From: Salegentibacter lacus
Lineage (GTDB): Bacteria; Bacteroidota; Bacteroidia; Flavobacteriales; Flavobacteriaceae
Assembly: GCF_020164555.1 (NCBI RefSeq)
Contig: NZ_JAIQZB010000004.1
Coordinates: forward strand, 124,001-188,000
DNA length: 64,000 nt
Direction: 5' to 3'
Made by a program: the position numbers and the translations under genes. Below, piece after piece: positions 1 through 64,000 of the stretch (its first letter is position 1; each line of letters opens with the position of its first letter). Below the pieces are notes generated by a model. It saw only the letters and a list, made by a program, of their open reading frames with translations, did not search any database and was not told the DNA's origin.

Positions 1-1061
1 CTTTTTACAAATTTTCGGTAAATAAAGATTATGCGGTGCGCTTTGGAATGGGTGCTATAAAAGGAGTAGGATCTGGCGCGGTAGCAACTATTGTGGAAAA
101 CAGAAAAACCGAAGCGGGACATTATAAATCAATTTTTGATATGGCGAAACGTATTGATTTGCGTTCAGCCAACAAAAAAGCCTTTGAAAACCTTGCCCTA
201 GCCGGTGGCTTCGACGGATTTGGAGATACTCACCGCGCACAATATTTTCACGATGATGGCGACGGAATCACCTTTTTGGAAAAAGTGATAAAATATGCCG
301 CGAAGTTTCAGGAGAATGAAAACTCTTCCCAGGTGAGTTTGTTCGGGGAAGCCAGTGAAGTGCAAATTCCGGAACCGGTGGTGCCTCCTTGTGAAGAATG
401 GGGAACCATGGAAAAACTTAGGCGGGAACGCGAAGTAGTAGGGATTTATATTTCGGGGCACCCGCTGGACGATTTCAGGTATGAAATGGATTATTTTTGC
501 AATTCGAAATTAGGCGAGTTTAATGATCTGGAAAAATGCGTAAACCGGGACCTTACTTTTGGCGGTGTGATAAGCGATGTGCAGCACCGGGTTTCAAAAA
601 TGGGGAAAGGCTGGGCGATGTTTAGCGTAGAAGATTATACCGATACTTATGAGTTTAGGATGTTTGGCGAGGAATATTTAAAATTCCGGCATTTCCTGGT
701 ACCAAATTCTTTTGTACATATCAAGATCTTTGTTAAAGAAGGCTGGACGAATAAAGAAACCGGGAAGAAAGGAGAGCCGAGAATTCAGTTTAATAATATT
801 TATTTATTGCACGATGTGATGGACCAGTTTGCGAAAAAACTCACCATACAACTGGATATTGCCGATCTTCAGGAAGAGAAAATTAACTGGTTTAAAGATA
901 CTTTTAGAACCCACCGCGGAGAGCATAAGTTGAATTTTGTGGTTTATGAAATGAAAGAGCAGGTAAAACTGCATATGCCGAGTAAAAAGCAAAAAGTAAA
1001 GATCTCACAGGAATTATTACAAACCCTGGAAGATGAACAGGTGATGTATAAGTTGAATTGA
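1..1061 (+). CDS. dnaE: DNA polymerase III alpha subunit, C-terminal part (cut by window start)
   Basis: This is the C-terminal end of the replicative polymerase catalytic subunit, which copies DNA as part of the replisome. The frame is open from base 3 to the stop at 1059-1061, so the gene begins left of the window; the GTG at 36 is an internal Val. Visible family landmarks are the helix-hairpin-helix segment (GMGAIKGVGSGAV), the GIYISGHPLDDF block just before the OB fold, and a beta-rich OB region (FGGVISDVQHRVSKMGKG) near the middle of the fragment. The C-terminus ends in a basic stretch. It is a core chromosomal gene and marks the host side of the island boundary further right. Identification is confident; only the amount missing upstream is unknown. 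Confidence 0.93.
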   Translation, partial: FYKFSVNKDYAVRFGMGAIKGVGSGAVATIVENRKTEAGHYKSIFDMAKRIDLRSANKKAFENLALAGGFDGFGDTHRAQYFHDDGDGITFLEKVIKYAAKFQENENSSQVSLFGEASEVQIPEPVVPPCEEWGTMEKLRREREVVGIYISGHPLDDFRYEMDYFCNSKLGEFNDLEKCVNRDLTFGGVISDVQHRVSKMGKGWAMFSVEDYTDTYEFRMFGEEYLKFRHFLVPNSFVHIKIFVKEGWTNKETGKKGEPRIQFNNIYLLHDVMDQFAKKLTIQLDIADLQEEKINWFKDTFRTHRGEHKLNFVVYEMKEQVKLHMPSKKQKVKISQELLQTLEDEQVMYKLN

Positions 1062-1071
1062 TTTCAGTTTG

Positions 1072-1168
1072 CAGTTTTGCAGTTGCAGTAGGCAGTAATA
1101 AATTTTTAAAGCCACGAATGCACGAATATTTTTCACCCTGCCCACTGCCTACTAAAGCCTGCTAACTG
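1072..1168. repeat. Imperfect inverted repeat between dnaE and trxA
   Basis: The left arm at 1072-1097 (core CAGTTGCAGTAGGCAGT) is mirrored at 1143-1168 (core CACTGCCTACTAAAGC). Between them lies GCCACGAATGCACGAAT (1111-1127). Short elements of this look, rich in GCAGT/ACTGC, are common between genes in flavobacterial genomes. They look like small extragenic repeats and not like a terminator, since there is no T-run after the right arm. No open frame here resembles a protein. Confidence 0.45.
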
Positions 1169-1180
1169 ATATTTCCGGTT

Positions 1181-1250
1181 AGGGATTGAAGCAAGACCAT
1201 GTAGCGCTGAAAGCCCGACCCCGTGCTACGAGCGCAAGGAAACCGCCAAA
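1181..1250 (+). other. Possible structured extragenic element upstream of trxA
   Basis: This GC-richer patch in an AT-rich gap can fold: GTAGC at 1201-1205 pairs with GCTAC at 1225-1229, or GCGCT at 1204-1208 with AGCGC at 1231-1235. The layout GGGATTGAAGC ... GAAAGCCCG ... GCAAGGAAACCGCC recalls the repeated extragenic elements (AGCGGAAAGCCC type) of flavobacteria. It may be a repeat, a small RNA or part of the thioredoxin leader. I cannot name it. The rest of 1062-1365 is AT-rich leader with no gene. Confidence 0.3.
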
Positions 1251-1365
1251 TAAACGAGTTGAATAAGCGTATAACCAAATACAATATCGCTTCTGTAAGG
1301 AAAGCAAAAATATTTGACTAATTTTACACTTTAATGATAATAACAGAAATTAAAAATACATTATT

Positions 1366-1683
1366 ATGGCTATTGAAATAACTGATGCGAATTTTGAAGA
1401 ACAGGTGCTAAAAAGCGACAAGCCTGTAATGGTAGATTTTTGGGCTGCATGGTGCGGACCTTGTAGAATGGTAGGACCAATTATTGATGAAATTGGTACT
1501 GAATATGAAGGGAAAGCTGTTGTAGGAAAACTAGATGTTGATGCAAACCAGGAATTTGCTGCTAAGTACGGTGTGAGAAATATCCCGACGGTACTTATTT
1601 TTCAAAATGGAGAAGTAGTAGGCCGCCAGGTAGGCGTTGCGCCAAAAAATACTTATGCTGAAGCTTTAGACGAATTGCTATAA
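1366..1683 (+). CDS. trxA: Thioredoxin
   Basis: Small cytoplasmic dithiol protein that reduces disulfides in ribonucleotide reductase, peroxiredoxins and other targets. At 105 residues it has the normal family length. The active site WCGPC lies at residues 29-33 after the usual VDFWA strand; the buried Asp (D24) and the cis-proline loop NIPT (about residue 74) are both present. The start ATG gives the standard thioredoxin N-terminus with no signal peptide. It stands alone between dnaE and a DUF58 gene and is closed by a strong terminator. Nothing is unusual about it. Confidence 0.96.
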   Translation: MAIEITDANFEEQVLKSDKPVMVDFWAAWCGPCRMVGPIIDEIGTEYEGKAVVGKLDVDANQEFAAKYGVRNIPTVLIFQNGEVVGRQVGVAPKNTYAEALDELL

Positions 1684-1706
1684 GTTTTAGCATTTTATAT
1701 AATTTG

Positions 1707-1735
1707 AAAACCCGGTCTTGTGCCGGGTTTTTTTA
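1707..1735 (+). terminator. Rho-independent terminator after trxA
   Basis: Perfect 9-bp stem AAAACCCGG (1707-1715) with CCGGGTTTT (1723-1731), a 7-nt loop and a run of T. It ends the thioredoxin transcript. Confidence 0.9.
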
Positions 1736-1787
1736 TTGGATGTTTTTTAGGTTTAAAACACAGGGCTTTTATTTATCTTAGTGGAGT

Positions 1788-2720
1788 ATGAATATAAAGG
1801 AAGAAATATATAGTTCGGCTGCGGGTTTTACTCAGCTGGAATTGTTGGCAAAGCAGGTGGTAGAGGGCTATATTTCGGGAATTCACAAGAGTCCGTTTCA
1901 CGGTTTTTCTGCGGAATTTGCCGAGCATAAGATTTACAACAATGGCGAAAGCACCAAACATATAGACTGGAAGCTTTTTGCTAAAACCGAGAAGCTCTAC
2001 ACAAAACGATACGAGGAGGAAACCAATTTGCGTTGTCATTTTATTATGGACAATTCGGCTTCGATGCATTATCCTGAAGTGAAGAAATTTTCGGCAGATT
2101 CGCTTAATAAAGTCGGTTTTTCGGTATTATCCATCGCCAGTATTATGCAAGTTTTAAAACGCCAGCGCGACGCGGTTGGTCTTAGTATATATAGTGATGA
2201 GTTCGAGTTTTACGCCCCTGAAAAAGGTAGTGACAGGCATCAGCATATGTTACTGGATGCCCTCAATAAAAGCCTGGAAAGGAAAACCGATCACAAAGAA
2301 ACCAAAACCTATACTTTTCTTCATCAAATTGCTGAAAAACTAAAAAGGCGTTCTCTGGTTTTTTTGTTTACCGATATGTTCCAGGCCGATACCGAAGAAG
2401 CAGCGCTTTTTGAAGCTTTAAGGCATTTAAAATATAACAGACACGAAGTGGTGCTCTTTCACGTGATGGACAAAAAACGGGAATTCGACTTTGATTTTGA
2501 AAATATTCCTAAACGCTTTACCGATGTGGAAACCGGGGCTGAAATAGACCTTTATTCGGAAAACATTCGGGAAAGCTACCAGGAAGCGGTGCAAAAGTAT
2601 GTTGCCGACCTAAAATTAGAATGCGCCAAATATAAGATCAACTACGTTGAAGCGGATATTAATAAGAATTTCGATAAAATTTTGACGGCCTATTTTATTG
2701 AAAGACAAAAGTTTGCCTAA
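1788..2720 (+). CDS. DUF58 domain protein (von Willebrand A-like)
   Basis: A 310-residue cytoplasmic protein of the DUF58 family. The family signature AEHKIYNNGESTKHIDW (about residues 45-61) is followed by a vWA-like domain with an intact metal-ion motif DNSAS (residues 88-92, the DxSxS of a MIDAS site). DUF58 proteins usually sit beside MoxR-type AAA ATPases and Bat proteins, and are thought to act as metal-dependent protein-binding partners in envelope or stress functions. Neither neighbour is present here, so the gene appears to stand alone between trxA and tRNA-Asp. No signal peptide is visible. The family call is firm; the role is unknown. Confidence 0.85.
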   Translation: MNIKEEIYSSAAGFTQLELLAKQVVEGYISGIHKSPFHGFSAEFAEHKIYNNGESTKHIDWKLFAKTEKLYTKRYEEETNLRCHFIMDNSASMHYPEVKKFSADSLNKVGFSVLSIASIMQVLKRQRDAVGLSIYSDEFEFYAPEKGSDRHQHMLLDALNKSLERKTDHKETKTYTFLHQIAEKLKRRSLVFLFTDMFQADTEEAALFEALRHLKYNRHEVVLFHVMDKKREFDFDFENIPKRFTDVETGAEIDLYSENIRESYQEAVQKYVADLKLECAKYKINYVEADINKNFDKILTAYFIERQKFA

Positions 2721-2758
2721 TGACTTAAAAATAATGCTGAAAAAACTTTAAAAAAAGG

Positions 2759-2789
2759 TTTGTGTAATAATAAAACAGATGTATATTTG
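2759..2789 (+). promoter_or_regulatory. Bacteroidota-type promoter of tRNA-Asp
   Basis: TTTG at 2759-2762, exactly 19 bases, then TATATTTG at 2782-2789. This matches the -33 TTTG / -7 TAnnTTTG consensus of the Bacteroidota primary sigma factor. Transcription would begin around 2796, just ahead of the tRNA. Confidence 0.8.
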
Positions 2790-2807
2790 CACTCGCAATA
2801 AAGCAAC

Positions 2808-2881
2808 GGTCTGGTAGTTCAGTTGGTTAGAATACCTGCCTGTCACGCAGGGGGTCGCGAGTTCGAGTCTCGTCCAGACCG
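2808..2881 (+). tRNA. tRNA-Asp (anticodon GTC)
   Basis: The cloverleaf can be read directly. The acceptor stem GGTCTGG pairs with CCAGACC and the discriminator is G. The anticodon stem CCTGC/GCAGG holds GTC at 2842-2844, and the T-arm GCGAGTTCGAGTCTCGT is intact. CCA is not encoded. Its 3' end faces a tyrosine recombinase about 250 bases away, the usual arrangement where an element has integrated into a tRNA gene. Confidence 0.96.
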
Positions 2882-2904
2882 CTTTTAAAGTATCAAAATC
2901 ACTC

Positions 2905-2942
2905 AAAAAGCCTCAAAATCAATGATTTAGAGGCTTTTTTTA
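2905..2942 (+). terminator. Terminator-like hairpin after tRNA-Asp
   Basis: A 17-bp perfect stem (2905-2921 with 2923-2939, one unpaired base) is followed by T residues. It would end the tRNA transcript. If the tRNA is an attachment site, this hairpin belongs to the integrated element. Confidence 0.8.
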
Positions 2943-2991
2943 TTCCCCAACATATCAAAATGACACAAATTAACCTAAGTAATTGGTGCTG

Positions 2992-3034
2992 AATTCGGTG
3001 CGTCTTTTTTTCGTTCAAAAAGACGCACCGAATT
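2992..3034. repeat. Perfect 18-bp inverted repeat upstream of the integrase
   Basis: The arm AATTCGGTGCGTCTTTTT (2992-3009) is the exact reverse complement of 3017-3034, with a 7-nt loop. The inner 12-mer AAAAGACGCACC of the right arm (3018-3029) recurs at 3123-3134, one base before the integrase ATG. Three copies of one word around a recombinase start suggest arm-type binding sites or autoregulation. It could also act as a terminator. Confidence 0.75.
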
Positions 3035-3135
3035 TTTCGTAAAGTACTGTTAATAAAATGGTTGCGTAGTTTCTTTAACACTTTTGAACCTTCTCTTTTT
3101 GTACCTTTCAGGTGAGCATTTTAAAAGACGCACCT

Positions 3136-4371
3136 ATGTCAACATTATTAAACATTCTATTTTTTCCAAAAAAAGGGAGATCCACACCGGAGGGAGAAGC
3201 AATTTTATATACCAGAATCACCTATAGAGGTAAACGGGCGGAATTTAGTACTAGCCGAAGAATTAATCTTAAGGTATGGAACAGTAAAAGCGGGAAGGCC
3301 AGGGGAACTTCAGAAGAAGCCAGGGTTATTAATAGATTTATTGATTCTATTCGTACCTCATTATATGATATACATGATAGGCTTTTAAGAGAGAATAAGC
3401 GTATATCAGCTTGTATTGTAAAAGATATTTATCTGGGCAAAGAAGAGAAACAGTATATGCTGGTAGAAATTTTCCAGGATCATAATGATCAAATGGAAAA
3501 ACTAATAGGGAAAGGATATACCAAAGGAACCCTGCAGCGATATAATGCCTGCAAGAAACATATTGAAGATTACCTGGCATTCCGATGGAAGGTGAAAGAT
3601 ATCCCTGTAGAAGATGTGGACCATCAATTTATTACCGGGTTTGATCATTATTTAAAATCAGAAAAAGACTGCGCCCACAATACATCTCAAAAGTATATCG
3701 TAAATTTTAAAAAGATAATTCGTATCGCCTATGCCAATCAATGGATTGAAAAAGATCCATTTTTTCACTGGAAAGGAACTTGGAAATCTTCTGAGCGGGA
3801 ATATTTGACAGACGCTGAACTTCAGCGCATGGTGGAACAGGAATTCGATATGTTGCGCATGGATAAGGTTCGGGATGCCTTTGTGTTTTGCTGCTATACC
3901 GGACTGGCATTCTCCGATATAGAAAAGCTTTCTGAAGATGATATCATAACCGATATAAATGGAAAGAAATGGATAAAAACAAAAAGGCAAAAAACAAAAT
4001 CGCTCAGCAGCATACCTATATTGGATGTTCCGCAAGCGATATTGGATAAATATGCGGATCAACCTCGAGTAAAAACAGGTAAAGAGGTGATTCCGGTTTT
4101 ATCAAACCAGAAGTATAATTCTTATTTAAAGGAAATAGCGAATGCCTGTGGCATTAAAAAGAACCTTACTACCCATTTAGCACGTCATACCTTTGCGACC
4201 ACTGTAACACTATCTAAAGGGGTTCCTATTGAGTCTGTAAGTAAGATGTTAGGACATAGATCACTTAAAACAACTCAAATCTATGCTAAGGTTTTAGATG
4301 AGAAGGTAGAAAGAGATATGGATATGCTTCAGAAACAACTTAGGTTGGCGCAGAAAAAGGAAGGAAGATAG
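3136..4371 (+). CDS. Tyrosine-type site-specific recombinase (integrase)
   Basis: Integrase of the Bacteroidota tyrosine-recombinase group, 411 residues from the ATG at 3136. A GTG at 3112 is possible, but the ATG gives the standard start MSTLLNILFFPKKG. Domain order is an N-terminal arm-binding domain (about 1-90), a SAM-like core-binding domain (about 105-205) and the catalytic domain (about 220-400). Catalytic residues seen are HLAR (H347, R350), LGH (H374) and the nucleophile in QIYAKV (Y383). The usual first Arg is replaced: TGLAF stands where TGLR is expected, as known for IntDOT-like enzymes. It lies 250 bases past tRNA-Asp and is transcribed away from it, so tRNA-Asp is the probable target. 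A matching second attachment site was not found in the window. Confidence 0.92.
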   Translation: MSTLLNILFFPKKGRSTPEGEAILYTRITYRGKRAEFSTSRRINLKVWNSKSGKARGTSEEARVINRFIDSIRTSLYDIHDRLLRENKRISACIVKDIYLGKEEKQYMLVEIFQDHNDQMEKLIGKGYTKGTLQRYNACKKHIEDYLAFRWKVKDIPVEDVDHQFITGFDHYLKSEKDCAHNTSQKYIVNFKKIIRIAYANQWIEKDPFFHWKGTWKSSEREYLTDAELQRMVEQEFDMLRMDKVRDAFVFCCYTGLAFSDIEKLSEDDIITDINGKKWIKTKRQKTKSLSSIPILDVPQAILDKYADQPRVKTGKEVIPVLSNQKYNSYLKEIANACGIKKNLTTHLARHTFATTVTLSKGVPIESVSKMLGHRSLKTTQIYAKVLDEKVERDMDMLQKQLRLAQKKEGR

Positions 4372-4553
4372 AAGTTAATAGCTACCAGCCACCTAATAAA
4401 GCTACTTTTAGTCTACTATAGGAGTGAGTTTCACATGGAATTAGTTCGGGGGAATTACCTAATGTATTAATTAACATTTTATAATAATACAATTATGACA
4501 TCCTTATATTGTATGTCATTGATACAAAGACTAATCAAGGTTAAAATTATCAC

Positions 4554-4567
4554 TGAAATCGATTGCA
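4554..4567. promoter_or_regulatory. Degenerate LacI-type operator candidate
   Basis: TGAAATCGATTGCA differs at two positions from the palindrome TGTAATCGATTACA found at 4707, 28692 and 42045. It lies 153 bases upstream of the exact site, a spacing that could allow looping by a tetrameric repressor. Chance occurrence is possible in such AT-rich DNA. Confidence 0.35.
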
Positions 4568-4706
4568 TATGCCGCTACTTTGATCAGATAACATCAATTT
4601 TATTGTTAGAATACTGCCAAATACACTAATTTTTCAAACTTTATAAGAAAAAATATAATTTTAAAGTGTAAATGTTTTGGATATGTTAATTAAATGTTTA
4701 CGTTTG

Positions 4707-4720
4707 TGTAATCGATTACA
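4707..4720. promoter_or_regulatory. Operator palindrome upstream of SusC
   Basis: TGTAATCGATTACA is a perfect 14-bp palindrome with a central CG, matching the general LacI/CcpA-family pattern TGWAANCGNTNWCA. It directly follows a TTTG (4703-4706) that could be the -33 element, so a bound repressor would cover the promoter spacer. The same 14 bases recur upstream of kduI and of the second GH28. The likely binder is the LacI-family protein encoded at 40713-41732. Confidence 0.75.
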
Positions 4721-4875
4721 ATAAATTGTTTAACTTAGAACAGGAATTGTACTTAGTACGTCAATTTAAACGAAATCGATATAGTATTAGAATTTAAATT
4801 TTTGAGAAATTATATCTAATAGATTCTCAATAACAATTAACCAATGAAAACTATTAATAATCAAAAAGATCAGTT

Positions 4876-7800
4876 ATGCATCAAAAAATGCTGAGACTAT
4901 CCCGAAGACAACTATTCTTGTTTGGGATGTTTATTTGTTTCTGTGCTCAATTAAGTGCTCAGGAGAATCAAGTGACGGGAACTATTTTAGATACTGAGAC
5001 TAACGAACCCTTGCTCGGTGTAAATGTACTTGAGAAAGGAACTTCTAATGGTGCGATGACCAATTTTGATGGTGAATATTCACTTGAAGTTTCAAGTCCG
5101 GATGCCGTTTTGGTGTTTAGCTATATTGGCTTTCAAACCCTTGAGGTTAATGTAGATGGGAGAAGCACTATCAATGCCAGCCTTCAAGTAGATTCAGATT
5201 CACTGGACGAGGTTGTGGTGGTAGGATATGGTACTACTAAAAAATCAGATTTAACAGGTTCGGTGGTATCAATTTCAGGAAACGAGCTTACGGAACAGGC
5301 AAGATCCAGCGTGGCTGAAACGCTAACGGGTAGACTTGCTGGTGTGCAAGTGACTTCTACAGAGGGTTCTCCCGATGCTGAAATAAATATTAGGATACGT
5401 GGTAACGGCTCTTTGACTCAGGATAGTTCGCCCTTAATAATTGTAGATGGTTTTCCTGTGGGTAGCATGAATGATATAAGTCCTACTGATATTGCGAGCA
5501 TTTCAGTGTTGAAAGATGCCTCATCTACCGCTATTTACGGTTCAAGAGGAGCAAACGGAGTTATAATTATCACTACCAAGGAAGGAAGGAGTGGTGAAAT
5601 AAATGTGAATTTCAATACTTTTTATGGATTTCAAAAAATTGCCAATACCCTGGATGTTCTAGGGCCGGAAGATTATGTTAAGTGGCAGTATGAATATGCG
5701 TTGCTTAGAGATTCTGAAAACTTAGATTCTTACGAGAGATATTTTGGACTTTGGCAGGATTACGATCAGTATGTCGGCCAGGAAGGCAATAACTGGCAGA
5801 AACAGATTTATGGTAATATGGGCGAAGTTCAGAGCCATGATATTGCGATTAGGGGTGGTTCTGAAAAGGCCAGTTTCAACTTTAATTATGCTCATTATGA
5901 TGTAAATACTATTATGCTTGGTTCAGATTATAAAAGAGACAACTTATCCTTAGCTCTTAAGAGTCAGGCTGGAGAGAAGGTAGATTTATCTTTTACCATT
6001 CGTTATTCCGAAACAGAGATCAACGGGGGTGGAACAAATGAACAAAATGAGATTTCTTCTGCAGATTCCCGATTGAAATATAGCGTTCAATATTCTCCTA
6101 TTCCAATTTCAGGGCTTACAACTACAAATACAGACCAGGCCTTAGCCGGTTATCTGGTTAATCCTTTTGTAGCTACATCTGATAATCAAAGACAGCAGCT
6201 TAGAAAGAATTTTAATATGTTAGGAAGTTTTGGCTGGGATATAATAGATAATCTTAGATTTCAATCTGATTTTGGACTTGACCATCGTATTGAACAGGAT
6301 TATCGCTATTATGGCCGCTCCACTTATTATTCGCGTAATAGACCATCTGCAGATAATCAGGGATTACCTGCGCTGGTTTATAGTGATCGAAAACGTGAAA
6401 GTTTTAGAAATGCTAATACGATTAATTATGATTTTAATAATTTCCTTAATGAAGATCATAATCTTAAATTGCTATTAGGTGAGGAGATGATTATCACCAG
6501 GGATAACGAGGAAACTTCTGAAATTCAAGGTTTTCCAAAGGATTTTGATTTCGAAACTACAAGAAAGTTAACTACTCAGGGTACGCCGCAAAGCGTCGAT
6601 AATTTCTACAGGCCTGATGATAAGTTATTGTCTTTCTTTGGGCGTGTTAATTATGATTATAAAAGTAAATATTTAGTTACAGCTACTTACCGTGCTGATG
6701 GATCTAGTAAATTTCTGGGCGATAATCGTTGGGGATACTTCCCTTCAGCAGCAGTAGCCTGGAAGCTAAAAGAGGAGAACTTTCTAAAAAACGTGGAATG
6801 GTTAGACGCTCTTAAGTTGAGATTAAGTTATGGTGAAGCTGGTAATAATAATATACCTGCCGGTCAAACCGTGCAAAGCTTTCAGTCAAATACTACTACC
6901 TATTTGAATGATATTCCAACTTATTGGTCATCTTCAAGAGTTCTGGCTAATCCAGATCTTAAATGGGAAACTACGGTTACACAGAATGTTGGTCTTGACT
7001 TTGATATGTTCGGAGGTGTCTTAAGGGGTAGTGTTGAGGCATATAAAAATATAACTACAGACCTGTTGCTTGCATTTCGTACGCCGGGATCTGGATATGA
7101 GTTTCAGTATAGAAATCTTGGAGAGATTCAAAATACAGGTATAGAAGGCTCATTAAATATTAATGCAATTACTAGGCAAGACTATGGATTAAGTTTCGCT
7201 GTTAATGCATCCGCAAACAGGAACAAAATTAATTCCTTAGGTTCTCTGGAAGATTATCAGGAATACTCAGGTTGGGCCTCTTCAGAAATTGGAAGTGATT
7301 ATGCTGTATGGGTTGGCCAACCTGTAGGTGCGATGTTTGGTTATAAAAATGATGGGCGTTATGAAGTATCAGATTTTGATTTTGATCCGGCCACAAGTAC
7401 TTATACACTAAAACCCGATGTGGTAGATAATAGTGAGCTTATTGGTGAAGTAATGCCTGGTTCTTTGAAGTTAAAGGATATTAATGGCGATGGAGTAGTA
7501 GATATTAATGACAACTCTATTATTGGAGACTCTAACCCCGATTTTACCGGTGGTTTTGTGTTAGATGCTTATGCATACGGATTTGATTTTACTGCGGCTT
7601 TTAACTTTAGCGTGGGGAATGATGTTTATAATGCTAACAAAGTTCAGTATGCCACAGCCAACGAGAACAGTCAGTATCGAAACTTAAGCACAATTATGGG
7701 AGATGGAAGTAGGTGGACAAACCTTAATCCTGAAACTGGCCAGCTTATAACTGATCCTGATGCGCTTACAGCTGCAAACACTAACACAACTATGTGGTCT

Positions 7801-8091
7801 CCAAATATGCGAAGTTACGTATTTAGTGATTGGGCAATAGAAGATGGTACATTTCTTAGGTTGAATACACTTAGTTTAGGTTACACCATACCTAGTTCGC
7901 TGATATCAAAATATAATATTACTAAACTAAGATTTTACGCAACGGCAAGTAATGTGTTTATCCTAACCAATTATTCAGGTCTTGATCCAGAAGTTTCTAC
8001 AAGGAGAAGTACTCCTCTTACTCCGGGAGTTGATTATTCTCCGTTTCCTAGAAACAGACAAGTGGTATTCGGATTAAACCTTAATTTTTAA
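4876..8091 (+). CDS. SusC/RagA-family TonB-dependent receptor
   Basis: Outer-membrane pore that imports oligosaccharides with energy from TonB, here presumably pectin oligomers. It is 1071 residues, normal for SusC. Order: signal peptide ending near LSAQ (about 30), a carboxypeptidase-D-like regulatory domain (about 33-115), the DEVVVVGYGTTKKSD segment that marks SusC proteins, the plug with LKDASSTAIYGSRGANGV, then a long beta barrel closing in VVFGLNLNF with a terminal aromatic. Its SusD partner follows after 7 bases, so the two form one unit. A perfect LacI-type palindrome lies about 155 bases upstream. No anti-sigma/ECF pair or hybrid two-component regulator is nearby, which supports repressor control. 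Confidence 0.95.
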   Translation: MHQKMLRLSRRQLFLFGMFICFCAQLSAQENQVTGTILDTETNEPLLGVNVLEKGTSNGAMTNFDGEYSLEVSSPDAVLVFSYIGFQTLEVNVDGRSTINASLQVDSDSLDEVVVVGYGTTKKSDLTGSVVSISGNELTEQARSSVAETLTGRLAGVQVTSTEGSPDAEINIRIRGNGSLTQDSSPLIIVDGFPVGSMNDISPTDIASISVLKDASSTAIYGSRGANGVIIITTKEGRSGEINVNFNTFYGFQKIANTLDVLGPEDYVKWQYEYALLRDSENLDSYERYFGLWQDYDQYVGQEGNNWQKQIYGNMGEVQSHDIAIRGGSEKASFNFNYAHYDVNTIMLGSDYKRDNLSLALKSQAGEKVDLSFTIRYSETEINGGGTNEQNEISSADSRLKYSVQYSPIPISGLTTTNTDQALAGYLVNPFVATSDNQRQQLRKNFNMLGSFGWDIIDNLRFQSDFGLDHRIEQDYRYYGRSTYYSRNRPSADNQGLPALVYSDRKRESFRNANTINYDFNNFLNEDHNLKLLLGEEMIITRDNEETSEIQGFPKDFDFETTRKLTTQGTPQSVDNFYRPDDKLLSFFGRVNYDYKSKYLVTATYRADGSSKFLGDNRWGYFPSAAVAWKLKEENFLKNVEWLDALKLRLSYGEAGNNNIPAGQTVQSFQSNTTTYLNDIPTYWSSSRVLANPDLKWETTVTQNVGLDFDMFGGVLRGSVEAYKNITTDLLLAFRTPGSGYEFQYRNLGEIQNTGIEGSLNINAITRQDYGLSFAVNASANRNKINSLGSLEDYQEYSGWASSEIGSDYAVWVGQPVGAMFGYKNDGRYEVSDFDFDPATSTYTLKPDVVDNSELIGEVMPGSLKLKDINGDGVVDINDNSIIGDSNPDFTGGFVLDAYAYGFDFTAAFNFSVGNDVYNANKVQYATANENSQYRNLSTIMGDGSRWTNLNPETGQLITDPDALTAANTNTTMWSPNMRSYVFSDWAIEDGTFLRLNTLSLGYTIPSSLISKYNITKLRFYATASNVFILTNYSGLDPEVSTRRSTPLTPGVDYSPFPRNRQVVFGLNLNF

Positions 8092-8098
8092 AATTTAG

Positions 8099-9898
8099 AT
8101 GAAAATGAAAAACTTAATAAAAATCTGTTCGGTATTTCTTTTAACAGGCCTACTACTATCCTGTGAAGAGGATTTTTTAGATGAGGACTTTTTGGAAGCT
8201 CCTGCAAAATCAACCTTGGATGAATCTACTATTTTTTCGACGGTTGGTTTAGCAACAGGTGCCGTTGATGGTATTCTTGAACCCATGGGGCAAACAAACT
8301 CCTATCGTGGTCGATTTATCCCTTTTTATGGATTTAATACTGATGTGGAATATCATTATCGTGCTGGTAATGAAGGCTCAGATGCTGATTTACTGTATTA
8401 CGATGCCAAACCGGGCAATTCCAGAATGAATACTGATAATAACGCCTGGGCCATGATGTACCAGGGAATTGAGCGAGCAAATATTGTAATACGTGGTTTA
8501 AGAAATTTTGGCAACCCTGAGCCTGGTACCGAATTCGGTCAACTTTTGGGAGCAGCACTTACATATAGGGCTGTTTATTATACAGACCTTATGAAAGCCT
8601 GGGGGGATGTTCCCGCCCGTTTTGAGCCTATCACATCAGAGACTCTGTATTTGCCAAAAACAAGTCGTGACACAATTTACAAACGCCTTATCGCTGATCT
8701 CGGTGAAGCCTCAACATTAGTTGCATGGCCTAATGAAACTCCTGCTACCACTTCAGTAGAACGCATTAATAAAGCATTTGTCAAGGGACTAAGAGCAAGG
8801 CTTGCTCTGGTAGCCGCTGGCTATCAACAGTATCCTGACGGGGTAAGGAGAAGTAACGATCCCGATCTCTCTGTGGAGAATATGTATCGTTTAGCACTTG
8901 ACGAAACTAGATCAGTTATTAATAGTGGGAGAGCTTCTTTAAACACTTCGTTTGAAGGATTTTGGAGAAGATATAATGAAGAAAACATTAACGCTGGTGG
9001 GGAATCATTATGGGAAATTCCTTTTGCTGATGGGCGCGGTAGGGTATTATTTTCATTCGCCGTTCCCCACAATAGTGTGGATCAGTTTACTGGTCAACCC
9101 AGGGGTGGAGATGCAGGTCCTACACCTACGGTTTGGTACGATTTTGATGAAGATGATACCAGAAGAGATGTTACCGCTGTACCGTACCAATGGGGTGCTG
9201 CAGTAGAAGGGATTGCCCAACAGGAGCTTCAGGGTATTGATACCTGGTACTTCGGTAAATATAGATACGAATGGATGGATCGTTATGTGACTTCTACAAA
9301 TGACGATGGTGTAAATTGGATTTATATGCGCTATGCGGAAATTCTATTAACTGCTGCAGAAGCGGCCAATGAACTGGAAGGTCCAGGAGCTGCTGCTCCA
9401 TATCTTAAAGAGATTCGTAGACGGGCTTTTCCGACAGACCAACATGCGGAAAAAGTAGATGCTTATGTAGATGCGCTCTCTTCCAAAGAAGCAATGTTCA
9501 ATGCCATTGTAGAAGAACATAAATACGAATTTACAGGGGAAATGGATCGAAAAATGGACCTTATTCGCTGGAACCTTCTAAGTACAAAACTTGACGAAGA
9601 AAGGGAAGAACTAGAAAATCTGCAAAATAGAACGGGAGACTATGCCAATGTGCCCAACACACTTTATTATAGATATGAAGATGATGGATATACCTTGGAT
9701 ATTTACGGTTTAAATAGAGGTGAGACCGGTAATCCTGGGCCTGAGTATTCCGCATTCAATTGGGATCAGCCACTTGAGGAGATGAAAAACACGCTTTATA
9801 AGCCGGGAGTCAATCCAGATGACAAACAATTCTGGCCAATTTGGCAAGTCTTTATTGACGCCAGTAATGGTCAATTGGTAAATGATTACGGTTACTAG
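8099..9898 (+). CDS. SusD/RagB-family nutrient-binding lipoprotein
   Basis: Surface lipoprotein that caps the SusC pore and binds the glycan. The 599-residue product begins with a lipoprotein signal (FLLTGLLLSCEED, Cys about residue 22). It contains the alpha-helical TPR-like scaffold usual for SusD; the segment GAALTYRAVYYTDLMKAWGD is the typical conserved helix, and RYAEILLTAAEAANEL near residue 410 is the second family landmark. It follows SusC by 7 bases. A start two codons later (MKN) is equally possible. Specificity for galacturonan or rhamnogalacturonan is inferred only from the neighbouring lyases and esterases. Confidence 0.95.
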   Translation: MKMKNLIKICSVFLLTGLLLSCEEDFLDEDFLEAPAKSTLDESTIFSTVGLATGAVDGILEPMGQTNSYRGRFIPFYGFNTDVEYHYRAGNEGSDADLLYYDAKPGNSRMNTDNNAWAMMYQGIERANIVIRGLRNFGNPEPGTEFGQLLGAALTYRAVYYTDLMKAWGDVPARFEPITSETLYLPKTSRDTIYKRLIADLGEASTLVAWPNETPATTSVERINKAFVKGLRARLALVAAGYQQYPDGVRRSNDPDLSVENMYRLALDETRSVINSGRASLNTSFEGFWRRYNEENINAGGESLWEIPFADGRGRVLFSFAVPHNSVDQFTGQPRGGDAGPTPTVWYDFDEDDTRRDVTAVPYQWGAAVEGIAQQELQGIDTWYFGKYRYEWMDRYVTSTNDDGVNWIYMRYAEILLTAAEAANELEGPGAAAPYLKEIRRRAFPTDQHAEKVDAYVDALSSKEAMFNAIVEEHKYEFTGEMDRKMDLIRWNLLSTKLDEEREELENLQNRTGDYANVPNTLYYRYEDDGYTLDIYGLNRGETGNPGPEYSAFNWDQPLEEMKNTLYKPGVNPDDKQFWPIWQVFIDASNGQLVNDYGY

Positions 9899-9925
9899 AA
9901 CCTAAACAGAATTAATTTATAAGTT

Positions 9926-11482
9926 ATGAAAGTAAAATATATCTTTAAGAGTTTGCTGATAGCTATTCTACTAGCAACTACGGTTACAAGTTGTGACTAT
10001 GATAAAGAACTTATCGAAGAGCTTCCGGTGAACAGAGAATTCGCTCCAGTAGACCTCAGGGCCTTCGTAAGGAATCAGGTAAATGTAGAGTTAAACTGGA
10101 CTGTTGATGAAAACCATAATAGTTATATTGTTGAGTTTTCTGATGATTCTACAAGCTTCGACAATATTGTAAAAACTGTTGAAGTTAATCCAGATGAATT
10201 GCCAGTTCTGGTTCCTTTAGAAAGTGAAACTTTTTATTCTATAAGAGTGAAAGCCATAAGTGACAGGGGGCTTGACGATTCCTCCTGGGCAACTCTCAGA
10301 GCGCGAACTTTAACAGAACAAATTTTTATAGAAGGGGAACCCGGGGATATTAAGGCCAAAGAGGCTATCCTGAGATGGTTGCCTGATAGTGAAGTTACTG
10401 AAATAAGCTTTAGTCCAGGTGATATCAATTACACCATTACAGCTGAAGATCAAGCCAGGGGTATAGCGACCGTAACTGGTCTCAGTCCAGAAACAGATTA
10501 TACCGCGACCTTACTCAACGGTAGTCAAATAAGAGGCGTTAAAACTTTTACAACTGGAATTGATATAGGTACAGGTATTTTGGTTAAACCCGAGGACGAC
10601 TTATTGCAAATGATCGAAAATGCCAGTTCAGGAGATATTCTGGTTCTGGAACCCGGTGATTATACTGAACAAACTGGTACTATTACTCTTGATAAATCTT
10701 TAACCATTAGAGGTTTGAGAAGTTTCGATAAACCACTTTTAAAATTAAATTTTGAACTTGTTGGAGGAGCTGAAGATGTTGAATTGATTGATTTAGATTT
10801 ACAGGGACTTGGAGAAGGATCATCAGACCTACAGGACGTTGTAAGGTACACCGGTCCAGGAAATTTTAACTCTCTGCTAATAAGTGGTTGTAATGTCCAT
10901 GATTATGCACGTTCCTTCATTGCTGGTAATGAAACCGATGCGATTTTACAAACACTAACGGTTGAAAATAGTATTGTATACAACATCTTTACTTCGGGAG
11001 GGGATTTTATTGACTTCAGGAATTCTGATGTACTTAATGTAAACCTTTTAACGAGTACATATTATAATTGTGCTCCAGGCCGGGACTTTTTAAGGATGGA
11101 TGCCGGTGGCACCTCCAATGATACTGGTGTAACTTCTAGTATTGTTATTGATAGCTGCACCTTTTACGCGGTTTCTGATGATGATAGTAGAAGATTATTA
11201 TATGTTCGATTTGTGTCGAATGACGTAACGGTGAGAAATACTTTGATCGCCGAGACTGAATCAGAAGGTTATGCCGATAGAGAGGGAATAGATGAATCTC
11301 CTTCATTTAGTAATAATAATTACTTTAACGCACCTGGATTCTATAATACGTCTCAGTATATTTTTGACGACAGTAATTATTTCAATTTAGATCCAGGGTT
11401 TGTAGACCCATCAACCGGAGATTTTACGATCACGAATCAAACTTTAATAGATAACAATGTGGGTGATCCCCGTTGGAGATAA
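9926..11482 (+). CDS. Surface lipoprotein with Fn3-like domains and DUF4957/DUF5123-like beta-helix
   Basis: A third component of the SusCD unit, 518 residues. A lipoprotein signal ends at TSCDY (Cys about 23). Two fibronectin-III-like domains follow (about 40-125 and 130-215; NVELNWTVDENHNSYIVEF and the EAILRWLPDSE strand). A right-handed beta-helix comes after (about 215-518), with the GDILVLEPGDY and LTIRGL pattern of parallel beta-helix proteins. The C-terminal half resembles the DUF4957 and DUF5123 domains often met in pectin loci. It has no recognisable lyase catalytic set, so it may be a pectin-binding protein in the SusE/F position. The gene is 27 bases after susD and is followed by a terminator, which closes this unit. 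Confidence 0.75.
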   Translation: MKVKYIFKSLLIAILLATTVTSCDYDKELIEELPVNREFAPVDLRAFVRNQVNVELNWTVDENHNSYIVEFSDDSTSFDNIVKTVEVNPDELPVLVPLESETFYSIRVKAISDRGLDDSSWATLRARTLTEQIFIEGEPGDIKAKEAILRWLPDSEVTEISFSPGDINYTITAEDQARGIATVTGLSPETDYTATLLNGSQIRGVKTFTTGIDIGTGILVKPEDDLLQMIENASSGDILVLEPGDYTEQTGTITLDKSLTIRGLRSFDKPLLKLNFELVGGAEDVELIDLDLQGLGEGSSDLQDVVRYTGPGNFNSLLISGCNVHDYARSFIAGNETDAILQTLTVENSIVYNIFTSGGDFIDFRNSDVLNVNLLTSTYYNCAPGRDFLRMDAGGTSNDTGVTSSIVIDSCTFYAVSDDDSRRLLYVRFVSNDVTVRNTLIAETESEGYADREGIDESPSFSNNNYFNAPGFYNTSQYIFDDSNYFNLDPGFVDPSTGDFTITNQTLIDNNVGDPRWR

Positions 11483-11507
11483 TATGAAAGGTAACTATAT
11501 AAATATG

Positions 11508-11545
11508 AAAAGGGTTTGCATTGTAAAGATGCACACCCTTTTTTT
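11508..11545 (+). terminator. Terminator after the SusCD unit
   Basis: AAGGGTTTGCAT pairs with ATGCACACCCTT (one mismatch, 6-nt loop) and runs straight into seven T. It separates the SusC-SusD-lipoprotein unit from the genes that follow. Confidence 0.8.
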
Positions 11546-11652
11546 CTATAGCTCTTAAGTTATTATATAAGGAACTACGCGTTTTTATGGTAAAAGCAGT
11601 TAACAATCCTGACATCAGGATATGGTACATTATAAATTTAAATCTTTAAGGA

Positions 11653-14600
11653 ATGATGAAACAATTACACTTACTATGCCTCTTTCTCTTATTGGGAATC
11701 CACATGGGGTATTCACAGGACGAAACATCAAATCTGACCGATGTCTGGGATTTTGGGGCTACCCAACTTGACGAGTCTCAATTCAACAATATGTTAACGG
11801 AAGATATCATCAACTCATGGTATGATGAAGCCATTACGCCAGAAAGCTCAGGAAATACTATGCCCGATTTCACAGTTGGTGATCTTAGCTTTACCGGAGG
11901 CGGCAGTGACCGTTTACGCACCACCAATACGAATTTGACCCGATATGATGATGACATTGATGATCACGAGGAGTTCAAAGGAAGAGTTTATATTAATTCA
12001 TCTGGAGCTACAGACAGGCATTTTAGTTTCGAATTAGAGGAGGGCGACGAAGTAACAATTTGGGCTCTTACCCAAAATGGTACTGGAAATATTCATTTTG
12101 AATATGTGGCTGATCCTTCACTACAAAATGATGTAGTAGCTGTAGGAGAAGAACTCACCGAATTAAACTTTACTGCAGAAGCTTCAGGAATTTATCATAT
12201 CTATGATGATAACGATAAACCCAGCTATTTTAGAATTACACGAAAAAGTGCTGCTCCGGAAGTTGGAAACGGTGGGGACAATGGTCTAACCGATGTTTGG
12301 GATTTTGGTGCAACTCAACTTGCCGATTCTGAGTTCAACAATATGTTGACTGAGGATGTTATTAACTCATTTTATGATGAATCAATTACACCAGGAAGTG
12401 AAGGCAATAATTTGCCGGATTTCACAGTAGGTGATCTTAGCTTTGCCGGGGGCGGCAGTGACCGTTTACGCACCACCAATACGAATTTGACCCGATATGA
12501 TGATGACATTGATGATCACGAGGAGTTCAAAGGAAGAGTTTATATTAATTCATCTGGAGCAACAGACAGGCATTTTAGTTTCGAATTAGAGGAGGGCGAC
12601 GAAGTAACAATTTGGGCTCTTACCCAAAATGGTACTGGAAATATTCATTTTGAATATGTGGCTGATCCTTCACTACAAAATGAAGTAGTAGCTGTAGGAG
12701 AAGAACTCACCGAATTAAACTTTACTGCAGAAGCTTCAGGAACTTATCATATCTATGATGATAACGATAAACCCAGCTATTTTAGAATTACACGAAAAAG
12801 TGCTGCCCAGGAACCTGGAGGCGGGGGGAGCGATGGTCTTGCCGATGTTTGGGATTTTGGAGCTTCCCAGCTAGAGGAGACTCAATATAAAAACATGCTG
12901 GACGAAGCCGAAATAAACTCCTGGTATGATGAATCTATTACGCCGGGATCCTCGGGCAATACTTTGCCGGATTTTACAGCTGGTGATCTTAGTTTTGTTG
13001 GAGGCGGCAGTGACCGTTTACGAACCACTAATACGAATCTGACCCGCTATGATGAAAACATTGATGATCATGAGGAGTTTAAAGGTAGAATTTATATTAA
13101 TTCATCTGGAGCTACAGACAGGTACTTTAGTCTTGAATTAAGTGAGGGCGATGAAGTAACTATTTGGGCCCTTACTCAAAATGGTAACGGTAATATTCAT
13201 TTTGAATATGTGGCTGATCCGACACTACAAGATGATGTAGTCGCTGTAGGAGAAGAACTCACCGAATTGAATTTTACTGCAGAAGCTTCAGGAACTTATC
13301 ATATTTATGATGACACCGATAAACCCAGTTATTTTAGGATTGCTCGACAAAGTTTCAATTATGCTACAGTAACCGGGAACGTAGATGCGGCAGAAGCTGA
13401 AGGTATTCCTTCAAATTATAATTTGGTATTCTCGAATGATTTCGGGAAGACCTGGAATATTTCAGTTGCAGAAGAAGGTTCGTACAGTGTAGATCTTCCT
13501 ATTGGTTATCAGTATGATGTTTCTCTGGAAGGAGCTGAGGGTTATTCCATCAGCAGTGATTCTACTCTGGAAGTAACAGAAAGTACCGCTTCATTTGACA
13601 TTGTCATAATGAAAGATGGAGTTTATATAGAGGGTCTTGCAGATGTGTGGGATTTTGGAGCTACCCAGCTCGAGGAGACTCAGTATAACAAGATGCTGAA
13701 TGAATCCGAAATTAACTCCTGGTACGATGAATCTATTACGCCAGGAACTTCAGGCAATACTTTGCCCGATTTTACAGCTGGTGATCTTAGTTTTGTTGGA
13801 GGCGGCAGTGACCGTTTACGAACCACCAATACGAATTTGACCCGATATGATGAAAACATTGATGATTTCGAGGAGTTCAAAGGAAGAGTTTATATCAATT
13901 CCAGAGGTGCTACCGACCGTTATATGAGTTTGAATCTTAATGAAGATGACAAAGTAAACCTTTGGGTGCTTGGTCAGGATGGTGCCGGTGAGCTTCACTT
14001 TGAATATGTCGCAGATCCTGAACTACAGAATGATGTTGTAAGTGTGGGTGGTGATCTTCAGGAAGTGAGCTTTGTGGCAAAGGCGAGTGGAACCTATCAC
14101 ATTTATGATACGGCCGACAAGCCTAGTTATTTTAGAATTATTCGTAAACCTGCCACGTACGCCAACTTAACGGGTAATGTTGATGTTGCAGAAGCTCCAG
14201 GAATCCCCGAAGACTATTCAATAGAATTCTCCATTGAAGAAGGAAAAACATGGAACGTTACGCCGACTGATGGTTCGTACCAGGTTGACCTACCCACCGG
14301 CTTCGAGTATAGCATCTCTCTGGAAGGAGCTGATGGTTACATAATTTCTAATGATACTTCATTAGAAGTTACTGAGAGCACAACTACACATGATATAACT
14401 ATTGAAAAAGTCGAAATTTATTCCGTTACCGGATCAATTACCGGACTTGACGAGAAAATCGGAGATTTAGGTTTAACATTTACTCCTGATCCTGGTGCTG
14501 ATGGGCTTTACGTTCCAAAACCAGTAATTGATACAGATGCGGGTACATACAGCGTAAAACTCGAGCCAAATATTGAATATACCATAGAGAGTGAAGGTGT

Positions 14601-15621
14601 AGTTGGTTATTATATTCCGGAAAATAAATTGGAAATAACTGGTGAAGCCACGCACGATATAGTTTTTGAACCTAAACCAGAAGGGCCATATGGCGATATC
14701 GACAATGACGGTATTCTCAATGCTGATGATAATTGTGTCTCAACCCCTAACCCTGATCAGGCAGATTCTGATAATGATGGTGTTGGAGATGTATGTGAAG
14801 ATGATGATGGAGATGGGATCATAAATTACGAAGATAATTGCCCGGATACTCCAGAAGATGCCACCGTAGATGTTTTTGGTTGTGAGATTTTAGAGCTGGC
14901 GGCAGATAATTTTAGTATATCTGTGCATGATGTAAGTTGTAATGGAAACGGTGACGGCTTTATAAGCATCAGCGCAGAAGACCCTAATTACACCTATAAT
15001 GTATCAGTATCTGGTGCAGGTAGCGGATCTGCTACCTTATCATCTTCTAATGATTTTTCGGCGAATATTGAGAATCTCTCGGCGGGTACATATGCTATAT
15101 GTATTACTATAGATGGACAGGATGAATATGAGCAATGTTTTGATGTAACCATAGAAGGACCAACGCCTTTAGAAGCCTATTCTTCTGTAAATTATGCAAA
15201 TAATACGGTGAGCTTCTCGTTGGATGGAGCTAATCTTTATAAGATTGAGCACAATGGTAAAATCACAACCACATCACAGCCAAGAGTGGTTTTAGATTTG
15301 AAAACTGGTAAAAACAAGTTTACCATCTCTACAGATTCGGAATGTCAGGACGTTTTTTATAAGGAGGTCTTACTGTCTGAAGATATTGTAGTGTTCCCAA
15401 ATCCTACCAAAGGCGACCTTAAGGTATATATAAATGGAACAGATACTAATGTAGATGTATCGCTAATTAATCTTAACGGTAAAGGATATATATCAAAAAA
15501 TATGGAAGTTCCTTCAGACAGAGTTATACAACTTGACCTTACCAATTATAGAAATGGAATTTATTTACTTCTATTAAAGTCAGCAACTGTAAGTAAAACT
15601 ATAAAAGTTATTAAATCATGA
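11653..15621 (+). CDS. Secreted four-repeat protein with T9SS sorting domain
   Basis: A 1322-residue exported protein with no recognised catalytic domain. The signal peptide ends near GYSQ (about 22). A domain of about 170-180 residues starting VWDFGA occurs four times, beginning at residues 28, 212, 396 and 662. Units 3 and 4 are each followed by a roughly 90-residue beta-sandwich-like domain (TGNVDAAEAEGIP and TGNVDVAEAPGIP). Thrombospondin type-3 calcium-binding repeats follow (about 1014-1078, DNDG/DDNC pattern), then a T9SS type A sorting domain from about residue 1245 (VVFPNPTKGDLKV). VWDFGA domains are seen attached to flavobacterial pectate lyases, so a multivalent carbohydrate-binding role is a reasonable guess. 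The next gene overlaps by ATGA, so it is cotranscribed with a PL9 lyase. Confidence 0.8.
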   Translation: MMKQLHLLCLFLLLGIHMGYSQDETSNLTDVWDFGATQLDESQFNNMLTEDIINSWYDEAITPESSGNTMPDFTVGDLSFTGGGSDRLRTTNTNLTRYDDDIDDHEEFKGRVYINSSGATDRHFSFELEEGDEVTIWALTQNGTGNIHFEYVADPSLQNDVVAVGEELTELNFTAEASGIYHIYDDNDKPSYFRITRKSAAPEVGNGGDNGLTDVWDFGATQLADSEFNNMLTEDVINSFYDESITPGSEGNNLPDFTVGDLSFAGGGSDRLRTTNTNLTRYDDDIDDHEEFKGRVYINSSGATDRHFSFELEEGDEVTIWALTQNGTGNIHFEYVADPSLQNEVVAVGEELTELNFTAEASGTYHIYDDNDKPSYFRITRKSAAQEPGGGGSDGLADVWDFGASQLEETQYKNMLDEAEINSWYDESITPGSSGNTLPDFTAGDLSFVGGGSDRLRTTNTNLTRYDENIDDHEEFKGRIYINSSGATDRYFSLELSEGDEVTIWALTQNGNGNIHFEYVADPTLQDDVVAVGEELTELNFTAEASGTYHIYDDTDKPSYFRIARQSFNYATVTGNVDAAEAEGIPSNYNLVFSNDFGKTWNISVAEEGSYSVDLPIGYQYDVSLEGAEGYSISSDSTLEVTESTASFDIVIMKDGVYIEGLADVWDFGATQLEETQYNKMLNESEINSWYDESITPGTSGNTLPDFTAGDLSFVGGGSDRLRTTNTNLTRYDENIDDFEEFKGRVYINSRGATDRYMSLNLNEDDKVNLWVLGQDGAGELHFEYVADPELQNDVVSVGGDLQEVSFVAKASGTYHIYDTADKPSYFRIIRKPATYANLTGNVDVAEAPGIPEDYSIEFSIEEGKTWNVTPTDGSYQVDLPTGFEYSISLEGADGYIISNDTSLEVTESTTTHDITIEKVEIYSVTGSITGLDEKIGDLGLTFTPDPGADGLYVPKPVIDTDAGTYSVKLEPNIEYTIESEGVVGYYIPENKLEITGEATHDIVFEPKPEGPYGDIDNDGILNADDNCVSTPNPDQADSDNDGVGDVCEDDDGDGIINYEDNCPDTPEDATVDVFGCEILELAADNFSISVHDVSCNGNGDGFISISAEDPNYTYNVSVSGAGSGSATLSSSNDFSANIENLSAGTYAICITIDGQDEYEQCFDVTIEGPTPLEAYSSVNYANNTVSFSLDGANLYKIEHNGKITTTSQPRVVLDLKTGKNKFTISTDSECQDVFYKEVLLSEDIVVFPNPTKGDLKVYINGTDTNVDVSLINLNGKGYISKNMEVPSDRVIQLDLTNYRNGIYLLLLKSATVSKTIKVIKS
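11734..12837 (+). repeat. Nearly identical tandem coding repeat, units 1 and 2
   Basis: Unit 1 (11734-12285) and unit 2 (12286-12837) are both 552 bases. From GGCGGCAGTGACCG in each, they stay almost identical at DNA level for about 350 bases, including silent positions, with only a few substitutions. Unit 3 (from 12838) and unit 4 (from 13636) keep the protein pattern but differ much more in DNA. This indicates a recent duplication or gene conversion between units 1 and 2. Confidence 0.9.
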
Positions 15622-17468
15622 AAAAGCCTATAAATATACCTTATTTCAAACTGCTCCTGATCATTATCATGGGCGCTATAATGGTGTCATGCTCTAAAGA
15701 TGATGATGCTGAGGTAATTAATGATACCGTCCCCGGAGTAGCCAGTTTGGTACTTCCGGAGAAAAATACAGAATGTGAGGTAGGAGCTGTTGTAGCTAAT
15801 ATGGCCGAAGTAGCTTTTGAATGGAGTGAAGCGAGTGATGCCGAAAGATATGATCTCGTGATTACTAATTTAGTTACTCAGGAAGTTACTCAGAGACCAA
15901 ACCTTAATACGACCTCTCTAGTCGTAAGGCTTGAAAGAGGAAATCCTTACACCTGGAAGGTTATTTCAAAGAATGATGGAGAAGAAACTACAGCTTCAGA
16001 ATCTTACAGGTTTTATGTTGCTGGCGTTCCTGGCTCTAATAATGTACCTTTTCCTGCAACGCTTGTATCACCTGCCTCTGGTGTAATGGTTTCACCCGTA
16101 GATGGAAAAGTTACGCTACAATGGGACGCTGCCTCTACCGATACAGATGGAGATCCTTTAACTTATACCTTGTATGCAGATACAGTAGACGGCGATCAGG
16201 AACCACCTGAAGAATGGACAGGTCTTACAGAAACCTCTATAGAAATTGAGGTTGAGCCTAATAGCATTTATTACTGGCACGTAGAAACCACCGATGGAAA
16301 GAATACAGCTATAAGCAACACATTTTCCTTCAGGACTGGTGAGAATACATCTTCTATACAAGGTGAAGTGGTAAGTACTTCACAGGAAATTTTAGATGCT
16401 ATAGCAGCGGCTATGCCGGGTGAAAACATCTATATCCGTGGAGGTGAGTATACTTTTGATTCAACCATTAAAATTAACACTAGTGGTAGTGCAAGTAATA
16501 TGATCTCATTACTAGCACACCCGGAAGATGATTCCAGGCCAAAATTTGATTTTTCCTCAATGTCTGAAAATTCTTCTAACAGAGGAATCGAATTAGAGGC
16601 CAGTTACTGGCATATTAAAGGCATTGATGTTTTTAAAGCAGGGGATAATGGGATGCTAATTACTGGTAATAACAATATTATTGAGTTCAGTACCTTTTCC
16701 GAATGTTCAGATACTGGACTTCAATTAGATAATGGTGCTGCTAATAACACGATCCTTAATTGCGACTCCTTCTTTAATGCCGATTCTTCACTTGAAAATG
16801 CAGACGGATTTGCAGCTAAGTTAGAAGTAGGGACAGGGAATAAGTTTATTGGCTGTAGAGCCTGGAGAAATCTTGATGATGGCTGGGATGGTTATTTAAG
16901 AAATAATGATAATGTCACTACCACTTACGAAAATTGCTGGGCTATTGAAAATGGTTATTTAAAAGATGGTTCCCCGAGCGGTGGTGATGGCAACGGATTT
17001 AAAACCGGAGGAAGTGATAACAAGGATTTAAAGCATGATGCTATTTATATGAATTGTTTAGCAGTTGGTAACGCATCTGATGGTTTTGATCATAACAGCA
17101 ATAGGGGAGAGGTAACATTGTACAACTGCTCTGCTTATGATAATGGTAGGAATTATGCTTTTGGCAATACAAATCCTCTGGAGAAGTTAACCATAAAGAA
17201 CAGTAATGTACTTGGAGAAGTAGGAAGCATAGATGCAACTACTCTCGATGTTACAAACAATAGCTGGATGGATGGTATTGAGACGACTTTTGAAGACTTT
17301 GAAAGCATTGATTATGAAGAGTTGACAGGACCTAGAAAAGAAGATGGAAGTCTTCCGGATGTTAGCTTCTTCCATCTAACCCCTAGTAGCGATTTGATCG
17401 ATAAAGGAGTGGATGTAGGCTTGCCTTTTAACGGCTCAGCACCAGATTTAGGAGCGTTTGAATATTAA
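15618..17468 (+). CDS. Pectate lyase, polysaccharide lyase family 9
   Basis: Cleaves polygalacturonan by beta-elimination, giving 4,5-unsaturated products. The protein is 616 residues. A lipoprotein signal (GAIMVSCSKDD, Cys about 25) is followed by two fibronectin-III-like domains (about 40-135 and 145-240), then a parallel beta-helix (about 250-616). The block GFAAKLEVGTGNKFIGCRAW followed by DDGWDGY is diagnostic of PL9; its Lys (K401) corresponds to the catalytic base of the PelL type. The C-terminus is LGAFEY, a common ending in this family. The start overlaps the preceding gene by ATGA. As a lipoprotein it probably acts at the cell surface next to SusCD. Confidence 0.88.
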   Translation: MKKPINIPYFKLLLIIIMGAIMVSCSKDDDAEVINDTVPGVASLVLPEKNTECEVGAVVANMAEVAFEWSEASDAERYDLVITNLVTQEVTQRPNLNTTSLVVRLERGNPYTWKVISKNDGEETTASESYRFYVAGVPGSNNVPFPATLVSPASGVMVSPVDGKVTLQWDAASTDTDGDPLTYTLYADTVDGDQEPPEEWTGLTETSIEIEVEPNSIYYWHVETTDGKNTAISNTFSFRTGENTSSIQGEVVSTSQEILDAIAAAMPGENIYIRGGEYTFDSTIKINTSGSASNMISLLAHPEDDSRPKFDFSSMSENSSNRGIELEASYWHIKGIDVFKAGDNGMLITGNNNIIEFSTFSECSDTGLQLDNGAANNTILNCDSFFNADSSLENADGFAAKLEVGTGNKFIGCRAWRNLDDGWDGYLRNNDNVTTTYENCWAIENGYLKDGSPSGGDGNGFKTGGSDNKDLKHDAIYMNCLAVGNASDGFDHNSNRGEVTLYNCSAYDNGRNYAFGNTNPLEKLTIKNSNVLGEVGSIDATTLDVTNNSWMDGIETTFEDFESIDYEELTGPRKEDGSLPDVSFFHLTPSSDLIDKGVDVGLPFNGSAPDLGAFEY

Positions 17469-17487
17469 ACTGAAATATTTATAATTT

Positions 17488-17530
17488 GGCACTATTAATT
17501 GAATTTTTTCGTAATTCGATTAATAGTGCC
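17488..17530 (+). terminator. Hairpin after the PL9 gene
   Basis: An 18-base arm (17488-17505) pairs with 17513-17530 with one G-T pair and a 7-nt loop. The T-run after it is weak (TTTAATTT), so it may be a terminator or an mRNA-stabilising hairpin. It separates the PL9 gene from the remnant and PL1 gene that follow. Confidence 0.55.
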
Positions 17531-17646
17531 TTTAATTTAAAAAAACAGGTTTGCTGGGCTTAAGACCCAAATGCGAATCGGAAAATTAACCTTTTAGATC
17601 AATTTCACGGCAGTTACAGAACTATTCTAAGGCCGATAAGGAGAAA

Positions 17647-17898
17647 ATGAAAATTGAACGAAACTTTCGTACAAGCAGTATCATTGATTTCCAGTCTGAT
17701 GTTGGAGGTTGGCCGGAGCTTTCTTCAGAAGAGCCAGCCCTTGATACTTCAGGAGATGGAATGCCTGATTCCTGGAAAGAGGAAATGGGACTTGACCCTG
17801 AGGCAAAAGAACCTAATGGCCGTGATTTGAGTACAGCCTACGATAACGTTGAAGTTTATATAAATAGCCTGGTAGAGAATATTATTCAAAACCAATAA
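17647..17898 (+). pseudogene. C-terminal remnant of a PL1-type pectate lyase
   Basis: An 83-codon frame in which about 60 residues closely match the C-terminus of the complete PL1 lyase just downstream: both share DVGGWPEL, DGMPD.WKEE, NGRDLS and YDNVEVYINSL. No beta-helix or catalytic segment precedes it; the frame is open for only some 20 codons upstream of the ATG and carries no lyase motif. It therefore looks like the tail left after deletion of a tandem lyase copy, lying 15 bases ahead of the intact copy. A free-standing small protein made of this tail alone cannot be ruled out. Confidence 0.75.
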
Positions 17899-17912
17899 CT
17901 AAAACTATATTA

Positions 17913-19247
17913 ATGAAATTTCTTACAATCCCAAAAAATACAAGTAAGCTACTTTTAGTAATCTTTTTAATTTTTATATGTGGAGTTGAGGGAGTAATGT
18001 CTCAAAAAGCATTTCCTACGGCGGAAGGTTTTGGACAATATGCTTCTGGCGGAAGAGGTGGCCAGGTTTATATAGTTACAAATTTAAATGATGAGGGAGA
18101 AGGTAGCCTAAGAAAAGGTATTCTAAAACATGGTCCTCGTATTATAGTTTTTGCTGTTTCAGGAACAATTGCCCTTAAGTCAAACTTAGATATAAACAGA
18201 GGGAATCTTACTATAGCTGGGCAAACAGCGCCTGGTGATGGTATTACGATAAAAGGTTATCCGGTAGCTATAAAAGCCGATAATGTAGTTGTTAGGTATC
18301 TCAGGTTTAGACTTGGAGACGAAAATGAAGTAACCGATGATGCGCTCAAGGCAAGAGATGTGAAAAATGTAATTGTAGATCACTGTTCTATCAGCTGGGC
18401 TACAGATGAAAATGCTTCTTTTTATCAAAATAAGAATTTTACATTTCAGTGGAATATAGTTTCTGAAGCCCTAAATAATTCTGTTCATTCAAAAGGAGAC
18501 CATGGTTATGGAGGTATTTGGGGTGGTGAAAATGTTTCTTTTCATCATAACTTAATAGCCAGTAATAATAGTAGAAACCCACGCTTTAGTGGTTCTAAAA
18601 CCACAGAGAATTTAGATGGAGAATTTGTAGATTTCAGGAATAATGTAATTTATAATTGGGGCGACAATAGTATCTATGGCGGGGAAGAAGGACGGTATAA
18701 TATTGTAAATAACTATTTTAAACCCGGTCCCGCTACATCTTCTTCTAAAAAGAATAGAATAATTGAGCCATATTCACCTTATGGTAAATTCTATGTTGCC
18801 GAAAATGTTGTAGAAGGAGCTTGTGAAATTTCAGAAAATAACTGGGCTGGTGGAGTGCAGGCAGAAAATATCGAGTCTGCAAAATTAGAAAATCCTATAC
18901 CTATTAATAATAATATTTGCACCGATTCTGCTGAAAAAGCATATAAGCTCGTCCTTAAAAAAGCAGGAGCTAGTGCTTTTCGGGATCCTGTAGATAAAAG
19001 AATTGTAGCCGAAGTATCCAGCGGAATCACAATTTTTGGTGATGGAATTATAGACAGCCAGGAAGATGTAGGCGGCTGGCCAGAATTGGCAATATCTACC
19101 GGCTTGAAAGATACCTCTAAAGATGGAATGCCAGATGACTGGAAGGAAGAGAATGGCTTAAATCCCGAAGTATATGAAGCTAACGGGAGGGATTTAAGCG
19201 ATTTTTATGACAATGTTGAGGTTTATATTAATAGCCTAATAAAGTAA
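17913..19247 (+). CDS. Pectate lyase, polysaccharide lyase family 1
   Basis: Beta-eliminative endo-lyase on polygalacturonate, 444 residues. A signal peptide ends near VMSQ (about 31), and FPTAEGFGQYASGGRGG opens the mature protein as usual for Bacteroidota PL1 lyases. The beta-helix carries IVDHCSISWATDE (calcium-site region, about 150-165), NSRNPR with the expected catalytic-side Arg, and the VDFRNNVIYNWG strand that marks this family. The C-terminal 60 residues (DTSKDGMPDDWKEENGLN) form a short calcium-binding-like tail shared with the remnant upstream. The gene is first in a tight series with PL10, CE12, GH105, CE8, DUF4861, GH43 and GH28. Confidence 0.92.
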   Translation: MKFLTIPKNTSKLLLVIFLIFICGVEGVMSQKAFPTAEGFGQYASGGRGGQVYIVTNLNDEGEGSLRKGILKHGPRIIVFAVSGTIALKSNLDINRGNLTIAGQTAPGDGITIKGYPVAIKADNVVVRYLRFRLGDENEVTDDALKARDVKNVIVDHCSISWATDENASFYQNKNFTFQWNIVSEALNNSVHSKGDHGYGGIWGGENVSFHHNLIASNNSRNPRFSGSKTTENLDGEFVDFRNNVIYNWGDNSIYGGEEGRYNIVNNYFKPGPATSSSKKNRIIEPYSPYGKFYVAENVVEGACEISENNWAGGVQAENIESAKLENPIPINNNICTDSAEKAYKLVLKKAGASAFRDPVDKRIVAEVSSGITIFGDGIIDSQEDVGGWPELAISTGLKDTSKDGMPDDWKEENGLNPEVYEANGRDLSDFYDNVEVYINSLIK

Positions 19248-19268
19248 ATTATTTCTGAAATAAAGTAC

Positions 19269-20375
19269 ATGATGCCGAATAACAAGAAAAAAGGAAAGAG
19301 AGTATTATCATTGATTTGTATGATAATATCCTGTCTTTTTCTCCAGGTTATTCAGGCTCAGGAAAAAACTCTTTCCTGGAAAGAATCTCAACGTCAGGAT
19401 AGTGCCTGGTATGGGAGTGACGCCGCTATTCGAATTGCAGATAATGTTTTGCTTTATCAAAATCATAATGGAGGCTGGCTCAAAAATATAGATATGGCCG
19501 AAGTGCTTACTGAAAAAGAAAAGCAAACCTTAGAAGAAGAAAAATCCAGAGAACTAGGGACTACTATAGATAATGGAGCTACCCACACGCAGTTAAGATA
19601 TCTCGCCAAAGTTTACAATCAAACCAAAATTGATAAATATAAGCAGGCATTTTTAAAAGGAGTAGATTATCTTCTTAAAGCACAGTACGAAAATGGCGGC
19701 TGGCCTCAATTCTATCCCATAAAAGAAGGTTATTACGAGCATATCACTTTTAACGATAATGCTATGATTGGAGTGATGTTCTTATTACGAGATGTTTTAA
19801 ATAAAAAAAGATTTGCTTTTGTAGATGTCCATAGAAAAAATAAAATAATTGATGCTCTAAGAAAGGGAGAAGAAGTTATACTAAATACACAAATTAGAAT
19901 TGATGGTAAACCTACCCTATGGTGTGCACAGCATCACAGCAAAGATTTAAGTCCGGCAAAAGCAAGATCTTATGAGTTACCCTCGCTTAGTGGAAGTGAG
20001 AGCGTTGGAATAGTGAAATACTTAATGGGAATAGAAAATCCTTCAAAAGAAGTGAAGACTGCGGTGAATAGTGCAGTGGAATGGTTCGAAAATCATAAAA
20101 TTAAAGGAAAAGATGTAGTTTATATAGATGCTCCTGAATTAAAAGGAGATAAAGATCGCGTGGTTGTAAAAGATGAAAATGCTGATCCTTTATGGGCACG
20201 CTTTAATGAGATTGGTACCGGCCGTCCTATGTTTGTAGGACGAGATGGAGTAGTTGAAGATTCACTCGAAAAAATAGAGCATGAAAGAAGAATGGGGTAT
20301 AGCTACCTGGGAAATTATGCTGGGAACCTACTCAATGAAGACTATCCCAAATGGCTAAAAAGAATTTCAGAATGA
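19269..20375 (+). CDS. Pectate lyase, polysaccharide lyase family 10
   Basis: Alpha/alpha-barrel pectate lyase, 368 residues, attacking polygalacturonate by anti beta-elimination. A signal peptide ends at VIQAQ (about 31). PL10 landmarks are GGWLKNIDM, TIDNGATHTQLRYLA (about 99-113, with the Asp of the active site at 101), the double NGGWPQFYP, and KARSYELPSLSGSES with the catalytic Arg (R233). It ends in the family-typical GYSYLGNYAGNLL. The following gene starts inside its stop codon (ATGA), which points to translational coupling. With PL9 and PL1 this gives three unrelated lyase folds in one locus. Confidence 0.93.
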   Translation: MMPNNKKKGKRVLSLICMIISCLFLQVIQAQEKTLSWKESQRQDSAWYGSDAAIRIADNVLLYQNHNGGWLKNIDMAEVLTEKEKQTLEEEKSRELGTTIDNGATHTQLRYLAKVYNQTKIDKYKQAFLKGVDYLLKAQYENGGWPQFYPIKEGYYEHITFNDNAMIGVMFLLRDVLNKKRFAFVDVHRKNKIIDALRKGEEVILNTQIRIDGKPTLWCAQHHSKDLSPAKARSYELPSLSGSESVGIVKYLMGIENPSKEVKTAVNSAVEWFENHKIKGKDVVYIDAPELKGDKDRVVVKDENADPLWARFNEIGTGRPMFVGRDGVVEDSLEKIEHERRMGYSYLGNYAGNLLNEDYPKWLKRISE

Positions 20376-22063
20376 AACTAAAATTTTCCATAGCTCTTTT
20401 AGTACTTAGCCTAAGTATTACATTTTTTTCCTTCAAAAGTCCGGAAGATCCACAGACTATTTATTTGGTGGGAGATTCTACAATGGCTGATTATTCTGAC
20501 AATTATGACCCCGGAAAAGATTATATGAAAACACGATATCCAATTATGGGATGGGGACAGGTTTTTCAGCAATTTTTTGTGAGTGATAGTTTAAAAGAAG
20601 TAACCGGATTAATAAAAACAGATAGCGTTAAAGTCGACGATCGCGCCAGGGGTGGGCGTAGTACACGAACTTTCTTTCAGGAAGGTCGCTGGCGGTCTGT
20701 CTACGAGGATTTAAAGGAAGATGATATCGTAATTATTCAGTTTGGGCATAATGATGCCGCCGAAAGTAAACATGAAAGATATGTAGATGTAGAGGGTTAT
20801 AAAGAATTTCTTAGACTTTTCGTGAAGCAAACCCGGGATAAAAACGCGATTCCTATTTTACTCACTCCGGTGGCCAGGAATTATCCGTGGGAGGATGGAA
20901 AACTAGGCAATATTCACGGGGAATATGATCCTGCTGTTAAAGAAGTAGCAAAAGAGCTTAACGTGCATTTAATCGATTTAAACAAGAAATCGCAGGAATT
21001 TTTTACCGAAAAAGGGAAGGATTATGTAACCGAAAATTATTTTATGAATCTTCGGCCCGGAAAATACGAAGCTTATCCCGATGGGCAGGATGACAATACT
21101 CATTTTCAACCGGAAGGCGCTAAAGCAGTTGCCCAATTGGTTTTTGATGAAATGAAAAACCTGACGCTATTTAAGGGAAAACCTATTTCAGTATCACCCT
21201 ACACCATTGAAACCACCTACGAGAAACTTAAAAAAGATTATCCGTTTATAAAACCGATTCAGCCCTTAGATTCTGATAAAATTATAGCCCGGGAAAACTT
21301 GGTTTACCGAGAAATCTATGGAAGTAAATTAAAAGCCGACGTTTATTCGCCCAAAAAAGGAAAAAATCATCCTGCCGTTCTTTTAATTCACGGTGGGGGC
21401 TGGGTTTCCGGAAGCAAGGAGAACCAACAAATTATGGGTCAGCACCTCGCGAATAACGGTTATGTAGCCGTAGTGACCAATTACAGGTTAAGTCGTGAAG
21501 CTAAATTTCCGGCGGCAGTCCATGATTTAAAAACCGCCCTTTCCTGGATGCGAAAAAATGCTTCAGAATTTGGAATAAATAAAGATAAAATTGCTGTTTT
21601 GGGAACTTCAGCCGGAGCACAAGTCGCAACCTTAATTGGTGTTACTTCAGGAAATGAAAAATTTCTGGAACCCCAATATGAGAATCAGGATCAGGTTCAG
21701 GCTATTGTAAATATTGATGGCATCGTATCTTTTATTCATCCAGAAGCAGAAGAAAGTGAAATTGCCGGCTTATGGCTGGACGGACTTCAGGCTGATAATT
21801 CTCAAAACTGGAAAGATGCCTCTCCGTTGGAATATGTAAATAAAAATACTCCGCCAACACTTTTTATAAACAGCGCGCAACCTCGTTTTCACGCCGGGCG
21901 GGATGATATGCTTAAAACACTTGAAAAACACCAGATTTATTCCGAAGTGCACACCATTCCCAATTCACCTCATTCTTTTTGGCTTATGGAACCCTGGTTT
22001 GAAAAAACACTAACCTATACTCTGGATTTTCTGGATAAAACTTTAAAAAACGACCTTAAATAA
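20372..22063 (+). CDS. Two-domain esterase: CE12-like SGNH domain fused to alpha/beta hydrolase
   Basis: Removes ester groups from pectin so that lyases can act. From the ATG at 20372 (ATGA overlap with PL10; a longer start at 20351 is less likely) the protein is 563 residues. Domain 1 (about 25-270) is a rhamnogalacturonan-acetylesterase-type SGNH hydrolase with GDST (Ser 36), GGRST, GHND and DNTH blocks. Domain 2 (about 300-555) is an alpha/beta hydrolase with the HGGGW oxyanion loop (from residue 340), nucleophile GTSAG (Ser 413) and a terminal His in SPHSFW (about 534). The signal sequence lacks a clear lipobox, so a periplasmic site is likely. Both catalytic sets look intact, which suggests two different ester specificities. 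Confidence 0.9.
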   Translation: MKLKFSIALLVLSLSITFFSFKSPEDPQTIYLVGDSTMADYSDNYDPGKDYMKTRYPIMGWGQVFQQFFVSDSLKEVTGLIKTDSVKVDDRARGGRSTRTFFQEGRWRSVYEDLKEDDIVIIQFGHNDAAESKHERYVDVEGYKEFLRLFVKQTRDKNAIPILLTPVARNYPWEDGKLGNIHGEYDPAVKEVAKELNVHLIDLNKKSQEFFTEKGKDYVTENYFMNLRPGKYEAYPDGQDDNTHFQPEGAKAVAQLVFDEMKNLTLFKGKPISVSPYTIETTYEKLKKDYPFIKPIQPLDSDKIIARENLVYREIYGSKLKADVYSPKKGKNHPAVLLIHGGGWVSGSKENQQIMGQHLANNGYVAVVTNYRLSREAKFPAAVHDLKTALSWMRKNASEFGINKDKIAVLGTSAGAQVATLIGVTSGNEKFLEPQYENQDQVQAIVNIDGIVSFIHPEAEESEIAGLWLDGLQADNSQNWKDASPLEYVNKNTPPTLFINSAQPRFHAGRDDMLKTLEKHQIYSEVHTIPNSPHSFWLMEPWFEKTLTYTLDFLDKTLKNDLK

Positions 22064-22071
22064 ATATTTCA

Positions 22072-23307
22072 ATGAAAACAACAAAACTATTTCAAAAATC
22101 GCTTTTGCTTTTCTTGCTAACCGGAATGCTTTTTTCCTGTAAAAATGGAGAAGAAAACAAAGATTCCGCTCAGGTAGAAACAGAAGACACTACAGAAACA
22201 AAAGATTACTCCACCTGGATGGCAGATTCTGAAATTAAAAGAAACCCGGAAGGCTGGACGCTTGATTTCAACGAAAAGCCAAAATGGGAATATACCCACG
22301 GACTTATAATGACATCCATGGAGAAGCTTTATAAAGAAACTGGAGATGAGAAATACCTGGATTACATTAAGAATTTTGCCGATTTTATGGTGGAAGAAGA
22401 CGGGTCGATTAAAACCTATAAACAGTCAGATTATAATATTGACCGCGTTCAGGGTGGCCGTTTCCTAATAGGACTTTACAAAGAGACCGATCAGGAAAAG
22501 TATAAAAAAGCCGTAGAGATGTTGCGTGACCAAATGCGGGAACATCCAAGAACCGAAGAAGGTGGTTTTTGGCATAAAAAAATCTATCCTTCTCAAATGT
22601 GGTTAGATGGGTTGTATATGGGCTCACCATTTTTGGCTCGTTACGCCAAAAATTTTGATGAGCCAGAATTGTTTGATGATGTGGCCAATCAAATTTCCCT
22701 TGTAAATAAATATCATTACAGCGAAGAAAGCGGACTTTTTCACCATGCGTGGGACGAAAGCAAAGAACAACGCTGGGCAGATCCTGAAACCGGCCTTTCT
22801 TCCAATTATTGGGGAAGAAGTATTGGCTGGTTTAGTATGGCCCTGGTAGATGTATTAGATTTTCTACCGGAAGATCACCCGGAACGGGAAAATATCATAG
22901 AAGTAGCTCAAAAATTAGCCGATGGAATTTTGAAATATCAGGACGAAACCGGAACCTGGTATCAGGTGATGGATCAGGGAGAACGCGAAGGCAATTACTT
23001 GGAAGCTTCAGCCTCAAGTATGTTTGCTTATTTTCTACTAAAAGGTGCCGAAAAAGGTTATTTAACTGAAGAACATAAACAAGCCGGAATTAAAGCTTAC
23101 GAAGGCGTTATAGAAGAATTTATTCGTGAAAATGAAGATGGGACCATTAGTCTTACAAAAGTAAATGGTGTAGCCGGATTGGGTGGCGATCCTTATCGCG
23201 ACGGTTCTTACGAATATTATATCAATGAGATTATTAGGGATGACGATCCAAAAGGAGTTGGCCCTTTTATTTTAGCTTCTATTTATTATGAAAATCTTAA
23301 TCAATAA
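22072..23307 (+). CDS. GH105 unsaturated rhamnogalacturonyl/galacturonyl hydrolase
   Basis: Removes the unsaturated uronate left at the non-reducing end by lyases. The 411-residue product has a lipoprotein signal (TGMLFSCKN, Cys about 23), then an (alpha/alpha)6 barrel. The family motif MWLDGLYMGSPF carries the catalytic Asp (D179), and WGRSIGWFSMAL and GLGGDPYRDGSYEYY are typical of GH105. It lies 8 bases after the esterase fusion and 5 before CE8. The product, a 4-deoxy-L-threo-hex-4-enopyranuronate, is the substrate of KdgF encoded at 46.6 kb. Confidence 0.93.
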   Translation: MKTTKLFQKSLLLFLLTGMLFSCKNGEENKDSAQVETEDTTETKDYSTWMADSEIKRNPEGWTLDFNEKPKWEYTHGLIMTSMEKLYKETGDEKYLDYIKNFADFMVEEDGSIKTYKQSDYNIDRVQGGRFLIGLYKETDQEKYKKAVEMLRDQMREHPRTEEGGFWHKKIYPSQMWLDGLYMGSPFLARYAKNFDEPELFDDVANQISLVNKYHYSEESGLFHHAWDESKEQRWADPETGLSSNYWGRSIGWFSMALVDVLDFLPEDHPERENIIEVAQKLADGILKYQDETGTWYQVMDQGEREGNYLEASASSMFAYFLLKGAEKGYLTEEHKQAGIKAYEGVIEEFIRENEDGTISLTKVNGVAGLGGDPYRDGSYEYYINEIIRDDDPKGVGPFILASIYYENLNQ

Positions 23308-23312
23308 GCTCT

Positions 23313-24278
23313 ATGCTATGTCGCTTATTCTTTATACTGTTTTTTACATTCCCCAGCCTTCAAGCTCAGGATTATGATATAGTTGTGGCTGCCGATGGTA
23401 GCGGCGACTATACCAAATTACAGAAAGCTTTTATGGCAGTACCCGATTTTAGAAAAAAACCGACTACTATTTTTCTAAAACCTGGCACCTATAAAGAAAA
23501 GTTAGTGCTACCAACTTCAAAAACCAATGTGCACCTAATTGCAGAAAATGCAGGAGAAACTATAGTCACTTACGACGATTTTGCTTCTAAAGAGAACAAG
23601 TTTGGTGAAGAAATGGGAACCACAGGTTCCACCAGTTTCTTTGTTTTTGGTGATGGGTTTCAGGCAAAAAACATCACTTTCGAAAATTCGGCAGGCCCGG
23701 TAGGCCAGGCTGTGGCAGTACGGATAGATGGAGATAAAGTTATTTTCGAAAATTGCCGTTTTCTTGGGTTTCAGGATACGCTTTACCCGCATGGACGAGA
23801 CAGCAGACAATACTATAAAAACTGTTATATAGAAGGTGGCACCGATTTCATATTTGGATGGTCTACTGCGGTTTTTGAAGATTGCGAGATTTATTCCAAA
23901 GATGGCGGACATTATATTACCGCCGCTTCTACTGAAAAAGAAGCTGAACACGGCTTCGTTTTCCTTAACTGTAAACTTACTGGTGATGCGCCAAAAGAAA
24001 GTGTATATCTCGGCAGACCCTGGCGAGATTATGCACAAACTGTTTTTATAAATACTGAAATGGGCGATCACATTAAAAAAGAAGGCTGGAATAACTGGAG
24101 TAAACCGGAAGCTGAAAAAACCGCGTTTTATGCTGAATATAATTCCACCGGGCCCGGTGCAAATGTAGAAGGAAGGGTTTCCTGGTCTAAACAACTAAGC
24201 GAAGAAGAAGCGCAAAAATATTCCCCAGAAAATATTTTAAAAGGAGATGACAACTGGCAACCAACATTTAAAAAATAA
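23313..24278 (+). CDS. Pectin methylesterase, carbohydrate esterase family 8
   Basis: Hydrolyses methyl esters of homogalacturonan, making it open to lyases and polygalacturonases. It is 321 residues with a short signal peptide ending at LQAQ. The parallel beta-helix carries every family residue: GQAVAVR (Q132), QDTLY (D155), DFIFG (D178) and LGRPW (R235). A second CE8 gene is at 43714-44706; the two share the fold and motifs but differ clearly in sequence. Next to GH105 and the lyases, it belongs to the same operon. Confidence 0.94.
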   Translation: MLCRLFFILFFTFPSLQAQDYDIVVAADGSGDYTKLQKAFMAVPDFRKKPTTIFLKPGTYKEKLVLPTSKTNVHLIAENAGETIVTYDDFASKENKFGEEMGTTGSTSFFVFGDGFQAKNITFENSAGPVGQAVAVRIDGDKVIFENCRFLGFQDTLYPHGRDSRQYYKNCYIEGGTDFIFGWSTAVFEDCEIYSKDGGHYITAASTEKEAEHGFVFLNCKLTGDAPKESVYLGRPWRDYAQTVFINTEMGDHIKKEGWNNWSKPEAEKTAFYAEYNSTGPGANVEGRVSWSKQLSEEEAQKYSPENILKGDDNWQPTFKK

Positions 24279-24282
24279 TACA

Positions 24283-25290
24283 ATGAAAATTAAACTGCAA
24301 TTAACAATGCTTGCCCTGGCCGTTCTTACGGTTTCCTGTAAAGAAAATAAAGAACAGGAAAAACAAGAGGAAGTCACCGAAACTGAACAAAAAGATGCCA
24401 GAACCACATATGCTGAAATTTCAGTGAAAAAAGGGGGAGAATGGGAAGGTCGAGAATATATGAATGGAGAGTTTGAAAATGTTTCCCGCCTGGAAGTTCC
24501 AGAAGAGCATACCGATCACTCCTGGTACATACGTTATGAAGGCCCCGGCTGGGAAAACTCACAGGTAGGTTACAGGCTTTATCTAGACTGGCGTAATGCG
24601 ATAGATATCTTCGGAAAAAAGACCGATACAATGATTTTGCATCAGGTGGGACAGGATGGTTTTGATTCTTATCACGAAGAGGCCGATTGGGGAATGGATA
24701 TCCTGAAAGCTGGAAAATCTCTTGGAATAGGGAGTTACGGCCGTTATATGAACGACACAGTAGCGCATTTCAGAGAAGTGGAAAATACGGTTGCTGAGGT
24801 TTCAAATTCAGAGAATTCTTCTGAAGTGAAAATTGAATATTCCGGCTGGACTACCGGCGATAAAACTATAGATCTAACGACTACCCTTAACATTTTTGAG
24901 GAAGACCGTTTTACAAAAGCAGAATTGGCACCATCAGAAGCTATTTCTGGTTTAACCACCGGAATTGTAAAATTTGATGATATTGAATTAATAAAAAAGG
25001 AAAGCGAAGATGGCCAGTGGGGTTATATCGCCACTTACGGCGCACAAACCCTTGTAGATGATGAAGATCAACTTGGAATGGCTATTTTTTATAAAACTGA
25101 TGAGGTAAAAGAAATTGCCGAAGGACCGCACGATCACCTGGTGGTTTTTAAAGAGCAGGATTCACCGGTAACCTATTATTTTCTGGCAGCCTGGGAACAA
25201 GAACCGGGTGGAATTACTTCCAAAGAAGATTTTGAAGCCGATCTAAATCAAAAGCTGGAAACCCTTAAGGAAAACGGAAAACTGGAATAA
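24283..25290 (+). CDS. DUF4861 family lipoprotein
   Basis: A 335-residue lipoprotein (from ATG 24283, 4 bases after CE8; a longer start at 24247 would overlap CE8). The signal ends at VLTVSCKEN (Cys about 19), followed by a short Glu-rich linker. The body is rich in aromatic and acidic beta strands, for example SWYIRYEGPGWENSQVGYRL and WRNAIDIFGK, and matches the DUF4861 family met in uronic-acid polysaccharide loci of Bacteroidota. A sugar-active or binding role is likely from context, but I see no proven catalytic set. It overlaps the GH43 gene by one base, so expression is coupled. Confidence 0.8.
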   Translation: MKIKLQLTMLALAVLTVSCKENKEQEKQEEVTETEQKDARTTYAEISVKKGGEWEGREYMNGEFENVSRLEVPEEHTDHSWYIRYEGPGWENSQVGYRLYLDWRNAIDIFGKKTDTMILHQVGQDGFDSYHEEADWGMDILKAGKSLGIGSYGRYMNDTVAHFREVENTVAEVSNSENSSEVKIEYSGWTTGDKTIDLTTTLNIFEEDRFTKAELAPSEAISGLTTGIVKFDDIELIKKESEDGQWGYIATYGAQTLVDDEDQLGMAIFYKTDEVKEIAEGPHDHLVVFKEQDSPVTYYFLAAWEQEPGGITSKEDFEADLNQKLETLKENGKLE

Positions 25291-26933
25291 TGAAAACCGG
25301 TTTTAGGATAAATAATATCATTTTTTTTAGTCTGTTTCTAATATCATTGGATCAGCATATTCAGGCTCAGGAAAATTATGTTTCTGAAGTTTGGGTAAGC
25401 GATCAGGGTGACGGCACCTACAAAAACCCCGTACTTCATGCCGATTATTCCGATCCTGATGTGGTACGTGTGGGAGACGATTATTATATGACAGCTTCTT
25501 CCTTTAACGTGGCTCCCGGCTTGCCGGTTTTGCATTCCAAAGATTTAGTAAATTGGGAATTAATCGGTCACGCCCTAGAGCGGCAGGTTGCGGTAGAGCA
25601 TTTTAAAACCCCACAACATGGTAATGGGGTTTGGGCGCCTGCATTTCGACATCATAACAGTGAATTTTACATTTACTGGGGCGATCCCGATTTTGGAATT
25701 TATATGGTAAAAAGCGAAAACCCTGAAGGTCCCTGGGAAGAACCGGTTTTGGTTGAAGAAGGCAAAGGCCTAATAGATCCTGCCCCTCTTTGGGACGATG
25801 ATGGCAAAGCTTATCTGGTTCACGCTTATGCCGGAAGCCGTGCCGGAATTAAAAGTATTCTTGTGGTAAAACCTATGAATGAAGAAGGAACTAAAACCAC
25901 CGGTGAGGGAAGAATTGTTTTTGACGGTCACGAAGATCACCCCACGGTGGAAGGTTCAAAATTCTATAAAAAAGACGGGTATTATTACATTTTCGCTCCT
26001 GCCGGCGGAGTTTCTACAGGCTGGCAATTGATTTTACGTAGTGAGAATGTATATGGTCCTTATGAAGAACATATTTCTTTGGCACAGGGTGAAACCGATA
26101 TTAACGGTCCGCACCAGGGAGCTTGGGTAGATACCGAAAGTGGTGAAGATTGGTTTATTCATTTTCAGGATAAAGGGCCTTATGGTCGAATTGTGCATTT
26201 GCAACCTATGGAATGGAACAATGGCTGGCCTACAATGGGCGAAGATCCTGATGGTGACGGCACCGGCCAACCTGTACTATCCCATAGAAAACCAGACACT
26301 GGCGAACACCCAATTAAAACCCCGGCAGATTCTGATGAATTTGATGGTGAAGAACTTGGTTTACAGTGGCAATGGCACGCTAATCCGCACGCCACCTGGT
26401 CTTTTTTGAACCATTCAAAAGAGCAGCTTAGACTATACACGCAGCAAATTCCAAATGAGAGCGAAAACCTTTGGGATGCGCCTAATTTGTTGTTACAGAA
26501 ATTTCCTGCGGAGGAATTTACAACTACTACAAAATTTACTTTCAATCCTAATGAAGATCTTGAGAATGAAAAAGCCGGATTGTTAGTTATGGGAATGAAA
26601 TATGCCTATATCGCTGTAAAGAGTAAAGAAGACGGGCTTTATCTGGTATATTCTTATAATGATGATGCTGAAAACGGAGGTGAAGAAAAAGAAGAAGTAA
26701 TCACAAAACTGAACGATAATACGGTGCATTTACGGGTAGAAGTTGAGAAAAATGCTCAGTGCACTTTCAGTTATAGTGAGAATGGAAGAAGCTTTAAAAA
26801 AGTCAACAACGAGGCTTTTAAAGCCGTAGAAGGAAAATGGATCGGCGCCAAGGTTGGAATTTTCGCACTGAAAGAAGATAAAATTAATGACTCAGGATAT
26901 GCCGACTTTGATTGGTTCCGATTTTCTAAATAA
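25290..26933 (+). CDS. GH43 glycosidase with C-terminal beta-sandwich
   Basis: Five-bladed beta-propeller enzyme with xylosidase or arabinofuranosidase activity, 547 residues. A signal peptide ends at HIQAQ. The three acidic residues of the family are in place: base D55 in YSDPD, the pKa-modulating D163 in IDPAP, and the acid E221 in VEGSKF. The propeller covers about 40-340. The tail (about 350-547, DEFDGEELGLQWQWHANP onward) is the beta-sandwich called GH43_C2 or concanavalin-like, typical of the beta-xylosidase-type subfamilies. It probably trims xylose or arabinose from decorated pectin (xylogalacturonan or side chains). The substrate is not decided by sequence alone. Confidence 0.9.
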   Translation: MKTGFRINNIIFFSLFLISLDQHIQAQENYVSEVWVSDQGDGTYKNPVLHADYSDPDVVRVGDDYYMTASSFNVAPGLPVLHSKDLVNWELIGHALERQVAVEHFKTPQHGNGVWAPAFRHHNSEFYIYWGDPDFGIYMVKSENPEGPWEEPVLVEEGKGLIDPAPLWDDDGKAYLVHAYAGSRAGIKSILVVKPMNEEGTKTTGEGRIVFDGHEDHPTVEGSKFYKKDGYYYIFAPAGGVSTGWQLILRSENVYGPYEEHISLAQGETDINGPHQGAWVDTESGEDWFIHFQDKGPYGRIVHLQPMEWNNGWPTMGEDPDGDGTGQPVLSHRKPDTGEHPIKTPADSDEFDGEELGLQWQWHANPHATWSFLNHSKEQLRLYTQQIPNESENLWDAPNLLLQKFPAEEFTTTTKFTFNPNEDLENEKAGLLVMGMKYAYIAVKSKEDGLYLVYSYNDDAENGGEEKEEVITKLNDNTVHLRVEVEKNAQCTFSYSENGRSFKKVNNEAFKAVEGKWIGAKVGIFALKEDKINDSGYADFDWFRFSK

Positions 26934-26953
26934 CTAATAAAAAATACTCGAAA

Positions 26954-28627
26954 ATGAAGAAAATAGCTTTAAGCATTTTAGTGGTTCTTTTTATAAGCAC
27001 TATTTCTGCACAAGAAATGACAATGGACGAGGTTTATGAAGGTATTGAATTTGATATGCCGAGAGTACCTGAACCTGAATTTCCCGATTATTCGGTGAAA
27101 ATCACCGATTTTGGAGCTGAGGCCGGCGGACTAACAAAAAATACTAAAGCTATTGCCGATGCTATTGCCGATGTTCACGATAATGGTGGTGGAAAGGTCA
27201 TTATTCCTCGTGGAATTTGGCTTACCGGACCTATAGAATTCAAAAGTAATATCAACCTGCATTTGGAAGCCGGTGCCCTTTTACTTTTTAGTCGTGATTT
27301 TGATGATTATGAGTTGATAAAAACAAGTTTTGAAGGTTTAAATACGGTCAGAAATCAATCGCCAATTTCTGCCCTGGAAGTTGAAAATATCGCGATAACA
27401 GGAAAAGGGACTATTGATGGGAACGGAGATGCATGGCGTCCTGTGAAAAAGGGGAAAATGACCTCAAGTCAGTGGGAAACGCTCTTAAATTCAGGAGGGG
27501 TTCTTTCTGAAGATGAGAAAATGTGGTTTCCTTCAGAAAAATCAAAAAAAGGCCATGAAAGCAGTAGTAACTTTAACGTACCTGATTTAATTGATGATAA
27601 TGAATTAGCTTCAGTAAAGGATTTCCTTCGCCCTGTAATGGTAAGTATCGTTAAGAGTAAAAGCATTTTGTTGGACGGCCCCACTTTTCAAAATTCCCCG
27701 GCCTGGAATATTCACCCACTAATGAGTGAAAATGTGATTATAAGAAACTTAAATGTACGTAATCCCTGGTATTCCCAAAATGGGGACGGACTTGATTTAG
27801 AGTCCTGTAAGAATGCACTTATTTATAATAACACTTTTGATGTGGGTGATGACGCAATTTGTTTCAAATCTGGAAAAAACAAAGACGGTCGTGATCGCGG
27901 AATGCCAACGGAAAATGTAATTGTAAAAAACAATATAGTTTATCACGGGCACGGCGGTTTTGTAATTGGTAGTGAAATGTCTGGCGGGGTTAAGAATGTA
28001 CATGTTTCAAATTGTACTTTCATTGGAACCGATGTTGGTTTGCGTTTTAAAAGTACCCGTGGACGTGGAGGTGTAGTAGAAGATATATTTATAAGCGATA
28101 TAGATATGGTTGATATTCCTACAGAAACTATTCGTTTTAATATGTTTTACGGCGGAAACTCTCCTATCCTCGAAGGTGATCAGGATGCTGAAGATGAGGC
28201 TCGCGATGAAGAGCCTGAACCAGTGACTGAAGAAACTCCTTCTTTTAGAAATATTTCAATGAAGAATATTAGAGCCATTGGTTCAAAAAAGGCAGCATTT
28301 TTTATGGGTTTACCTGAAATGAGTCTTGAAAATGTAAGTCTTAAAAACGCGGTTTTTGAAGTAGAAGAAGGGATTACTGCCATTGATGCCGATGGCTTAA
28401 AACTAAAAGATGTAAAAGTGCTTTCAAAAGATGCCGCGCTAACTTTGTATAATAGCAAAAATGTTGAAGTAAAAGGATTGGAATACAGTGAAAATAACCA
28501 GCCTGCTGTTCGTGTGATGGGTGAAAAATCTGCTAACATAAATTTAAGTAAAAATGATTTTCCAGATTTAGAAACTCAGCTGCAAATTAATGATAAGGTT
28601 TCAGAATCTGTAATTAACGTAGATTAA
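26954..28627 (+). CDS. GH28 polygalacturonase (first copy)
   Basis: Hydrolyses alpha-1,4-galacturonan with inversion. It is 557 residues with a signal peptide ending at ISAQE. The beta-helix shows the GH28 catalytic set: NGDGLD (D278), GDDAICFKSG (D299/D300), GHGGFVIGSE (H333) and the LRFKSTRGRGG strand. An acidic insertion (EGDQDAEDEARDEEPEPVTEE, about 412-432) breaks the C-terminal half and has no counterpart in the second GH28 at 42 kb. It is the last gene of the enzyme operon; the gap after it carries the operator for the catabolic operon. Confidence 0.93.
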   Translation: MKKIALSILVVLFISTISAQEMTMDEVYEGIEFDMPRVPEPEFPDYSVKITDFGAEAGGLTKNTKAIADAIADVHDNGGGKVIIPRGIWLTGPIEFKSNINLHLEAGALLLFSRDFDDYELIKTSFEGLNTVRNQSPISALEVENIAITGKGTIDGNGDAWRPVKKGKMTSSQWETLLNSGGVLSEDEKMWFPSEKSKKGHESSSNFNVPDLIDDNELASVKDFLRPVMVSIVKSKSILLDGPTFQNSPAWNIHPLMSENVIIRNLNVRNPWYSQNGDGLDLESCKNALIYNNTFDVGDDAICFKSGKNKDGRDRGMPTENVIVKNNIVYHGHGGFVIGSEMSGGVKNVHVSNCTFIGTDVGLRFKSTRGRGGVVEDIFISDIDMVDIPTETIRFNMFYGGNSPILEGDQDAEDEARDEEPEPVTEETPSFRNISMKNIRAIGSKKAAFFMGLPEMSLENVSLKNAVFEVEEGITAIDADGLKLKDVKVLSKDAALTLYNSKNVEVKGLEYSENNQPAVRVMGEKSANINLSKNDFPDLETQLQINDKVSESVINVD

Positions 28628-28691
28628 ACATAGGACAGTAGAAATAAAGAGGTCCCAGAATTTGATTTTTAATACGTAAATGTTACATTTG

Positions 28692-28705
28692 TGTAATCGA
28701 TTACA
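28692..28705. promoter_or_regulatory. Operator palindrome upstream of kduI
   Basis: A second exact copy of TGTAATCGATTACA, again directly after TTTG (28688-28691). The region just before it (AAATGTTACATTTG) also resembles the sequence before the SusC copy (AAATGTTTACGTTTG), so the shared block is longer than the palindrome. It lies 90 bases before the kduI ATG and would control the whole catabolic operon. Confidence 0.78.
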
Positions 28706-28794
28706 TAATTTCAGGTATGTACAGGATGCTAAAATTGCAAGAAAATCTGAGATTGTAATCGCGTTATTTTTAATTAATCAAAAACCACGTAATT

Positions 28795-29631
28795 ATGACA
28801 AATTCAGAATTCAGATTTGCTCATCATCCCGATGATGTAAAGAAATATACAACGGAAGAATTGAGGGAACATTTTTTAATTCCTGAATTGTTCAAGAAAG
28901 ATGAAATCAATCTTACCTACACGATGTACGACCGCTATATTGCGGGTGGAGCTTTTCCGGTAAGCAAGAAAATTAAGCTTGATACCATAGACGATCTTAA
29001 AGCCGATTACTTTTTGGAGCGTCGTGAACTTGGCGTGATTAACGTAGGCGGAAAAGGAAAAATTACCGTAGACGGTGAAGTTTATGAACTTGGCCATAAA
29101 GAAGCTCTTTATGTGGGTCGCGGTAATAAAGAAGTGTTTTTTGAAGCTACCGATGGCGAACAGCCTTATTTCTACTTGAACTCTGCTCCGGCGCATAAAG
29201 AATATCCGGTAAAGAAAGTCACTTTAAATGATGCTGAGGTCGTAGAGCTTGGCGATAGTAAAACTTCTAATAAAAGAAGAATCAATAAGCTAATTGTAAA
29301 TAGTATTGTAGATACGTGTCAGTTGCAGATGGGGATGACAGAACTTATGGAAGGTAGTGTTTGGAATACAATGCCTCCACACACCCATACGCGTAGGATG
29401 GAAGTATATTTTTACTTCAACCTGGAAGAAGGGCAGAGTATTAGTCATTTTATGGGGCAGCCACACGAGACCCGTCATATTTTTATGAAAAACCACCAGG
29501 CGGTAATATCACCAGAGTGGTCTATTCACGCAGGTGCTGGAACTTCAAATTATATTTTTATTTGGGGAATGGCCGGAGAAAATCTCGACTATGGCGATAT
29601 GGATAAAGTAAGCCCGGAAGAATTAAAATAA
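28795..29631 (+). CDS. kduI: 5-dehydro-4-deoxy-D-glucuronate isomerase
   Basis: Cytoplasmic isomerase turning 5-keto-4-deoxyuronate (DKI) into 2,5-diketo-3-deoxygluconate (DKII). At 278 residues it equals the E. coli enzyme in length. The zinc ligands fall at the same positions as in that enzyme: H196 and H198 in PPHTHTRRME, E203, and H245 in EWSIHAGAG. It opens the catabolic operon, with kduD 7 bases behind. Its substrate is made by KdgF, encoded in the third unit at 46.6 kb. Confidence 0.97.
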   Translation: MTNSEFRFAHHPDDVKKYTTEELREHFLIPELFKKDEINLTYTMYDRYIAGGAFPVSKKIKLDTIDDLKADYFLERRELGVINVGGKGKITVDGEVYELGHKEALYVGRGNKEVFFEATDGEQPYFYLNSAPAHKEYPVKKVTLNDAEVVELGDSKTSNKRRINKLIVNSIVDTCQLQMGMTELMEGSVWNTMPPHTHTRRMEVYFYFNLEEGQSISHFMGQPHETRHIFMKNHQAVISPEWSIHAGAGTSNYIFIWGMAGENLDYGDMDKVSPEELK

Positions 29632-29638
29632 GGAGTAG

Positions 29639-30406
29639 ATGATAGAAGAAATGTTTAGTTTAAAAGGAAAAACAGCTTTAGTGACCGGTTGTAAACGCGG
29701 AATTGGTTTCGCTATGGCCGAAGCTTTAGCTGAGGCAGGCGCCGATATTTTGGGAGTTTCTGCTTCATTAGATCCGGAAGGTTCTAAAATTGAAAAACGT
29801 ATTAAAGAAATTGGAAGAAGCTTTAAAGGCTATCAATGTGATTTTTCCGATAGAAAATCGCTTTATGAGTTTATTGAAAAAATAAAGTCAGAGAATAGTC
29901 AGATTGATATTTTAGTAAATAATGCGGGTACAATTATGCGAAAACCTGCTGCTGAGCATCCCGATGAATATTGGGATAAGGTAATAGAAGTGAATCAAAA
30001 CGCACAGTTTATTCTTACCAGAGAGATTGGTAAAGAGATGGTAAAACGCGGAAGTGGAAAAGTGATTTTCACGGCTTCGCTACTTACTTTTCAGGGCGGA
30101 ATTACCGTGCCAGGCTATGCTGCTTCTAAAGGAGCGATTGGTCAGCTTACTAAAGCTTTCGCCAATGAATGGGCAGCTAAGGGCATTCAGGTAAATGCTA
30201 TTGCCCCGGGGTATATTGCTACCGATAATACGCAGGCTTTAAGGGAAGACCAAGACCGCAGTGAAGCTATTTTAGCACGAATCCCAGCCGGGCGTTGGGG
30301 TAAGCCGGAAGACTTTAAGGGTCCAACCTTATTACTGGCTTCGGCTGCCGGAAATTATATGAATGGATCGGTTATGCTGGTTGATGGTGGCTGGATGGGG
30401 CGATAA
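29639..30406 (+). CDS. kduD: 2-dehydro-3-deoxy-D-gluconate 5-dehydrogenase (SDR)
   Basis: Reduces 2,5-diketo-3-deoxygluconate to 2-keto-3-deoxygluconate (KDG) with NAD(P)H. The 255-residue short-chain dehydrogenase has the cofactor motif TGCKRGIG (16-23), NNAG (94-97), the catalytic Ser in FTASLL (S147) and YAASK (Y160, K164). It lies directly after kduI, the usual pairing, which fixes the specific assignment within the large SDR family. A start at the second Met (MFSLKG) is also possible. Confidence 0.93.
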   Translation: MIEEMFSLKGKTALVTGCKRGIGFAMAEALAEAGADILGVSASLDPEGSKIEKRIKEIGRSFKGYQCDFSDRKSLYEFIEKIKSENSQIDILVNNAGTIMRKPAAEHPDEYWDKVIEVNQNAQFILTREIGKEMVKRGSGKVIFTASLLTFQGGITVPGYAASKGAIGQLTKAFANEWAAKGIQVNAIAPGYIATDNTQALREDQDRSEAILARIPAGRWGKPEDFKGPTLLLASAAGNYMNGSVMLVDGGWMGR

Positions 30407-30442
30407 GATCACTTTTAACCAAGCTCTTCAAAAATAAAAAAT

Positions 30443-31846
30443 ATGAATAAAGAAAAATTTATAAAAGACAATTTTCTCCTGGATAATAAATATGCAGAGG
30501 AACTGTATACTAAATATGCTTCAAAGCAGCCAATTATAGATTACCACTGTCATTTATCTCCAAAAGAAATTGCTGAAGACAGGGTTTATGAAAATATCAC
30601 CCAGGTATGGATAGCCGGAGACCATTATAAATGGCGGGCTATGCGAACTTTGGGGATAGATGAAAAATTTATTACCGGGGATGCTTCAGATAAGGAGAAA
30701 TTTATGGCCTGGGCCAAAACAGTGCCGCATACCTTAAGAAATCCCTTATATCACTGGACGCATTTAGAATTGCAACGCTACTTCGGTATTGAGGAATTAT
30801 TGAATGAAGAATCTGCCGAGCGAATTTATGAAGAAGTAAACCAGCAATTGCAACAGCCCGAAAATTCATGTCGCGGACTTTTAAAGCAAATGAATGTTGA
30901 AACGGTTTGTACTACTGAAGATCCTGTAGATACTTTAAAATATCACCAGCAATTAGCAGAAAGTGATTTTGAAATAAAGGTAAGTACGGCATTTCGCCCT
31001 GACAAATCCATTCTAATTGATGCAGAAGGGTATAATGAGTACCTGGATAAACTAGGTGAAGTCGCTGAGATCTCGATAGATTCTTATGAAGATCTTCGAA
31101 ATGCGCTACGAAAGCGAATTCAGCATTTTGATGAAAATGGCTGCAAGTTATGTGATCACGGGTTGAACTTCATTTCCTCGGAGAACTTTACTGAAAATGA
31201 GGTAAATCAGATTTTTAGTAAAAAACGAGAAGGAGAAGATATTTCAGATTTAGAAGCTGAAAAATTTAAAAGTGCAATTTTATTGTTCCTTGGTGAAACC
31301 TACCACGAGTTTGGCTGGGTGCAACAATTCCATTTAGGCGCTTTACGTAATAATAATAAACGTATGCTGCGCCAGCTTGGCCCGGATACCGGTTGGGATT
31401 CTATTGGCGATTACCAGCAGGCTGAAAATCTTTCAGCATTCCTTGACACCCTTGATGGGAAGGATAAATTAACAAAAACCATTTTATATAATCTGAATCC
31501 CTCAGATAATGAAGTTTTTGCCACGATGATTGGAAACTTCAACGATGGCAGTATAAAAGGAAAAGTACAACTTGGTTCCGGCTGGTGGTTTTTAGACCAA
31601 AAAGACGGAATTATAAAGCAACTTAATGCCCTTTCCAATATGGGACTGGTGAGCTGTTTTATAGGCATGCTTACAGATTCCAGAAGTTTCCTTTCTTACC
31701 CGAGACACGAATATTTTAGAAGGGTGGTTTGTAATTTATTTGGCCATGAAATGGCCAGCGGAGAATTACCCGACGATATTGAGCTTGTTGGTAAAACAGT
31801 AGCTGATATTAGTTATAATAATGCTAAAGAATATTTCGATTTTTAA
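30443..31846 (+). CDS. uxaC: Uronate isomerase
   Basis: Converts D-galacturonate to D-tagaturonate and D-glucuronate to D-fructuronate. It is 467 residues, the standard length of this amidohydrolase-fold enzyme. The metal-binding start YHCHLSPKEIAED, the block WIAGDHYKWRAMRTLG and the conserved FHLGALRNNNKRM are all present, as is GWDSIGDYQQAENLS. It provides the entry for saturated galacturonate released by GH28. It overlaps kdgK by a single base. Confidence 0.96.
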   Translation: MNKEKFIKDNFLLDNKYAEELYTKYASKQPIIDYHCHLSPKEIAEDRVYENITQVWIAGDHYKWRAMRTLGIDEKFITGDASDKEKFMAWAKTVPHTLRNPLYHWTHLELQRYFGIEELLNEESAERIYEEVNQQLQQPENSCRGLLKQMNVETVCTTEDPVDTLKYHQQLAESDFEIKVSTAFRPDKSILIDAEGYNEYLDKLGEVAEISIDSYEDLRNALRKRIQHFDENGCKLCDHGLNFISSENFTENEVNQIFSKKREGEDISDLEAEKFKSAILLFLGETYHEFGWVQQFHLGALRNNNKRMLRQLGPDTGWDSIGDYQQAENLSAFLDTLDGKDKLTKTILYNLNPSDNEVFATMIGNFNDGSIKGKVQLGSGWWFLDQKDGIIKQLNALSNMGLVSCFIGMLTDSRSFLSYPRHEYFRRVVCNLFGHEMASGELPDDIELVGKTVADISYNNAKEYFDF

Positions 31847-32871
31847 TGGGAAAGTCAGGCGAAAATAAAGGGAAAGTAGTGACTTTTGGCGAAGTGCTGA
31901 TGCGTTTATCTCCTGCTGGAAATAAAAAGCTTCAGCAAGCTGACAGTTTAGAATTTTTCTTTGGCGGTACAGAGCTGAATGTTGCGGAATCCCTATCTTA
32001 TTTTGGCTTGGAAGTAACCCATGTTTCCAATGTTTCCAATGATTTGGTAGGGGAGGCCGCTTTGGCTTTTATCCGTCAGTTTGGGGTAGATGTTTCGGCA
32101 ATAAAAAAAGTAGATCACCCATTGGGACTTTATTTTCTGGAAGTTGGAGCCGCTATGCGCCCTAGTCAAATAGCCTATAACCGTCTGAATGCCGCTTTTG
32201 CAAATATTTCTCCCGAGGATGTAGACTGGGCGAATATTCTTAAAGATGCCGCCTATTTTCATTGGACGGGGATCACTCCCGGAATTTCACAAAATGCTTA
32301 TGAAACGCTAAAGACAGGACTTAAAGAAGCTAAAAAACAAGGAGTAACAGTTTCAGCCGATCCGGCATATCGGAGCAATCTATGGAAGTATGGCAGGGAA
32401 GGCCGTGAAGTCCTGGCAGAGCTTACCGGGCTTTCTAATATTTTTATCGGCGGAGTGAATGAGATCAATGAAATTCTAAAAACCGATTTTGAATTTAGCG
32501 AAGAAGGATTTATTAACGCAAGCAAAAAGCTGATGAAAACGTATCCTTCAATCGAAAAGGTTTTCGACAAGGTACGCACCGGTCTTAGTGCTTCCTGGCA
32601 GAAAATTTACGGACAGGCCTGGACGGGTACCGAATATATAACTACCCAAGAACTTGAAATCACTGATGTTGTAGATAGAATTGGTACCGGAGATGCTTAT
32701 GCTGCCGGAATTTTATATGGTTTGCAACATTTTGATGATCAAAAAACACTGGAGTTTGCCAATGCGGCTTGTGCTCTAAAGCATACTATTTTAGGAGATG
32801 CGAACCTGGTTAGTGTAGAGGAAGTAATGGAAGTTACCCGGGGAAATACCGGCGGAAGAATTAAAAGATAA
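31846..32871 (+). CDS. kdgK: 2-keto-3-deoxygluconate kinase (PfkB family)
   Basis: Phosphorylates KDG to KDPG, where the unsaturated-uronate, tagaturonate and fructuronate branches meet. The 341-residue protein has the PfkB N-terminal motif GGTELNVAESLSYFG and the C-terminal signature DRIGTGDAYAAGILYG with the catalytic Asp. The family is broad, but the position between uxaC and eda makes KDG the natural substrate. Its ATG overlaps the uxaC stop by one base; eda starts 15 bases later. Confidence 0.94.
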   Translation: MGKSGENKGKVVTFGEVLMRLSPAGNKKLQQADSLEFFFGGTELNVAESLSYFGLEVTHVSNVSNDLVGEAALAFIRQFGVDVSAIKKVDHPLGLYFLEVGAAMRPSQIAYNRLNAAFANISPEDVDWANILKDAAYFHWTGITPGISQNAYETLKTGLKEAKKQGVTVSADPAYRSNLWKYGREGREVLAELTGLSNIFIGGVNEINEILKTDFEFSEEGFINASKKLMKTYPSIEKVFDKVRTGLSASWQKIYGQAWTGTEYITTQELEITDVVDRIGTGDAYAAGILYGLQHFDDQKTLEFANAACALKHTILGDANLVSVEEVMEVTRGNTGGRIKR

Positions 32872-32886
32872 TATTCAGAAAAAAAT

Positions 32887-33558
32887 ATGGCAAAATATAC
32901 AAGGATAGATACAGTACAGGTTATGAAGGAAACGGGCATAGTCCCTGTTTTCTATCATAAAGACCTGGAGGTTTGTAAAAAAGTGGTAAAATCTTGTTAT
33001 GATGGTGGCGCCAGAGTTTTTGAGTTTACCAACCGTGGCGATTTTGCTCACGAGGTTTTTGCGGAATTAAATAAATATGTTTCCGAAGAATTAGATGGGA
33101 TGATTCTTGGCGTGGGCTCAATTATCGATGAAGGAACTACTTCATTATACCTTCAGCTTGGTGCTAATTTTATAGTATCTCCTATTGTACAAGCAGAAAT
33201 GGCCAAAACCTGTAACCGTAGAAAAGTAGCCTGGATTCCAGGTTGTGGAACTGTTACTGAAATTTCTTATGCGCAGGAATTAGGTGCAGAAGTTGTGAAA
33301 ATCTTTCCCGGCGCGCAAGTTGGCGGGCCTTCGTTTGTAAAAGCCGTTAAAGGACCAATGCCCTGGAGTAGTATAATGCCTACGGGCGGAGTTAGTCCTT
33401 CTGAGGAAAATTTAAAAGAGTGGTTCGATTCAGGAGTCCACTGCGTAGGAATAGGATCAAAATTATTTCAGAAGAATACAGATGGTACTTTTGACTACAA
33501 GGAGATATCGAGAAGAGTAAAGTCGGCCCTTGAAATCGTTAAAAAATTGAAGTCATGA
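32887..33558 (+). CDS. eda: KDPG aldolase (2-keto-3-deoxy-6-phosphogluconate aldolase)
   Basis: Class I aldolase splitting KDPG into pyruvate and glyceraldehyde-3-phosphate. The 223-residue protein has the Schiff-base Lys in VVKIFPG (K138), the EFTNRG motif (E46, R50) that replaces the usual E.TLR in many Bacteroidota homologues, and the phosphate-binding PTGGVS loop. It completes the pathway and is coupled to dctP by an ATGA overlap. Confidence 0.95.
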   Translation: MAKYTRIDTVQVMKETGIVPVFYHKDLEVCKKVVKSCYDGGARVFEFTNRGDFAHEVFAELNKYVSEELDGMILGVGSIIDEGTTSLYLQLGANFIVSPIVQAEMAKTCNRRKVAWIPGCGTVTEISYAQELGAEVVKIFPGAQVGGPSFVKAVKGPMPWSSIMPTGGVSPSEENLKEWFDSGVHCVGIGSKLFQKNTDGTFDYKEISRRVKSALEIVKKLKS

Positions 33559-34550
33559 GAAATTTACAATTTTTTCGTGCTTTAAAAATTAGTTTCTGTT
33601 TCATAGTGATTTTCAGTCTTAGCGCATGCGACGCGATAAAAAGGGATGTTACTGTTATAAAATTAGGTCACGGTTTAGATACTTCACACCCTGTGCACGA
33701 AGCGATGCTATTTATGGCAGAGCGTGCTAAAGAAAAATCAAATGGCAGTATAGAAATTGATATTTACCCTAATCAGCAATTAGGATCAGAGCGGGAATCT
33801 TTGGAACTCCTTCAAATTGGTAGTTTGGGAATGACTAAGGTTTCAACTGGAGTTTTAGAGAATTTTATTCCTAGTTTAAAGGTTTTCGGACTTCCTTTTT
33901 TATTCCGGGACCGCGAACATCGGTTTAAAGTTTTGGAGAGTGAATTAGGAGAGAAACTTTTAAATGATGGGATAGGAAAACGATTGAAAGGTCTAACCTT
34001 TTATGATGCTGGAAGTAGAAGCTTTTACGGTAAAGAACCAATGGATAGTCCGGAAGACCTGGAAGGCCTTAAACTTCGGGTTATGGAAAGTAATACTGCA
34101 ATGAATATGGTGCAAATGCTTGGTGGCTCGCCAACACCAATTGCCTGGGGCGAACTTTACACGGCCTTACAACAGGGAATAGTAGATGGGGCGGAGAATA
34201 ACCTGCCTAGTTTCTATTTGTCCAGACATTACGAAGTGTGTAAATTTTATATGGTAGATGAGCATACCGCGCTTCCAGATGAGTTGCTTATAAGTACAAT
34301 GGTTTGGAATAAACTATCAGAAGAAGAAAAAGTATGGCTCAAAGAGGCTGCTATGGAATCCTCGGAACATGAAAAAAAATTATGGCGAGAGGCCGAATTA
34401 GAAGCCTTGGAAGCAATACAAGAAGCTGGGGTAAAAGTAACATATCCTGAAAAGGAGAAATTTAGGGAAATGGTACAACCGATGTATGAAGAATTTTCCA
34501 AAGACCCGGAAATGAAGAAAATCATTGACGCCATACAGGCAGTAAAATAA
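33555..34550 (+). CDS. TRAP transporter substrate-binding lipoprotein (DctP type)
   Basis: Binds an organic acid in the periplasm and delivers it to the DctQM membrane pair. The 331-residue protein has a lipoprotein signal (FSLSACDA, Cys about 25) and the TRAP binding core, including LGHGLDTSHPVHEAM, PNQQLGSERESLELLQIG and the carboxylate-binding Arg in LKLRVMES. Being lipid-anchored is less usual than the free periplasmic form. Inside a uronate catabolic operon the ligand is most likely galacturonate, glucuronate or an unsaturated uronate. Known uronate TRAP systems from other phyla support this. Confidence 0.92.
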   Translation: MRNLQFFRALKISFCFIVIFSLSACDAIKRDVTVIKLGHGLDTSHPVHEAMLFMAERAKEKSNGSIEIDIYPNQQLGSERESLELLQIGSLGMTKVSTGVLENFIPSLKVFGLPFLFRDREHRFKVLESELGEKLLNDGIGKRLKGLTFYDAGSRSFYGKEPMDSPEDLEGLKLRVMESNTAMNMVQMLGGSPTPIAWGELYTALQQGIVDGAENNLPSFYLSRHYEVCKFYMVDEHTALPDELLISTMVWNKLSEEEKVWLKEAAMESSEHEKKLWREAELEALEAIQEAGVKVTYPEKEKFREMVQPMYEEFSKDPEMKKIIDAIQAVK

Positions 34551-34555
34551 AGATT

Positions 34556-35023
34556 ATGAAACTAATTCTTGATAAAATTTTAGGCTCGCTGCTAGTGTTT
34601 TTAATGGTAGTTATGGTTACAGCAGTTTCCTGGCAAGTGTTTTCCAGGTATATCCTTCAGTCCTCCAGTTCGTTTACTGAAGAGATTGCACGTTATTTAT
34701 TAATATGGATTGGCATATTGGGTGCAGCTTTCATAGCTGGCCAGCAACAACACCTTTCCATAGATATTTTAGCTCCCAAACTAAGCCCGAAAAATCGAAT
34801 AAAACTTCGAATGGGAATTAATGTGCTTATTATTCTTTTCTGTCTTTTGGTGCTGGTTATTGGTGGTAGTAACCTGGTTTATTTGAATTATTTACTAGGA
34901 CAAACCTCGGCAGCACTTAATATTCCCCTTGGAGCAGTTTATACTGTTATTCCTATAAGTGGAGTGCTTGTGATAATTTATAAAGTAAATGAACTATTGA
35001 ACCCTAAACAGTATTTAGTATGA
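34556..35023 (+). CDS. TRAP transporter small permease (DctQ type)
   Basis: Small membrane subunit of the TRAP uronate carrier, 155 residues with four predicted membrane spans. The family motif is visible in SSSFTEEIARYLLIWIGILG (about 37-56), followed by GQQQHLSID. It lies 5 bases after the binding protein and overlaps the large permease by ATGA. Its role is structural, joining binding protein and transporter. The family call is secure from motif and context. Confidence 0.92.
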   Translation: MKLILDKILGSLLVFLMVVMVTAVSWQVFSRYILQSSSSFTEEIARYLLIWIGILGAAFIAGQQQHLSIDILAPKLSPKNRIKLRMGINVLIILFCLLVLVIGGSNLVYLNYLLGQTSAALNIPLGAVYTVIPISGVLVIIYKVNELLNPKQYLV

Positions 35024-36309
35024 TGTTAGAAGTATTAATACTGGTAATTTCTTTTATAATTCTCCTGAGTATTGGGGTGCCGGTAGCCTGGTCTATTGGT
35101 ATATCCTGTGTACTCACCATGTTGGTTTCCATAGATTCCATGGCAGCTTATACTACGGTAGCGCAAAGAATGGCAACAGGTTTGGATAGTTTCTCCTTAT
35201 TGGCTATTCCATTTTTTATCCTGGCGGGACAAATTATGAATCAGGGCGGGATTGCAACGAAACTTATAGATTTTGCCAAAGCGCTTATTGGAGCGCTCCC
35301 CGGCGGATTAATTTATGTAAATGTCATTGCGGCAATGCTTTTTGGTGCTATTTCAGGTTCTGCAGTAGCAGCAACTTCTGCTATTGGTGGAATTTTGGGC
35401 CCAAGAATGGAGAAAGAAAACTATTCAAGAGAGTTTGGTGCAGCCATAAACGTTACAGCCTCTACGACAGGTTTGGTGATTCCGCCTTCTAACGTCCTCA
35501 TAGTTTATTCCCTGGCCAGTGGTGGAGTATCTATTGCTGCTCTTTTCCTTGCGGGTTATATTCCCGGGATTTTGATGGGACTGGCCCTAATGCTTACCGC
35601 AGCTGTATGGATTAAAAAGAAAAAATATCCACCGGGGGAGAGAAGCAGTTTTAAAAGAATTGGCTATACTTTTTTAGATGCTTTTCCTAGTTTATTCTTA
35701 CTTATCGTAGTAATTGGAGGTATTGTGACGGGGATATTTACAGCAACAGAGGCTTCGGCTATTGCCGTTTTGTACACCCTAATCCTTTCAGGGATATACC
35801 GGCAATTAAATTTGAAAAAGCTGTATAATATATTTCTTAGCTCGGTTGGAACAACAGCCATAGTTATGTTGCTTATAGCTACATCTATGAGTATGTCCTG
35901 GGTAATGTCTTTTGAAAATATCCCACAATCGGTGAGTGAGGTTTTACTCGGCTTAAGCGACAATAAGTTTGTGATACTTTTGATAATCAATCTTTTACTT
36001 TTGTTTGTAGGGACTTTTATGGATATGACCCCTGCCATCCTGATTTTTACGCCAATATTTTTACCGGTAATGGAAAACCTGGGTATAGATCCGGTACATT
36101 TTGGGATTATAATGGTAATGAATTTATGTGTTGGCCTATGTACACCACCGGTAGGCGCGGTGCTCTTTATCGGTGTTAGTGTTGCTAAAACAACCATACA
36201 AAAAGTAATTAAGCCCTTGTTACCGCTTTATGTGGTAATGGCCATTGTACTTTTACTTATCACTTTTATCCCGGCGCTCAGCCTTTGGTTACCGGCCTTA
36301 TTTGAATAA
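35020..36309 (+). CDS. TRAP transporter large permease (DctM type)
   Basis: Sodium- or proton-coupled transport subunit, 429 residues, with about a dozen hydrophobic spans. Landmarks of the family are FILAGQIMNQGGIA, the GAISGSAVAATSAIGGIL loop, and NVTASTTGLVIPPSNVLIVY. The start is either the first or second of two adjacent ATG codons. With DctP and DctQ it completes a three-part carrier for uronate monomers. Such carriers are uncommon in Bacteroidota polysaccharide loci, where MFS hexuronate permeases are more usual. Confidence 0.93.
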   Translation: MMLEVLILVISFIILLSIGVPVAWSIGISCVLTMLVSIDSMAAYTTVAQRMATGLDSFSLLAIPFFILAGQIMNQGGIATKLIDFAKALIGALPGGLIYVNVIAAMLFGAISGSAVAATSAIGGILGPRMEKENYSREFGAAINVTASTTGLVIPPSNVLIVYSLASGGVSIAALFLAGYIPGILMGLALMLTAAVWIKKKKYPPGERSSFKRIGYTFLDAFPSLFLLIVVIGGIVTGIFTATEASAIAVLYTLILSGIYRQLNLKKLYNIFLSSVGTTAIVMLLIATSMSMSWVMSFENIPQSVSEVLLGLSDNKFVILLIINLLLLFVGTFMDMTPAILIFTPIFLPVMENLGIDPVHFGIIMVMNLCVGLCTPPVGAVLFIGVSVAKTTIQKVIKPLLPLYVVMAIVLLLITFIPALSLWLPALFE

Positions 36310-36334
36310 TTAATTATTCCGAAAATCTAATATT

Positions 36335-37789
36335 ATGAAAACACTAAACAGAAAAAATACTGGAATTGATATTGAACATCCAATAAAAGTAGTCCAGTTT
36401 GGCGAAGGGAATTTTCTACGTGCATTTGTAGATTATGTGATTGATAAGCTCAATGAACAGGCTGGTTTTAATGCCGGTGTAGCCGTGGTGCAACCTATTG
36501 CTTCAGGAATGGTATCTATGCTCAACGACCAGGATGGTTTGTATAATCTTTTTATGCGAGGAATTAAGAATGGGAAGGAAATTCAGGAAAAGCGTACTAT
36601 TTCCTGTATTCAGAAAGGTATAAATCCTTACGAGGATTATGCGCAATATATGGCACTTGCGGAAGAGGAGCAATTACAATTTGTTATTTCCAATACCACT
36701 GAAGCAGGAATATCTTTTGATGAAAAAGATACGTTAGATGGAACACCTCATAATAGCTTTCCGGCAAAACTTACAGCCTTACTTTATAAACGATTTCAAC
36801 ATTTTAAAGGTGATAAAAATAAGGGACTAACTATCATTCCTTGTGAGCTCATAAACCATAATGCAGATACGCTAAAAGAAATTATTTTAAAGTATGCCAA
36901 TTTATGGAAGTTGGAAAAGGAATTCAGCGATTGGATCAATCAATCTAACAGTTTTCATAATACGCTTGTAGATCGAATAGTTCCGGGATATCCAAAAGAT
37001 GATATAGAAAATTATCAGAAGGAACTCGAGTTTGAAGATAAACTTGTGGTAACAGCTGAAGTTTTTCTGCTTTGGGTAATTGAAGGTGACGAAAAATTAA
37101 AGCAAAAAATCCCATTTGATAAAATAGATGAAAATATATTGGTTGTAAAGGATATGCAACCTTACCGTACCCGTAAAGTACGCATCCTAAACGGAGCGCA
37201 TACTACAATGGTGCCTTTCTCATTATTATATGGTAACGAAACAGTAAAAGAAACTATAGACAACAGTTTTACCGGCGAATTTGTTAAGGAAGCTGTTTTT
37301 GAAGAAATCAACCCAACACTTTCTTTAGGCAAAGAAGAACTGGACACTTTTGCCAATGAGGTTTTTGATCGTTTTAGGAATCCATTTATTAAACATCAAC
37401 TTGCGAGTATAGCCCTAAACTCTATATCAAAATTTAAAGTTCGGGTATTACCAAGTTTAATTGCTTACCAGGATAAAAATAACGAGTTGCCCTTACGTCT
37501 CACTTACGCTATGGCCTGTTTAATCAGGTTTTATCGCGGAGAATGGGAAGGCAAGTTACTTCCGGTAAAAGACGATGCAGAAATTACCGATTTCTTCAAA
37601 AAAGTATGGGAACAACATAGTTATAAAGATATTTCCAGGGATGTGCTTCAGAAGAAAGAATTCTGGGGGGAAGACCTTACTAAAATCCCGGTTTTAAAGA
37701 AGCATATCGCCTATGCTTTGGATTTAATTGAAAATAAAGGAATAGAAGAAGGTTTTTCCGTTTTTTCAGAAGAGCTAAGGGTGCAGTAA
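36335..37789 (+). CDS. uxaB: Tagaturonate reductase (altronate oxidoreductase)
   Basis: NADH-dependent reduction of D-tagaturonate to D-altronate. The 484-residue protein belongs to the mannitol/altronate dehydrogenase family. The N-terminal Rossmann motif VVQFGEGNFLRAFVDYVID and the catalytic block RKVRILNGAHT (with the Lys and His of the family) are clear. UxaA follows after 16 bases, which favours altronate over mannonate or mannitol as product. No part is missing. Confidence 0.94.
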   Translation: MKTLNRKNTGIDIEHPIKVVQFGEGNFLRAFVDYVIDKLNEQAGFNAGVAVVQPIASGMVSMLNDQDGLYNLFMRGIKNGKEIQEKRTISCIQKGINPYEDYAQYMALAEEEQLQFVISNTTEAGISFDEKDTLDGTPHNSFPAKLTALLYKRFQHFKGDKNKGLTIIPCELINHNADTLKEIILKYANLWKLEKEFSDWINQSNSFHNTLVDRIVPGYPKDDIENYQKELEFEDKLVVTAEVFLLWVIEGDEKLKQKIPFDKIDENILVVKDMQPYRTRKVRILNGAHTTMVPFSLLYGNETVKETIDNSFTGEFVKEAVFEEINPTLSLGKEELDTFANEVFDRFRNPFIKHQLASIALNSISKFKVRVLPSLIAYQDKNNELPLRLTYAMACLIRFYRGEWEGKLLPVKDDAEITDFFKKVWEQHSYKDISRDVLQKKEFWGEDLTKIPVLKKHIAYALDLIENKGIEEGFSVFSEELRVQ

Positions 37790-37805
37790 AGAAATAAGAA
37801 AAAGT

Positions 37806-39422
37806 ATGGAAAAGAAAGCGATAAAGGTTCATCCTGATGATAATGTGGCTGTAGCCCTTATAGACGTGTGGGAAGATAACGTGATTCAGGTTGAAAATGA
37901 TAAAGTAAAATTAGTTACCAATACTAAAGCCAAACATAAATTTAGCCTGGTAGATCTGGCTGAAGGTGACAAAATATTTATGTATGGTGTTCTTGTTGGA
38001 AAGGCAATGATGCCTATAAAACGTGGGGAAGTTCTCACGGTAAATAATGTAAAACACGAGAGCAATACTGCTTATAAAAAAACAGAAACTACTTCCTGGA
38101 ATGCTCCCGATATTTCTAAGTGGAAAGACAGAACTTTTAACGGTTACCACCGTCCAGACGGGCAGGTAGGGACTAAAAACGTCTGGTTATTTTTTCCGTT
38201 GGTATTTTGTGAAAATAAAAATATTGAAAAGCTAAAAGACGTTTTTGAAAATGAATTGTCTTTTCATAAATCCTCGCGGCAACGATTGCTACTTCGAAAA
38301 TTAATTCACGGTGAGGATTCCGATGTTATGTTAGACAACGAACCGGAAGAAAGTGCAATTTTTGACAATATAGAAGTAAAGTTTATCACCCACCAGGGCG
38401 GCTGTGGCGGCATTAGACAGGATAGTGCCTCATTGGCGAGATTATTATCAGGTTATGTGAACAATCCTAATGTTGCCGGTGCAACAGTGCTTAGTTTAGG
38501 CTGTCAGAATTTACAAATCGATATTTTTAAAAATGCCTTAAAAAGGATTAATCCCGACATCCAAAAACCGGTTCTAATTTATGAGCAACAACAAATGGGA
38601 ACGGTAGATGAAATGATGGATACCATTATTAAAGAATCTTTTTCAGAAGTTAAGAAAGCAAATGAAATTAAGCGAAAACCGGCTCCACTATCAAAAATAA
38701 AATTAGGATTGGAATGCGGTGGTTCTGATGGTTTCTCGGGGATTTCAGCAAATCCCGCTCTAGGTTATGCCTCAGATTTATTAGCAGCTTTGAAAGGCTC
38801 CCCAATTCTTTCTGAATTTCCTGAATTATGCGGAATTGAGCAGGAATTGGTGAACCGTTGCGTTTCCGATGAAATCGCCGAGCGTTTTATTGAACTTACC
38901 CGGGCTTATGAAAAGGCCGCAATAGCATCAGGATCAGGTTTTGATATGAATCCGTCTCCGGGTAATATTAAAGATGGTTTAATTACCGATGCAATGAAGT
39001 CGGCTGGAGCTGCCAAGAAAGGAGGAACTTCTCCAATTGAAGACGTGTTGGACTACGGCGATTATGTTACAAAACCAGGTTTAAACCTTTTAAACACTCC
39101 GGGCAATGATGTGGAAAGCACAACCGCTATGGTAGGTGCAGGAGCAAGTGTGGTAGTATTTACTACTGGTTTGGGAACGCCTACAGGAAACCCTGTTGCA
39201 CCGGTAATAAAAGTATCTTCCAATTCAACTCTGGCCAGGACAATGCCAGATATTATTGATATAGATTCTGGCGGAGTAATTCGTGGAGAAAAAACCATAG
39301 AAGAAATGGGCGAAGAAATTCTGGAATTCATAATTCAGGTTGCCAGTGGCGAAGTTGAATCTAAAGCCGATCAATTAAATCAGGACGATTTTATTCCGTG
39401 GAAACGAGGGGTTTCATTATAG
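37806..39422 (+). CDS. uxaA: Altronate dehydratase
   Basis: Dehydrates D-altronate to KDG. It is 538 residues, a single-chain enzyme with an N-terminal SAF-like domain (about 1-95) and a C-terminal UxaA/GarD domain. Conserved Cys-rich motifs are visible: THQGGCGGIRQDS, LSLGCQNLQ and LECGGSDGFSGISANPALG, which hold the metal site of the family. It joins the saturated galacturonate branch to KdgK. Together with uxaB and uxaC it completes the classical isomerase pathway. Confidence 0.95.
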   Translation: MEKKAIKVHPDDNVAVALIDVWEDNVIQVENDKVKLVTNTKAKHKFSLVDLAEGDKIFMYGVLVGKAMMPIKRGEVLTVNNVKHESNTAYKKTETTSWNAPDISKWKDRTFNGYHRPDGQVGTKNVWLFFPLVFCENKNIEKLKDVFENELSFHKSSRQRLLLRKLIHGEDSDVMLDNEPEESAIFDNIEVKFITHQGGCGGIRQDSASLARLLSGYVNNPNVAGATVLSLGCQNLQIDIFKNALKRINPDIQKPVLIYEQQQMGTVDEMMDTIIKESFSEVKKANEIKRKPAPLSKIKLGLECGGSDGFSGISANPALGYASDLLAALKGSPILSEFPELCGIEQELVNRCVSDEIAERFIELTRAYEKAAIASGSGFDMNPSPGNIKDGLITDAMKSAGAAKKGGTSPIEDVLDYGDYVTKPGLNLLNTPGNDVESTTAMVGAGASVVVFTTGLGTPTGNPVAPVIKVSSNSTLARTMPDIIDIDSGGVIRGEKTIEEMGEEILEFIIQVASGEVESKADQLNQDDFIPWKRGVSL

Positions 39423-39438
39423 ATTAAACATTTAAAAA

Positions 39439-40623
39439 ATGGCAGGGAAAAAAACTATAAAAGCAGGGATTATAGGATCGGGTTTTGCCGCCAAATTCCA
39501 TTTCGATGCCATTCAAAGAGTTTTTAGTTGTGATGTGGAAGTGGTAGGGATTTATTCAAAAACCCCTTTAAATTCTCGATCTTTCGCTGAAGAAAGAGAT
39601 TTGAAATCCTTTTCTTCTTTACCAGATCTCATTCAGGCTTCCGATATCATTCATCTTTGTACACCGCCCGTTACTCACGAGAGCATTGCTATAGAGGTAA
39701 TGAAACTCGATAAAGATATCATCATTGAAAAACCACTTACCGGCTATTTTGGGGAAGGAAATGAAGGTTTTTCTGGGGATGATTTTTCAAAGGAAACAGG
39801 ACTTAAAAAAGCCCTGGAAAGTATTAGCCGTATTCTCGATGCTGAAAAGCAAAGTAAGGGACGGGTAATGTATGCTGAAAACTGGATTTATGCGCCGGCT
39901 ATTCAGAAGGAAAGAGAAATTCTTGAAAAAGCCGGTGGGCAGATCCATTGGATCCAGGCACAGCAATCGCATTCCGGTTCCCATTCCCAGGATTATGGAA
40001 AATGGCATTTATCCGGTGGTGGCTCGCTGATGGGAAAAGGTTGTCATCCATTAGCAGGAGCACTTTATCTAAAAGCGGTTGAGGGAAAAGCGCTAAACGG
40101 GAAACCAATTCGGCCAAAATCTGTATCCTGTAGAACCCACGCTATAACCCGCCAGGAAAATTTCAAAAATAAAGGCCATTTGCGCGATTCTTATACCGAT
40201 GTGGAGGATTACGCTTTTACGCATATTGTTTTTGAAGATGGAAGTGTGGCCGATATTGTAGCCAGTGAATTACTGCACGGCGGAGTAAAAAACTACCTGG
40301 AAGTTCATGCCAACGATCATCGCACAATTTGTAATCTCACACCTAACAATGCGATGCAAACCTACAATCCCGATGATGAGAATTTTAAAGATATTTATGT
40401 GGTAGAAAAAACCGGCACTAAACAGGGCTGGTCCAATATTTCTCCAGATGAAGCCTGGTTTAATGGATACCAACATGAAATGGAAGCTTTTTATAGATCT
40501 TCAGCATTTGGAGAAGCTATTGAAAGCGACAGTAACCTGGCTGCAAATGTGATTGCTACTATTTATTCTGCCTATGTTTCTGCAGAAAAGAAGGGAATTG
40601 AAGTAGAAATACAAAGCTTTTAA
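39439..40623 (+). CDS. Gfo/Idh/MocA-family oxidoreductase
   Basis: Cytoplasmic NAD(P)-dependent dehydrogenase of unknown substrate, 394 residues. The Rossmann motif AGIIGSGFAAKFHFDAI opens the protein, and IIIEKPLTG gives the family EKP motif. The second, beta-sheet domain begins near residue 145. As last gene of the kduI operon it probably handles a sugar or uronate derivative that the standard enzymes do not, for example a methylated or modified uronate or a side-chain sugar. No known pathway step is left open here, so the substrate is a true unknown. Confidence 0.85.
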   Translation: MAGKKTIKAGIIGSGFAAKFHFDAIQRVFSCDVEVVGIYSKTPLNSRSFAEERDLKSFSSLPDLIQASDIIHLCTPPVTHESIAIEVMKLDKDIIIEKPLTGYFGEGNEGFSGDDFSKETGLKKALESISRILDAEKQSKGRVMYAENWIYAPAIQKEREILEKAGGQIHWIQAQQSHSGSHSQDYGKWHLSGGGSLMGKGCHPLAGALYLKAVEGKALNGKPIRPKSVSCRTHAITRQENFKNKGHLRDSYTDVEDYAFTHIVFEDGSVADIVASELLHGGVKNYLEVHANDHRTICNLTPNNAMQTYNPDDENFKDIYVVEKTGTKQGWSNISPDEAWFNGYQHEMEAFYRSSAFGEAIESDSNLAANVIATIYSAYVSAEKKGIEVEIQSF

Positions 40624-40712
40624 ACAATTCTCAGAATAATTTAAATCAGTTACTTTGTCTGAACCGGAACTATCCTAGGGATTTATTCAAAAAAAAGCCA
40701 AAAACGGATTTT

Positions 40713-41732
40713 TTAATTTCTAATAGAAGAACCTCTAACAATAAGTTCTGGAGTGAGGACTACTTTCTTTTCAATACTTACTTTCTTATTTTCATTCATT
40801 TGTTCCAGAAAAACCTGTGCAGCAATTTTCCCCATAGTGAGGGGTGTTTGATCTACGGTGCTTATTGGAAGTTCCATGTATTTTGTAAATGGTTCATTAC
40901 TAAAACCGGTTACACAAACATCTTTTGGAATTTTAAGCCCCATTTTTTTTAGTTCCTGAATAGCACCTAAAGCGGTGTAATCACTGGCAGAAAAAATAGC
41001 ATCGGGTTTTTTCTTTAATTTCCATAATTCTTCAATTGCAGATGCTCCCGATTCTATCTTACTATTGGTTTTTATTATAAAATCAGGTTCAACTTCCAGA
41101 TTATTATCTTCTAAAGCTTTAATATAACCATCGTGTCGATTTTTATAAATTTCAAGGTTTAGATCGCCAGATAAATGGGCAATTCTCTTGCAACCCTGCT
41201 CAATAAGTTGCTGTGTTGCCATGTAACCGGCTTTAAAGTCATCAATTATTACAGAACTCACTCCGGGTACTTCTTTTTTACGGTCAAAAAATACTAAGGG
41301 AGTACCTTCTGCTAAGGCTTTTTCAATATGATCAGTATTTAAAGTGGTCTTGGAAACCGACATAAAAATACCATCTATCTGAGTATTGATAAGGGTGTTA
41401 ATTTGTTCAATTTCATTTTCATAATTTTCATGGGTCTGGCAAATAATTACGTGATACCCATGAGGAGTAAGTTCTTCTTCAATTCCTCTAATTACCGATG
41501 AGAAAAAACTACGATTTATATAAGGCACAATTACGCCCACATTGTTACTCTTCCCGCTTTTTAATGCCTGTGCTAAACGGTTCTGTTTGTAATTCATTTC
41601 TTTAGCGGTCTTCAATACCAATTCCCGAGTACTTAAACTGATTTTTGGATTATTATTTAAGGCGCGGGAAACCGTTGCAGCACTAACATTTAGCTTTTTC
41701 GAAATATCGTAAATAGTTACTTTATCTTTCAT
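40713..41732 (-). CDS. LacI-family transcriptional regulator
   Basis: DNA-binding repressor of about 339 residues, counted from the ATG at 41732 (a TTG 11 codons upstream is less likely). The N-terminal HTH reads VTIYDISKKLNVSAATVSRAL, with hinge KEMNYKQNRLAQALKSGKSN. The rest is the periplasmic-binding-protein-like sensor domain. It lies between, and opposite to, the catabolic operon and the second GH28 unit. An imperfect copy of the TGTAATCGATTACA palindrome lies about 170 bases upstream of its start, which fits autoregulation. Its inducer may be a uronate or KDG, by analogy with other pectin regulators. Confidence 0.93.
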   Translation of the reverse strand: MKDKVTIYDISKKLNVSAATVSRALNNNPKISLSTRELVLKTAKEMNYKQNRLAQALKSGKSNNVGVIVPYINRSFFSSVIRGIEEELTPHGYHVIICQTHENYENEIEQINTLINTQIDGIFMSVSKTTLNTDHIEKALAEGTPLVFFDRKKEVPGVSSVIIDDFKAGYMATQQLIEQGCKRIAHLSGDLNLEIYKNRHDGYIKALEDNNLEVEPDFIIKTNSKIESGASAIEELWKLKKKPDAIFSASDYTALGAIQELKKMGLKIPKDVCVTGFSNEPFTKYMELPISTVDQTPLTMGKIAAQVFLEQMNENKKVSIEKKVVLTPELIVRGSSIRN

Positions 41733-41900
41733 AGTAATAAGTAGGAAAATATTTGAATCGTGCAATTTGTTGCATTACGAAAATATAAAAAAAGCTCAAA
41801 AAAAGCTTTTAATTGCGAAGAATGTAATTAAAAACTTTAACCTTCTGCCATTTTTGATGATTTTCTTGTTAGGAAATGGAATCGCAATGGAGTAATTTGA

Positions 41901-41914
41901 AGTAATCGATTCCA
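41901..41914. promoter_or_regulatory. Degenerate operator between lacI-type gene and GH28
   Basis: AGTAATCGATTCCA differs at two positions from the exact palindrome. It lies between the divergent regulator and GH28 genes, 131 bases before the exact site at 42045. It could serve autoregulation of the regulator or form a loop with the exact site. Confidence 0.4.
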
Positions 41915-42044
41915 AATACGGTCTATTAATTTTTAAATGCAGACCTTTTCTTGGTAAAATTCGGCGGTTTTTTAATTAAGGGCGATTAAAATTTAATAAT
42001 TTACTGATCTTTTTAGTGTGATTGTTATTTATTTTATATTTTAG

Positions 42045-42058
42045 TGTAATCGATTACA
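42045..42058. promoter_or_regulatory. Operator palindrome upstream of second GH28
   Basis: Third exact copy of TGTAATCGATTACA, 22 bases before the ATG at 42081, preceded by TTAG where the other two copies have TTTG. Being so near the start codon, bound repressor would block transcription directly. Confidence 0.78.
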
Positions 42059-42080
42059 AATATTGCTAATTACTAATAAT

Positions 42081-43544
42081 ATGAATGTAAATAATAAAGG
42101 TGGGTTTAAAATTTTGTTCTTAATCCTGATGGGTATAATAGTGTTGTCTTGTAAGAACGATAAAAAAGATAAATCTGAAACCTCTCAAAATTCAGAATTG
42201 AGTCAATCTGAAAAAGCCTGGCAAAATGCCGATGAAATTATTAAAAATATAACGGTCCCTCAGTTTAAGGATACTGTGTTCAACGTAAAAGATTTTGGTG
42301 CCGTAGCTGATGGAGAAACAAATAATACGGAAGCCTTTGCCGATGCGATTAAAGCTTGTTCAGAATCAGGTGGTGGAAAGGTTCTGGTTCCGGAAGGGAA
42401 ATATTTAACCGGCCCTATTCATTTAAAAAGTAATGTGAATTTTCATATTGCAGAAAATAGTGAAATATTATTCACAAAAGATAAAAAAGCGTACTTGCCA
42501 GTAGTTCATACTTCTTATGAGGGTATGGAGTTTATGAATTACTCTCCTATGATTTATGCTTACAAACAGGAGAATATTGCCGTAACCGGGAAGGGTGTTT
42601 TTAACGGCCAGGCCGATAATGAAAATTGGTGGCCATGGAGTGGTGCCGAGCGCTACGGCCACAAAGAGGGGGAGCCACAACAGCGAGATGAACACAACCT
42701 GCCGCGCTTGAGTAAAATGGTTGAAGATGGTGTTGCTGTAGAGGAACGAGTTTTTGGGGAAGGTCATCAATTTCGTGTACCATTTTTCGAACCCTTTGAA
42801 TGTGAAAATGTATTGATAAAAGACGTGAAATTTATAAAAGCACCATTCTGGGTAATGCACCCAACAAAGTCTAGTAATGTAACTGTAGATGGTGTAACGG
42901 TAGAAAGCCACGGACCCAATAATGACGGCTGTAACCCTGAATATAGTAAGAATGTGCACATTAAAAATTGTCTTTTTGATACCGGCGATGATTGTATTGC
43001 TATAAAATCTGGAAGGGATAATGACGGAAGACGAGTAGGCATAAGCAGTGAAAATATTGTAGTTGAAGACTGTGTAATGAAAGACGGTCACGGTGGTGTG
43101 GTAATGGGTAGTGAAATTTCCGGAGGGGTTCGCAATGTATATGTTAGAAACTGTGAAATGAACAGCCCGAACCTTGACAGGGCTATTAGGATAAAAACCA
43201 ATACCCGCCGGGGTGGAACCATCGAAGATATCTATGTAAAAAACTTAAAAGTTGGTCAGGTTAAAGAAGCTGTCTTGAAAATAAATACACACTACGCAAT
43301 TTACGATAATCAGGAAGGAGAACATATGCCGGTAATAAGAAACATATTTTTAGAAAATGTAGATGTTGAAAACGGTGGTGAATATGGTATTCTTATTAGA
43401 GGGCGAGAAGAGTCTCCTGTAACAGGAGTTCATTTAACAAATGTCACTATCAAAAAAGCTGAAACCCCTCTTTTGATAGAAAATGCTAATGATATAGAAT
43501 TTAAAAACACAAGCATTAACGGTAAGCAAATAACAAATGAGTAA
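42081..43544 (+). CDS. GH28 polygalacturonase (second copy), lipoprotein
   Basis: Galacturonan hydrolase, 487 residues from the ATG at 42081; the in-frame TTG at 42063 is less likely because the signal fits the ATG. The lipobox is IIVLSCKND (Cys about 23). The GH28 catalytic set is present: NNDG (D282), GDDCIAIKSG (D303/D304) and GHGG (H337), followed by IRIKTNTRRGG. The segment NGQADNENWWPWSG is typical of exo-polygalacturonase-like Bacteroidota proteins. Being lipid-anchored it probably acts at the outer membrane or in the periplasm. It heads the third unit, with an operator directly in front. Confidence 0.94.
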   Translation: MNVNNKGGFKILFLILMGIIVLSCKNDKKDKSETSQNSELSQSEKAWQNADEIIKNITVPQFKDTVFNVKDFGAVADGETNNTEAFADAIKACSESGGGKVLVPEGKYLTGPIHLKSNVNFHIAENSEILFTKDKKAYLPVVHTSYEGMEFMNYSPMIYAYKQENIAVTGKGVFNGQADNENWWPWSGAERYGHKEGEPQQRDEHNLPRLSKMVEDGVAVEERVFGEGHQFRVPFFEPFECENVLIKDVKFIKAPFWVMHPTKSSNVTVDGVTVESHGPNNDGCNPEYSKNVHIKNCLFDTGDDCIAIKSGRDNDGRRVGISSENIVVEDCVMKDGHGGVVMGSEISGGVRNVYVRNCEMNSPNLDRAIRIKTNTRRGGTIEDIYVKNLKVGQVKEAVLKINTHYAIYDNQEGEHMPVIRNIFLENVDVENGGEYGILIRGREESPVTGVHLTNVTIKKAETPLLIENANDIEFKNTSINGKQITNE

Positions 43545-43609
43545 ATAGTTTTAGTTAGTTAGTTAGTTTTTCCATGCAGATATCTAAATGTGGTTTACAG
43601 TGTGTGATT

Positions 43610-43665
43610 ATGGTATTTGGGCGTGCAGGTGTCTGCACATTAAGTTGAGCACGCCCTTATACCAT
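43610..43665 (+). other. Long hairpin between second GH28 and CE8
   Basis: The arm ATGGTATTTGGGCGTGC (43610-43626) pairs with GCACGCCCTTATACCAT (43649-43665). Fifteen of 17 positions pair, with one T-T internal loop and a 22-nt apical loop. No T-run follows directly, so it is not a simple terminator; attenuation, processing or mRNA stability are options. An inner alternative, GTGCAG with CTGCAC, overlaps the right side of the left arm. Confidence 0.6.
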
Positions 43666-43713
43666 ATTATTAAGACAGACTTACTTGGATTTTAAACCAT
43701 TAAATCAAATTAA

Positions 43714-44706
43714 ATGAACGTGAAAAAACTAATATTTCTTTCTCTCTTCTTTCTGATTTCTAGCTTAACAGCTCAAGATGTAGAGGAAGTTTACCGATCT
43801 ATAACAGTAGATAAAAACGGTACTGGCGATTTTACCGAAATTCAGGAAGCCATTAATTCCACTCGGGATTTAGGCCCTGGATTTGTTGAAATTTATATTA
43901 AAAATGGAACCTATAATGAAAAACTGGAGATTCCAACCTGGAAACATAAACTTCGTTTATTTGGGGAAGACCGGGATAAAACCGTTATTACCAATAACGA
44001 CTATTCAGGAAAAAAAGAAAGTATAACCGGGGAGACCCTTTCAACTTTCACTTCTTTTACACTGCTGGTTTCAGGCGATGAAATCGAAATCGAAAATCTT
44101 ACGGTAAGAAATAGCTCTTGCGGGGAAGGCCAGGCTGTGGCTTTACACGTAGAGGGCGATAAATTTGTAAGCAAAAATGTGAATATTTTAGGTTGCCAGG
44201 ATACTATTTATGTAGCAACCGGAAGTAGCCGACAATATTACAAGAATTGTTATATAGAAGGTACTACCGATTTTATTTTCGGGCAGGCTACAGTTTTGTT
44301 TGAAGATTGTACAATTAAGAGTTTGAAGAATTCTTTTATCACTGCAGCGGCCACAACCCCACATCAGGAATTCGGTTTTGTATTTTTGAATTGTAAACTT
44401 ATTGCTGCTGAAGAAGTTGATGAAGTTTACCTGGGCAGACCGTGGCGGCCTTATGCGCAAACCGTCTTTATCAATTCTGAATTAGGAGAACATATTGTTT
44501 CAGCGGGTTGGGATCCCTGGGAAGGTGATGAGATGTTTCCAGAGAAGCAGAAAACCACTTTTTATGCGGAATACAATAATTCCGGTCCCGGTGCTGAAAC
44601 TTCAAATAGGGTAGATTGGTCCAGGCAGCTTAGTAAGAAAGAATCGAAGAAATATACCCTTGCTAATATTTTTGAACGTGAAGATTCCTGGAATCCATCA
44701 GAGTAA
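43714..44706 (+). CDS. Pectin methylesterase, CE8 (second copy)
   Basis: Homogalacturonan methylesterase, 330 residues, with a signal peptide ending at LTAQD (about 21). Active-site motifs are complete: GQAVAL, QDTIY (D163), DFIFG (D186) and LGRPW (R242). Compared with the copy at 23313-24278 it keeps the whole fold but differs in most other residues, so the two are not a recent duplicate. It is followed at 36 bases by a CE12 esterase, so ester removal is doubled in this unit too. Confidence 0.94.
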   Translation: MNVKKLIFLSLFFLISSLTAQDVEEVYRSITVDKNGTGDFTEIQEAINSTRDLGPGFVEIYIKNGTYNEKLEIPTWKHKLRLFGEDRDKTVITNNDYSGKKESITGETLSTFTSFTLLVSGDEIEIENLTVRNSSCGEGQAVALHVEGDKFVSKNVNILGCQDTIYVATGSSRQYYKNCYIEGTTDFIFGQATVLFEDCTIKSLKNSFITAAATTPHQEFGFVFLNCKLIAAEEVDEVYLGRPWRPYAQTVFINSELGEHIVSAGWDPWEGDEMFPEKQKTTFYAEYNNSGPGAETSNRVDWSRQLSKKESKKYTLANIFEREDSWNPSE

Positions 44707-44742
44707 TTGCTTATTTAATCTAATGGAAATAAATTACTATAA

Positions 44743-45528
44743 ATGAAAATCTTTAATCCATATATATTACTTATATGCTTTGGTTTAGTACACATAAGCC
44801 TTCAAGCTCAAGAACCTACGCTTTACCTGATTGGCGATTCAACAATGTCTAATAAAAAAGATCCGGAAGAAAATCCTGAACATGGATGGGGACAGGTTTT
44901 ACCCGAACTATTAACCAATAAAATTAAGGTTGAAAATCACGCTGTAAATGGTAGAAGCACAAAAAGTTTTATAGATGAAGGTCGATGGGAGAAGGTGTTA
45001 GAAAAGTTGCAGCCCGGTGATTTTGTGTTTATTCAGTTTGGGCATAACGATCAGAAATTCAAAGCCCCCAGCCGATTTACCAATCCTTTTACGGGTTATC
45101 GAAGTAATCTTGAAAAGTTTGTAAATGAAACTCTGGAAAAAGGTGCTACTCCTATACTTTTTAGCTCTATCGTAAGGCGAAATTTTAATGAACACGGAAC
45201 TTTAGTAGACACCCACGGCGAATACCCTTTGGTGGTCCGATTAGTAGCTGAAGATTTGAAGGTTCCGTTTGTAGACTTACAAAGAGCTACCGAAGAATTA
45301 TTACTTTCTTACGGAGAAGAAGATTCTAAAAATCTGCATCTTCATTTTGCACCCGGAGAAAACGATTATTATCCTGACGGAAAAACAGATGACACCCATC
45401 TTTCTAAAGAGGGAGCAACATTGGTGGCAAGCCTGGCCTTAAAAGAATTGGCGAAGTTAGATTCAGAATTTAAATCATTTATCAAAGAAAGCGTATTGCA
45501 AAAGAAAATCTCTGGTCATAATAAATAA
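44743..45528 (+). CDS. Rhamnogalacturonan acetylesterase, CE12-like
   Basis: Deacetylates pectin, single-domain SGNH hydrolase of 261 residues. A signal peptide ends at SLQAQ. Catalytic blocks: GDSTM (Ser nucleophile), NGRST, GHND and the DDTHL Asp-His pair. It corresponds to domain 1 of the fusion esterase at 20372-22063 but lacks the alpha/beta-hydrolase half. No lipobox is seen, so it is probably periplasmic. The next gene, fbp, starts a cytoplasmic set. Confidence 0.93.
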   Translation: MKIFNPYILLICFGLVHISLQAQEPTLYLIGDSTMSNKKDPEENPEHGWGQVLPELLTNKIKVENHAVNGRSTKSFIDEGRWEKVLEKLQPGDFVFIQFGHNDQKFKAPSRFTNPFTGYRSNLEKFVNETLEKGATPILFSSIVRRNFNEHGTLVDTHGEYPLVVRLVAEDLKVPFVDLQRATEELLLSYGEEDSKNLHLHFAPGENDYYPDGKTDDTHLSKEGATLVASLALKELAKLDSEFKSFIKESVLQKKISGHNK

Positions 45529-45605
45529 TTGAAGCTTGAACGCCGGGGAATATAATTACAACTTAACTGTAATTATTATTTTATAACTTAATTAGTTTTT
45601 CAATT

Positions 45606-46613
45606 ATGGATAGACATATCACCCTGGGCGAATTTATTGTGGAAAATCAAAAAGATTTTCCCTATGCAAAAGGAGAGTTAAGCGGTTTGCTCAGTTCTAT
45701 TAGGCTGGCCGGCAAAGTGGTTAATCAGGCTATAAACAAAGCGGGTCTGAGTGAAATTCGTGGAAAAGCAGGCCAGGAAAATATTCAGGGGGAATCCCAG
45801 GCTAAACTAGATGTTATGGCCAATGATGTTTTTGTGGAAACTTTGCGGAATCGTGGCGAAATATGCGGTCTTGTTTCTGAAGAAATGGAAGATTTCATTG
45901 CTTTTGATGGAGATATAAATAAGGGCGCTAAATACGTTGTGCTTATGGATCCATTGGATGGTTCCTCGAACATCGACGTAGGAATAACAGTTGGGACGAT
46001 TTTTAGTATTTATCGAAGGAAATCTGAAGTTGGAAATAAAGTAGAACTCGAAGATTTTTTACAGCCGGGAGTAAATCAGGTTGCAGCGGGGTATATTCTT
46101 TATGGTACTTCCACTTTATTAATTTATACCACAGGAAAAGGAGTAAACGGTTTCACTTTCGATCCGGGTATTGGGTCATTTTTTCTATCCCATCCAAACA
46201 TGAAAATCCCCGATTTTGGAAATATTTATTCTGTTAACGAAGGGAATTATGTTCATTTTCCCCGCGGAGTAAAGAAATTTATAAAATGGTTGCAGGAATT
46301 GGATGAGAAGGACAAAAGACCATACACGGCTAGGTATACCGGCTCTCTGGTAGCCGATTTCCATCGAAATATCCTGATGGGAGGAGTATATTTTTATCCT
46401 GAAGGAACCACTGCCCCAAAAGGAAAATTGCGGCTGTTATACGAAGCCAATCCCATAGCATTTATCACTGAACAGGCTGGCGGAAAAAGCACTAATGGTT
46501 ACCAGCGAATAATGGAAATTCGACCAAAAGAGCTGCATGAAAGGGTTCCGTTTTACTGCGGGAATAAGGTTTTAGTGGAGAAAGCTGAAGAATTTTTAAG
46601 AAAATATGACTAA
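45606..46613 (+). CDS. fbp: Fructose-1,6-bisphosphatase, class I
   Basis: Dephosphorylates fructose-1,6-bisphosphate, the committed step of gluconeogenesis. It is 335 residues, normal for class I. The metal and phosphate signature [12 protein letters not shown] is intact, and [17 protein letters not shown] and [20 protein letters not shown] match the substrate site. Growth on uronates yields pyruvate and triose phosphate, so hexose phosphate must be remade; a fbp gene inside a pectin unit fits this need. Whether it is the only copy in the genome cannot be seen here. Confidence 0.95.
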
Positions 46614-46618
46614 TAATT

Positions 46619-46969
46619 ATGAAGAACCAGAAATCAGAAGAGAAAATATTCTTTAAGGAAGCCGAAAACGAATGGAAAACGGTAGAAAAAGGCATTCAAA
46701 GGCAATTGGTTAATCATAACTCTCAAATTATGCAGGTAAAAGTAAAATTTGAAGAAGGAGCCATAGGTTATGAACATAGCCATTTTCATTCGCAAAGTAC
46801 TTTTGTTGCTTCAGGAGAATTTGAGGTGGTTATTGATGGGAATAAGGAAGTGTTGAAAGCCGGAGATGGATTTTTGGTACAGCCTAATTTAAAACACGGT
46901 GTAAAGTGCCTGGAAGCTGGAATGTTAATCGATATTTTTAGTCCCTTGCGCGAAGACTTTTTAGAATAA
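46619..46969 (+). CDS. kdgF: KdgF-like cupin, unsaturated uronate linearising protein
   Basis: Small cupin, 116 residues, that speeds ring opening of 4,5-unsaturated galacturonate to DKI. The predicted metal ligands H53, H55, Q59 and H93 fall in the KdgF pattern HSHFHSQSTFV and PNLKHGV, and the C-terminal DIFSPLREDFL matches KdgF very closely. It sits 5 bases after fbp. It supplies the substrate of KduI, encoded 18 kb away in another unit under the same predicted operator. Many annotations would call it only a cupin-domain protein. Confidence 0.88.
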   Translation: MKNQKSEEKIFFKEAENEWKTVEKGIQRQLVNHNSQIMQVKVKFEEGAIGYEHSHFHSQSTFVASGEFEVVIDGNKEVLKAGDGFLVQPNLKHGVKCLEAGMLIDIFSPLREDFLE

Positions 46970-47033
46970 ATTTCACATAATAGCTGGAAAAGCTTTGTAC
47001 CTTAAGAATTGACTAAAATTAAAATATTCTAAC

Positions 47034-48221
47034 ATGATATTTGAACAAAGTTGGCGATGGTATGGCTCAAAGGATGCGGTAAGCCTGGAGATGATAAAAC
47101 AGGCAGGCGCGCACGGTGTAGTGACTGCCCTGCACCATATTCCGGTAGGTGAAGTCTGGAGTGTGGAAGAAATTGAAAAAAGGATTGCTGAACTTGAGGA
47201 AAGCAATAAAAAACATCCCTTCAAGCTACACTGGAACGTGGTAGAAAGTTTGCCCCTGCACGATGCCATAAAACTTGGAAAACCCGAACGCGACAAGTTT
47301 ATCGAAAACTATAAAATTAGCCTCAGGAATTTAGGGAAATGCGGCGTAAAAACCATTTGCTATAATTTTATGCCTGTGCTGGATTGGTTGAGAACCAATG
47401 TGAAATTCAAGCTTGAAGACGGAAGTACCGCGCTGCTTCACGATAAAGTTGAACTAGCTGTTTTCGATTTATTTATCCTTAAAAGGGAAAATGCTGAAAG
47501 TGATTATTCTCAAGAAATTCAGAAAGAAGCTAAAAAGCGCTTTGAAGATAAAACTAGCGAAGAACTTGAGGTTTTGAAACGCAGTATGTTGATGGCACTA
47601 CCTGGTGATGAAGAAGGTTTTACGATTGAAAAATTAAAAAATGAACTTGCAGCTTACGATGGAATTTCTGCTGAAAAATTGCGAGAGCATTTGGTATACT
47701 TTCTCAAAGAAGTGATTCCGGTAGCCGAGCAAAGCGGAGTGAATATGGCTATTCATCCAGATGATCCGCCATGGTCGGTATTTGGTTTGCCTCGAATTGT
47801 AAGCAATGCCGAAGGTTTAGATTTTTTGTTTAAAGCCGTGCCTTCAACTGCTAACGGGCTTACCTTTTGCAGTGGTAGTTTAGGAGCTTCAGCGAAAAAC
47901 AATTTGACCGAAATAATTACAAAATATTACGAGCGAATTCATTTTGTGCATTTACGTTCGGTGCAGCGCGAGAAATCAGATTACTTCTATGAAGCCAATC
48001 ATTTAGAAGGCAGCGCCGGAATGTATGATCTGGTAAAAACCTTTTTTGAGCTTCAGCAGAAAAACGGACGAAGACCATTACCGATGCGACCAGACCACGG
48101 TCACGAAATGATGTACGATCAGGAAAAACAATTCTATCCCGGTTATTCGGCAATAGGAAGAATGCGTGGTTTAGCAGAATTACGTGGATTAGAAGCGGGG
48201 ATTATAAATTCTTTTAAATAA
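47034..48221 (+). CDS. uxuA: Mannonate dehydratase
   Basis: Dehydrates D-mannonate to KDG. The 395-residue TIM-barrel protein opens with EQSWRWYGSKDAVSL and has GAHGVVTALHHIPVGEVW, IHPDDPPWSVFGLPRIV and the metal-site FCSGSLGA region, plus MRPDHGHEMM near the C-terminus. Length and motifs match UxuA throughout. It is the last step of the fructuronate branch and is followed 6 bases later by the matching reductase. Confidence 0.96.
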   Translation: MIFEQSWRWYGSKDAVSLEMIKQAGAHGVVTALHHIPVGEVWSVEEIEKRIAELEESNKKHPFKLHWNVVESLPLHDAIKLGKPERDKFIENYKISLRNLGKCGVKTICYNFMPVLDWLRTNVKFKLEDGSTALLHDKVELAVFDLFILKRENAESDYSQEIQKEAKKRFEDKTSEELEVLKRSMLMALPGDEEGFTIEKLKNELAAYDGISAEKLREHLVYFLKEVIPVAEQSGVNMAIHPDDPPWSVFGLPRIVSNAEGLDFLFKAVPSTANGLTFCSGSLGASAKNNLTEIITKYYERIHFVHLRSVQREKSDYFYEANHLEGSAGMYDLVKTFFELQQKNGRRPLPMRPDHGHEMMYDQEKQFYPGYSAIGRMRGLAELRGLEAGIINSFK

Positions 48222-48227
48222 AAAGCA

Positions 48228-49034
48228 ATGTTCAATTTAGATGGAAAAGTAGCAATAATTACAGGAGGAAACGGCGTACTGGGAGGTGCCATGGCCCAGG
48301 GCCTTGCAGCCCAGGGAGTAAAAGTGGGAATTCTAGGTAGATCTGTTGATACTGTTGAAAAACGCGTGAAGGAGATTGAAGACGCCGGCGGGACCGCAAT
48401 GAGTCTTGTGGCTGATGTTCTCGATAAACAAAGCCTGGAAGAGGCTAAAGATAAAGTCTTAAAAGCCTGGAATAAAATTGATATCCTGGTTAATGGCGCG
48501 GGAGGAAATATGAAGGGAGCCACCATTGGACCCGATCAAAACTTTTTTGACCTTTCACTGAATGATTTTAGTAAAGTCAACGACCTGAATTTTAAAGGGA
48601 CTGTGCTTCCCACTTATGTTTTTGGAAAACCTATGGCTGATGCCAAAAATGGGAGTATTATCAATATTTCTTCGATGGCAGCCCAACAAGCTATTACCCG
48701 AGTGGTGGGCTATTCGGCAGCTAAAGCAGCGGTAGATAATTTTACCAAATGGCTGGCTGTGGAAATGGCTCAGAAATATGGTGACGGAATTCGCGTAAAC
48801 GCTATTGCCCCCGGATTTTTTATCGGTGAGCAAAACCGCGATTTATTATTGAATAAAGACGGAAGTTTAACCGCAAGGGGAGAAACCATCGTTTCAAATA
48901 CACCAATGAAACGTTTTGGGGAGGCCAAAGAATTGCAGGGAGTGACCAACTGGCTGGCGAGTGATTCTGGATCTTTTGTAACCGGAATTGTAGTGCCCGT
49001 TGACGGTGGATTTAGTGCTTTTAGTGGCGTGTAA
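48228..49034 (+). CDS. uxuB: SDR D-mannonate oxidoreductase (fructuronate reductase, UxuB/YjmF type)
   Basis: Reduces D-fructuronate to D-mannonate with NAD(P)H. The 268-residue short-chain dehydrogenase has TGGNGVLG near residue 12, NGAGG, and YSAAKAAVDNF with the Tyr-Lys pair. It is unrelated to the long-chain UxuB of E. coli but like the SDR version used in Bacillus and in Bacteroidota. The assignment to fructuronate rests mainly on its place between uxuA and uxaE. Confidence 0.87.
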   Translation: MFNLDGKVAIITGGNGVLGGAMAQGLAAQGVKVGILGRSVDTVEKRVKEIEDAGGTAMSLVADVLDKQSLEEAKDKVLKAWNKIDILVNGAGGNMKGATIGPDQNFFDLSLNDFSKVNDLNFKGTVLPTYVFGKPMADAKNGSIINISSMAAQQAITRVVGYSAAKAAVDNFTKWLAVEMAQKYGDGIRVNAIAPGFFIGEQNRDLLLNKDGSLTARGETIVSNTPMKRFGEAKELQGVTNWLASDSGSFVTGIVVPVDGGFSAFSGV

Positions 49035-49052
49035 AATTTAAATCATACAATT

Positions 49053-50300
49053 ATGGCAGGTTTGGGAAAATATTCGTTTGGAACAGGTGATCGATTTGGA
49101 AAAGAGGGCGTGGCGCAGTTAAAAGCCGTTTTAAAAGCCAGGGAAGAAGGTATAGAAGTGACGCCCGTTTGGAATAAATCGCACCGTGAACATAAAACAG
49201 TGAATTCTAAACCGCATTTGGTCAGGGAAGAGGCTGATGCATCGGTTAAATCGCTGGGTTATTCCGGAAAATATTTTGTAGACGCCGATCATATCGATCT
49301 TGATATAGTTGATGAATACTTAGCTGTGAGTAATTTTTTCACCATAGATGTTGCCGATTATATTGGAAAAAGTGCTGCTGAAAAAGAGAAAGATGAGTTT
49401 TTAAAATATATTGCTAAATTTCAACAAAAAGTAAATATTCCGGGAATCGCTACAGAATTTAAAATTTCTGAAGCAGCCTTAAACGAAATTCTGAACACAT
49501 TTTTATTCGCCGCAAAAAAGGCTTCGGAAGTTTATCAGTATATCAAAGAAAATAAATCAGAAGATTTTGTAGTTGAGATTTCAATGGATGAAGTTGAGAA
49601 TCCGCAAACTCCTGTAGAGTTATTCTTTGTGCTGGCAGCCTTTGCTTTTTTTGAAATTCCAGTAAATACCATTGCACCAAAATTTACTGGAAGATTTAAT
49701 AAGGGAATTGACTACGAAGGCGATTTAAACAAATTTACTAAAGAATTTGAAGAGGATTTATTAGTGTTGGCTTTCGCTAAAAAGGAATTTGGTCTGCCCA
49801 AAGATTTAAAACTTAGTATCCATAGTGGAAGCGACAAATTTTCCATTTACCCGATTATGAATCGGCTGATAAAAAAGCATGATGCAGGTTTACACGTAAA
49901 AACCGCAGGTACTACCTGGCTGGAAGAGATAAATGTAATTGCCGAAAGCGGTGATGATGGTTTCGAATTTGCTGCTTTCATTTATAAAGAAGCCCTGGAC
50001 CGTTTTGAGGAATTAACTTCTCCCTATCCCGACGTTTTAGATATCGATAAAAGCAAACTCCCGGAAGTCAGTGAATTAAAAAAAGCCGGTAGGGAAAGAA
50101 TGGGAAGAACTCTTAGACATAATCCTGAAGAACAAGACTTCAATCCACATTTCAGGCAATTAATGCATTGTGCTTATAAACTAGCCGGCGAAAATGAATT
50201 GGAATTTTTTCGGTTGCTCGACAAATATCGGAAGAAAATTGAGAAGCGTGTAACCGAAAATATTTTCGATAAACACCTCAGGAAAATATATCTCATCTAG
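49053..50300 (+). CDS. uxaE: Tagaturonate epimerase family protein
   Basis: Interconverts D-tagaturonate and D-fructuronate, linking the galacturonate and glucuronate branches. The 415-residue protein starts GLGKYSFGTGDRFGKEGVAQ, the hallmark of UxaE, and carries LSIHSGSDKFSIYPIMN and HVKTAGTTWLEE in its C-terminal half. Since uxaA and uxaB are also present, this gives the cell two ways from tagaturonate to KDG. It is the last recognisable gene of the pectin locus; the next 280 bases lead into pseudogenes. Confidence 0.88.
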   Translation: MAGLGKYSFGTGDRFGKEGVAQLKAVLKAREEGIEVTPVWNKSHREHKTVNSKPHLVREEADASVKSLGYSGKYFVDADHIDLDIVDEYLAVSNFFTIDVADYIGKSAAEKEKDEFLKYIAKFQQKVNIPGIATEFKISEAALNEILNTFLFAAKKASEVYQYIKENKSEDFVVEISMDEVENPQTPVELFFVLAAFAFFEIPVNTIAPKFTGRFNKGIDYEGDLNKFTKEFEEDLLVLAFAKKEFGLPKDLKLSIHSGSDKFSIYPIMNRLIKKHDAGLHVKTAGTTWLEEINVIAESGDDGFEFAAFIYKEALDRFEELTSPYPDVLDIDKSKLPEVSELKKAGRERMGRTLRHNPEEQDFNPHFRQLMHCAYKLAGENELEFFRLLDKYRKKIEKRVTENIFDKHLRKIYLI

Positions 50301-50587
50301 TCTTTAATATCCGGATTATCAAGCCTATTTGTTATTCAAATTATTTCAAAAGCTTCTAACTTCAGAAACTTACTTCAATGCGCTTCCTCATTGCGTTCAG
50401 AAAAACAAACAACCGAACTGTAAATTTATGATAGTCAGTTTTTTGACTCTAATTCATTATTTTTGAATATGACGTCATCTCACCATGGTAAATGGTTAAC
50501 TAATAGTATGAAGATGTTTGTCGGAACCTACAATCAATACTAACCCTAACCTTACTTTTTGGAGAGAATTCGGAAATCCACTTAATT

Positions 50588-52380
50588 ATGAAAACACCAA
50601 AAGAAACCAAAGAGCAAAAAACCGGAGGCGCTTTTTTGATCCGTCCTGCGAAAGACAGCAATTTCCACGATGCCCTTTTTTCCGAAGAAGAGGAAATGAT
50701 CCTGGGCAGCGTCAAAGAGTTCATAAAGCGGGAAGCTCAACCCCTGGCAGATGAGTTGGAGCACCAGAAAGAGCATAGCCGTTAAGTTGCCCTGCTGGAA
50801 AAAGCCGGGGAGCTGGGGCTTTTGGGTCTTGGAATCCCCGAAGAATATAGAGGCATGCCGGTTTCTTTCACCACCAGTCTCCGGGTAACAGAGGAGGTGG
50901 GCCGGGTATCGGGATTCTCTCCCACCTTTGGGGTGCAGACCAGCATAGGCATCGCGCCTATCCTTTTTTATGGTTCCGAAGCCCAAAAGCAGCGGTACCC
51001 TCCAAAATTGGTAAGCGGGGAGTGGAAGAGCTGCTATTGCCTTACCGAACCAGAGGCGGGATCTGATGCCAACTCAGGAAAGACCAGGGCCACGCCAGTG
51101 GAGGGCGGAGCCGCTTATCTGCTCAACGGGCAAAAAATGTGGATTACCAATTCGGGATTTGCCGATATTTTTATTGTATTCGGCAAAGTGGAGGATGACA
51201 GGAATCTCTCCGCTTTTATTGTGGAAAAGGAGTTCGGTGGTATCAGCCTGGGTGAATAAGAGCGCAAGATGGGGATTAAGGGCTCGTCCACGCGGCAGGT
51301 ATTTTTCAATGACGTGCGGCTGCCTGCAGAAAATATGTTGGGGAAACGGGAAGAAGGATTTAAGATAGCCCTTAATGTGCTAAACACCGGGCATATCAAT
51401 CTGGGGGCAGCGGCTATTGGAACCTCAAAAAGGGCGTTTGATCTCGCTGTGAAATATGCCTTGGAGCGGAAGCAGTTCGGGAGCTCCATTAGCAGTTTTG
51501 GAGCCATTCAGCATAAGCTGGCACAAATGGCGGTAAGGATATTTGCTATGGAAGCCGCAACCTATCGCACGGGGCAATTTATAGACGAAAAGATGGCTGC
51601 CCTGGAAGCCGAAGGCTTTTCAGTAGAAAAAGCAGAGGTCGCAGCAGTATCGGCTTATGGGATCGAGTGCGCTATCCTGAAGGTTTTTGGGTCAGAATGC
51701 CTGGCCCTGGTTGTAGATGAAGGGGTGCAAATCTTTGGCGGAATGGGCTTTTCTGAAGACGCGCCTATGGCCAGGCTTTACCGAAATGCCCGAATTACAC
51801 GTATCTATGAGGGTACCAATGAGATCAACCGGATGCTGATAGTCGAAATGTTGCTGAAGAAATCCAATACCGGGGAGTTGGAGCTGTTACAGGCAGCAAA
51901 GCAGGTACAAAAGGAGCTCACCTCCAATCCTGCTGAAAAGAGGCAGGCCGGGGGTGGTCCGGTGGCAGCCTTTGCGATCCTGAAAGATCTTAAAAAGGCA
52001 ACCCTTATCACCTTTGGGGCAGCGTCGCAACGGCTCGCGAAAAAGCTTAAGGAAGAACAAGAGGTGCTGATGCATATTTCAGATATGATCATTCAGGTAT
52101 ACCTTCTGGAAGCCGTGCTGACCAAAGCTGAAAATCTAAGAATCAACGGGGAAGTGAAGACTCTAATCACATAGCCGACATCAGCCGTGTCTTTTTGTAT
52201 GAGTCTGTGGAAAAGGTTAGGCAAGCAGGCCAGGAGGCTATCCTCAGCTTTGCGGAAGGGGAGGAGCATTCACAGTTACTGATGGGTCTGAAACACTTCA
52301 CCCAAGGCCAGAGATTCAATATCAAAGATGCCCGTAGAAGGATTGCCCGGACCATGATAGCTGAAGGGAAGTATGTGTAA
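50588..52380 (+). pseudogene. Acyl-CoA dehydrogenase pseudogene
   Basis: Remains of a fatty-acid beta-oxidation dehydrogenase of the roughly 600-residue type. One reading frame runs from 50588 but is broken by TAA at 50783-50785 and TAA at 51257-51259; both stand where Glu would be expected (GAA/GAG to TAA). After the stop at 52172-52174 the protein continues in another frame (ADISRVFLYESVEK and on to 52380), so there is also a frameshift near 52160. Family motifs survive: CYCLTEPEAGSDA, KMWITNSGFADIF, GGMGFSEDAPMARLYRNARI and IYEGTNEINR. The DNA is visibly richer in G+C than the pectin genes. The total length equals that of an intact gene, so decay is recent. Confidence 0.9.
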
Positions 52381-52460
52381 GCTCTTTTCCCGGAGTCCAG
52401 GAGGGCTCTTATAACGAATTCCTTATTATTAAAAAGCGTTTAACTTCAGCAGCACACTCC

Positions 52461-52523
52461 TTTGAGATTCCTTACTCCACCTGTCCTGGACGGTAGTCGA
52501 AGGGTTTGGAATGACAAACAACG
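52461..52523. repeat. Extragenic repeat-like element
   Basis: TTTGAGATTCCTTACTCC ... GGAATGACAAAC has the look of the short flavobacterial intergenic repeat that carries GAGATTCC at one end and GGAATGACA at the other. The ends are mutually inverted (GATTCC/GGAATG). It lies between two gene remnants. Confidence 0.35.
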
Positions 52524-52537
52524 GAAAAGTGATACCC

Positions 52538-53085
52538 CTAATTATTCCTTTCCTCAATCTCTTTCAGTTTTTGGCCAATCTTTTCTTCCGGGTACCAAAG
52601 TCCGCGCACCATCACCCCGGCCCGATTTTGTACATTCGTGATATCTTCCAGAGGATTAGCGTTTAGCAGGATCAAATCTGCCCGACGACCTTGCTGCACG
52701 GTTCCAAATTCCTCCGGTGTACCAAAATAATCAGCCGCATTTTTGGTACCGGTGACCAAAACCTCATAAGGAGAGAGGCCGGTGTTCACCATCATCTCCA
52801 GTTCGTAGTGGATGGAGAAGCCCGGCACGTTAAAAAATTGCGGAGCATCAGATCCCAGCACTATTCTGGCCCCGGCTTCGTAAAGTTTTTCGGTGAGTTC
52901 CCTCCTAAATGCTACAAGAGCTGCGGTGTTTTCCGGTTGGAAATCTTCGTGTTGTACGTAATCATTTTTGAACTTTACCCAGTCGTTAAGGACAGGCTTG
53001 GGCATATAGCGCATTTCCGGCCGGATTACCATTTCTTCAGCGGCTTCTTCGCTGGCGAGATGTTCAACCAGACTTGATACTGATT
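52538..53085 (-). pseudogene. Amidohydrolase, C-terminal remnant
   Basis: About 180 codons of an imidazolonepropionase-like amidohydrolase, reading leftward. The frame holds RPEMRYMPKPVLNDWVKFK, GARIVLGSDAPQFF (the metal-binding Asp strand) and the usual C-terminal GRRADLILLNANPLEDI. Upstream of about 53085 the family resemblance stops, and the N-terminal half with the HxH metal site is missing. The nominal ATG at 53032 is internal. It is probably a deletion remnant joined to unrelated DNA. Its G+C-rich composition is like that of the acyl-CoA dehydrogenase pseudogene beside it. Confidence 0.78.
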
Positions 53086-53187
53086 GTATTAATTTGATAT
53101 TTCTAAAACTAAAAATTAACCCAAAGAACTATAAAATGCATCAAAAGGCACTATTTAAGATTATGGCTTTTTCAGACATTTACTTTT

Positions 53188-53371
53188 TTCATCTGGAGCA
53201 TTTTCCTTTTTGATGTCGAAAAGGAACAAAAGTATAGTTGAATGACAGTTTTTGACCCTTCTGTTCATTTACTTCTTTCAGCGCCTTCGCATTCCCTTTT
53301 GATGCCGCTGTATTTTCAAGCTTTGAAATTATAGAGGAGCTATAAATAGCCTGTCGTTTTATGTGCTCCGG
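53188..53371 (-). other. Start-less open frame, possible gene fragment
   Basis: On the minus strand a 60-codon frame free of stops ends at 53188. It reads, in part, SIISKLENTAASKGNAKALK and then EVNEQKGQKLSFNY. It has no ATG and is closed upstream by a stop. The amino-acid make-up looks protein-like, but no family is recognised. It lies directly downstream of the bfmA-like gene, so it may be the ruin of a mobile-element gene. Confidence 0.25.
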
Positions 53372-53462
53372 TTAATTTTAAAGCTTGTTCCTTTAGCAGC
53401 AAAAGGGGAGGCGGTAAGCAAGAGGTTTTAAAAGAAAAAGAACTAAAGTTTTGATTGGTAAA

Positions 53463-53819
53463 TTATTTATAAAAATCAGGATGCGTGTCGTCCTGCTCGT
53501 AATCTCTTTTCCTATTCGAGTAATTATTTTTTGGATCTGCAGCTTCCATTAAAGCTTCTAAAATGGCTAAAGTTGGGTTTATTTTCTTCTTCTCAATATC
53601 CTTTAAAATTGCGATTACTGCATCTATTCTTTTTTTGATAAGTTGTTCAATACTCACTTTTGAAGGCACTAAGGTTTCAAAAGGAGAGAGGTTATTTTTC
53701 TCAAAAAAGTCAAGAATCAGGTCTAAAGTTTCAGACTGGTTACTATTGTTCTTTTTAGAAAATTCCCGGAACCTTTTCGCTGTACTTGCTTTCACTTGAA
53801 GTCTTGATTTTGCTTTCAT
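53463..53819 (-). CDS. BfmA/BtgA-like mobilization protein
   Basis: A 118-residue basic protein of the type encoded on Bacteroides mobilizable transposons (BfmA of Tn5520, BtgA). The N-terminal half looks like a ribbon-helix-helix-type DNA binder (KAKSRLQVKASTAKRFREFS), followed by SETLDLILDFFEKNNLSP and the family-typical KKRIDAVIAILKDIEKKK. Such proteins help a relaxase act at oriT. No relaxase gene follows; downstream lie only remnants, so this copy is an orphan. A 12-bp-arm palindrome lies 60-90 bases upstream. The family match is from memory of its pattern and should be confirmed by profile search. Confidence 0.7.
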   Translation of the reverse strand: MKAKSRLQVKASTAKRFREFSKKNNSNQSETLDLILDFFEKNNLSPFETLVPSKVSIEQLIKKRIDAVIAILKDIEKKKINPTLAILEALMEAADPKNNYSNRKRDYEQDDTHPDFYK

Positions 53820-53879
53820 GGTTAAAAATTTTAATTAAACTGGCTACATTCATCTTGATTTTATAGGCTCTCCCAAGCG

Positions 53880-53905
53880 GATATATCCACCGAGGTGGAT
53901 ATATC
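53880..53905. repeat. Perfect palindrome upstream of the bfmA-like gene
   Basis: GATATATCCACC (53880-53891) and GGTGGATATATC (53894-53905) are exact reverse complements with two bases between. It lies 60 bases ahead of the mobilization gene, a fitting place for an operator of the ribbon-helix-helix-like protein or for part of an oriT. Confidence 0.7.
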
Positions 53906-53939
53906 TGTATTTCTTTTGTTTTTAAAACGTTAAAAAACA

Positions 53940-54950
53940 ACGAGTTAGATATTCCGATAATCGAAAAACATCGCTCTGCGTGTTATCCTCTTGCTCTTCG
54001 ATTTCGTCCCTCCAGGGACAGAAACTTCAACTATTAAATTGAATTTAATAGCGCTTTTGATGAATAAAAAATGAATCTTGATTTTTAAGATTGGAAAAGA
54101 AAATTTTTGAAATTAATTATAGTCGTTGGGGATAATTATTACGAATCCTGTAAAAGAAAAACGGATTTTAAGAAATTATATCCTTGTTAGAAACTTGAAA
54201 ATCTTTAATAATCAGGAAACGATTTTTAGGAAGGTGAGGCGATTAAAATCCCAAATGGTCTCAAAAAGTTATTATAATTGAGTTGATTATTATAGTAGCC
54301 TCTGGAATTTAATTTCTCCCCAGCGGACTTGAGTTTAAAAGCTTTTTCATCTTATTTCATTTACAAATTATTTTCAAAGCTTTTTGGCTCGTGTCCAAGA
54401 TAATTTGGAATGAATCTCTATGATTGAAACGAAGCTTTTGCGAAGTGGAGGGAAAGTGGTGAGTGGTTTAGAAATTCCATTTCTGATTTTTTACCCGAAA
54501 AGAGTTTACGATTATTTGAACCTGGTTTTGGATAATATAACCTGTAATTCAAATCTTTAAACTTTGTTAAAGGTGTGGAATTCGGTGAGTGAAAAATGTA
54601 AACCCCTGTAAGTCTTTAAAAATAGTGCTGTACGGATATTTCGAGATCGCATTCCGAAGTATCGGAAGTAAAAGCTCGTCAATTGAGAAGCTCTTTTATG
54701 CTCAAAAATTTGTGGTAAACCTCAAACTTCCATAAGATTAAGGAATCAAGCCTAATTGTTGTGTTTAAGCGAAAATTGTGGATCAATATATGTAAAAGGA
54801 TTACATTTTTTACTCCTTTAAACTCTTTTTTAAATGATGCGATTAATGGTTCAAATCAGATGCCTTAAAAAATCACGAACAATTATTAAGTGTGAAAAAA
54901 CAATTAAAATAATTTATTTAAAATTGGGCTAAATTTATAATTTACAAAAT
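53940..54950. other. Gene-free stretch between the mobile remnant and the second locus
   Basis: About 1 kb with no convincing reading frame on either strand. It holds small palindromes: GTCCCTCCAGGGAC (54006-54019), TATTAAATTGAATTTAATA (54032-54050) and TTCCGAAGTATCGGAA (54652-54667). TGTAAAAGGATTACA at 54791-54805 has the half-sites of the LacI-type operator with one extra spacer base and lies 146 bases before the next gene. The left part may contain an origin of transfer, the right part the promoter of the GH43 gene. These readings are tentative. Confidence 0.45.
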
Positions 54951-56012
54951 ATGCAAAATATTTATCCTTTTGCCCTTAAAATTATAGGCATTTTTAGTGT
55001 AACTATATTATTAGGATTTAGTCTTATTGCCCAGGATTTAAAGCAGAATCAGTTTGATAATCCGTTAGCCTTACAAAGAGCAGATCCTTTTGTTACAAAA
55101 TCAGAAAATGGAAATTATTATTTTATTGCGACCGTTCCCCAATATGATCGAATTGAAATTCGTAAATCAAAAACTATTAATGGGATAAAAGAGTCTGGGC
55201 CGGTGGTGATATGGCGTAAGCACAAAAAAGGTGTTATGGGCAATCATATTTGGGCACCTGAACTACACCGGATAGAAGGAAAATGGTATGTATATTTCGC
55301 AGCAGGTTCGGCTGAAGAAAAATGGAATATAAGAATGTACGCTCTTTCAAATACTTCAGATGATCCCACCAAAGGAAAATGGAAAGAGGAAGGCCAGGTT
55401 GTTAGTAACAGAGATGATTTTTCCCTGGATGCTACTACCTTTGAATTCAGGGGGCAACGATTTATGATCTGGACTGACAGAGCTTCAGACTCTATAGTCA
55501 ATACAGGATTATATATTGCAGAGATGACGAGTCCAACTACTCTTGCTGATAAACAGGTGGTTATTTCACAACCTACTTATGACTGGGAAATACAAGGCCA
55601 CAGGGTGAATGAGGCGCCTGCCGTATTGATACGGAATGGGAAGGTTTTTGTGACTTTTTCCGCAAGTGCTACAGATGCTAATTATTCAATTGGTTTATTG
55701 TGGACTAAGGAAGATTCAGACTTTCTTGATCCTGAATCATGGAATAAATTACCGGACCCTGTATTTTATAGTAATCCTGATCTTAATCGTTTTGGTCCCG
55801 GACATAATAGTTTTACTAAATCTGAAAATGGAGAGATAGATGTGATGATTTATCATGCCCGTGATTACAAAGATATTGATGGAGAGCCTCTTTACGATAC
55901 CAATCGCCATACTCGTGCAAGGATACTGACGTGGACTGATGATGGGATGCCATACTTTGGTCAGAATCTGAGTGATGATGAAATGAGTTTGAAAAAGCTA
56001 ATAAAGGACTAA
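54951..56012 (+). CDS. GH43 glycosidase, exo-arabinofuranosidase-like
   Basis: Five-bladed propeller enzyme of 353 residues, only the catalytic domain. A signal peptide ends near LIAQD. Acidic residues of the family: D45 in RADPF, D160 in LDATTF and E221 in NEAPAV. HIWAPELHRIEGKWYVYFAAG, YHARDY and ILTWTDDGMPYFG fit the subfamily that removes arabinose from arabinan ends (GH43_26-like). It points toward, and is followed by, leftward-reading genes of the second locus. It probably acts on arabinan side chains of rhamnogalacturonan I. Confidence 0.88.
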   Translation: MQNIYPFALKIIGIFSVTILLGFSLIAQDLKQNQFDNPLALQRADPFVTKSENGNYYFIATVPQYDRIEIRKSKTINGIKESGPVVIWRKHKKGVMGNHIWAPELHRIEGKWYVYFAAGSAEEKWNIRMYALSNTSDDPTKGKWKEEGQVVSNRDDFSLDATTFEFRGQRFMIWTDRASDSIVNTGLYIAEMTSPTTLADKQVVISQPTYDWEIQGHRVNEAPAVLIRNGKVFVTFSASATDANYSIGLLWTKEDSDFLDPESWNKLPDPVFYSNPDLNRFGPGHNSFTKSENGEIDVMIYHARDYKDIDGEPLYDTNRHTRARILTWTDDGMPYFGQNLSDDEMSLKKLIKD

Positions 56013-56152
56013 TTTTAAAAGTTCTAAATCACTACTGTTAAGACTGGAAATCTTAGTAAAAAGATGATCCGGACAGGTTAAATAACTAATTTATCCAAGG
56101 CTATTTTTTAATTACCAATTATGGTGAATTATTTTTATTTAGCTTGAAAAGC

Positions 56153-56962
56153 TTATCTATCACTGATTTTTTTAATCCTAATTTTTTTAAACTCTACACC
56201 TTGTCCTTCAGCTTGGAGGGCAATATAACCTTCACTAAGGGACTTTCCATCTTTTTTGATCTTGGGATCATAACCACTTACCACTTCACCGCCGATTTGA
56301 GGTTTGGTATATTCCAAAACTTTTTCTCCATTTACCTTGTGAATTACTAGGGAGTCGCCGTAAACGATTAATTCGGCTTGTACCCATTCTCCAAGGGAGT
56401 AAGTATCTGAGGAAGATTCTATACAGTGCCGGGGATCCATTTCCCCTTCAAAAAATACTTCGGTACCGGGAGAACACATGTTTCCGGTTGGCCGCGGCTT
56501 CCCGTCCCCAGCGTTGGCTAGCATCTGGTATTCTACTGATATTGGCCAGTCCTGTTCTTTTAAAATAGTTTCCGGCGCCTGGGAATGAAACATCACACCG
56601 CTGTTTCGGTAAGCATAATCGGGGGCGTCCTCCATCCACTGGTTTGTAAAGCGGTAATCAAATTGTAGGTGATAAGATGAAAACGGCTCCTTGTAAAATA
56701 AATGTCCGTATCTTTCATCAAAGCTTGTGTAATCTTCATAATTTACCTGAATAACTCCGTCTTTCACTCTAAATGTATTAGCGTAGTTTTCTCCCACCTC
56801 GTGATGATGAAACTTAGGAATCCAACCATCCAGGTTTTCTCCATTAAACAGGTTTACCCATTCGCTTTCCGATTCTTCTTCTTTATCATCTTTAGCATCT
56901 GATTTACAGGTCAAAAAAGAAATGATAGAAATTATTGATAGTAAAAGGATGTAATTTTTCAT
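56153..56962 (-). CDS. DUF1080 (3-keto-disaccharide hydrolase-like) lipoprotein
   Basis: A 269-residue lipoprotein with signal ISFLTCKSD (Cys about 19) and an acidic linker. The concanavalin-like domain opens with WVNLFNGENLDGW, the hallmark of DUF1080, and contains YRNSGVMFHSQAP, WPISVEYQML and GYIALQAEGQGVEFKKIRI. Family members have been described as 3-keto-glycoside hydrolases or are annotated as glycosidases or binding proteins. Here the gene lies downstream of the esterase-GH43 fusion on the same strand, suggesting a part in side-chain breakdown. No keto-sugar-forming partner is evident in this half of the window. Confidence 0.85.
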   Translation of the reverse strand: MKNYILLLSIISIISFLTCKSDAKDDKEEESESEWVNLFNGENLDGWIPKFHHHEVGENYANTFRVKDGVIQVNYEDYTSFDERYGHLFYKEPFSSYHLQFDYRFTNQWMEDAPDYAYRNSGVMFHSQAPETILKEQDWPISVEYQMLANAGDGKPRPTGNMCSPGTEVFFEGEMDPRHCIESSSDTYSLGEWVQAELIVYGDSLVIHKVNGEKVLEYTKPQIGGEVVSGYDPKIKKDGKSLSEGYIALQAEGQGVEFKKIRIKKISDR

Positions 56963-57206
56963 TTTATTCTTTTGATACGTTTTTTTTATTATTTAAATGT
57001 CCCGATTTAAATTCCGAACTTGAAAAATTGTGAAAGATTTAAGGATAATAAAAAAAAGAATTAGTCCCTATTTCCGGTAGATACAGTCTTTATAAATTAG
57101 ACGCCAAAACTGAATGAAGTTTTTTGAATTTCTGGAAAAATATCGAAAATCTACCAAAACGGTTATTTACAATTTATAAGTTTAAAAAATATTTAGGGAG
57201 GATTTT

Positions 57207-59015
57207 TTATTGCTGCATTAGCTTTTTCAGAACTTCTTCAGGTACTTTTAATATACTCCCATGGCGAATATCTTCAGGGAAGCTAACTTTATCTGAAATA
57301 TCTTCCCAGTTTTCCAGGTCATGTGAACGTACTGCCCCAAACTCTTTTTCAGTATACTTATCAAAAAACACAAAATAATCGTCCCCGATTTTTACTGAGG
57401 TTGGTCCTTCTGCCCAATAATCACCGGTTATGGGTTCGCTCGCCTCACTATAAGGTCCTTTGAGATTTTTGGCGGTAGCGATCCTAATATTTTTCTCAGC
57501 AGGTTTACGCGTTTCATCCTTAAGAAACATTACAAACTGATCTTTATACTTTTTTATACTTGCGTCAATAACGTTAAAGCCGGGTTCATAAAGAATTTTT
57601 GTGTCGCTAAAATTTTCAAAATCTTTAGTGCTTACATAGTACATTCGATGGTTATAACCATCGTCTGCATCTATTTGGGTTTCAGGAAACTTACCTTTAA
57701 TAGTGGTTGCCCAGTATATGACATATTCATCATTTTCTTCATCGTAAGTAACCTCCGGAGCCCAGGTATTTCTTGCATTTTCTTCGTGTTCCATTACCGG
57801 TATGTATTGCTGTTCACTCCAGTTGATAAGATCATCAGAAGAAGCATAACCAATTCCTTTTTCGGTCCAGCCTACTGTCCATACCATGTGGTATTTACCG
57901 TCTCCGCCTTTTATAATACAGGGGTCGCGCATCAATTTTTCCTTGCCCAATTCAGGTTTTAAAAAGGATTCACCATTATTTAGAGCTTTCCAGGTATAGG
58001 CATCGTAACTATATGCCAGATGCAGGCCATCTTCGCCATTTCCGGTGAAGTAAGAAAAAACCATAGGTTCTTTTTTAATTAAACCGTGTTGATCTAACCA
58101 TTTTTCAAGATTTTTTGGCCAGAAACTGTTGGTTCCTTTTTGTCCCAAACCGAAACCGTGGCCACCATCTTCAAATACGTGCATTTCCACAGGAACATTA
58201 TTTTCTTTTAAAGCTTTATAATATTCCAGACTGTTTTCTACAGGAACAGCTTTATCATCTGTTGCATGTACTAAAAAGCTGGGAGGCGTTTGGGCTGAAA
58301 CCAGGTACTCATTTGAAAATTTCCTTAGCAAGTCTTCATCTGCATTTTTCCCTAATAAACTCTCCTGAGAACCCTTATGTGTGAATTCGTTCATCATTGA
58401 AATCACCGGGTAAATGAGAATACTAAAATCGGGTCTTGCTGAAATACCCTGATCTTCTGAAGCTATTTTTTCCTCAAATCGAGTTGAAAGGCTCGCCGCC
58501 AAATGGCCGCCGGCCGAAAAACCTAATACACCTATTTGATCTGGATTAAGGTTCCAATCTTTAGCCTTATTCCTTATTAATCGCATAGCTTGTTGAGCGT
58601 CTGCCAGAGGAGCAAGGCTTTTATCTTCCATAATTTCATCAGAAGGTAACCTGTAGTGTAAAACAAATGCATTTAAGCCTAAAGAATTAGCCCATTTTGC
58701 AACTTTTCTCCCTTCCTTTTCTACTGATAGATGAGAGTAACCTCCTCCGGGGAGGATTAAAATAGAGGCATTTTTTCCCGGATTTTCAGTTAGGAATATT
58801 TTCAATTCGGGGGTAACTACTTTCGATATTCCGGTAACCACTCCTGTATCATTTTTATTTTCAATTTGTTTATAGTCTTCTGCTAAAATTGCTCCCGGCA
58901 CCTTATTTCCCCAGATTTCTACAGACTCCTGAGCAAATAGGTTTGATAAACAAATAAGGTTTAAGAGTATAGCCAAATAGCTAACCCTTAAACCCTGTCT
59001 GGTTTTATAATTCAT
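57207..59015 (-). CDS. Two-domain enzyme: alpha/beta-hydrolase esterase fused to GH43-like propeller
   Basis: A 602-residue exported protein (signal peptide ending LFAQE). Domain 1 (about 35-315) is an esterase of the acetyl-xylan-esterase-like alpha/beta type, with the PGGGYSHL oxyanion segment, nucleophile GFSAGGH, and the closing EDGGHGFG His. Domain 2 (about 320-600) is a GH43-like propeller with MRDPCII, NTWAPEV, VIDASI and AEGPTSV where the acidic residues of the clan are expected. One chain may thus remove an ester and the sugar bearing it. It is read leftward with DUF1080 downstream and GH105 upstream. Confidence 0.87.
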   Translation of the reverse strand: MNYKTRQGLRVSYLAILLNLICLSNLFAQESVEIWGNKVPGAILAEDYKQIENKNDTGVVTGISKVVTPELKIFLTENPGKNASILILPGGGYSHLSVEKEGRKVAKWANSLGLNAFVLHYRLPSDEIMEDKSLAPLADAQQAMRLIRNKAKDWNLNPDQIGVLGFSAGGHLAASLSTRFEEKIASEDQGISARPDFSILIYPVISMMNEFTHKGSQESLLGKNADEDLLRKFSNEYLVSAQTPPSFLVHATDDKAVPVENSLEYYKALKENNVPVEMHVFEDGGHGFGLGQKGTNSFWPKNLEKWLDQHGLIKKEPMVFSYFTGNGEDGLHLAYSYDAYTWKALNNGESFLKPELGKEKLMRDPCIIKGGDGKYHMVWTVGWTEKGIGYASSDDLINWSEQQYIPVMEHEENARNTWAPEVTYDEENDEYVIYWATTIKGKFPETQIDADDGYNHRMYYVSTKDFENFSDTKILYEPGFNVIDASIKKYKDQFVMFLKDETRKPAEKNIRIATAKNLKGPYSEASEPITGDYWAEGPTSVKIGDDYFVFFDKYTEKEFGAVRSHDLENWEDISDKVSFPEDIRHGSILKVPEEVLKKLMQQ

Positions 59016-59039
59016 GTTTTTACTTTTAGCAATTCAAAA

Positions 59040-60170
59040 TTACTCCATTTTATAAATTTCGGTACCAGCCAGTAAAAATAATCCCAGGCCGTAATCTTCA
59101 AAATCGGGAATTTTATCGTAGGATAGTGGCTGGCCGTCTTTAGGTTCTTTTCCTGTAGATTGCACATAACCTAAGAATCCATCGTCGTGGAGAGAATCTT
59201 CTATCATTGCCTTCCAGGCTTTTTCAATTATTGGTATGTATTTTTCTGCATCAAGTAAACCATTGTTTACGCCGTAAGCCATACCATATACAAATGAAGC
59301 AGTTCCTGAAAGTTCTTTACCTCCATAATGATCTTCATCGTGTAAACTTACATTCCAGAATCCATCTTCACGTTGAACTTCAGCCAAAGCTTCAGCCATA
59401 ACTTCAAGGTCTTCTATGTATTGATCCCGATGTGGAGCATCTTCAGGAATGATATCCAATACTTTTGCCAGGGCAACAATTACCCAGCCATTACCACGAC
59501 TCCAATAGGAATCCTCTCCATTAGGCTCAGTATAAGGTGGGTCAAAATCGGCATCTCGCCACCATAAACCATCCTCTGGGTTAAATAAACCATTTCCACC
59601 TTCTATATCACGGGAATACATATACATTTTATGCATCTTTTCAAAATAACGTTCATCGTTTTCCAGAACTCCCATTTTGGCAAAAACCGGCATTCCCATT
59701 TGAATAGCATCTATCCAATCCCAATCTCCATTTTGCGGGGTATGTAAAAACTTCTCCATTGCCGCTCGTGTATTTTTGAGTTTTTCGGGTTTGGGCTCCA
59801 GGTTATATAAATCTATATAAGTCTGTGCAGCGCAATAGTCATCAGCATTTCGGGTTATGTTCTTGCTTCTAAAGCCCCAATCATGAAATTTGGCCCAGTC
59901 AAGTGCGTAATTGTAAAAGTCTTGTTTGGGATAGATTTCGTGTAATGCCATAAGGCCTTCATAGTAAACTGCTCTTGTCCAAATGTGACTTGGCCGTTCC
60001 ATATTGGTGATAATTGTTTTGCCAACATCAGGCCATTTTTCCATAAAGTACTTATTGGCCAATTCCATTTGATCTAAAACTTCTTCTCTATCTAAATCTA
60101 TAGATTGTTGAGCAAATGAAGTTGCGCTAATAAAAATGACCAGGTAGATAAGTAAAGAATGTTTTTTCAT
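59040..60170 (-). CDS. GH105-like unsaturated uronyl hydrolase (second copy)
   Basis: An (alpha/alpha)6-barrel glycosidase, 376 residues, with a signal peptide ending SFAQQ. Landmarks are DWDWIDAIQMGMPVFA (with the catalytic-type Asp), YWSRGNGWVIVALAKVLD and SGTASFVYGMAYGVN. It is distant from the copy at 22072-23307 and lacks that one's lipid anchor. It likely removes the unsaturated galacturonyl end from rhamnogalacturonan-I oligomers, working with the GH106 rhamnosidase immediately upstream on the same strand. Confidence 0.88.
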   Translation of the reverse strand: MKKHSLLIYLVIFISATSFAQQSIDLDREEVLDQMELANKYFMEKWPDVGKTIITNMERPSHIWTRAVYYEGLMALHEIYPKQDFYNYALDWAKFHDWGFRSKNITRNADDYCAAQTYIDLYNLEPKPEKLKNTRAAMEKFLHTPQNGDWDWIDAIQMGMPVFAKMGVLENDERYFEKMHKMYMYSRDIEGGNGLFNPEDGLWWRDADFDPPYTEPNGEDSYWSRGNGWVIVALAKVLDIIPEDAPHRDQYIEDLEVMAEALAEVQREDGFWNVSLHDEDHYGGKELSGTASFVYGMAYGVNNGLLDAEKYIPIIEKAWKAMIEDSLHDDGFLGYVQSTGKEPKDGQPLSYDKIPDFEDYGLGLFLLAGTEIYKME

Positions 60171-60189
60171 GATTTATAACAGTTTTTTA

Positions 60190-62943
60190 TTAATTGTTTG
60201 TTTCAGTTTTATGTAAAGGAGTAAGGATTAAAGTGTCTAAAAGACCTGAAGGCATAGGGTCCCATTTTGTGGCGTCAAATTCTTCATAGTCTTTATTTAC
60301 CATATTTATTTCGTGAAAAATTTTCCATTCCTCGCCCCGCATTTCCATATCCCGAACACGGTTAGCTGCCAGGTTTGTTACTTTAATTTTTAGTTTATTG
60401 TTTCCTTCACGAAGATTTCCGGTTTTTAGTTTAAATGGAGCTGCCCAGGCCGTCCCAATATATTCATCATTTATGTAAACTGCAGCGCTTTCCCTTACAT
60501 CTCCGAGATGAAGCTCCCAATTATCGGCTTCAATATCTGGTTTTTCAAATATGGTCTCATAAATTCCTGTTCCGGAAAATGCCACGGCTTTTTCTCCTAA
60601 ATCTGTCCAGGATTGCATTTCCTCTAATTTTTTAGTTTCGGGAATTTCAGGGCCACCATTTTCAAAGGACAAAGTCCACTCACCGGTAATGTCGTAAGAT
60701 TCTTCACCAGATTCATAGTATGACCATTGCTGTAATTCTTTTTGAAGTCCAGTTTTGATAAAAAAAGATTCTCCGGGTTCTATTTGAACCCTAACCTTAG
60801 TCACACCATCTTCTATTTTAGAATCTGCTCTTCCAGCCTCGCCATTTAGAGGATTAAATAGCATTATGCTCTCTGAAGAGGTTTGAAGTGGGATATATTC
60901 ATTAATTGTGTTTGAGGTATGGTTTACCAAAAAGTATATTTTATCGTCGCCCAATTTCCTTCTTATAAATTTTAATCCTGTATTTACTAAATTTTCCGGA
61001 AGAACATTAGCGGTCTTCAAAGCCTCGGGCAGGTCATTAAGTTCAGTGATTTTTAAATTGGTGTCATTAATAAGTTCCTTAATCTCAGCTGTCCTCTCTT
61101 TGTAATTATGATATCCCGGAGCTGTTTCCGGCAAGCCATTAAACACAATATGAGCTCCATTATTTTTTAATTCAATTAGCTTTTGAAAAGTTTCCAAAGG
61201 CATATTTTTACTTTCGGGAACAATCAAACTTTTAAAAGTTCCTCCAGGCAACTTAATTTTACCGTCTTCTACACTGGCTTTTTGAATAAACCTACCAGAA
61301 ATAAAATCAGTTGTATACCCATTATTCATTAAATAATTAGTGATTTCATAAAAGGGCCGATCGTGAAGCCATTCGTCCAGCGAATGAATTTTCAACTGAA
61401 AAAAGAGATTCCCCTTATAAAAATTATCCCAAACATCGTGAATTGGCCAGTAAAGAAGTGTTTCATTGTCAGCTTCCCCAGCTTGTAACATAGATTGAGA
61501 ATTTTCTATATAATTAAAAAGCTGTGGAGCATCCTGCCATATCGTATTATTGGGACTAAAGTTGACGGAAGCATAAAATTTCCATCCCGGCCATTTCGCA
61601 CGCTCAGGGGAGTAAGTGGTGCCGTGAAGAAAAATATGGTTTATCCCATTCAGGAATAATTCTTCAACTTCCGGTTTTGTTTGTGAAAGTGCAGTTTTAA
61701 AATGATCCCTGAGCCAAGTAAAGGTTTCGGAAGAGGTAAGTGGTTTTCCTGCTATATGTGCCGCGGAGGACGAAAATTTAAGCATAACAGGGTCAGCATC
61801 ACCTTCTCTTATATCTTCTTTTTCCCTTCGCAATCCAGGAATGTCAAAAGGCATAGAGCCAAAAGTTTCACACTCAGGGATATCTGCCGATGCATACATG
61901 TCTATTAAATTCCCTGGAGAACCATGTGCCTGTAACCTTGTTTTGAATCCCTTTTCATTAGCCCACTCCGTCCACGGAATATTAAAATTTTCCAGCAATA
62001 AATCTGAAATAGTTTCCCTGTAATCACTTTTCACCCTGTTTCCTTCCTCAGAGCTATTTTCTTCTAAAAGAAGGTTGAGTTTTGTTTTAAGGTCGTAACC
62101 TCTTCTGGATTTAAATTCCTCAAAAAAATTGGGTGTGAAATCGGTATTGTAGACTTCATAGCTATCATTAAAAACGCTTCTTGGTTTTTTAGACATTTTG
62201 CTGAAGGCTTTATTAAAAGGTTTCAAGTATTGCTCCAGGGCCTCTGTTGAGTAATGATCAACGGTGAATCCTTCTCCGCCAGGGGCAGCCCTTTTAACCT
62301 GTTGGCCGGTTTTACCAGTGAAAACTGCAATAACTTTATGAGCCTCACCTTTAGATTTCCAGTTTACAGAAAGGTCTTTTTTAATTTTATGTGTAATGTC
62401 AGAATGGTTTCCATTTTCATCAAAAGCAACTAAATATTTGAGTTCAGCAGTTTTTTGATCCCTTTCGTTTTCTGGTTCTATTTTTTGCTTTAATCGTTCC
62501 CCCTTTTTTAATTCATAAGTTCTTGTTACCAGCTTGGTTGCGGCGTGTTCCTGATCTACCTGAGGGCCGCCGTATGGCCATCCCGTCCCTAAAACCATAT
62601 CTACACCCATGTGAAGACTATCGGCTGTTTTAATAGTGTAATCCAGGATTTCAAGATATTCAGGAGACAAAAAATCTAGATAATTTTCTTCTTCCCCTTT
62701 AACCCCATAAATGGGAGTTATTTCAACTCCACCGATTCCCGCTTTGTGTAATTCGATAAGATTTTGCTTTACATTTTTTTTATCAATAGTACTACCCATC
62801 CACCACCACCGGGTCCAGGTTTTTGTGGTGTTGTCAACTTTATTCCAAGCTGTTTTCTGTTGTTGATTAGGATCTTCCTGGCTGTAAGATGGCTGAAGAT
62901 ATAAGGCCAAGAGTGGAAATAAAATGAATTTTTTTAGCATCAA
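60190..62943 (-). CDS. GH106 alpha-L-rhamnosidase
   Basis: Large exported enzyme, 917 residues, releasing terminal rhamnose from rhamnogalacturonan oligomers. The signal peptide ends at SYSQE. The family start TWTRWWWMGSTIDKKNVKQN and GIGGVEITPIYG are diagnostic, and GTGWPYGGPQVDQEHAA forms part of the catalytic barrel. The C-terminal third contains beta-sandwich domains ending in AAVYINDEYIGTAW and LKIKVTNLAANRVRD, usual for GH106. It is the first gene of the leftward unit, opposite to a new SusC gene with 450 bases between. Confidence 0.93.
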   Translation of the reverse strand: MMLKKFILFPLLALYLQPSYSQEDPNQQQKTAWNKVDNTTKTWTRWWWMGSTIDKKNVKQNLIELHKAGIGGVEITPIYGVKGEEENYLDFLSPEYLEILDYTIKTADSLHMGVDMVLGTGWPYGGPQVDQEHAATKLVTRTYELKKGERLKQKIEPENERDQKTAELKYLVAFDENGNHSDITHKIKKDLSVNWKSKGEAHKVIAVFTGKTGQQVKRAAPGGEGFTVDHYSTEALEQYLKPFNKAFSKMSKKPRSVFNDSYEVYNTDFTPNFFEEFKSRRGYDLKTKLNLLLEENSSEEGNRVKSDYRETISDLLLENFNIPWTEWANEKGFKTRLQAHGSPGNLIDMYASADIPECETFGSMPFDIPGLRREKEDIREGDADPVMLKFSSSAAHIAGKPLTSSETFTWLRDHFKTALSQTKPEVEELFLNGINHIFLHGTTYSPERAKWPGWKFYASVNFSPNNTIWQDAPQLFNYIENSQSMLQAGEADNETLLYWPIHDVWDNFYKGNLFFQLKIHSLDEWLHDRPFYEITNYLMNNGYTTDFISGRFIQKASVEDGKIKLPGGTFKSLIVPESKNMPLETFQKLIELKNNGAHIVFNGLPETAPGYHNYKERTAEIKELINDTNLKITELNDLPEALKTANVLPENLVNTGLKFIRRKLGDDKIYFLVNHTSNTINEYIPLQTSSESIMLFNPLNGEAGRADSKIEDGVTKVRVQIEPGESFFIKTGLQKELQQWSYYESGEESYDITGEWTLSFENGGPEIPETKKLEEMQSWTDLGEKAVAFSGTGIYETIFEKPDIEADNWELHLGDVRESAAVYINDEYIGTAWAAPFKLKTGNLREGNNKLKIKVTNLAANRVRDMEMRGEEWKIFHEINMVNKDYEEFDATKWDPMPSGLLDTLILTPLHKTETNN

Positions 62944-63394
62944 TTAAGGTTTAGTTCTATCTGATTTAACGTTAAAGAAAAGAGGATTTTAATTTTTAAA
63001 AATAGAAAATAAGTGTACTGAATGTGTCCTGTGCCGTCCTGTAAAATTGATCTCTTTCATAGAAAGAAATAAAATTTTACATCCTTAAATTATAAAACAA
63101 TATTATTATAGTTGATTAATTGGCTTTGCGGTTTTTACTGATAAATTTAAAATCATTAACAGAAGAGATAAGGTGATTTCCTAATTTTATGTTAAGCATC
63201 ACGGGCTAGTGACAGTGTATTTTTTGATATTTCTATAATAATTCACTTCAAATAATGCGTAAAAGACCCTTTATTAACTCATAATTTATTTGATTTATAA
63301 AGATATGCAGTACAGTACAGGATACCTAGATACAGAAAAGCAAATATATTTGAGTGTTAATATTTTGTAAACTCAAAAAATAAAACGATCAAAT
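62944..63394. other. Divergent control region between GH106 and the second SusC
   Basis: About 450 bases without a gene. Near the GH106 side lies GTGTCCTGTGCCGTCCTGT (63024-63042), two copies of GTCCTGT. Near the SusC side lies CAGTACAGTACAGGATAC (63308-63325), with CAGTA twice and a TACAGGA that mirrors TCCTGTA. No copy of the LacI-type palindrome is present. The layout suggests a different regulator from the first locus. Confidence 0.5.
63345..63352 (+). promoter_or_regulatory. -7 element of the second SusC promoter
   Basis: TATATTTG matches the Bacteroidota TAnnTTTG consensus perfectly. No TTTG lies 19 bases upstream; instead the CAGTACAGTACAGG repeat covers that zone. This suggests a promoter that depends on an activator bound there. 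Transcription would start near 63359, about 35 bases before the ATG. Confidence 0.55.
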
Positions 63395-64000
63395 ATGAAA
63401 CAATTTGTATTTAAATTAATGATGTATACATGCTGTGTACTCTTCAGTGTGACGGGGTTGTCACAAGAAAAGCAGATTTCTGGTACTGTAACTGATGAGA
63501 ACAACATTCCTTTACCAGGTGTTAATGTTGCTATTCAGGGAACCAACACGGGTACACAAACCGATTTTGATGGGGAGTACGCTATAGCGGCCAGTGCTGG
63601 TGATGTACTAGTATTTAGTTTCATAGGTATGGAAGAAACTCAAATTCAAGTTGGAGCTCAAAGTGTTTACAACGTAGTAATGATGGAAGGTAATTCAGAA
63701 TTGGATGAAGTAGTAGTTATTGGATATGGTTCGGAAAGAAAGAGAGATTTGACGGGTGCTGTTTCTTCTATCAGTGCAGAAGATTTTAACCCCGGTGTAG
63801 CAATTGCTCCGGAGCAACTTATGCAAGGAAAGATTGCAGGTGTTAATATCGTACAAAATAGTGGTCAACCTGGAGCAGCTTCCACAGTGCGTATAAGAGG
63901 TACAAATTCTGTTTCTGCAGGTAATGACCCGCTGTATGTAATTGATGGGGTACCGCTCCAATTTGGCAGTTCTAATAATTTCGTTTCTGGCATGCAGGGA
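63395..64000 (+). CDS. SusC/RagA-family TonB-dependent receptor, N-terminal part (cut by window end)
   Basis: The first 202 codons of a second SusC. After a signal peptide ending GLSQE (about 24) comes a carboxypeptidase-D-like domain (about 27-105) with PLPGVNVAIQGTNTGTQTDF, then the DEVVVIGYGSERKRDLTG segment and the beginning of the plug (TVRIRGTNSVSAGNDPLYVI). The frame is open to the window edge. It is not a close copy of the first SusC. It probably imports side-chain or rhamnogalacturonan oligomers and should be followed by a SusD outside the window. Confidence 0.92.
   Translation, partial: MKQFVFKLMMYTCCVLFSVTGLSQEKQISGTVTDENNIPLPGVNVAIQGTNTGTQTDFDGEYAIAASAGDVLVFSFIGMEETQIQVGAQSVYNVVMMEGNSELDEVVVIGYGSERKRDLTGAVSSISAEDFNPGVAIAPEQLMQGKIAGVNIVQNSGQPGAASTVRIRGTNSVSAGNDPLYVIDGVPLQFGSSNNFVSGMQG

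Follow-up and report, generated by a model that had tools for sequence, protein, structure and literature searches.

Marine and soil Bacteroidota carry out an important carbon step when they degrade pectin, and what is known about PUL regulation comes mostly from gut Bacteroides, where sensor kinases are dominant. The described systems closest to the locus reported here are the Bacteroides regulators KdgR (BT0487), UxaR (BT0824), and UxuR (BT1434), which the available text of two studies presents as predicted LacI-family regulators of glucuronate and galacturonate catabolism (PMC3878776, PMC4052901). The accessible portion of one of these studies also describes ManR, a member of the GntR family, and AraR as linking SusC/SusD operons to monosaccharide catabolism (PMC3878776). 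In Gramella flava, according to the part of the report available, pectin induced pelL and the uxa/kdg uronate genes, and not the susC-susD genes of the pectin PUL (PMC5306329).

The window that we analyzed, a 64,000-nucleotide stretch of the Salegentibacter lacus genome, holds what appears from its sequence to be a compact regulon for pectin genes, governed by a LacI-type repressor through three strong predicted operators, a kind of system that is already known. Its pectin genes fall into three units on the forward strand. Unit 1 (4876-28627, Pfam), which is probably a single transcript, begins with SusC, SusD, a DUF4957/DUF5123 protein, a T9SS-sorted protein of 1322 aa, and PL9-like and PelZ-like proteins, and goes on with a PL10-type pectate lyase, an esterase, GH88/105, CE8, DUF4861, GH43, and GH28. 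Within this unit, a 444-bp gap at 17469-17912 could house another promoter. Unit 2 (28795-40623, Pfam and NCBIfam) comprises kduI, a kduD-like SDR, uxaC, kdgK, and kdgA (KDPG aldolase), then the P, Q, and M components of a TRAP transporter, uxaB, uxaA, and a Gfo/Idh/MocA protein; in NCBIfam, the kduI match is at the equivalog level and uxaB matches the tagaturonate reductase subfamily. Unit 3 (42063-45528, Pfam and NCBIfam) encodes a second GH28, a second CE8 pectin esterase, and a GDSL esterase, and possibly runs on through FBPase, a cupin, uxuA, a mannonate oxidoreductase, and UxaE to 50300; its GH28 gene starts at 42063, or at 42082 counting from the first ATG. A LacI-family regulator (Pfam LacI and Peripla_BP; 339 aa from the ATG at 41732) is encoded on the reverse strand at 40713-41732. 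Among 45 of the 60 listed window ORFs, there was no match to HTCS, AraC, or sigma/anti-sigma families.

The 14-bp palindrome TGTAATCGATTACA has exact copies at 4707-4720 (O1), in the intergenic region before the SusC/SusD unit and 155 bp ahead of the SusC ORF, at 28692-28705 (O2), before kduI, and at 42045-42058 (O3), in the gap that separates the divergently oriented genes for LacI and GH28. Its form, TGTAAT-CG-ATTACA, is a palindrome with a central CG, as in operators of the LacI/GalR family. The initial annotation had listed three identical sites, each in the gap before a pectin gene, with a LacI-family gene between two of the units. All three sites were recovered in our window scan, Pfam confirms the downstream genes as SusC (4876), kduI (28795), and GH28 (42063), and the regulator gene does fall between the second and third sites. 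The likeness to LacI/CcpA-type operators that it drew also holds, as the 14-mer fits the cre form. A count over the whole genome (4,054,538 bases, 128 contigs), which it had suggested, gave three exact copies, every one inside the window and all within 37.4 kb of one another; many copies away from pectin genes were not seen. Two weaker partner sites and an abutting -7 box go beyond the earlier annotation.

Across 299 genomes of the Flavobacteriaceae, the site and the regulator tend to occur together. A close homologue of the LacI protein, defined by at least 55% identity, is found in 42 of these genomes, and the next-ranked protein has 51%. The exact 14-mer is present in 30 of the 299 genomes (53 copies), while a reversed control matched in 7 genomes, once in each, and it occurs in 24 of the 42 homologue genomes versus 6 of the 257 others. 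With a relaxed motif, TGYAATCGATTRCA, we found 113 sites spread over 37 of the 42 homologue genomes (reversed control, 1 match) versus 4 sites, each in a different genome, among 42 control genomes (reversed control, 1 match), the controls being the first genomes in number order that lack a homologue, are at least 3.0 Mb, and have at least 90% completeness. Fisher tests give p ~9e-19 for the exact 14-mer and ~1e-13 for the relaxed motif, values that are too small and that overstate independence because the genomes are related by descent. These two comparisons lend support to the earlier proposal that a single regulator may serve capture at the surface, catabolism in the cytoplasm, and accessory enzymes. 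The LacI gene lies within 50 kb of 48 of 75 listed sites.

In the six genomes with the 14-mer and without a homologue, five sites fall in ORFs that are 813-817 aa long and have similar flanks, apparently one conserved coding stretch; one of these loci (L056) had no Pfam match. The sixth site (L067) is in a short locus, 157 bp from the locus start, and has no ORF called nearby. The relaxed motif has no site in 5 of the 42 homologue genomes. Three of these (G011, G108, and G017) have near-fits with one mismatch by the LacI gene; a palindrome scan of 20 kb gave no site in G014 and none in G246, where a later search found a weaker pair beside the LacI gene.

For 103 sites (3 from the window, 11 from named loci, and 89 out of a further 110 in the 42 homologue genomes), we determined which gene follows. 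Most of them (92/103) are outside any called ORF, with the other 11 at most 77 nt from a permissively called start, and 73 precede kduI, SusC, GH28, or pectate-lyase genes. The nearest targets were kduI (21), SusC (20), GH28 (19), relatives of the T9SS-sorted 1322-aa protein (8), uxaC (4), LacI, uxaB, and DUF4861 (2 each), and CE8, PL10, FBPase, GH43, kduD, and PL9 (1 each), leaving 19 unlabelled. These 19 yielded 17 distinct proteins (one left out), of which Pfam identified 10 as PF00544 pectate lyases (11 sites); the other seven were an alginate lyase, an MFS transporter, a laminin-G protein, GH106, a pyruvate:ferredoxin oxidoreductase, and two without a family. The alginate lyase (L140) and the pyruvate:ferredoxin oxidoreductase (L180) are not obviously pectic targets. 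The placement of operators at promoters of adjacent sugar genes is that of LacI/GalR regulators, and uronate and KDG catabolic genes, the targets that characterize Bacteroides KdgR and UxaR, are represented by unit 2 in the window and by the kduI (21/103) and uxaC (4/103) sites.

In the window, each exact site directly follows a putative promoter element on the forward strand. The -7 box TACGTTTG (4699-4706) adjoins O1, with a -33 TTTG at 4676-4679, a 19-bp spacer, and a predicted start at ~4711, and TACATTTG (28684-28691) adjoins O2 in the same way, with TTTG at 28661-28664, a 19-bp spacer, and a predicted start at ~28696. At O3 the adjoining -7-like box, TATTTTAG (42037-42044), is one base off TAnnTTTG and has a predicted start at ~42049. 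Over the 103 sites, the flavobacterial -7 box TAnnTTTG ends right at the operator in 41, and the remaining offsets, on both sides, total 13. The looser TAnnTTnG adjoins the operator in 65 of 103 sites, including all 21 kduI sites, and 38 have no such abutting box. TTTG or TTGG is found 18-20 bp upstream of the box in 38 occurrences, with any other spacing represented by at most 4. Given that the -7 box of F. psychrophilum is located at -12 to -5 in the available text of PMC9723704, an abutting operator is predicted to cover approximately -4 to +10, over the transcription start, and this position would suit a blocking repressor.

We propose that a dimer of the LacI-family protein would bind the palindrome directly after the -7 box and block RNA polymerase at the SusC, kduI, and GH28 promoters. 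Pectin breakdown would produce an intermediate of the galacturonate/KDG pathway whose binding to the sensor domain frees the repressor, and surface uptake, cytoplasmic catabolism, and accessory enzymes would then be induced together.

The two weaker partner sites in the window are TGAAATCGATTGCA at 4554-4567, 153 bp upstream of O1, and AGTAATCGATTCCA at 41901-41914, 144 bp upstream of O3 and 168 bp ahead of the start codon of LacI. Around 106 anchors, 39 second sites were found within 250 bp and 1 to 6 per further 250-bp bin out to 2 kb, with exact pairs counted from both ends, and 20 of 28 pair clusters are spaced by 142-203 bp. In 36 of 40 LacI upstream regions, there is a site with a TCGA core and at most 3 mismatches, and 19 have two; where a -7 box abuts, it faces the divergent gene. 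At SusC and in the LacI-GH28 region, the probable role of the weaker sites ~150 bp off is to tighten repression or to tune the regulator's own expression. Spacings in the 28 pair clusters point to helical phasing (R 0.60 at 10.5 bp; p 0.0006 when the best-fitting period is allowed), as do 26 hand-collapsed values (p 0.0001 at 10.5 bp, one of three spacings being kept for one cluster). Because the seven later values alone give p 0.48 and the effect is gone (p 0.31) with 18 spacings that are more than 2 bp apart, this unreplicated 10.5-bp periodicity is suggestive only. A wider pair search of 397 genomes matched in 18, several of the matches being in coding-like sequence; the 98 newly searched genomes gave one pair match, which we did not count as a regulon member. 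The genera of G049 and G245, with 1 and 6 genomes, are too few for a genus-wide replicate.

The second sites that O1 and O3 have upstream of their promoters are also what one might see if the LacI protein were an activator or a dual regulator instead of a simple repressor, and CcpA-like proteins are able to activate from upstream sites. We consider this unlikely, as the strong site comes right after the -7 box and is predicted over the start at most promoters, an arrangement that suits blocking.

The protein that we favor as the repressor has an N-terminal LacI HTH (PF00356, 47.9 bits, cut-off 27) and a periplasmic-binding-like sensor domain (PF00532, 134.5 bits; PF13377, 114.3 bits), the domain arrangement of the LacI/GalR family. 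The genome encodes five LacI-type HTH genes, and AATVSR is found only in the window protein (segment VSAATVSR); the recognition segments of the other four are SVSTVSK, SISTVSK, SPSTISR, and SATTVSF. AATVSR is kept in the closest homologues (L035-L042, L049, and L081-L110), and the nearest homologues among the named loci, at 90-94% identity, are from Salegentibacter, which by this one protein places the window in or near that genus. In the more distant Pedobacter LacI proteins (42-44% identity), VSTVSR replaces AATVSR, and the loci carry TGCAACCG(A/T)TTGCA or TGCAATCGGTTGCA. Co-occurrence alone cannot separate the LacI protein from its neighbors, because the homologue travels with pectin genes, so it is the recognition helix and the promoter position of the site that point to this protein. 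The adjacent repressor very probably binds at the 14-bp palindrome.

The site could instead belong to a LacI paralogue or to a global CcpA-like regulator, with the local LacI protein serving other sites. Half-sites are alike among LacI-family members, the 14-mer also fits the cre form of CcpA, and in the literature searched the 14-mer was found in one paper only, the available text of which gives the same 14 letters as a cre site of S. aureus hla (PMC9598941). In a sequence search of solved structures, CcpA scores best for the window protein, PurR and others follow, and no uronate regulator by name is among the matches. A global regulator, however, would need the genome to carry more than three exact sites, the four other LacI HTHs have different recognition segments, and the sites track homologue presence over 299 genomes, which makes this explanation very improbable. 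The NCBIfam ccpA model TIGR01481 gives the window protein 198.9 bits, below the cut-off of 442.35 and short of an equivalog-level match; with this score and three exact sites within 37.4 kb, we rejected a global CcpA-like site as the main reading.

Near-matches were also counted. Allowing up to two mismatches, the window has 5 matches to TGTAATCGATTACA, while 100 dinucleotide shuffles averaged 0.33 and never exceeded 2. The genome has one copy with one mismatch, on the same contig and ~25 kb outside the window; this site (L004) is intergenic and precedes genes for a GntR-type regulator and a rhamnulose-phosphate aldolase. Two-mismatch copies number 11, including the pair of partner sites in the window, and of the nine outside it eight are within called ORFs and one (L009) is in no ORF. 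At the two-mismatch level the genome is barely richer in the palindrome than in its reversed-pattern control (15 vs 11), so the genome signal resides in the exact copies. That near-parity is what one would point to if the three copies were chance or a repeat without a regulatory role, an idea that we find hardly credible and rejected given 3 exact copies versus 0.042 expected from base composition, all in gaps before pectin genes, the shuffles, and recurrence ahead of the same genes in other genera.

We therefore return to the LacI protein encoded at 40713-41732: it is highly likely that the three sites are its operators, where it would block the promoters until released by a uronate intermediate. 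A broader generalization is much more doubtful, though we offer it tentatively: in much of the Flavobacteriaceae, a LacI-type repressor rather than an HTCS may control the pectin programme as a whole, from capture at the outer membrane down to pyruvate, by means of a strong start-site operator and a weak partner on the same helix face, with two dimers looping the DNA. The 339-aa protein would do so without the extra C-terminal tetramer helix that E. coli LacI has. With its 14-bp operator, promoter geometry, and single protein, the compact regulon makes control of Flavobacteriaceae pectin PULs directly testable; the operator motif could be used to predict genes for pectin use across dozens of genera, and the regulon provides an inducible promoter design that is ready for use.

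No description of this regulon was found in the literature searched, which lay outside subscription journals, preprints, and the supplementary regulon tables of PMC3878776, and within that literature the regulon looks new, as do its operator and the geometry of its promoters. The induction pattern available for Gramella flava is in line with units 2 and 3; for unit 1 the agreement is not clear (PMC5306329). CcpA and its cre sites are alike in the best-scoring structures and the form of the site, but the sites here are few and pathway-specific and the ccpA model falls below its cut-off. In what is available on them, ManR and AraR are alike in that a single regulator covers both uptake at the outer membrane and catabolism in the cytoplasm, so this design is known in the phylum, although they belong to other protein families and act on other sugars. 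Bacteroides KdgR, UxaR, and UxuR, as described, share the LacI family, uronate and KDG catabolism, and a basis in comparative genomics. In the available text on Bacteroides, pectin PULs are assigned to HTCS_Rgu (PMC3878776), whereas here one type of predicted LacI site also precedes the SusC/SusD-lyase unit.

A class 1 fructose-bisphosphatase gene (45606-46613) follows unit 3, the transcription unit that begins with the second GH28 gene, and in another of the Flavobacteriaceae genomes compared (G144) a homologue has the operator immediately in front of it (L165). This is consistent with a demand for gluconeogenesis during growth on pectin. About 25 kb past the window, the S. lacus genome carries a copy of the palindromic 14-mer with one mismatch, GGTAATCGATTACA (L004; contig C63:213456-213469). 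On one side of it lies the gene for a GntR-HTH regulator that also carries a sugar-binding domain, and on the other a gene for a rhamnulose-1-phosphate aldolase/dehydrogenase. This copy could link rhamnose derived from rhamnogalacturonan to the LacI regulon, or it could instead be a site of the GntR protein.

In the motif scan, no site matching the relaxed motif was found before a minus-strand gene group that includes GH106, GH88, an esterase-GH43 fusion and a 3-keto-disaccharide hydrolase (56153-62943). Exact copies of the 14-mer also fall within ORFs 813-817 aa long from five genera (L055, L056, L058, L065 and L066), apparently as a single conserved coding stretch.

Immediately upstream of the SusC unit is a gene for a tyrosine recombinase of the phage integrase family (3112-4371), perhaps a relic of PUL transfer. 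Acyl-CoA dehydrogenase domains are divided between two neighbouring ORFs (50822-51259 and 51269-52174); the split across 50822-52174 reflects a frameshift, a pseudogene or an assembly error.

The more distant LacI proteins of the Pedobacter loci (L043-L050, leaving out L049) have the helices VSTVSR or TSTVSR, and these loci contain palindromes of the form TGCAACCG(A/T)TTGCA or TGCAATCGGTTGCA. They make a natural pair for learning which residues recognise which bases.
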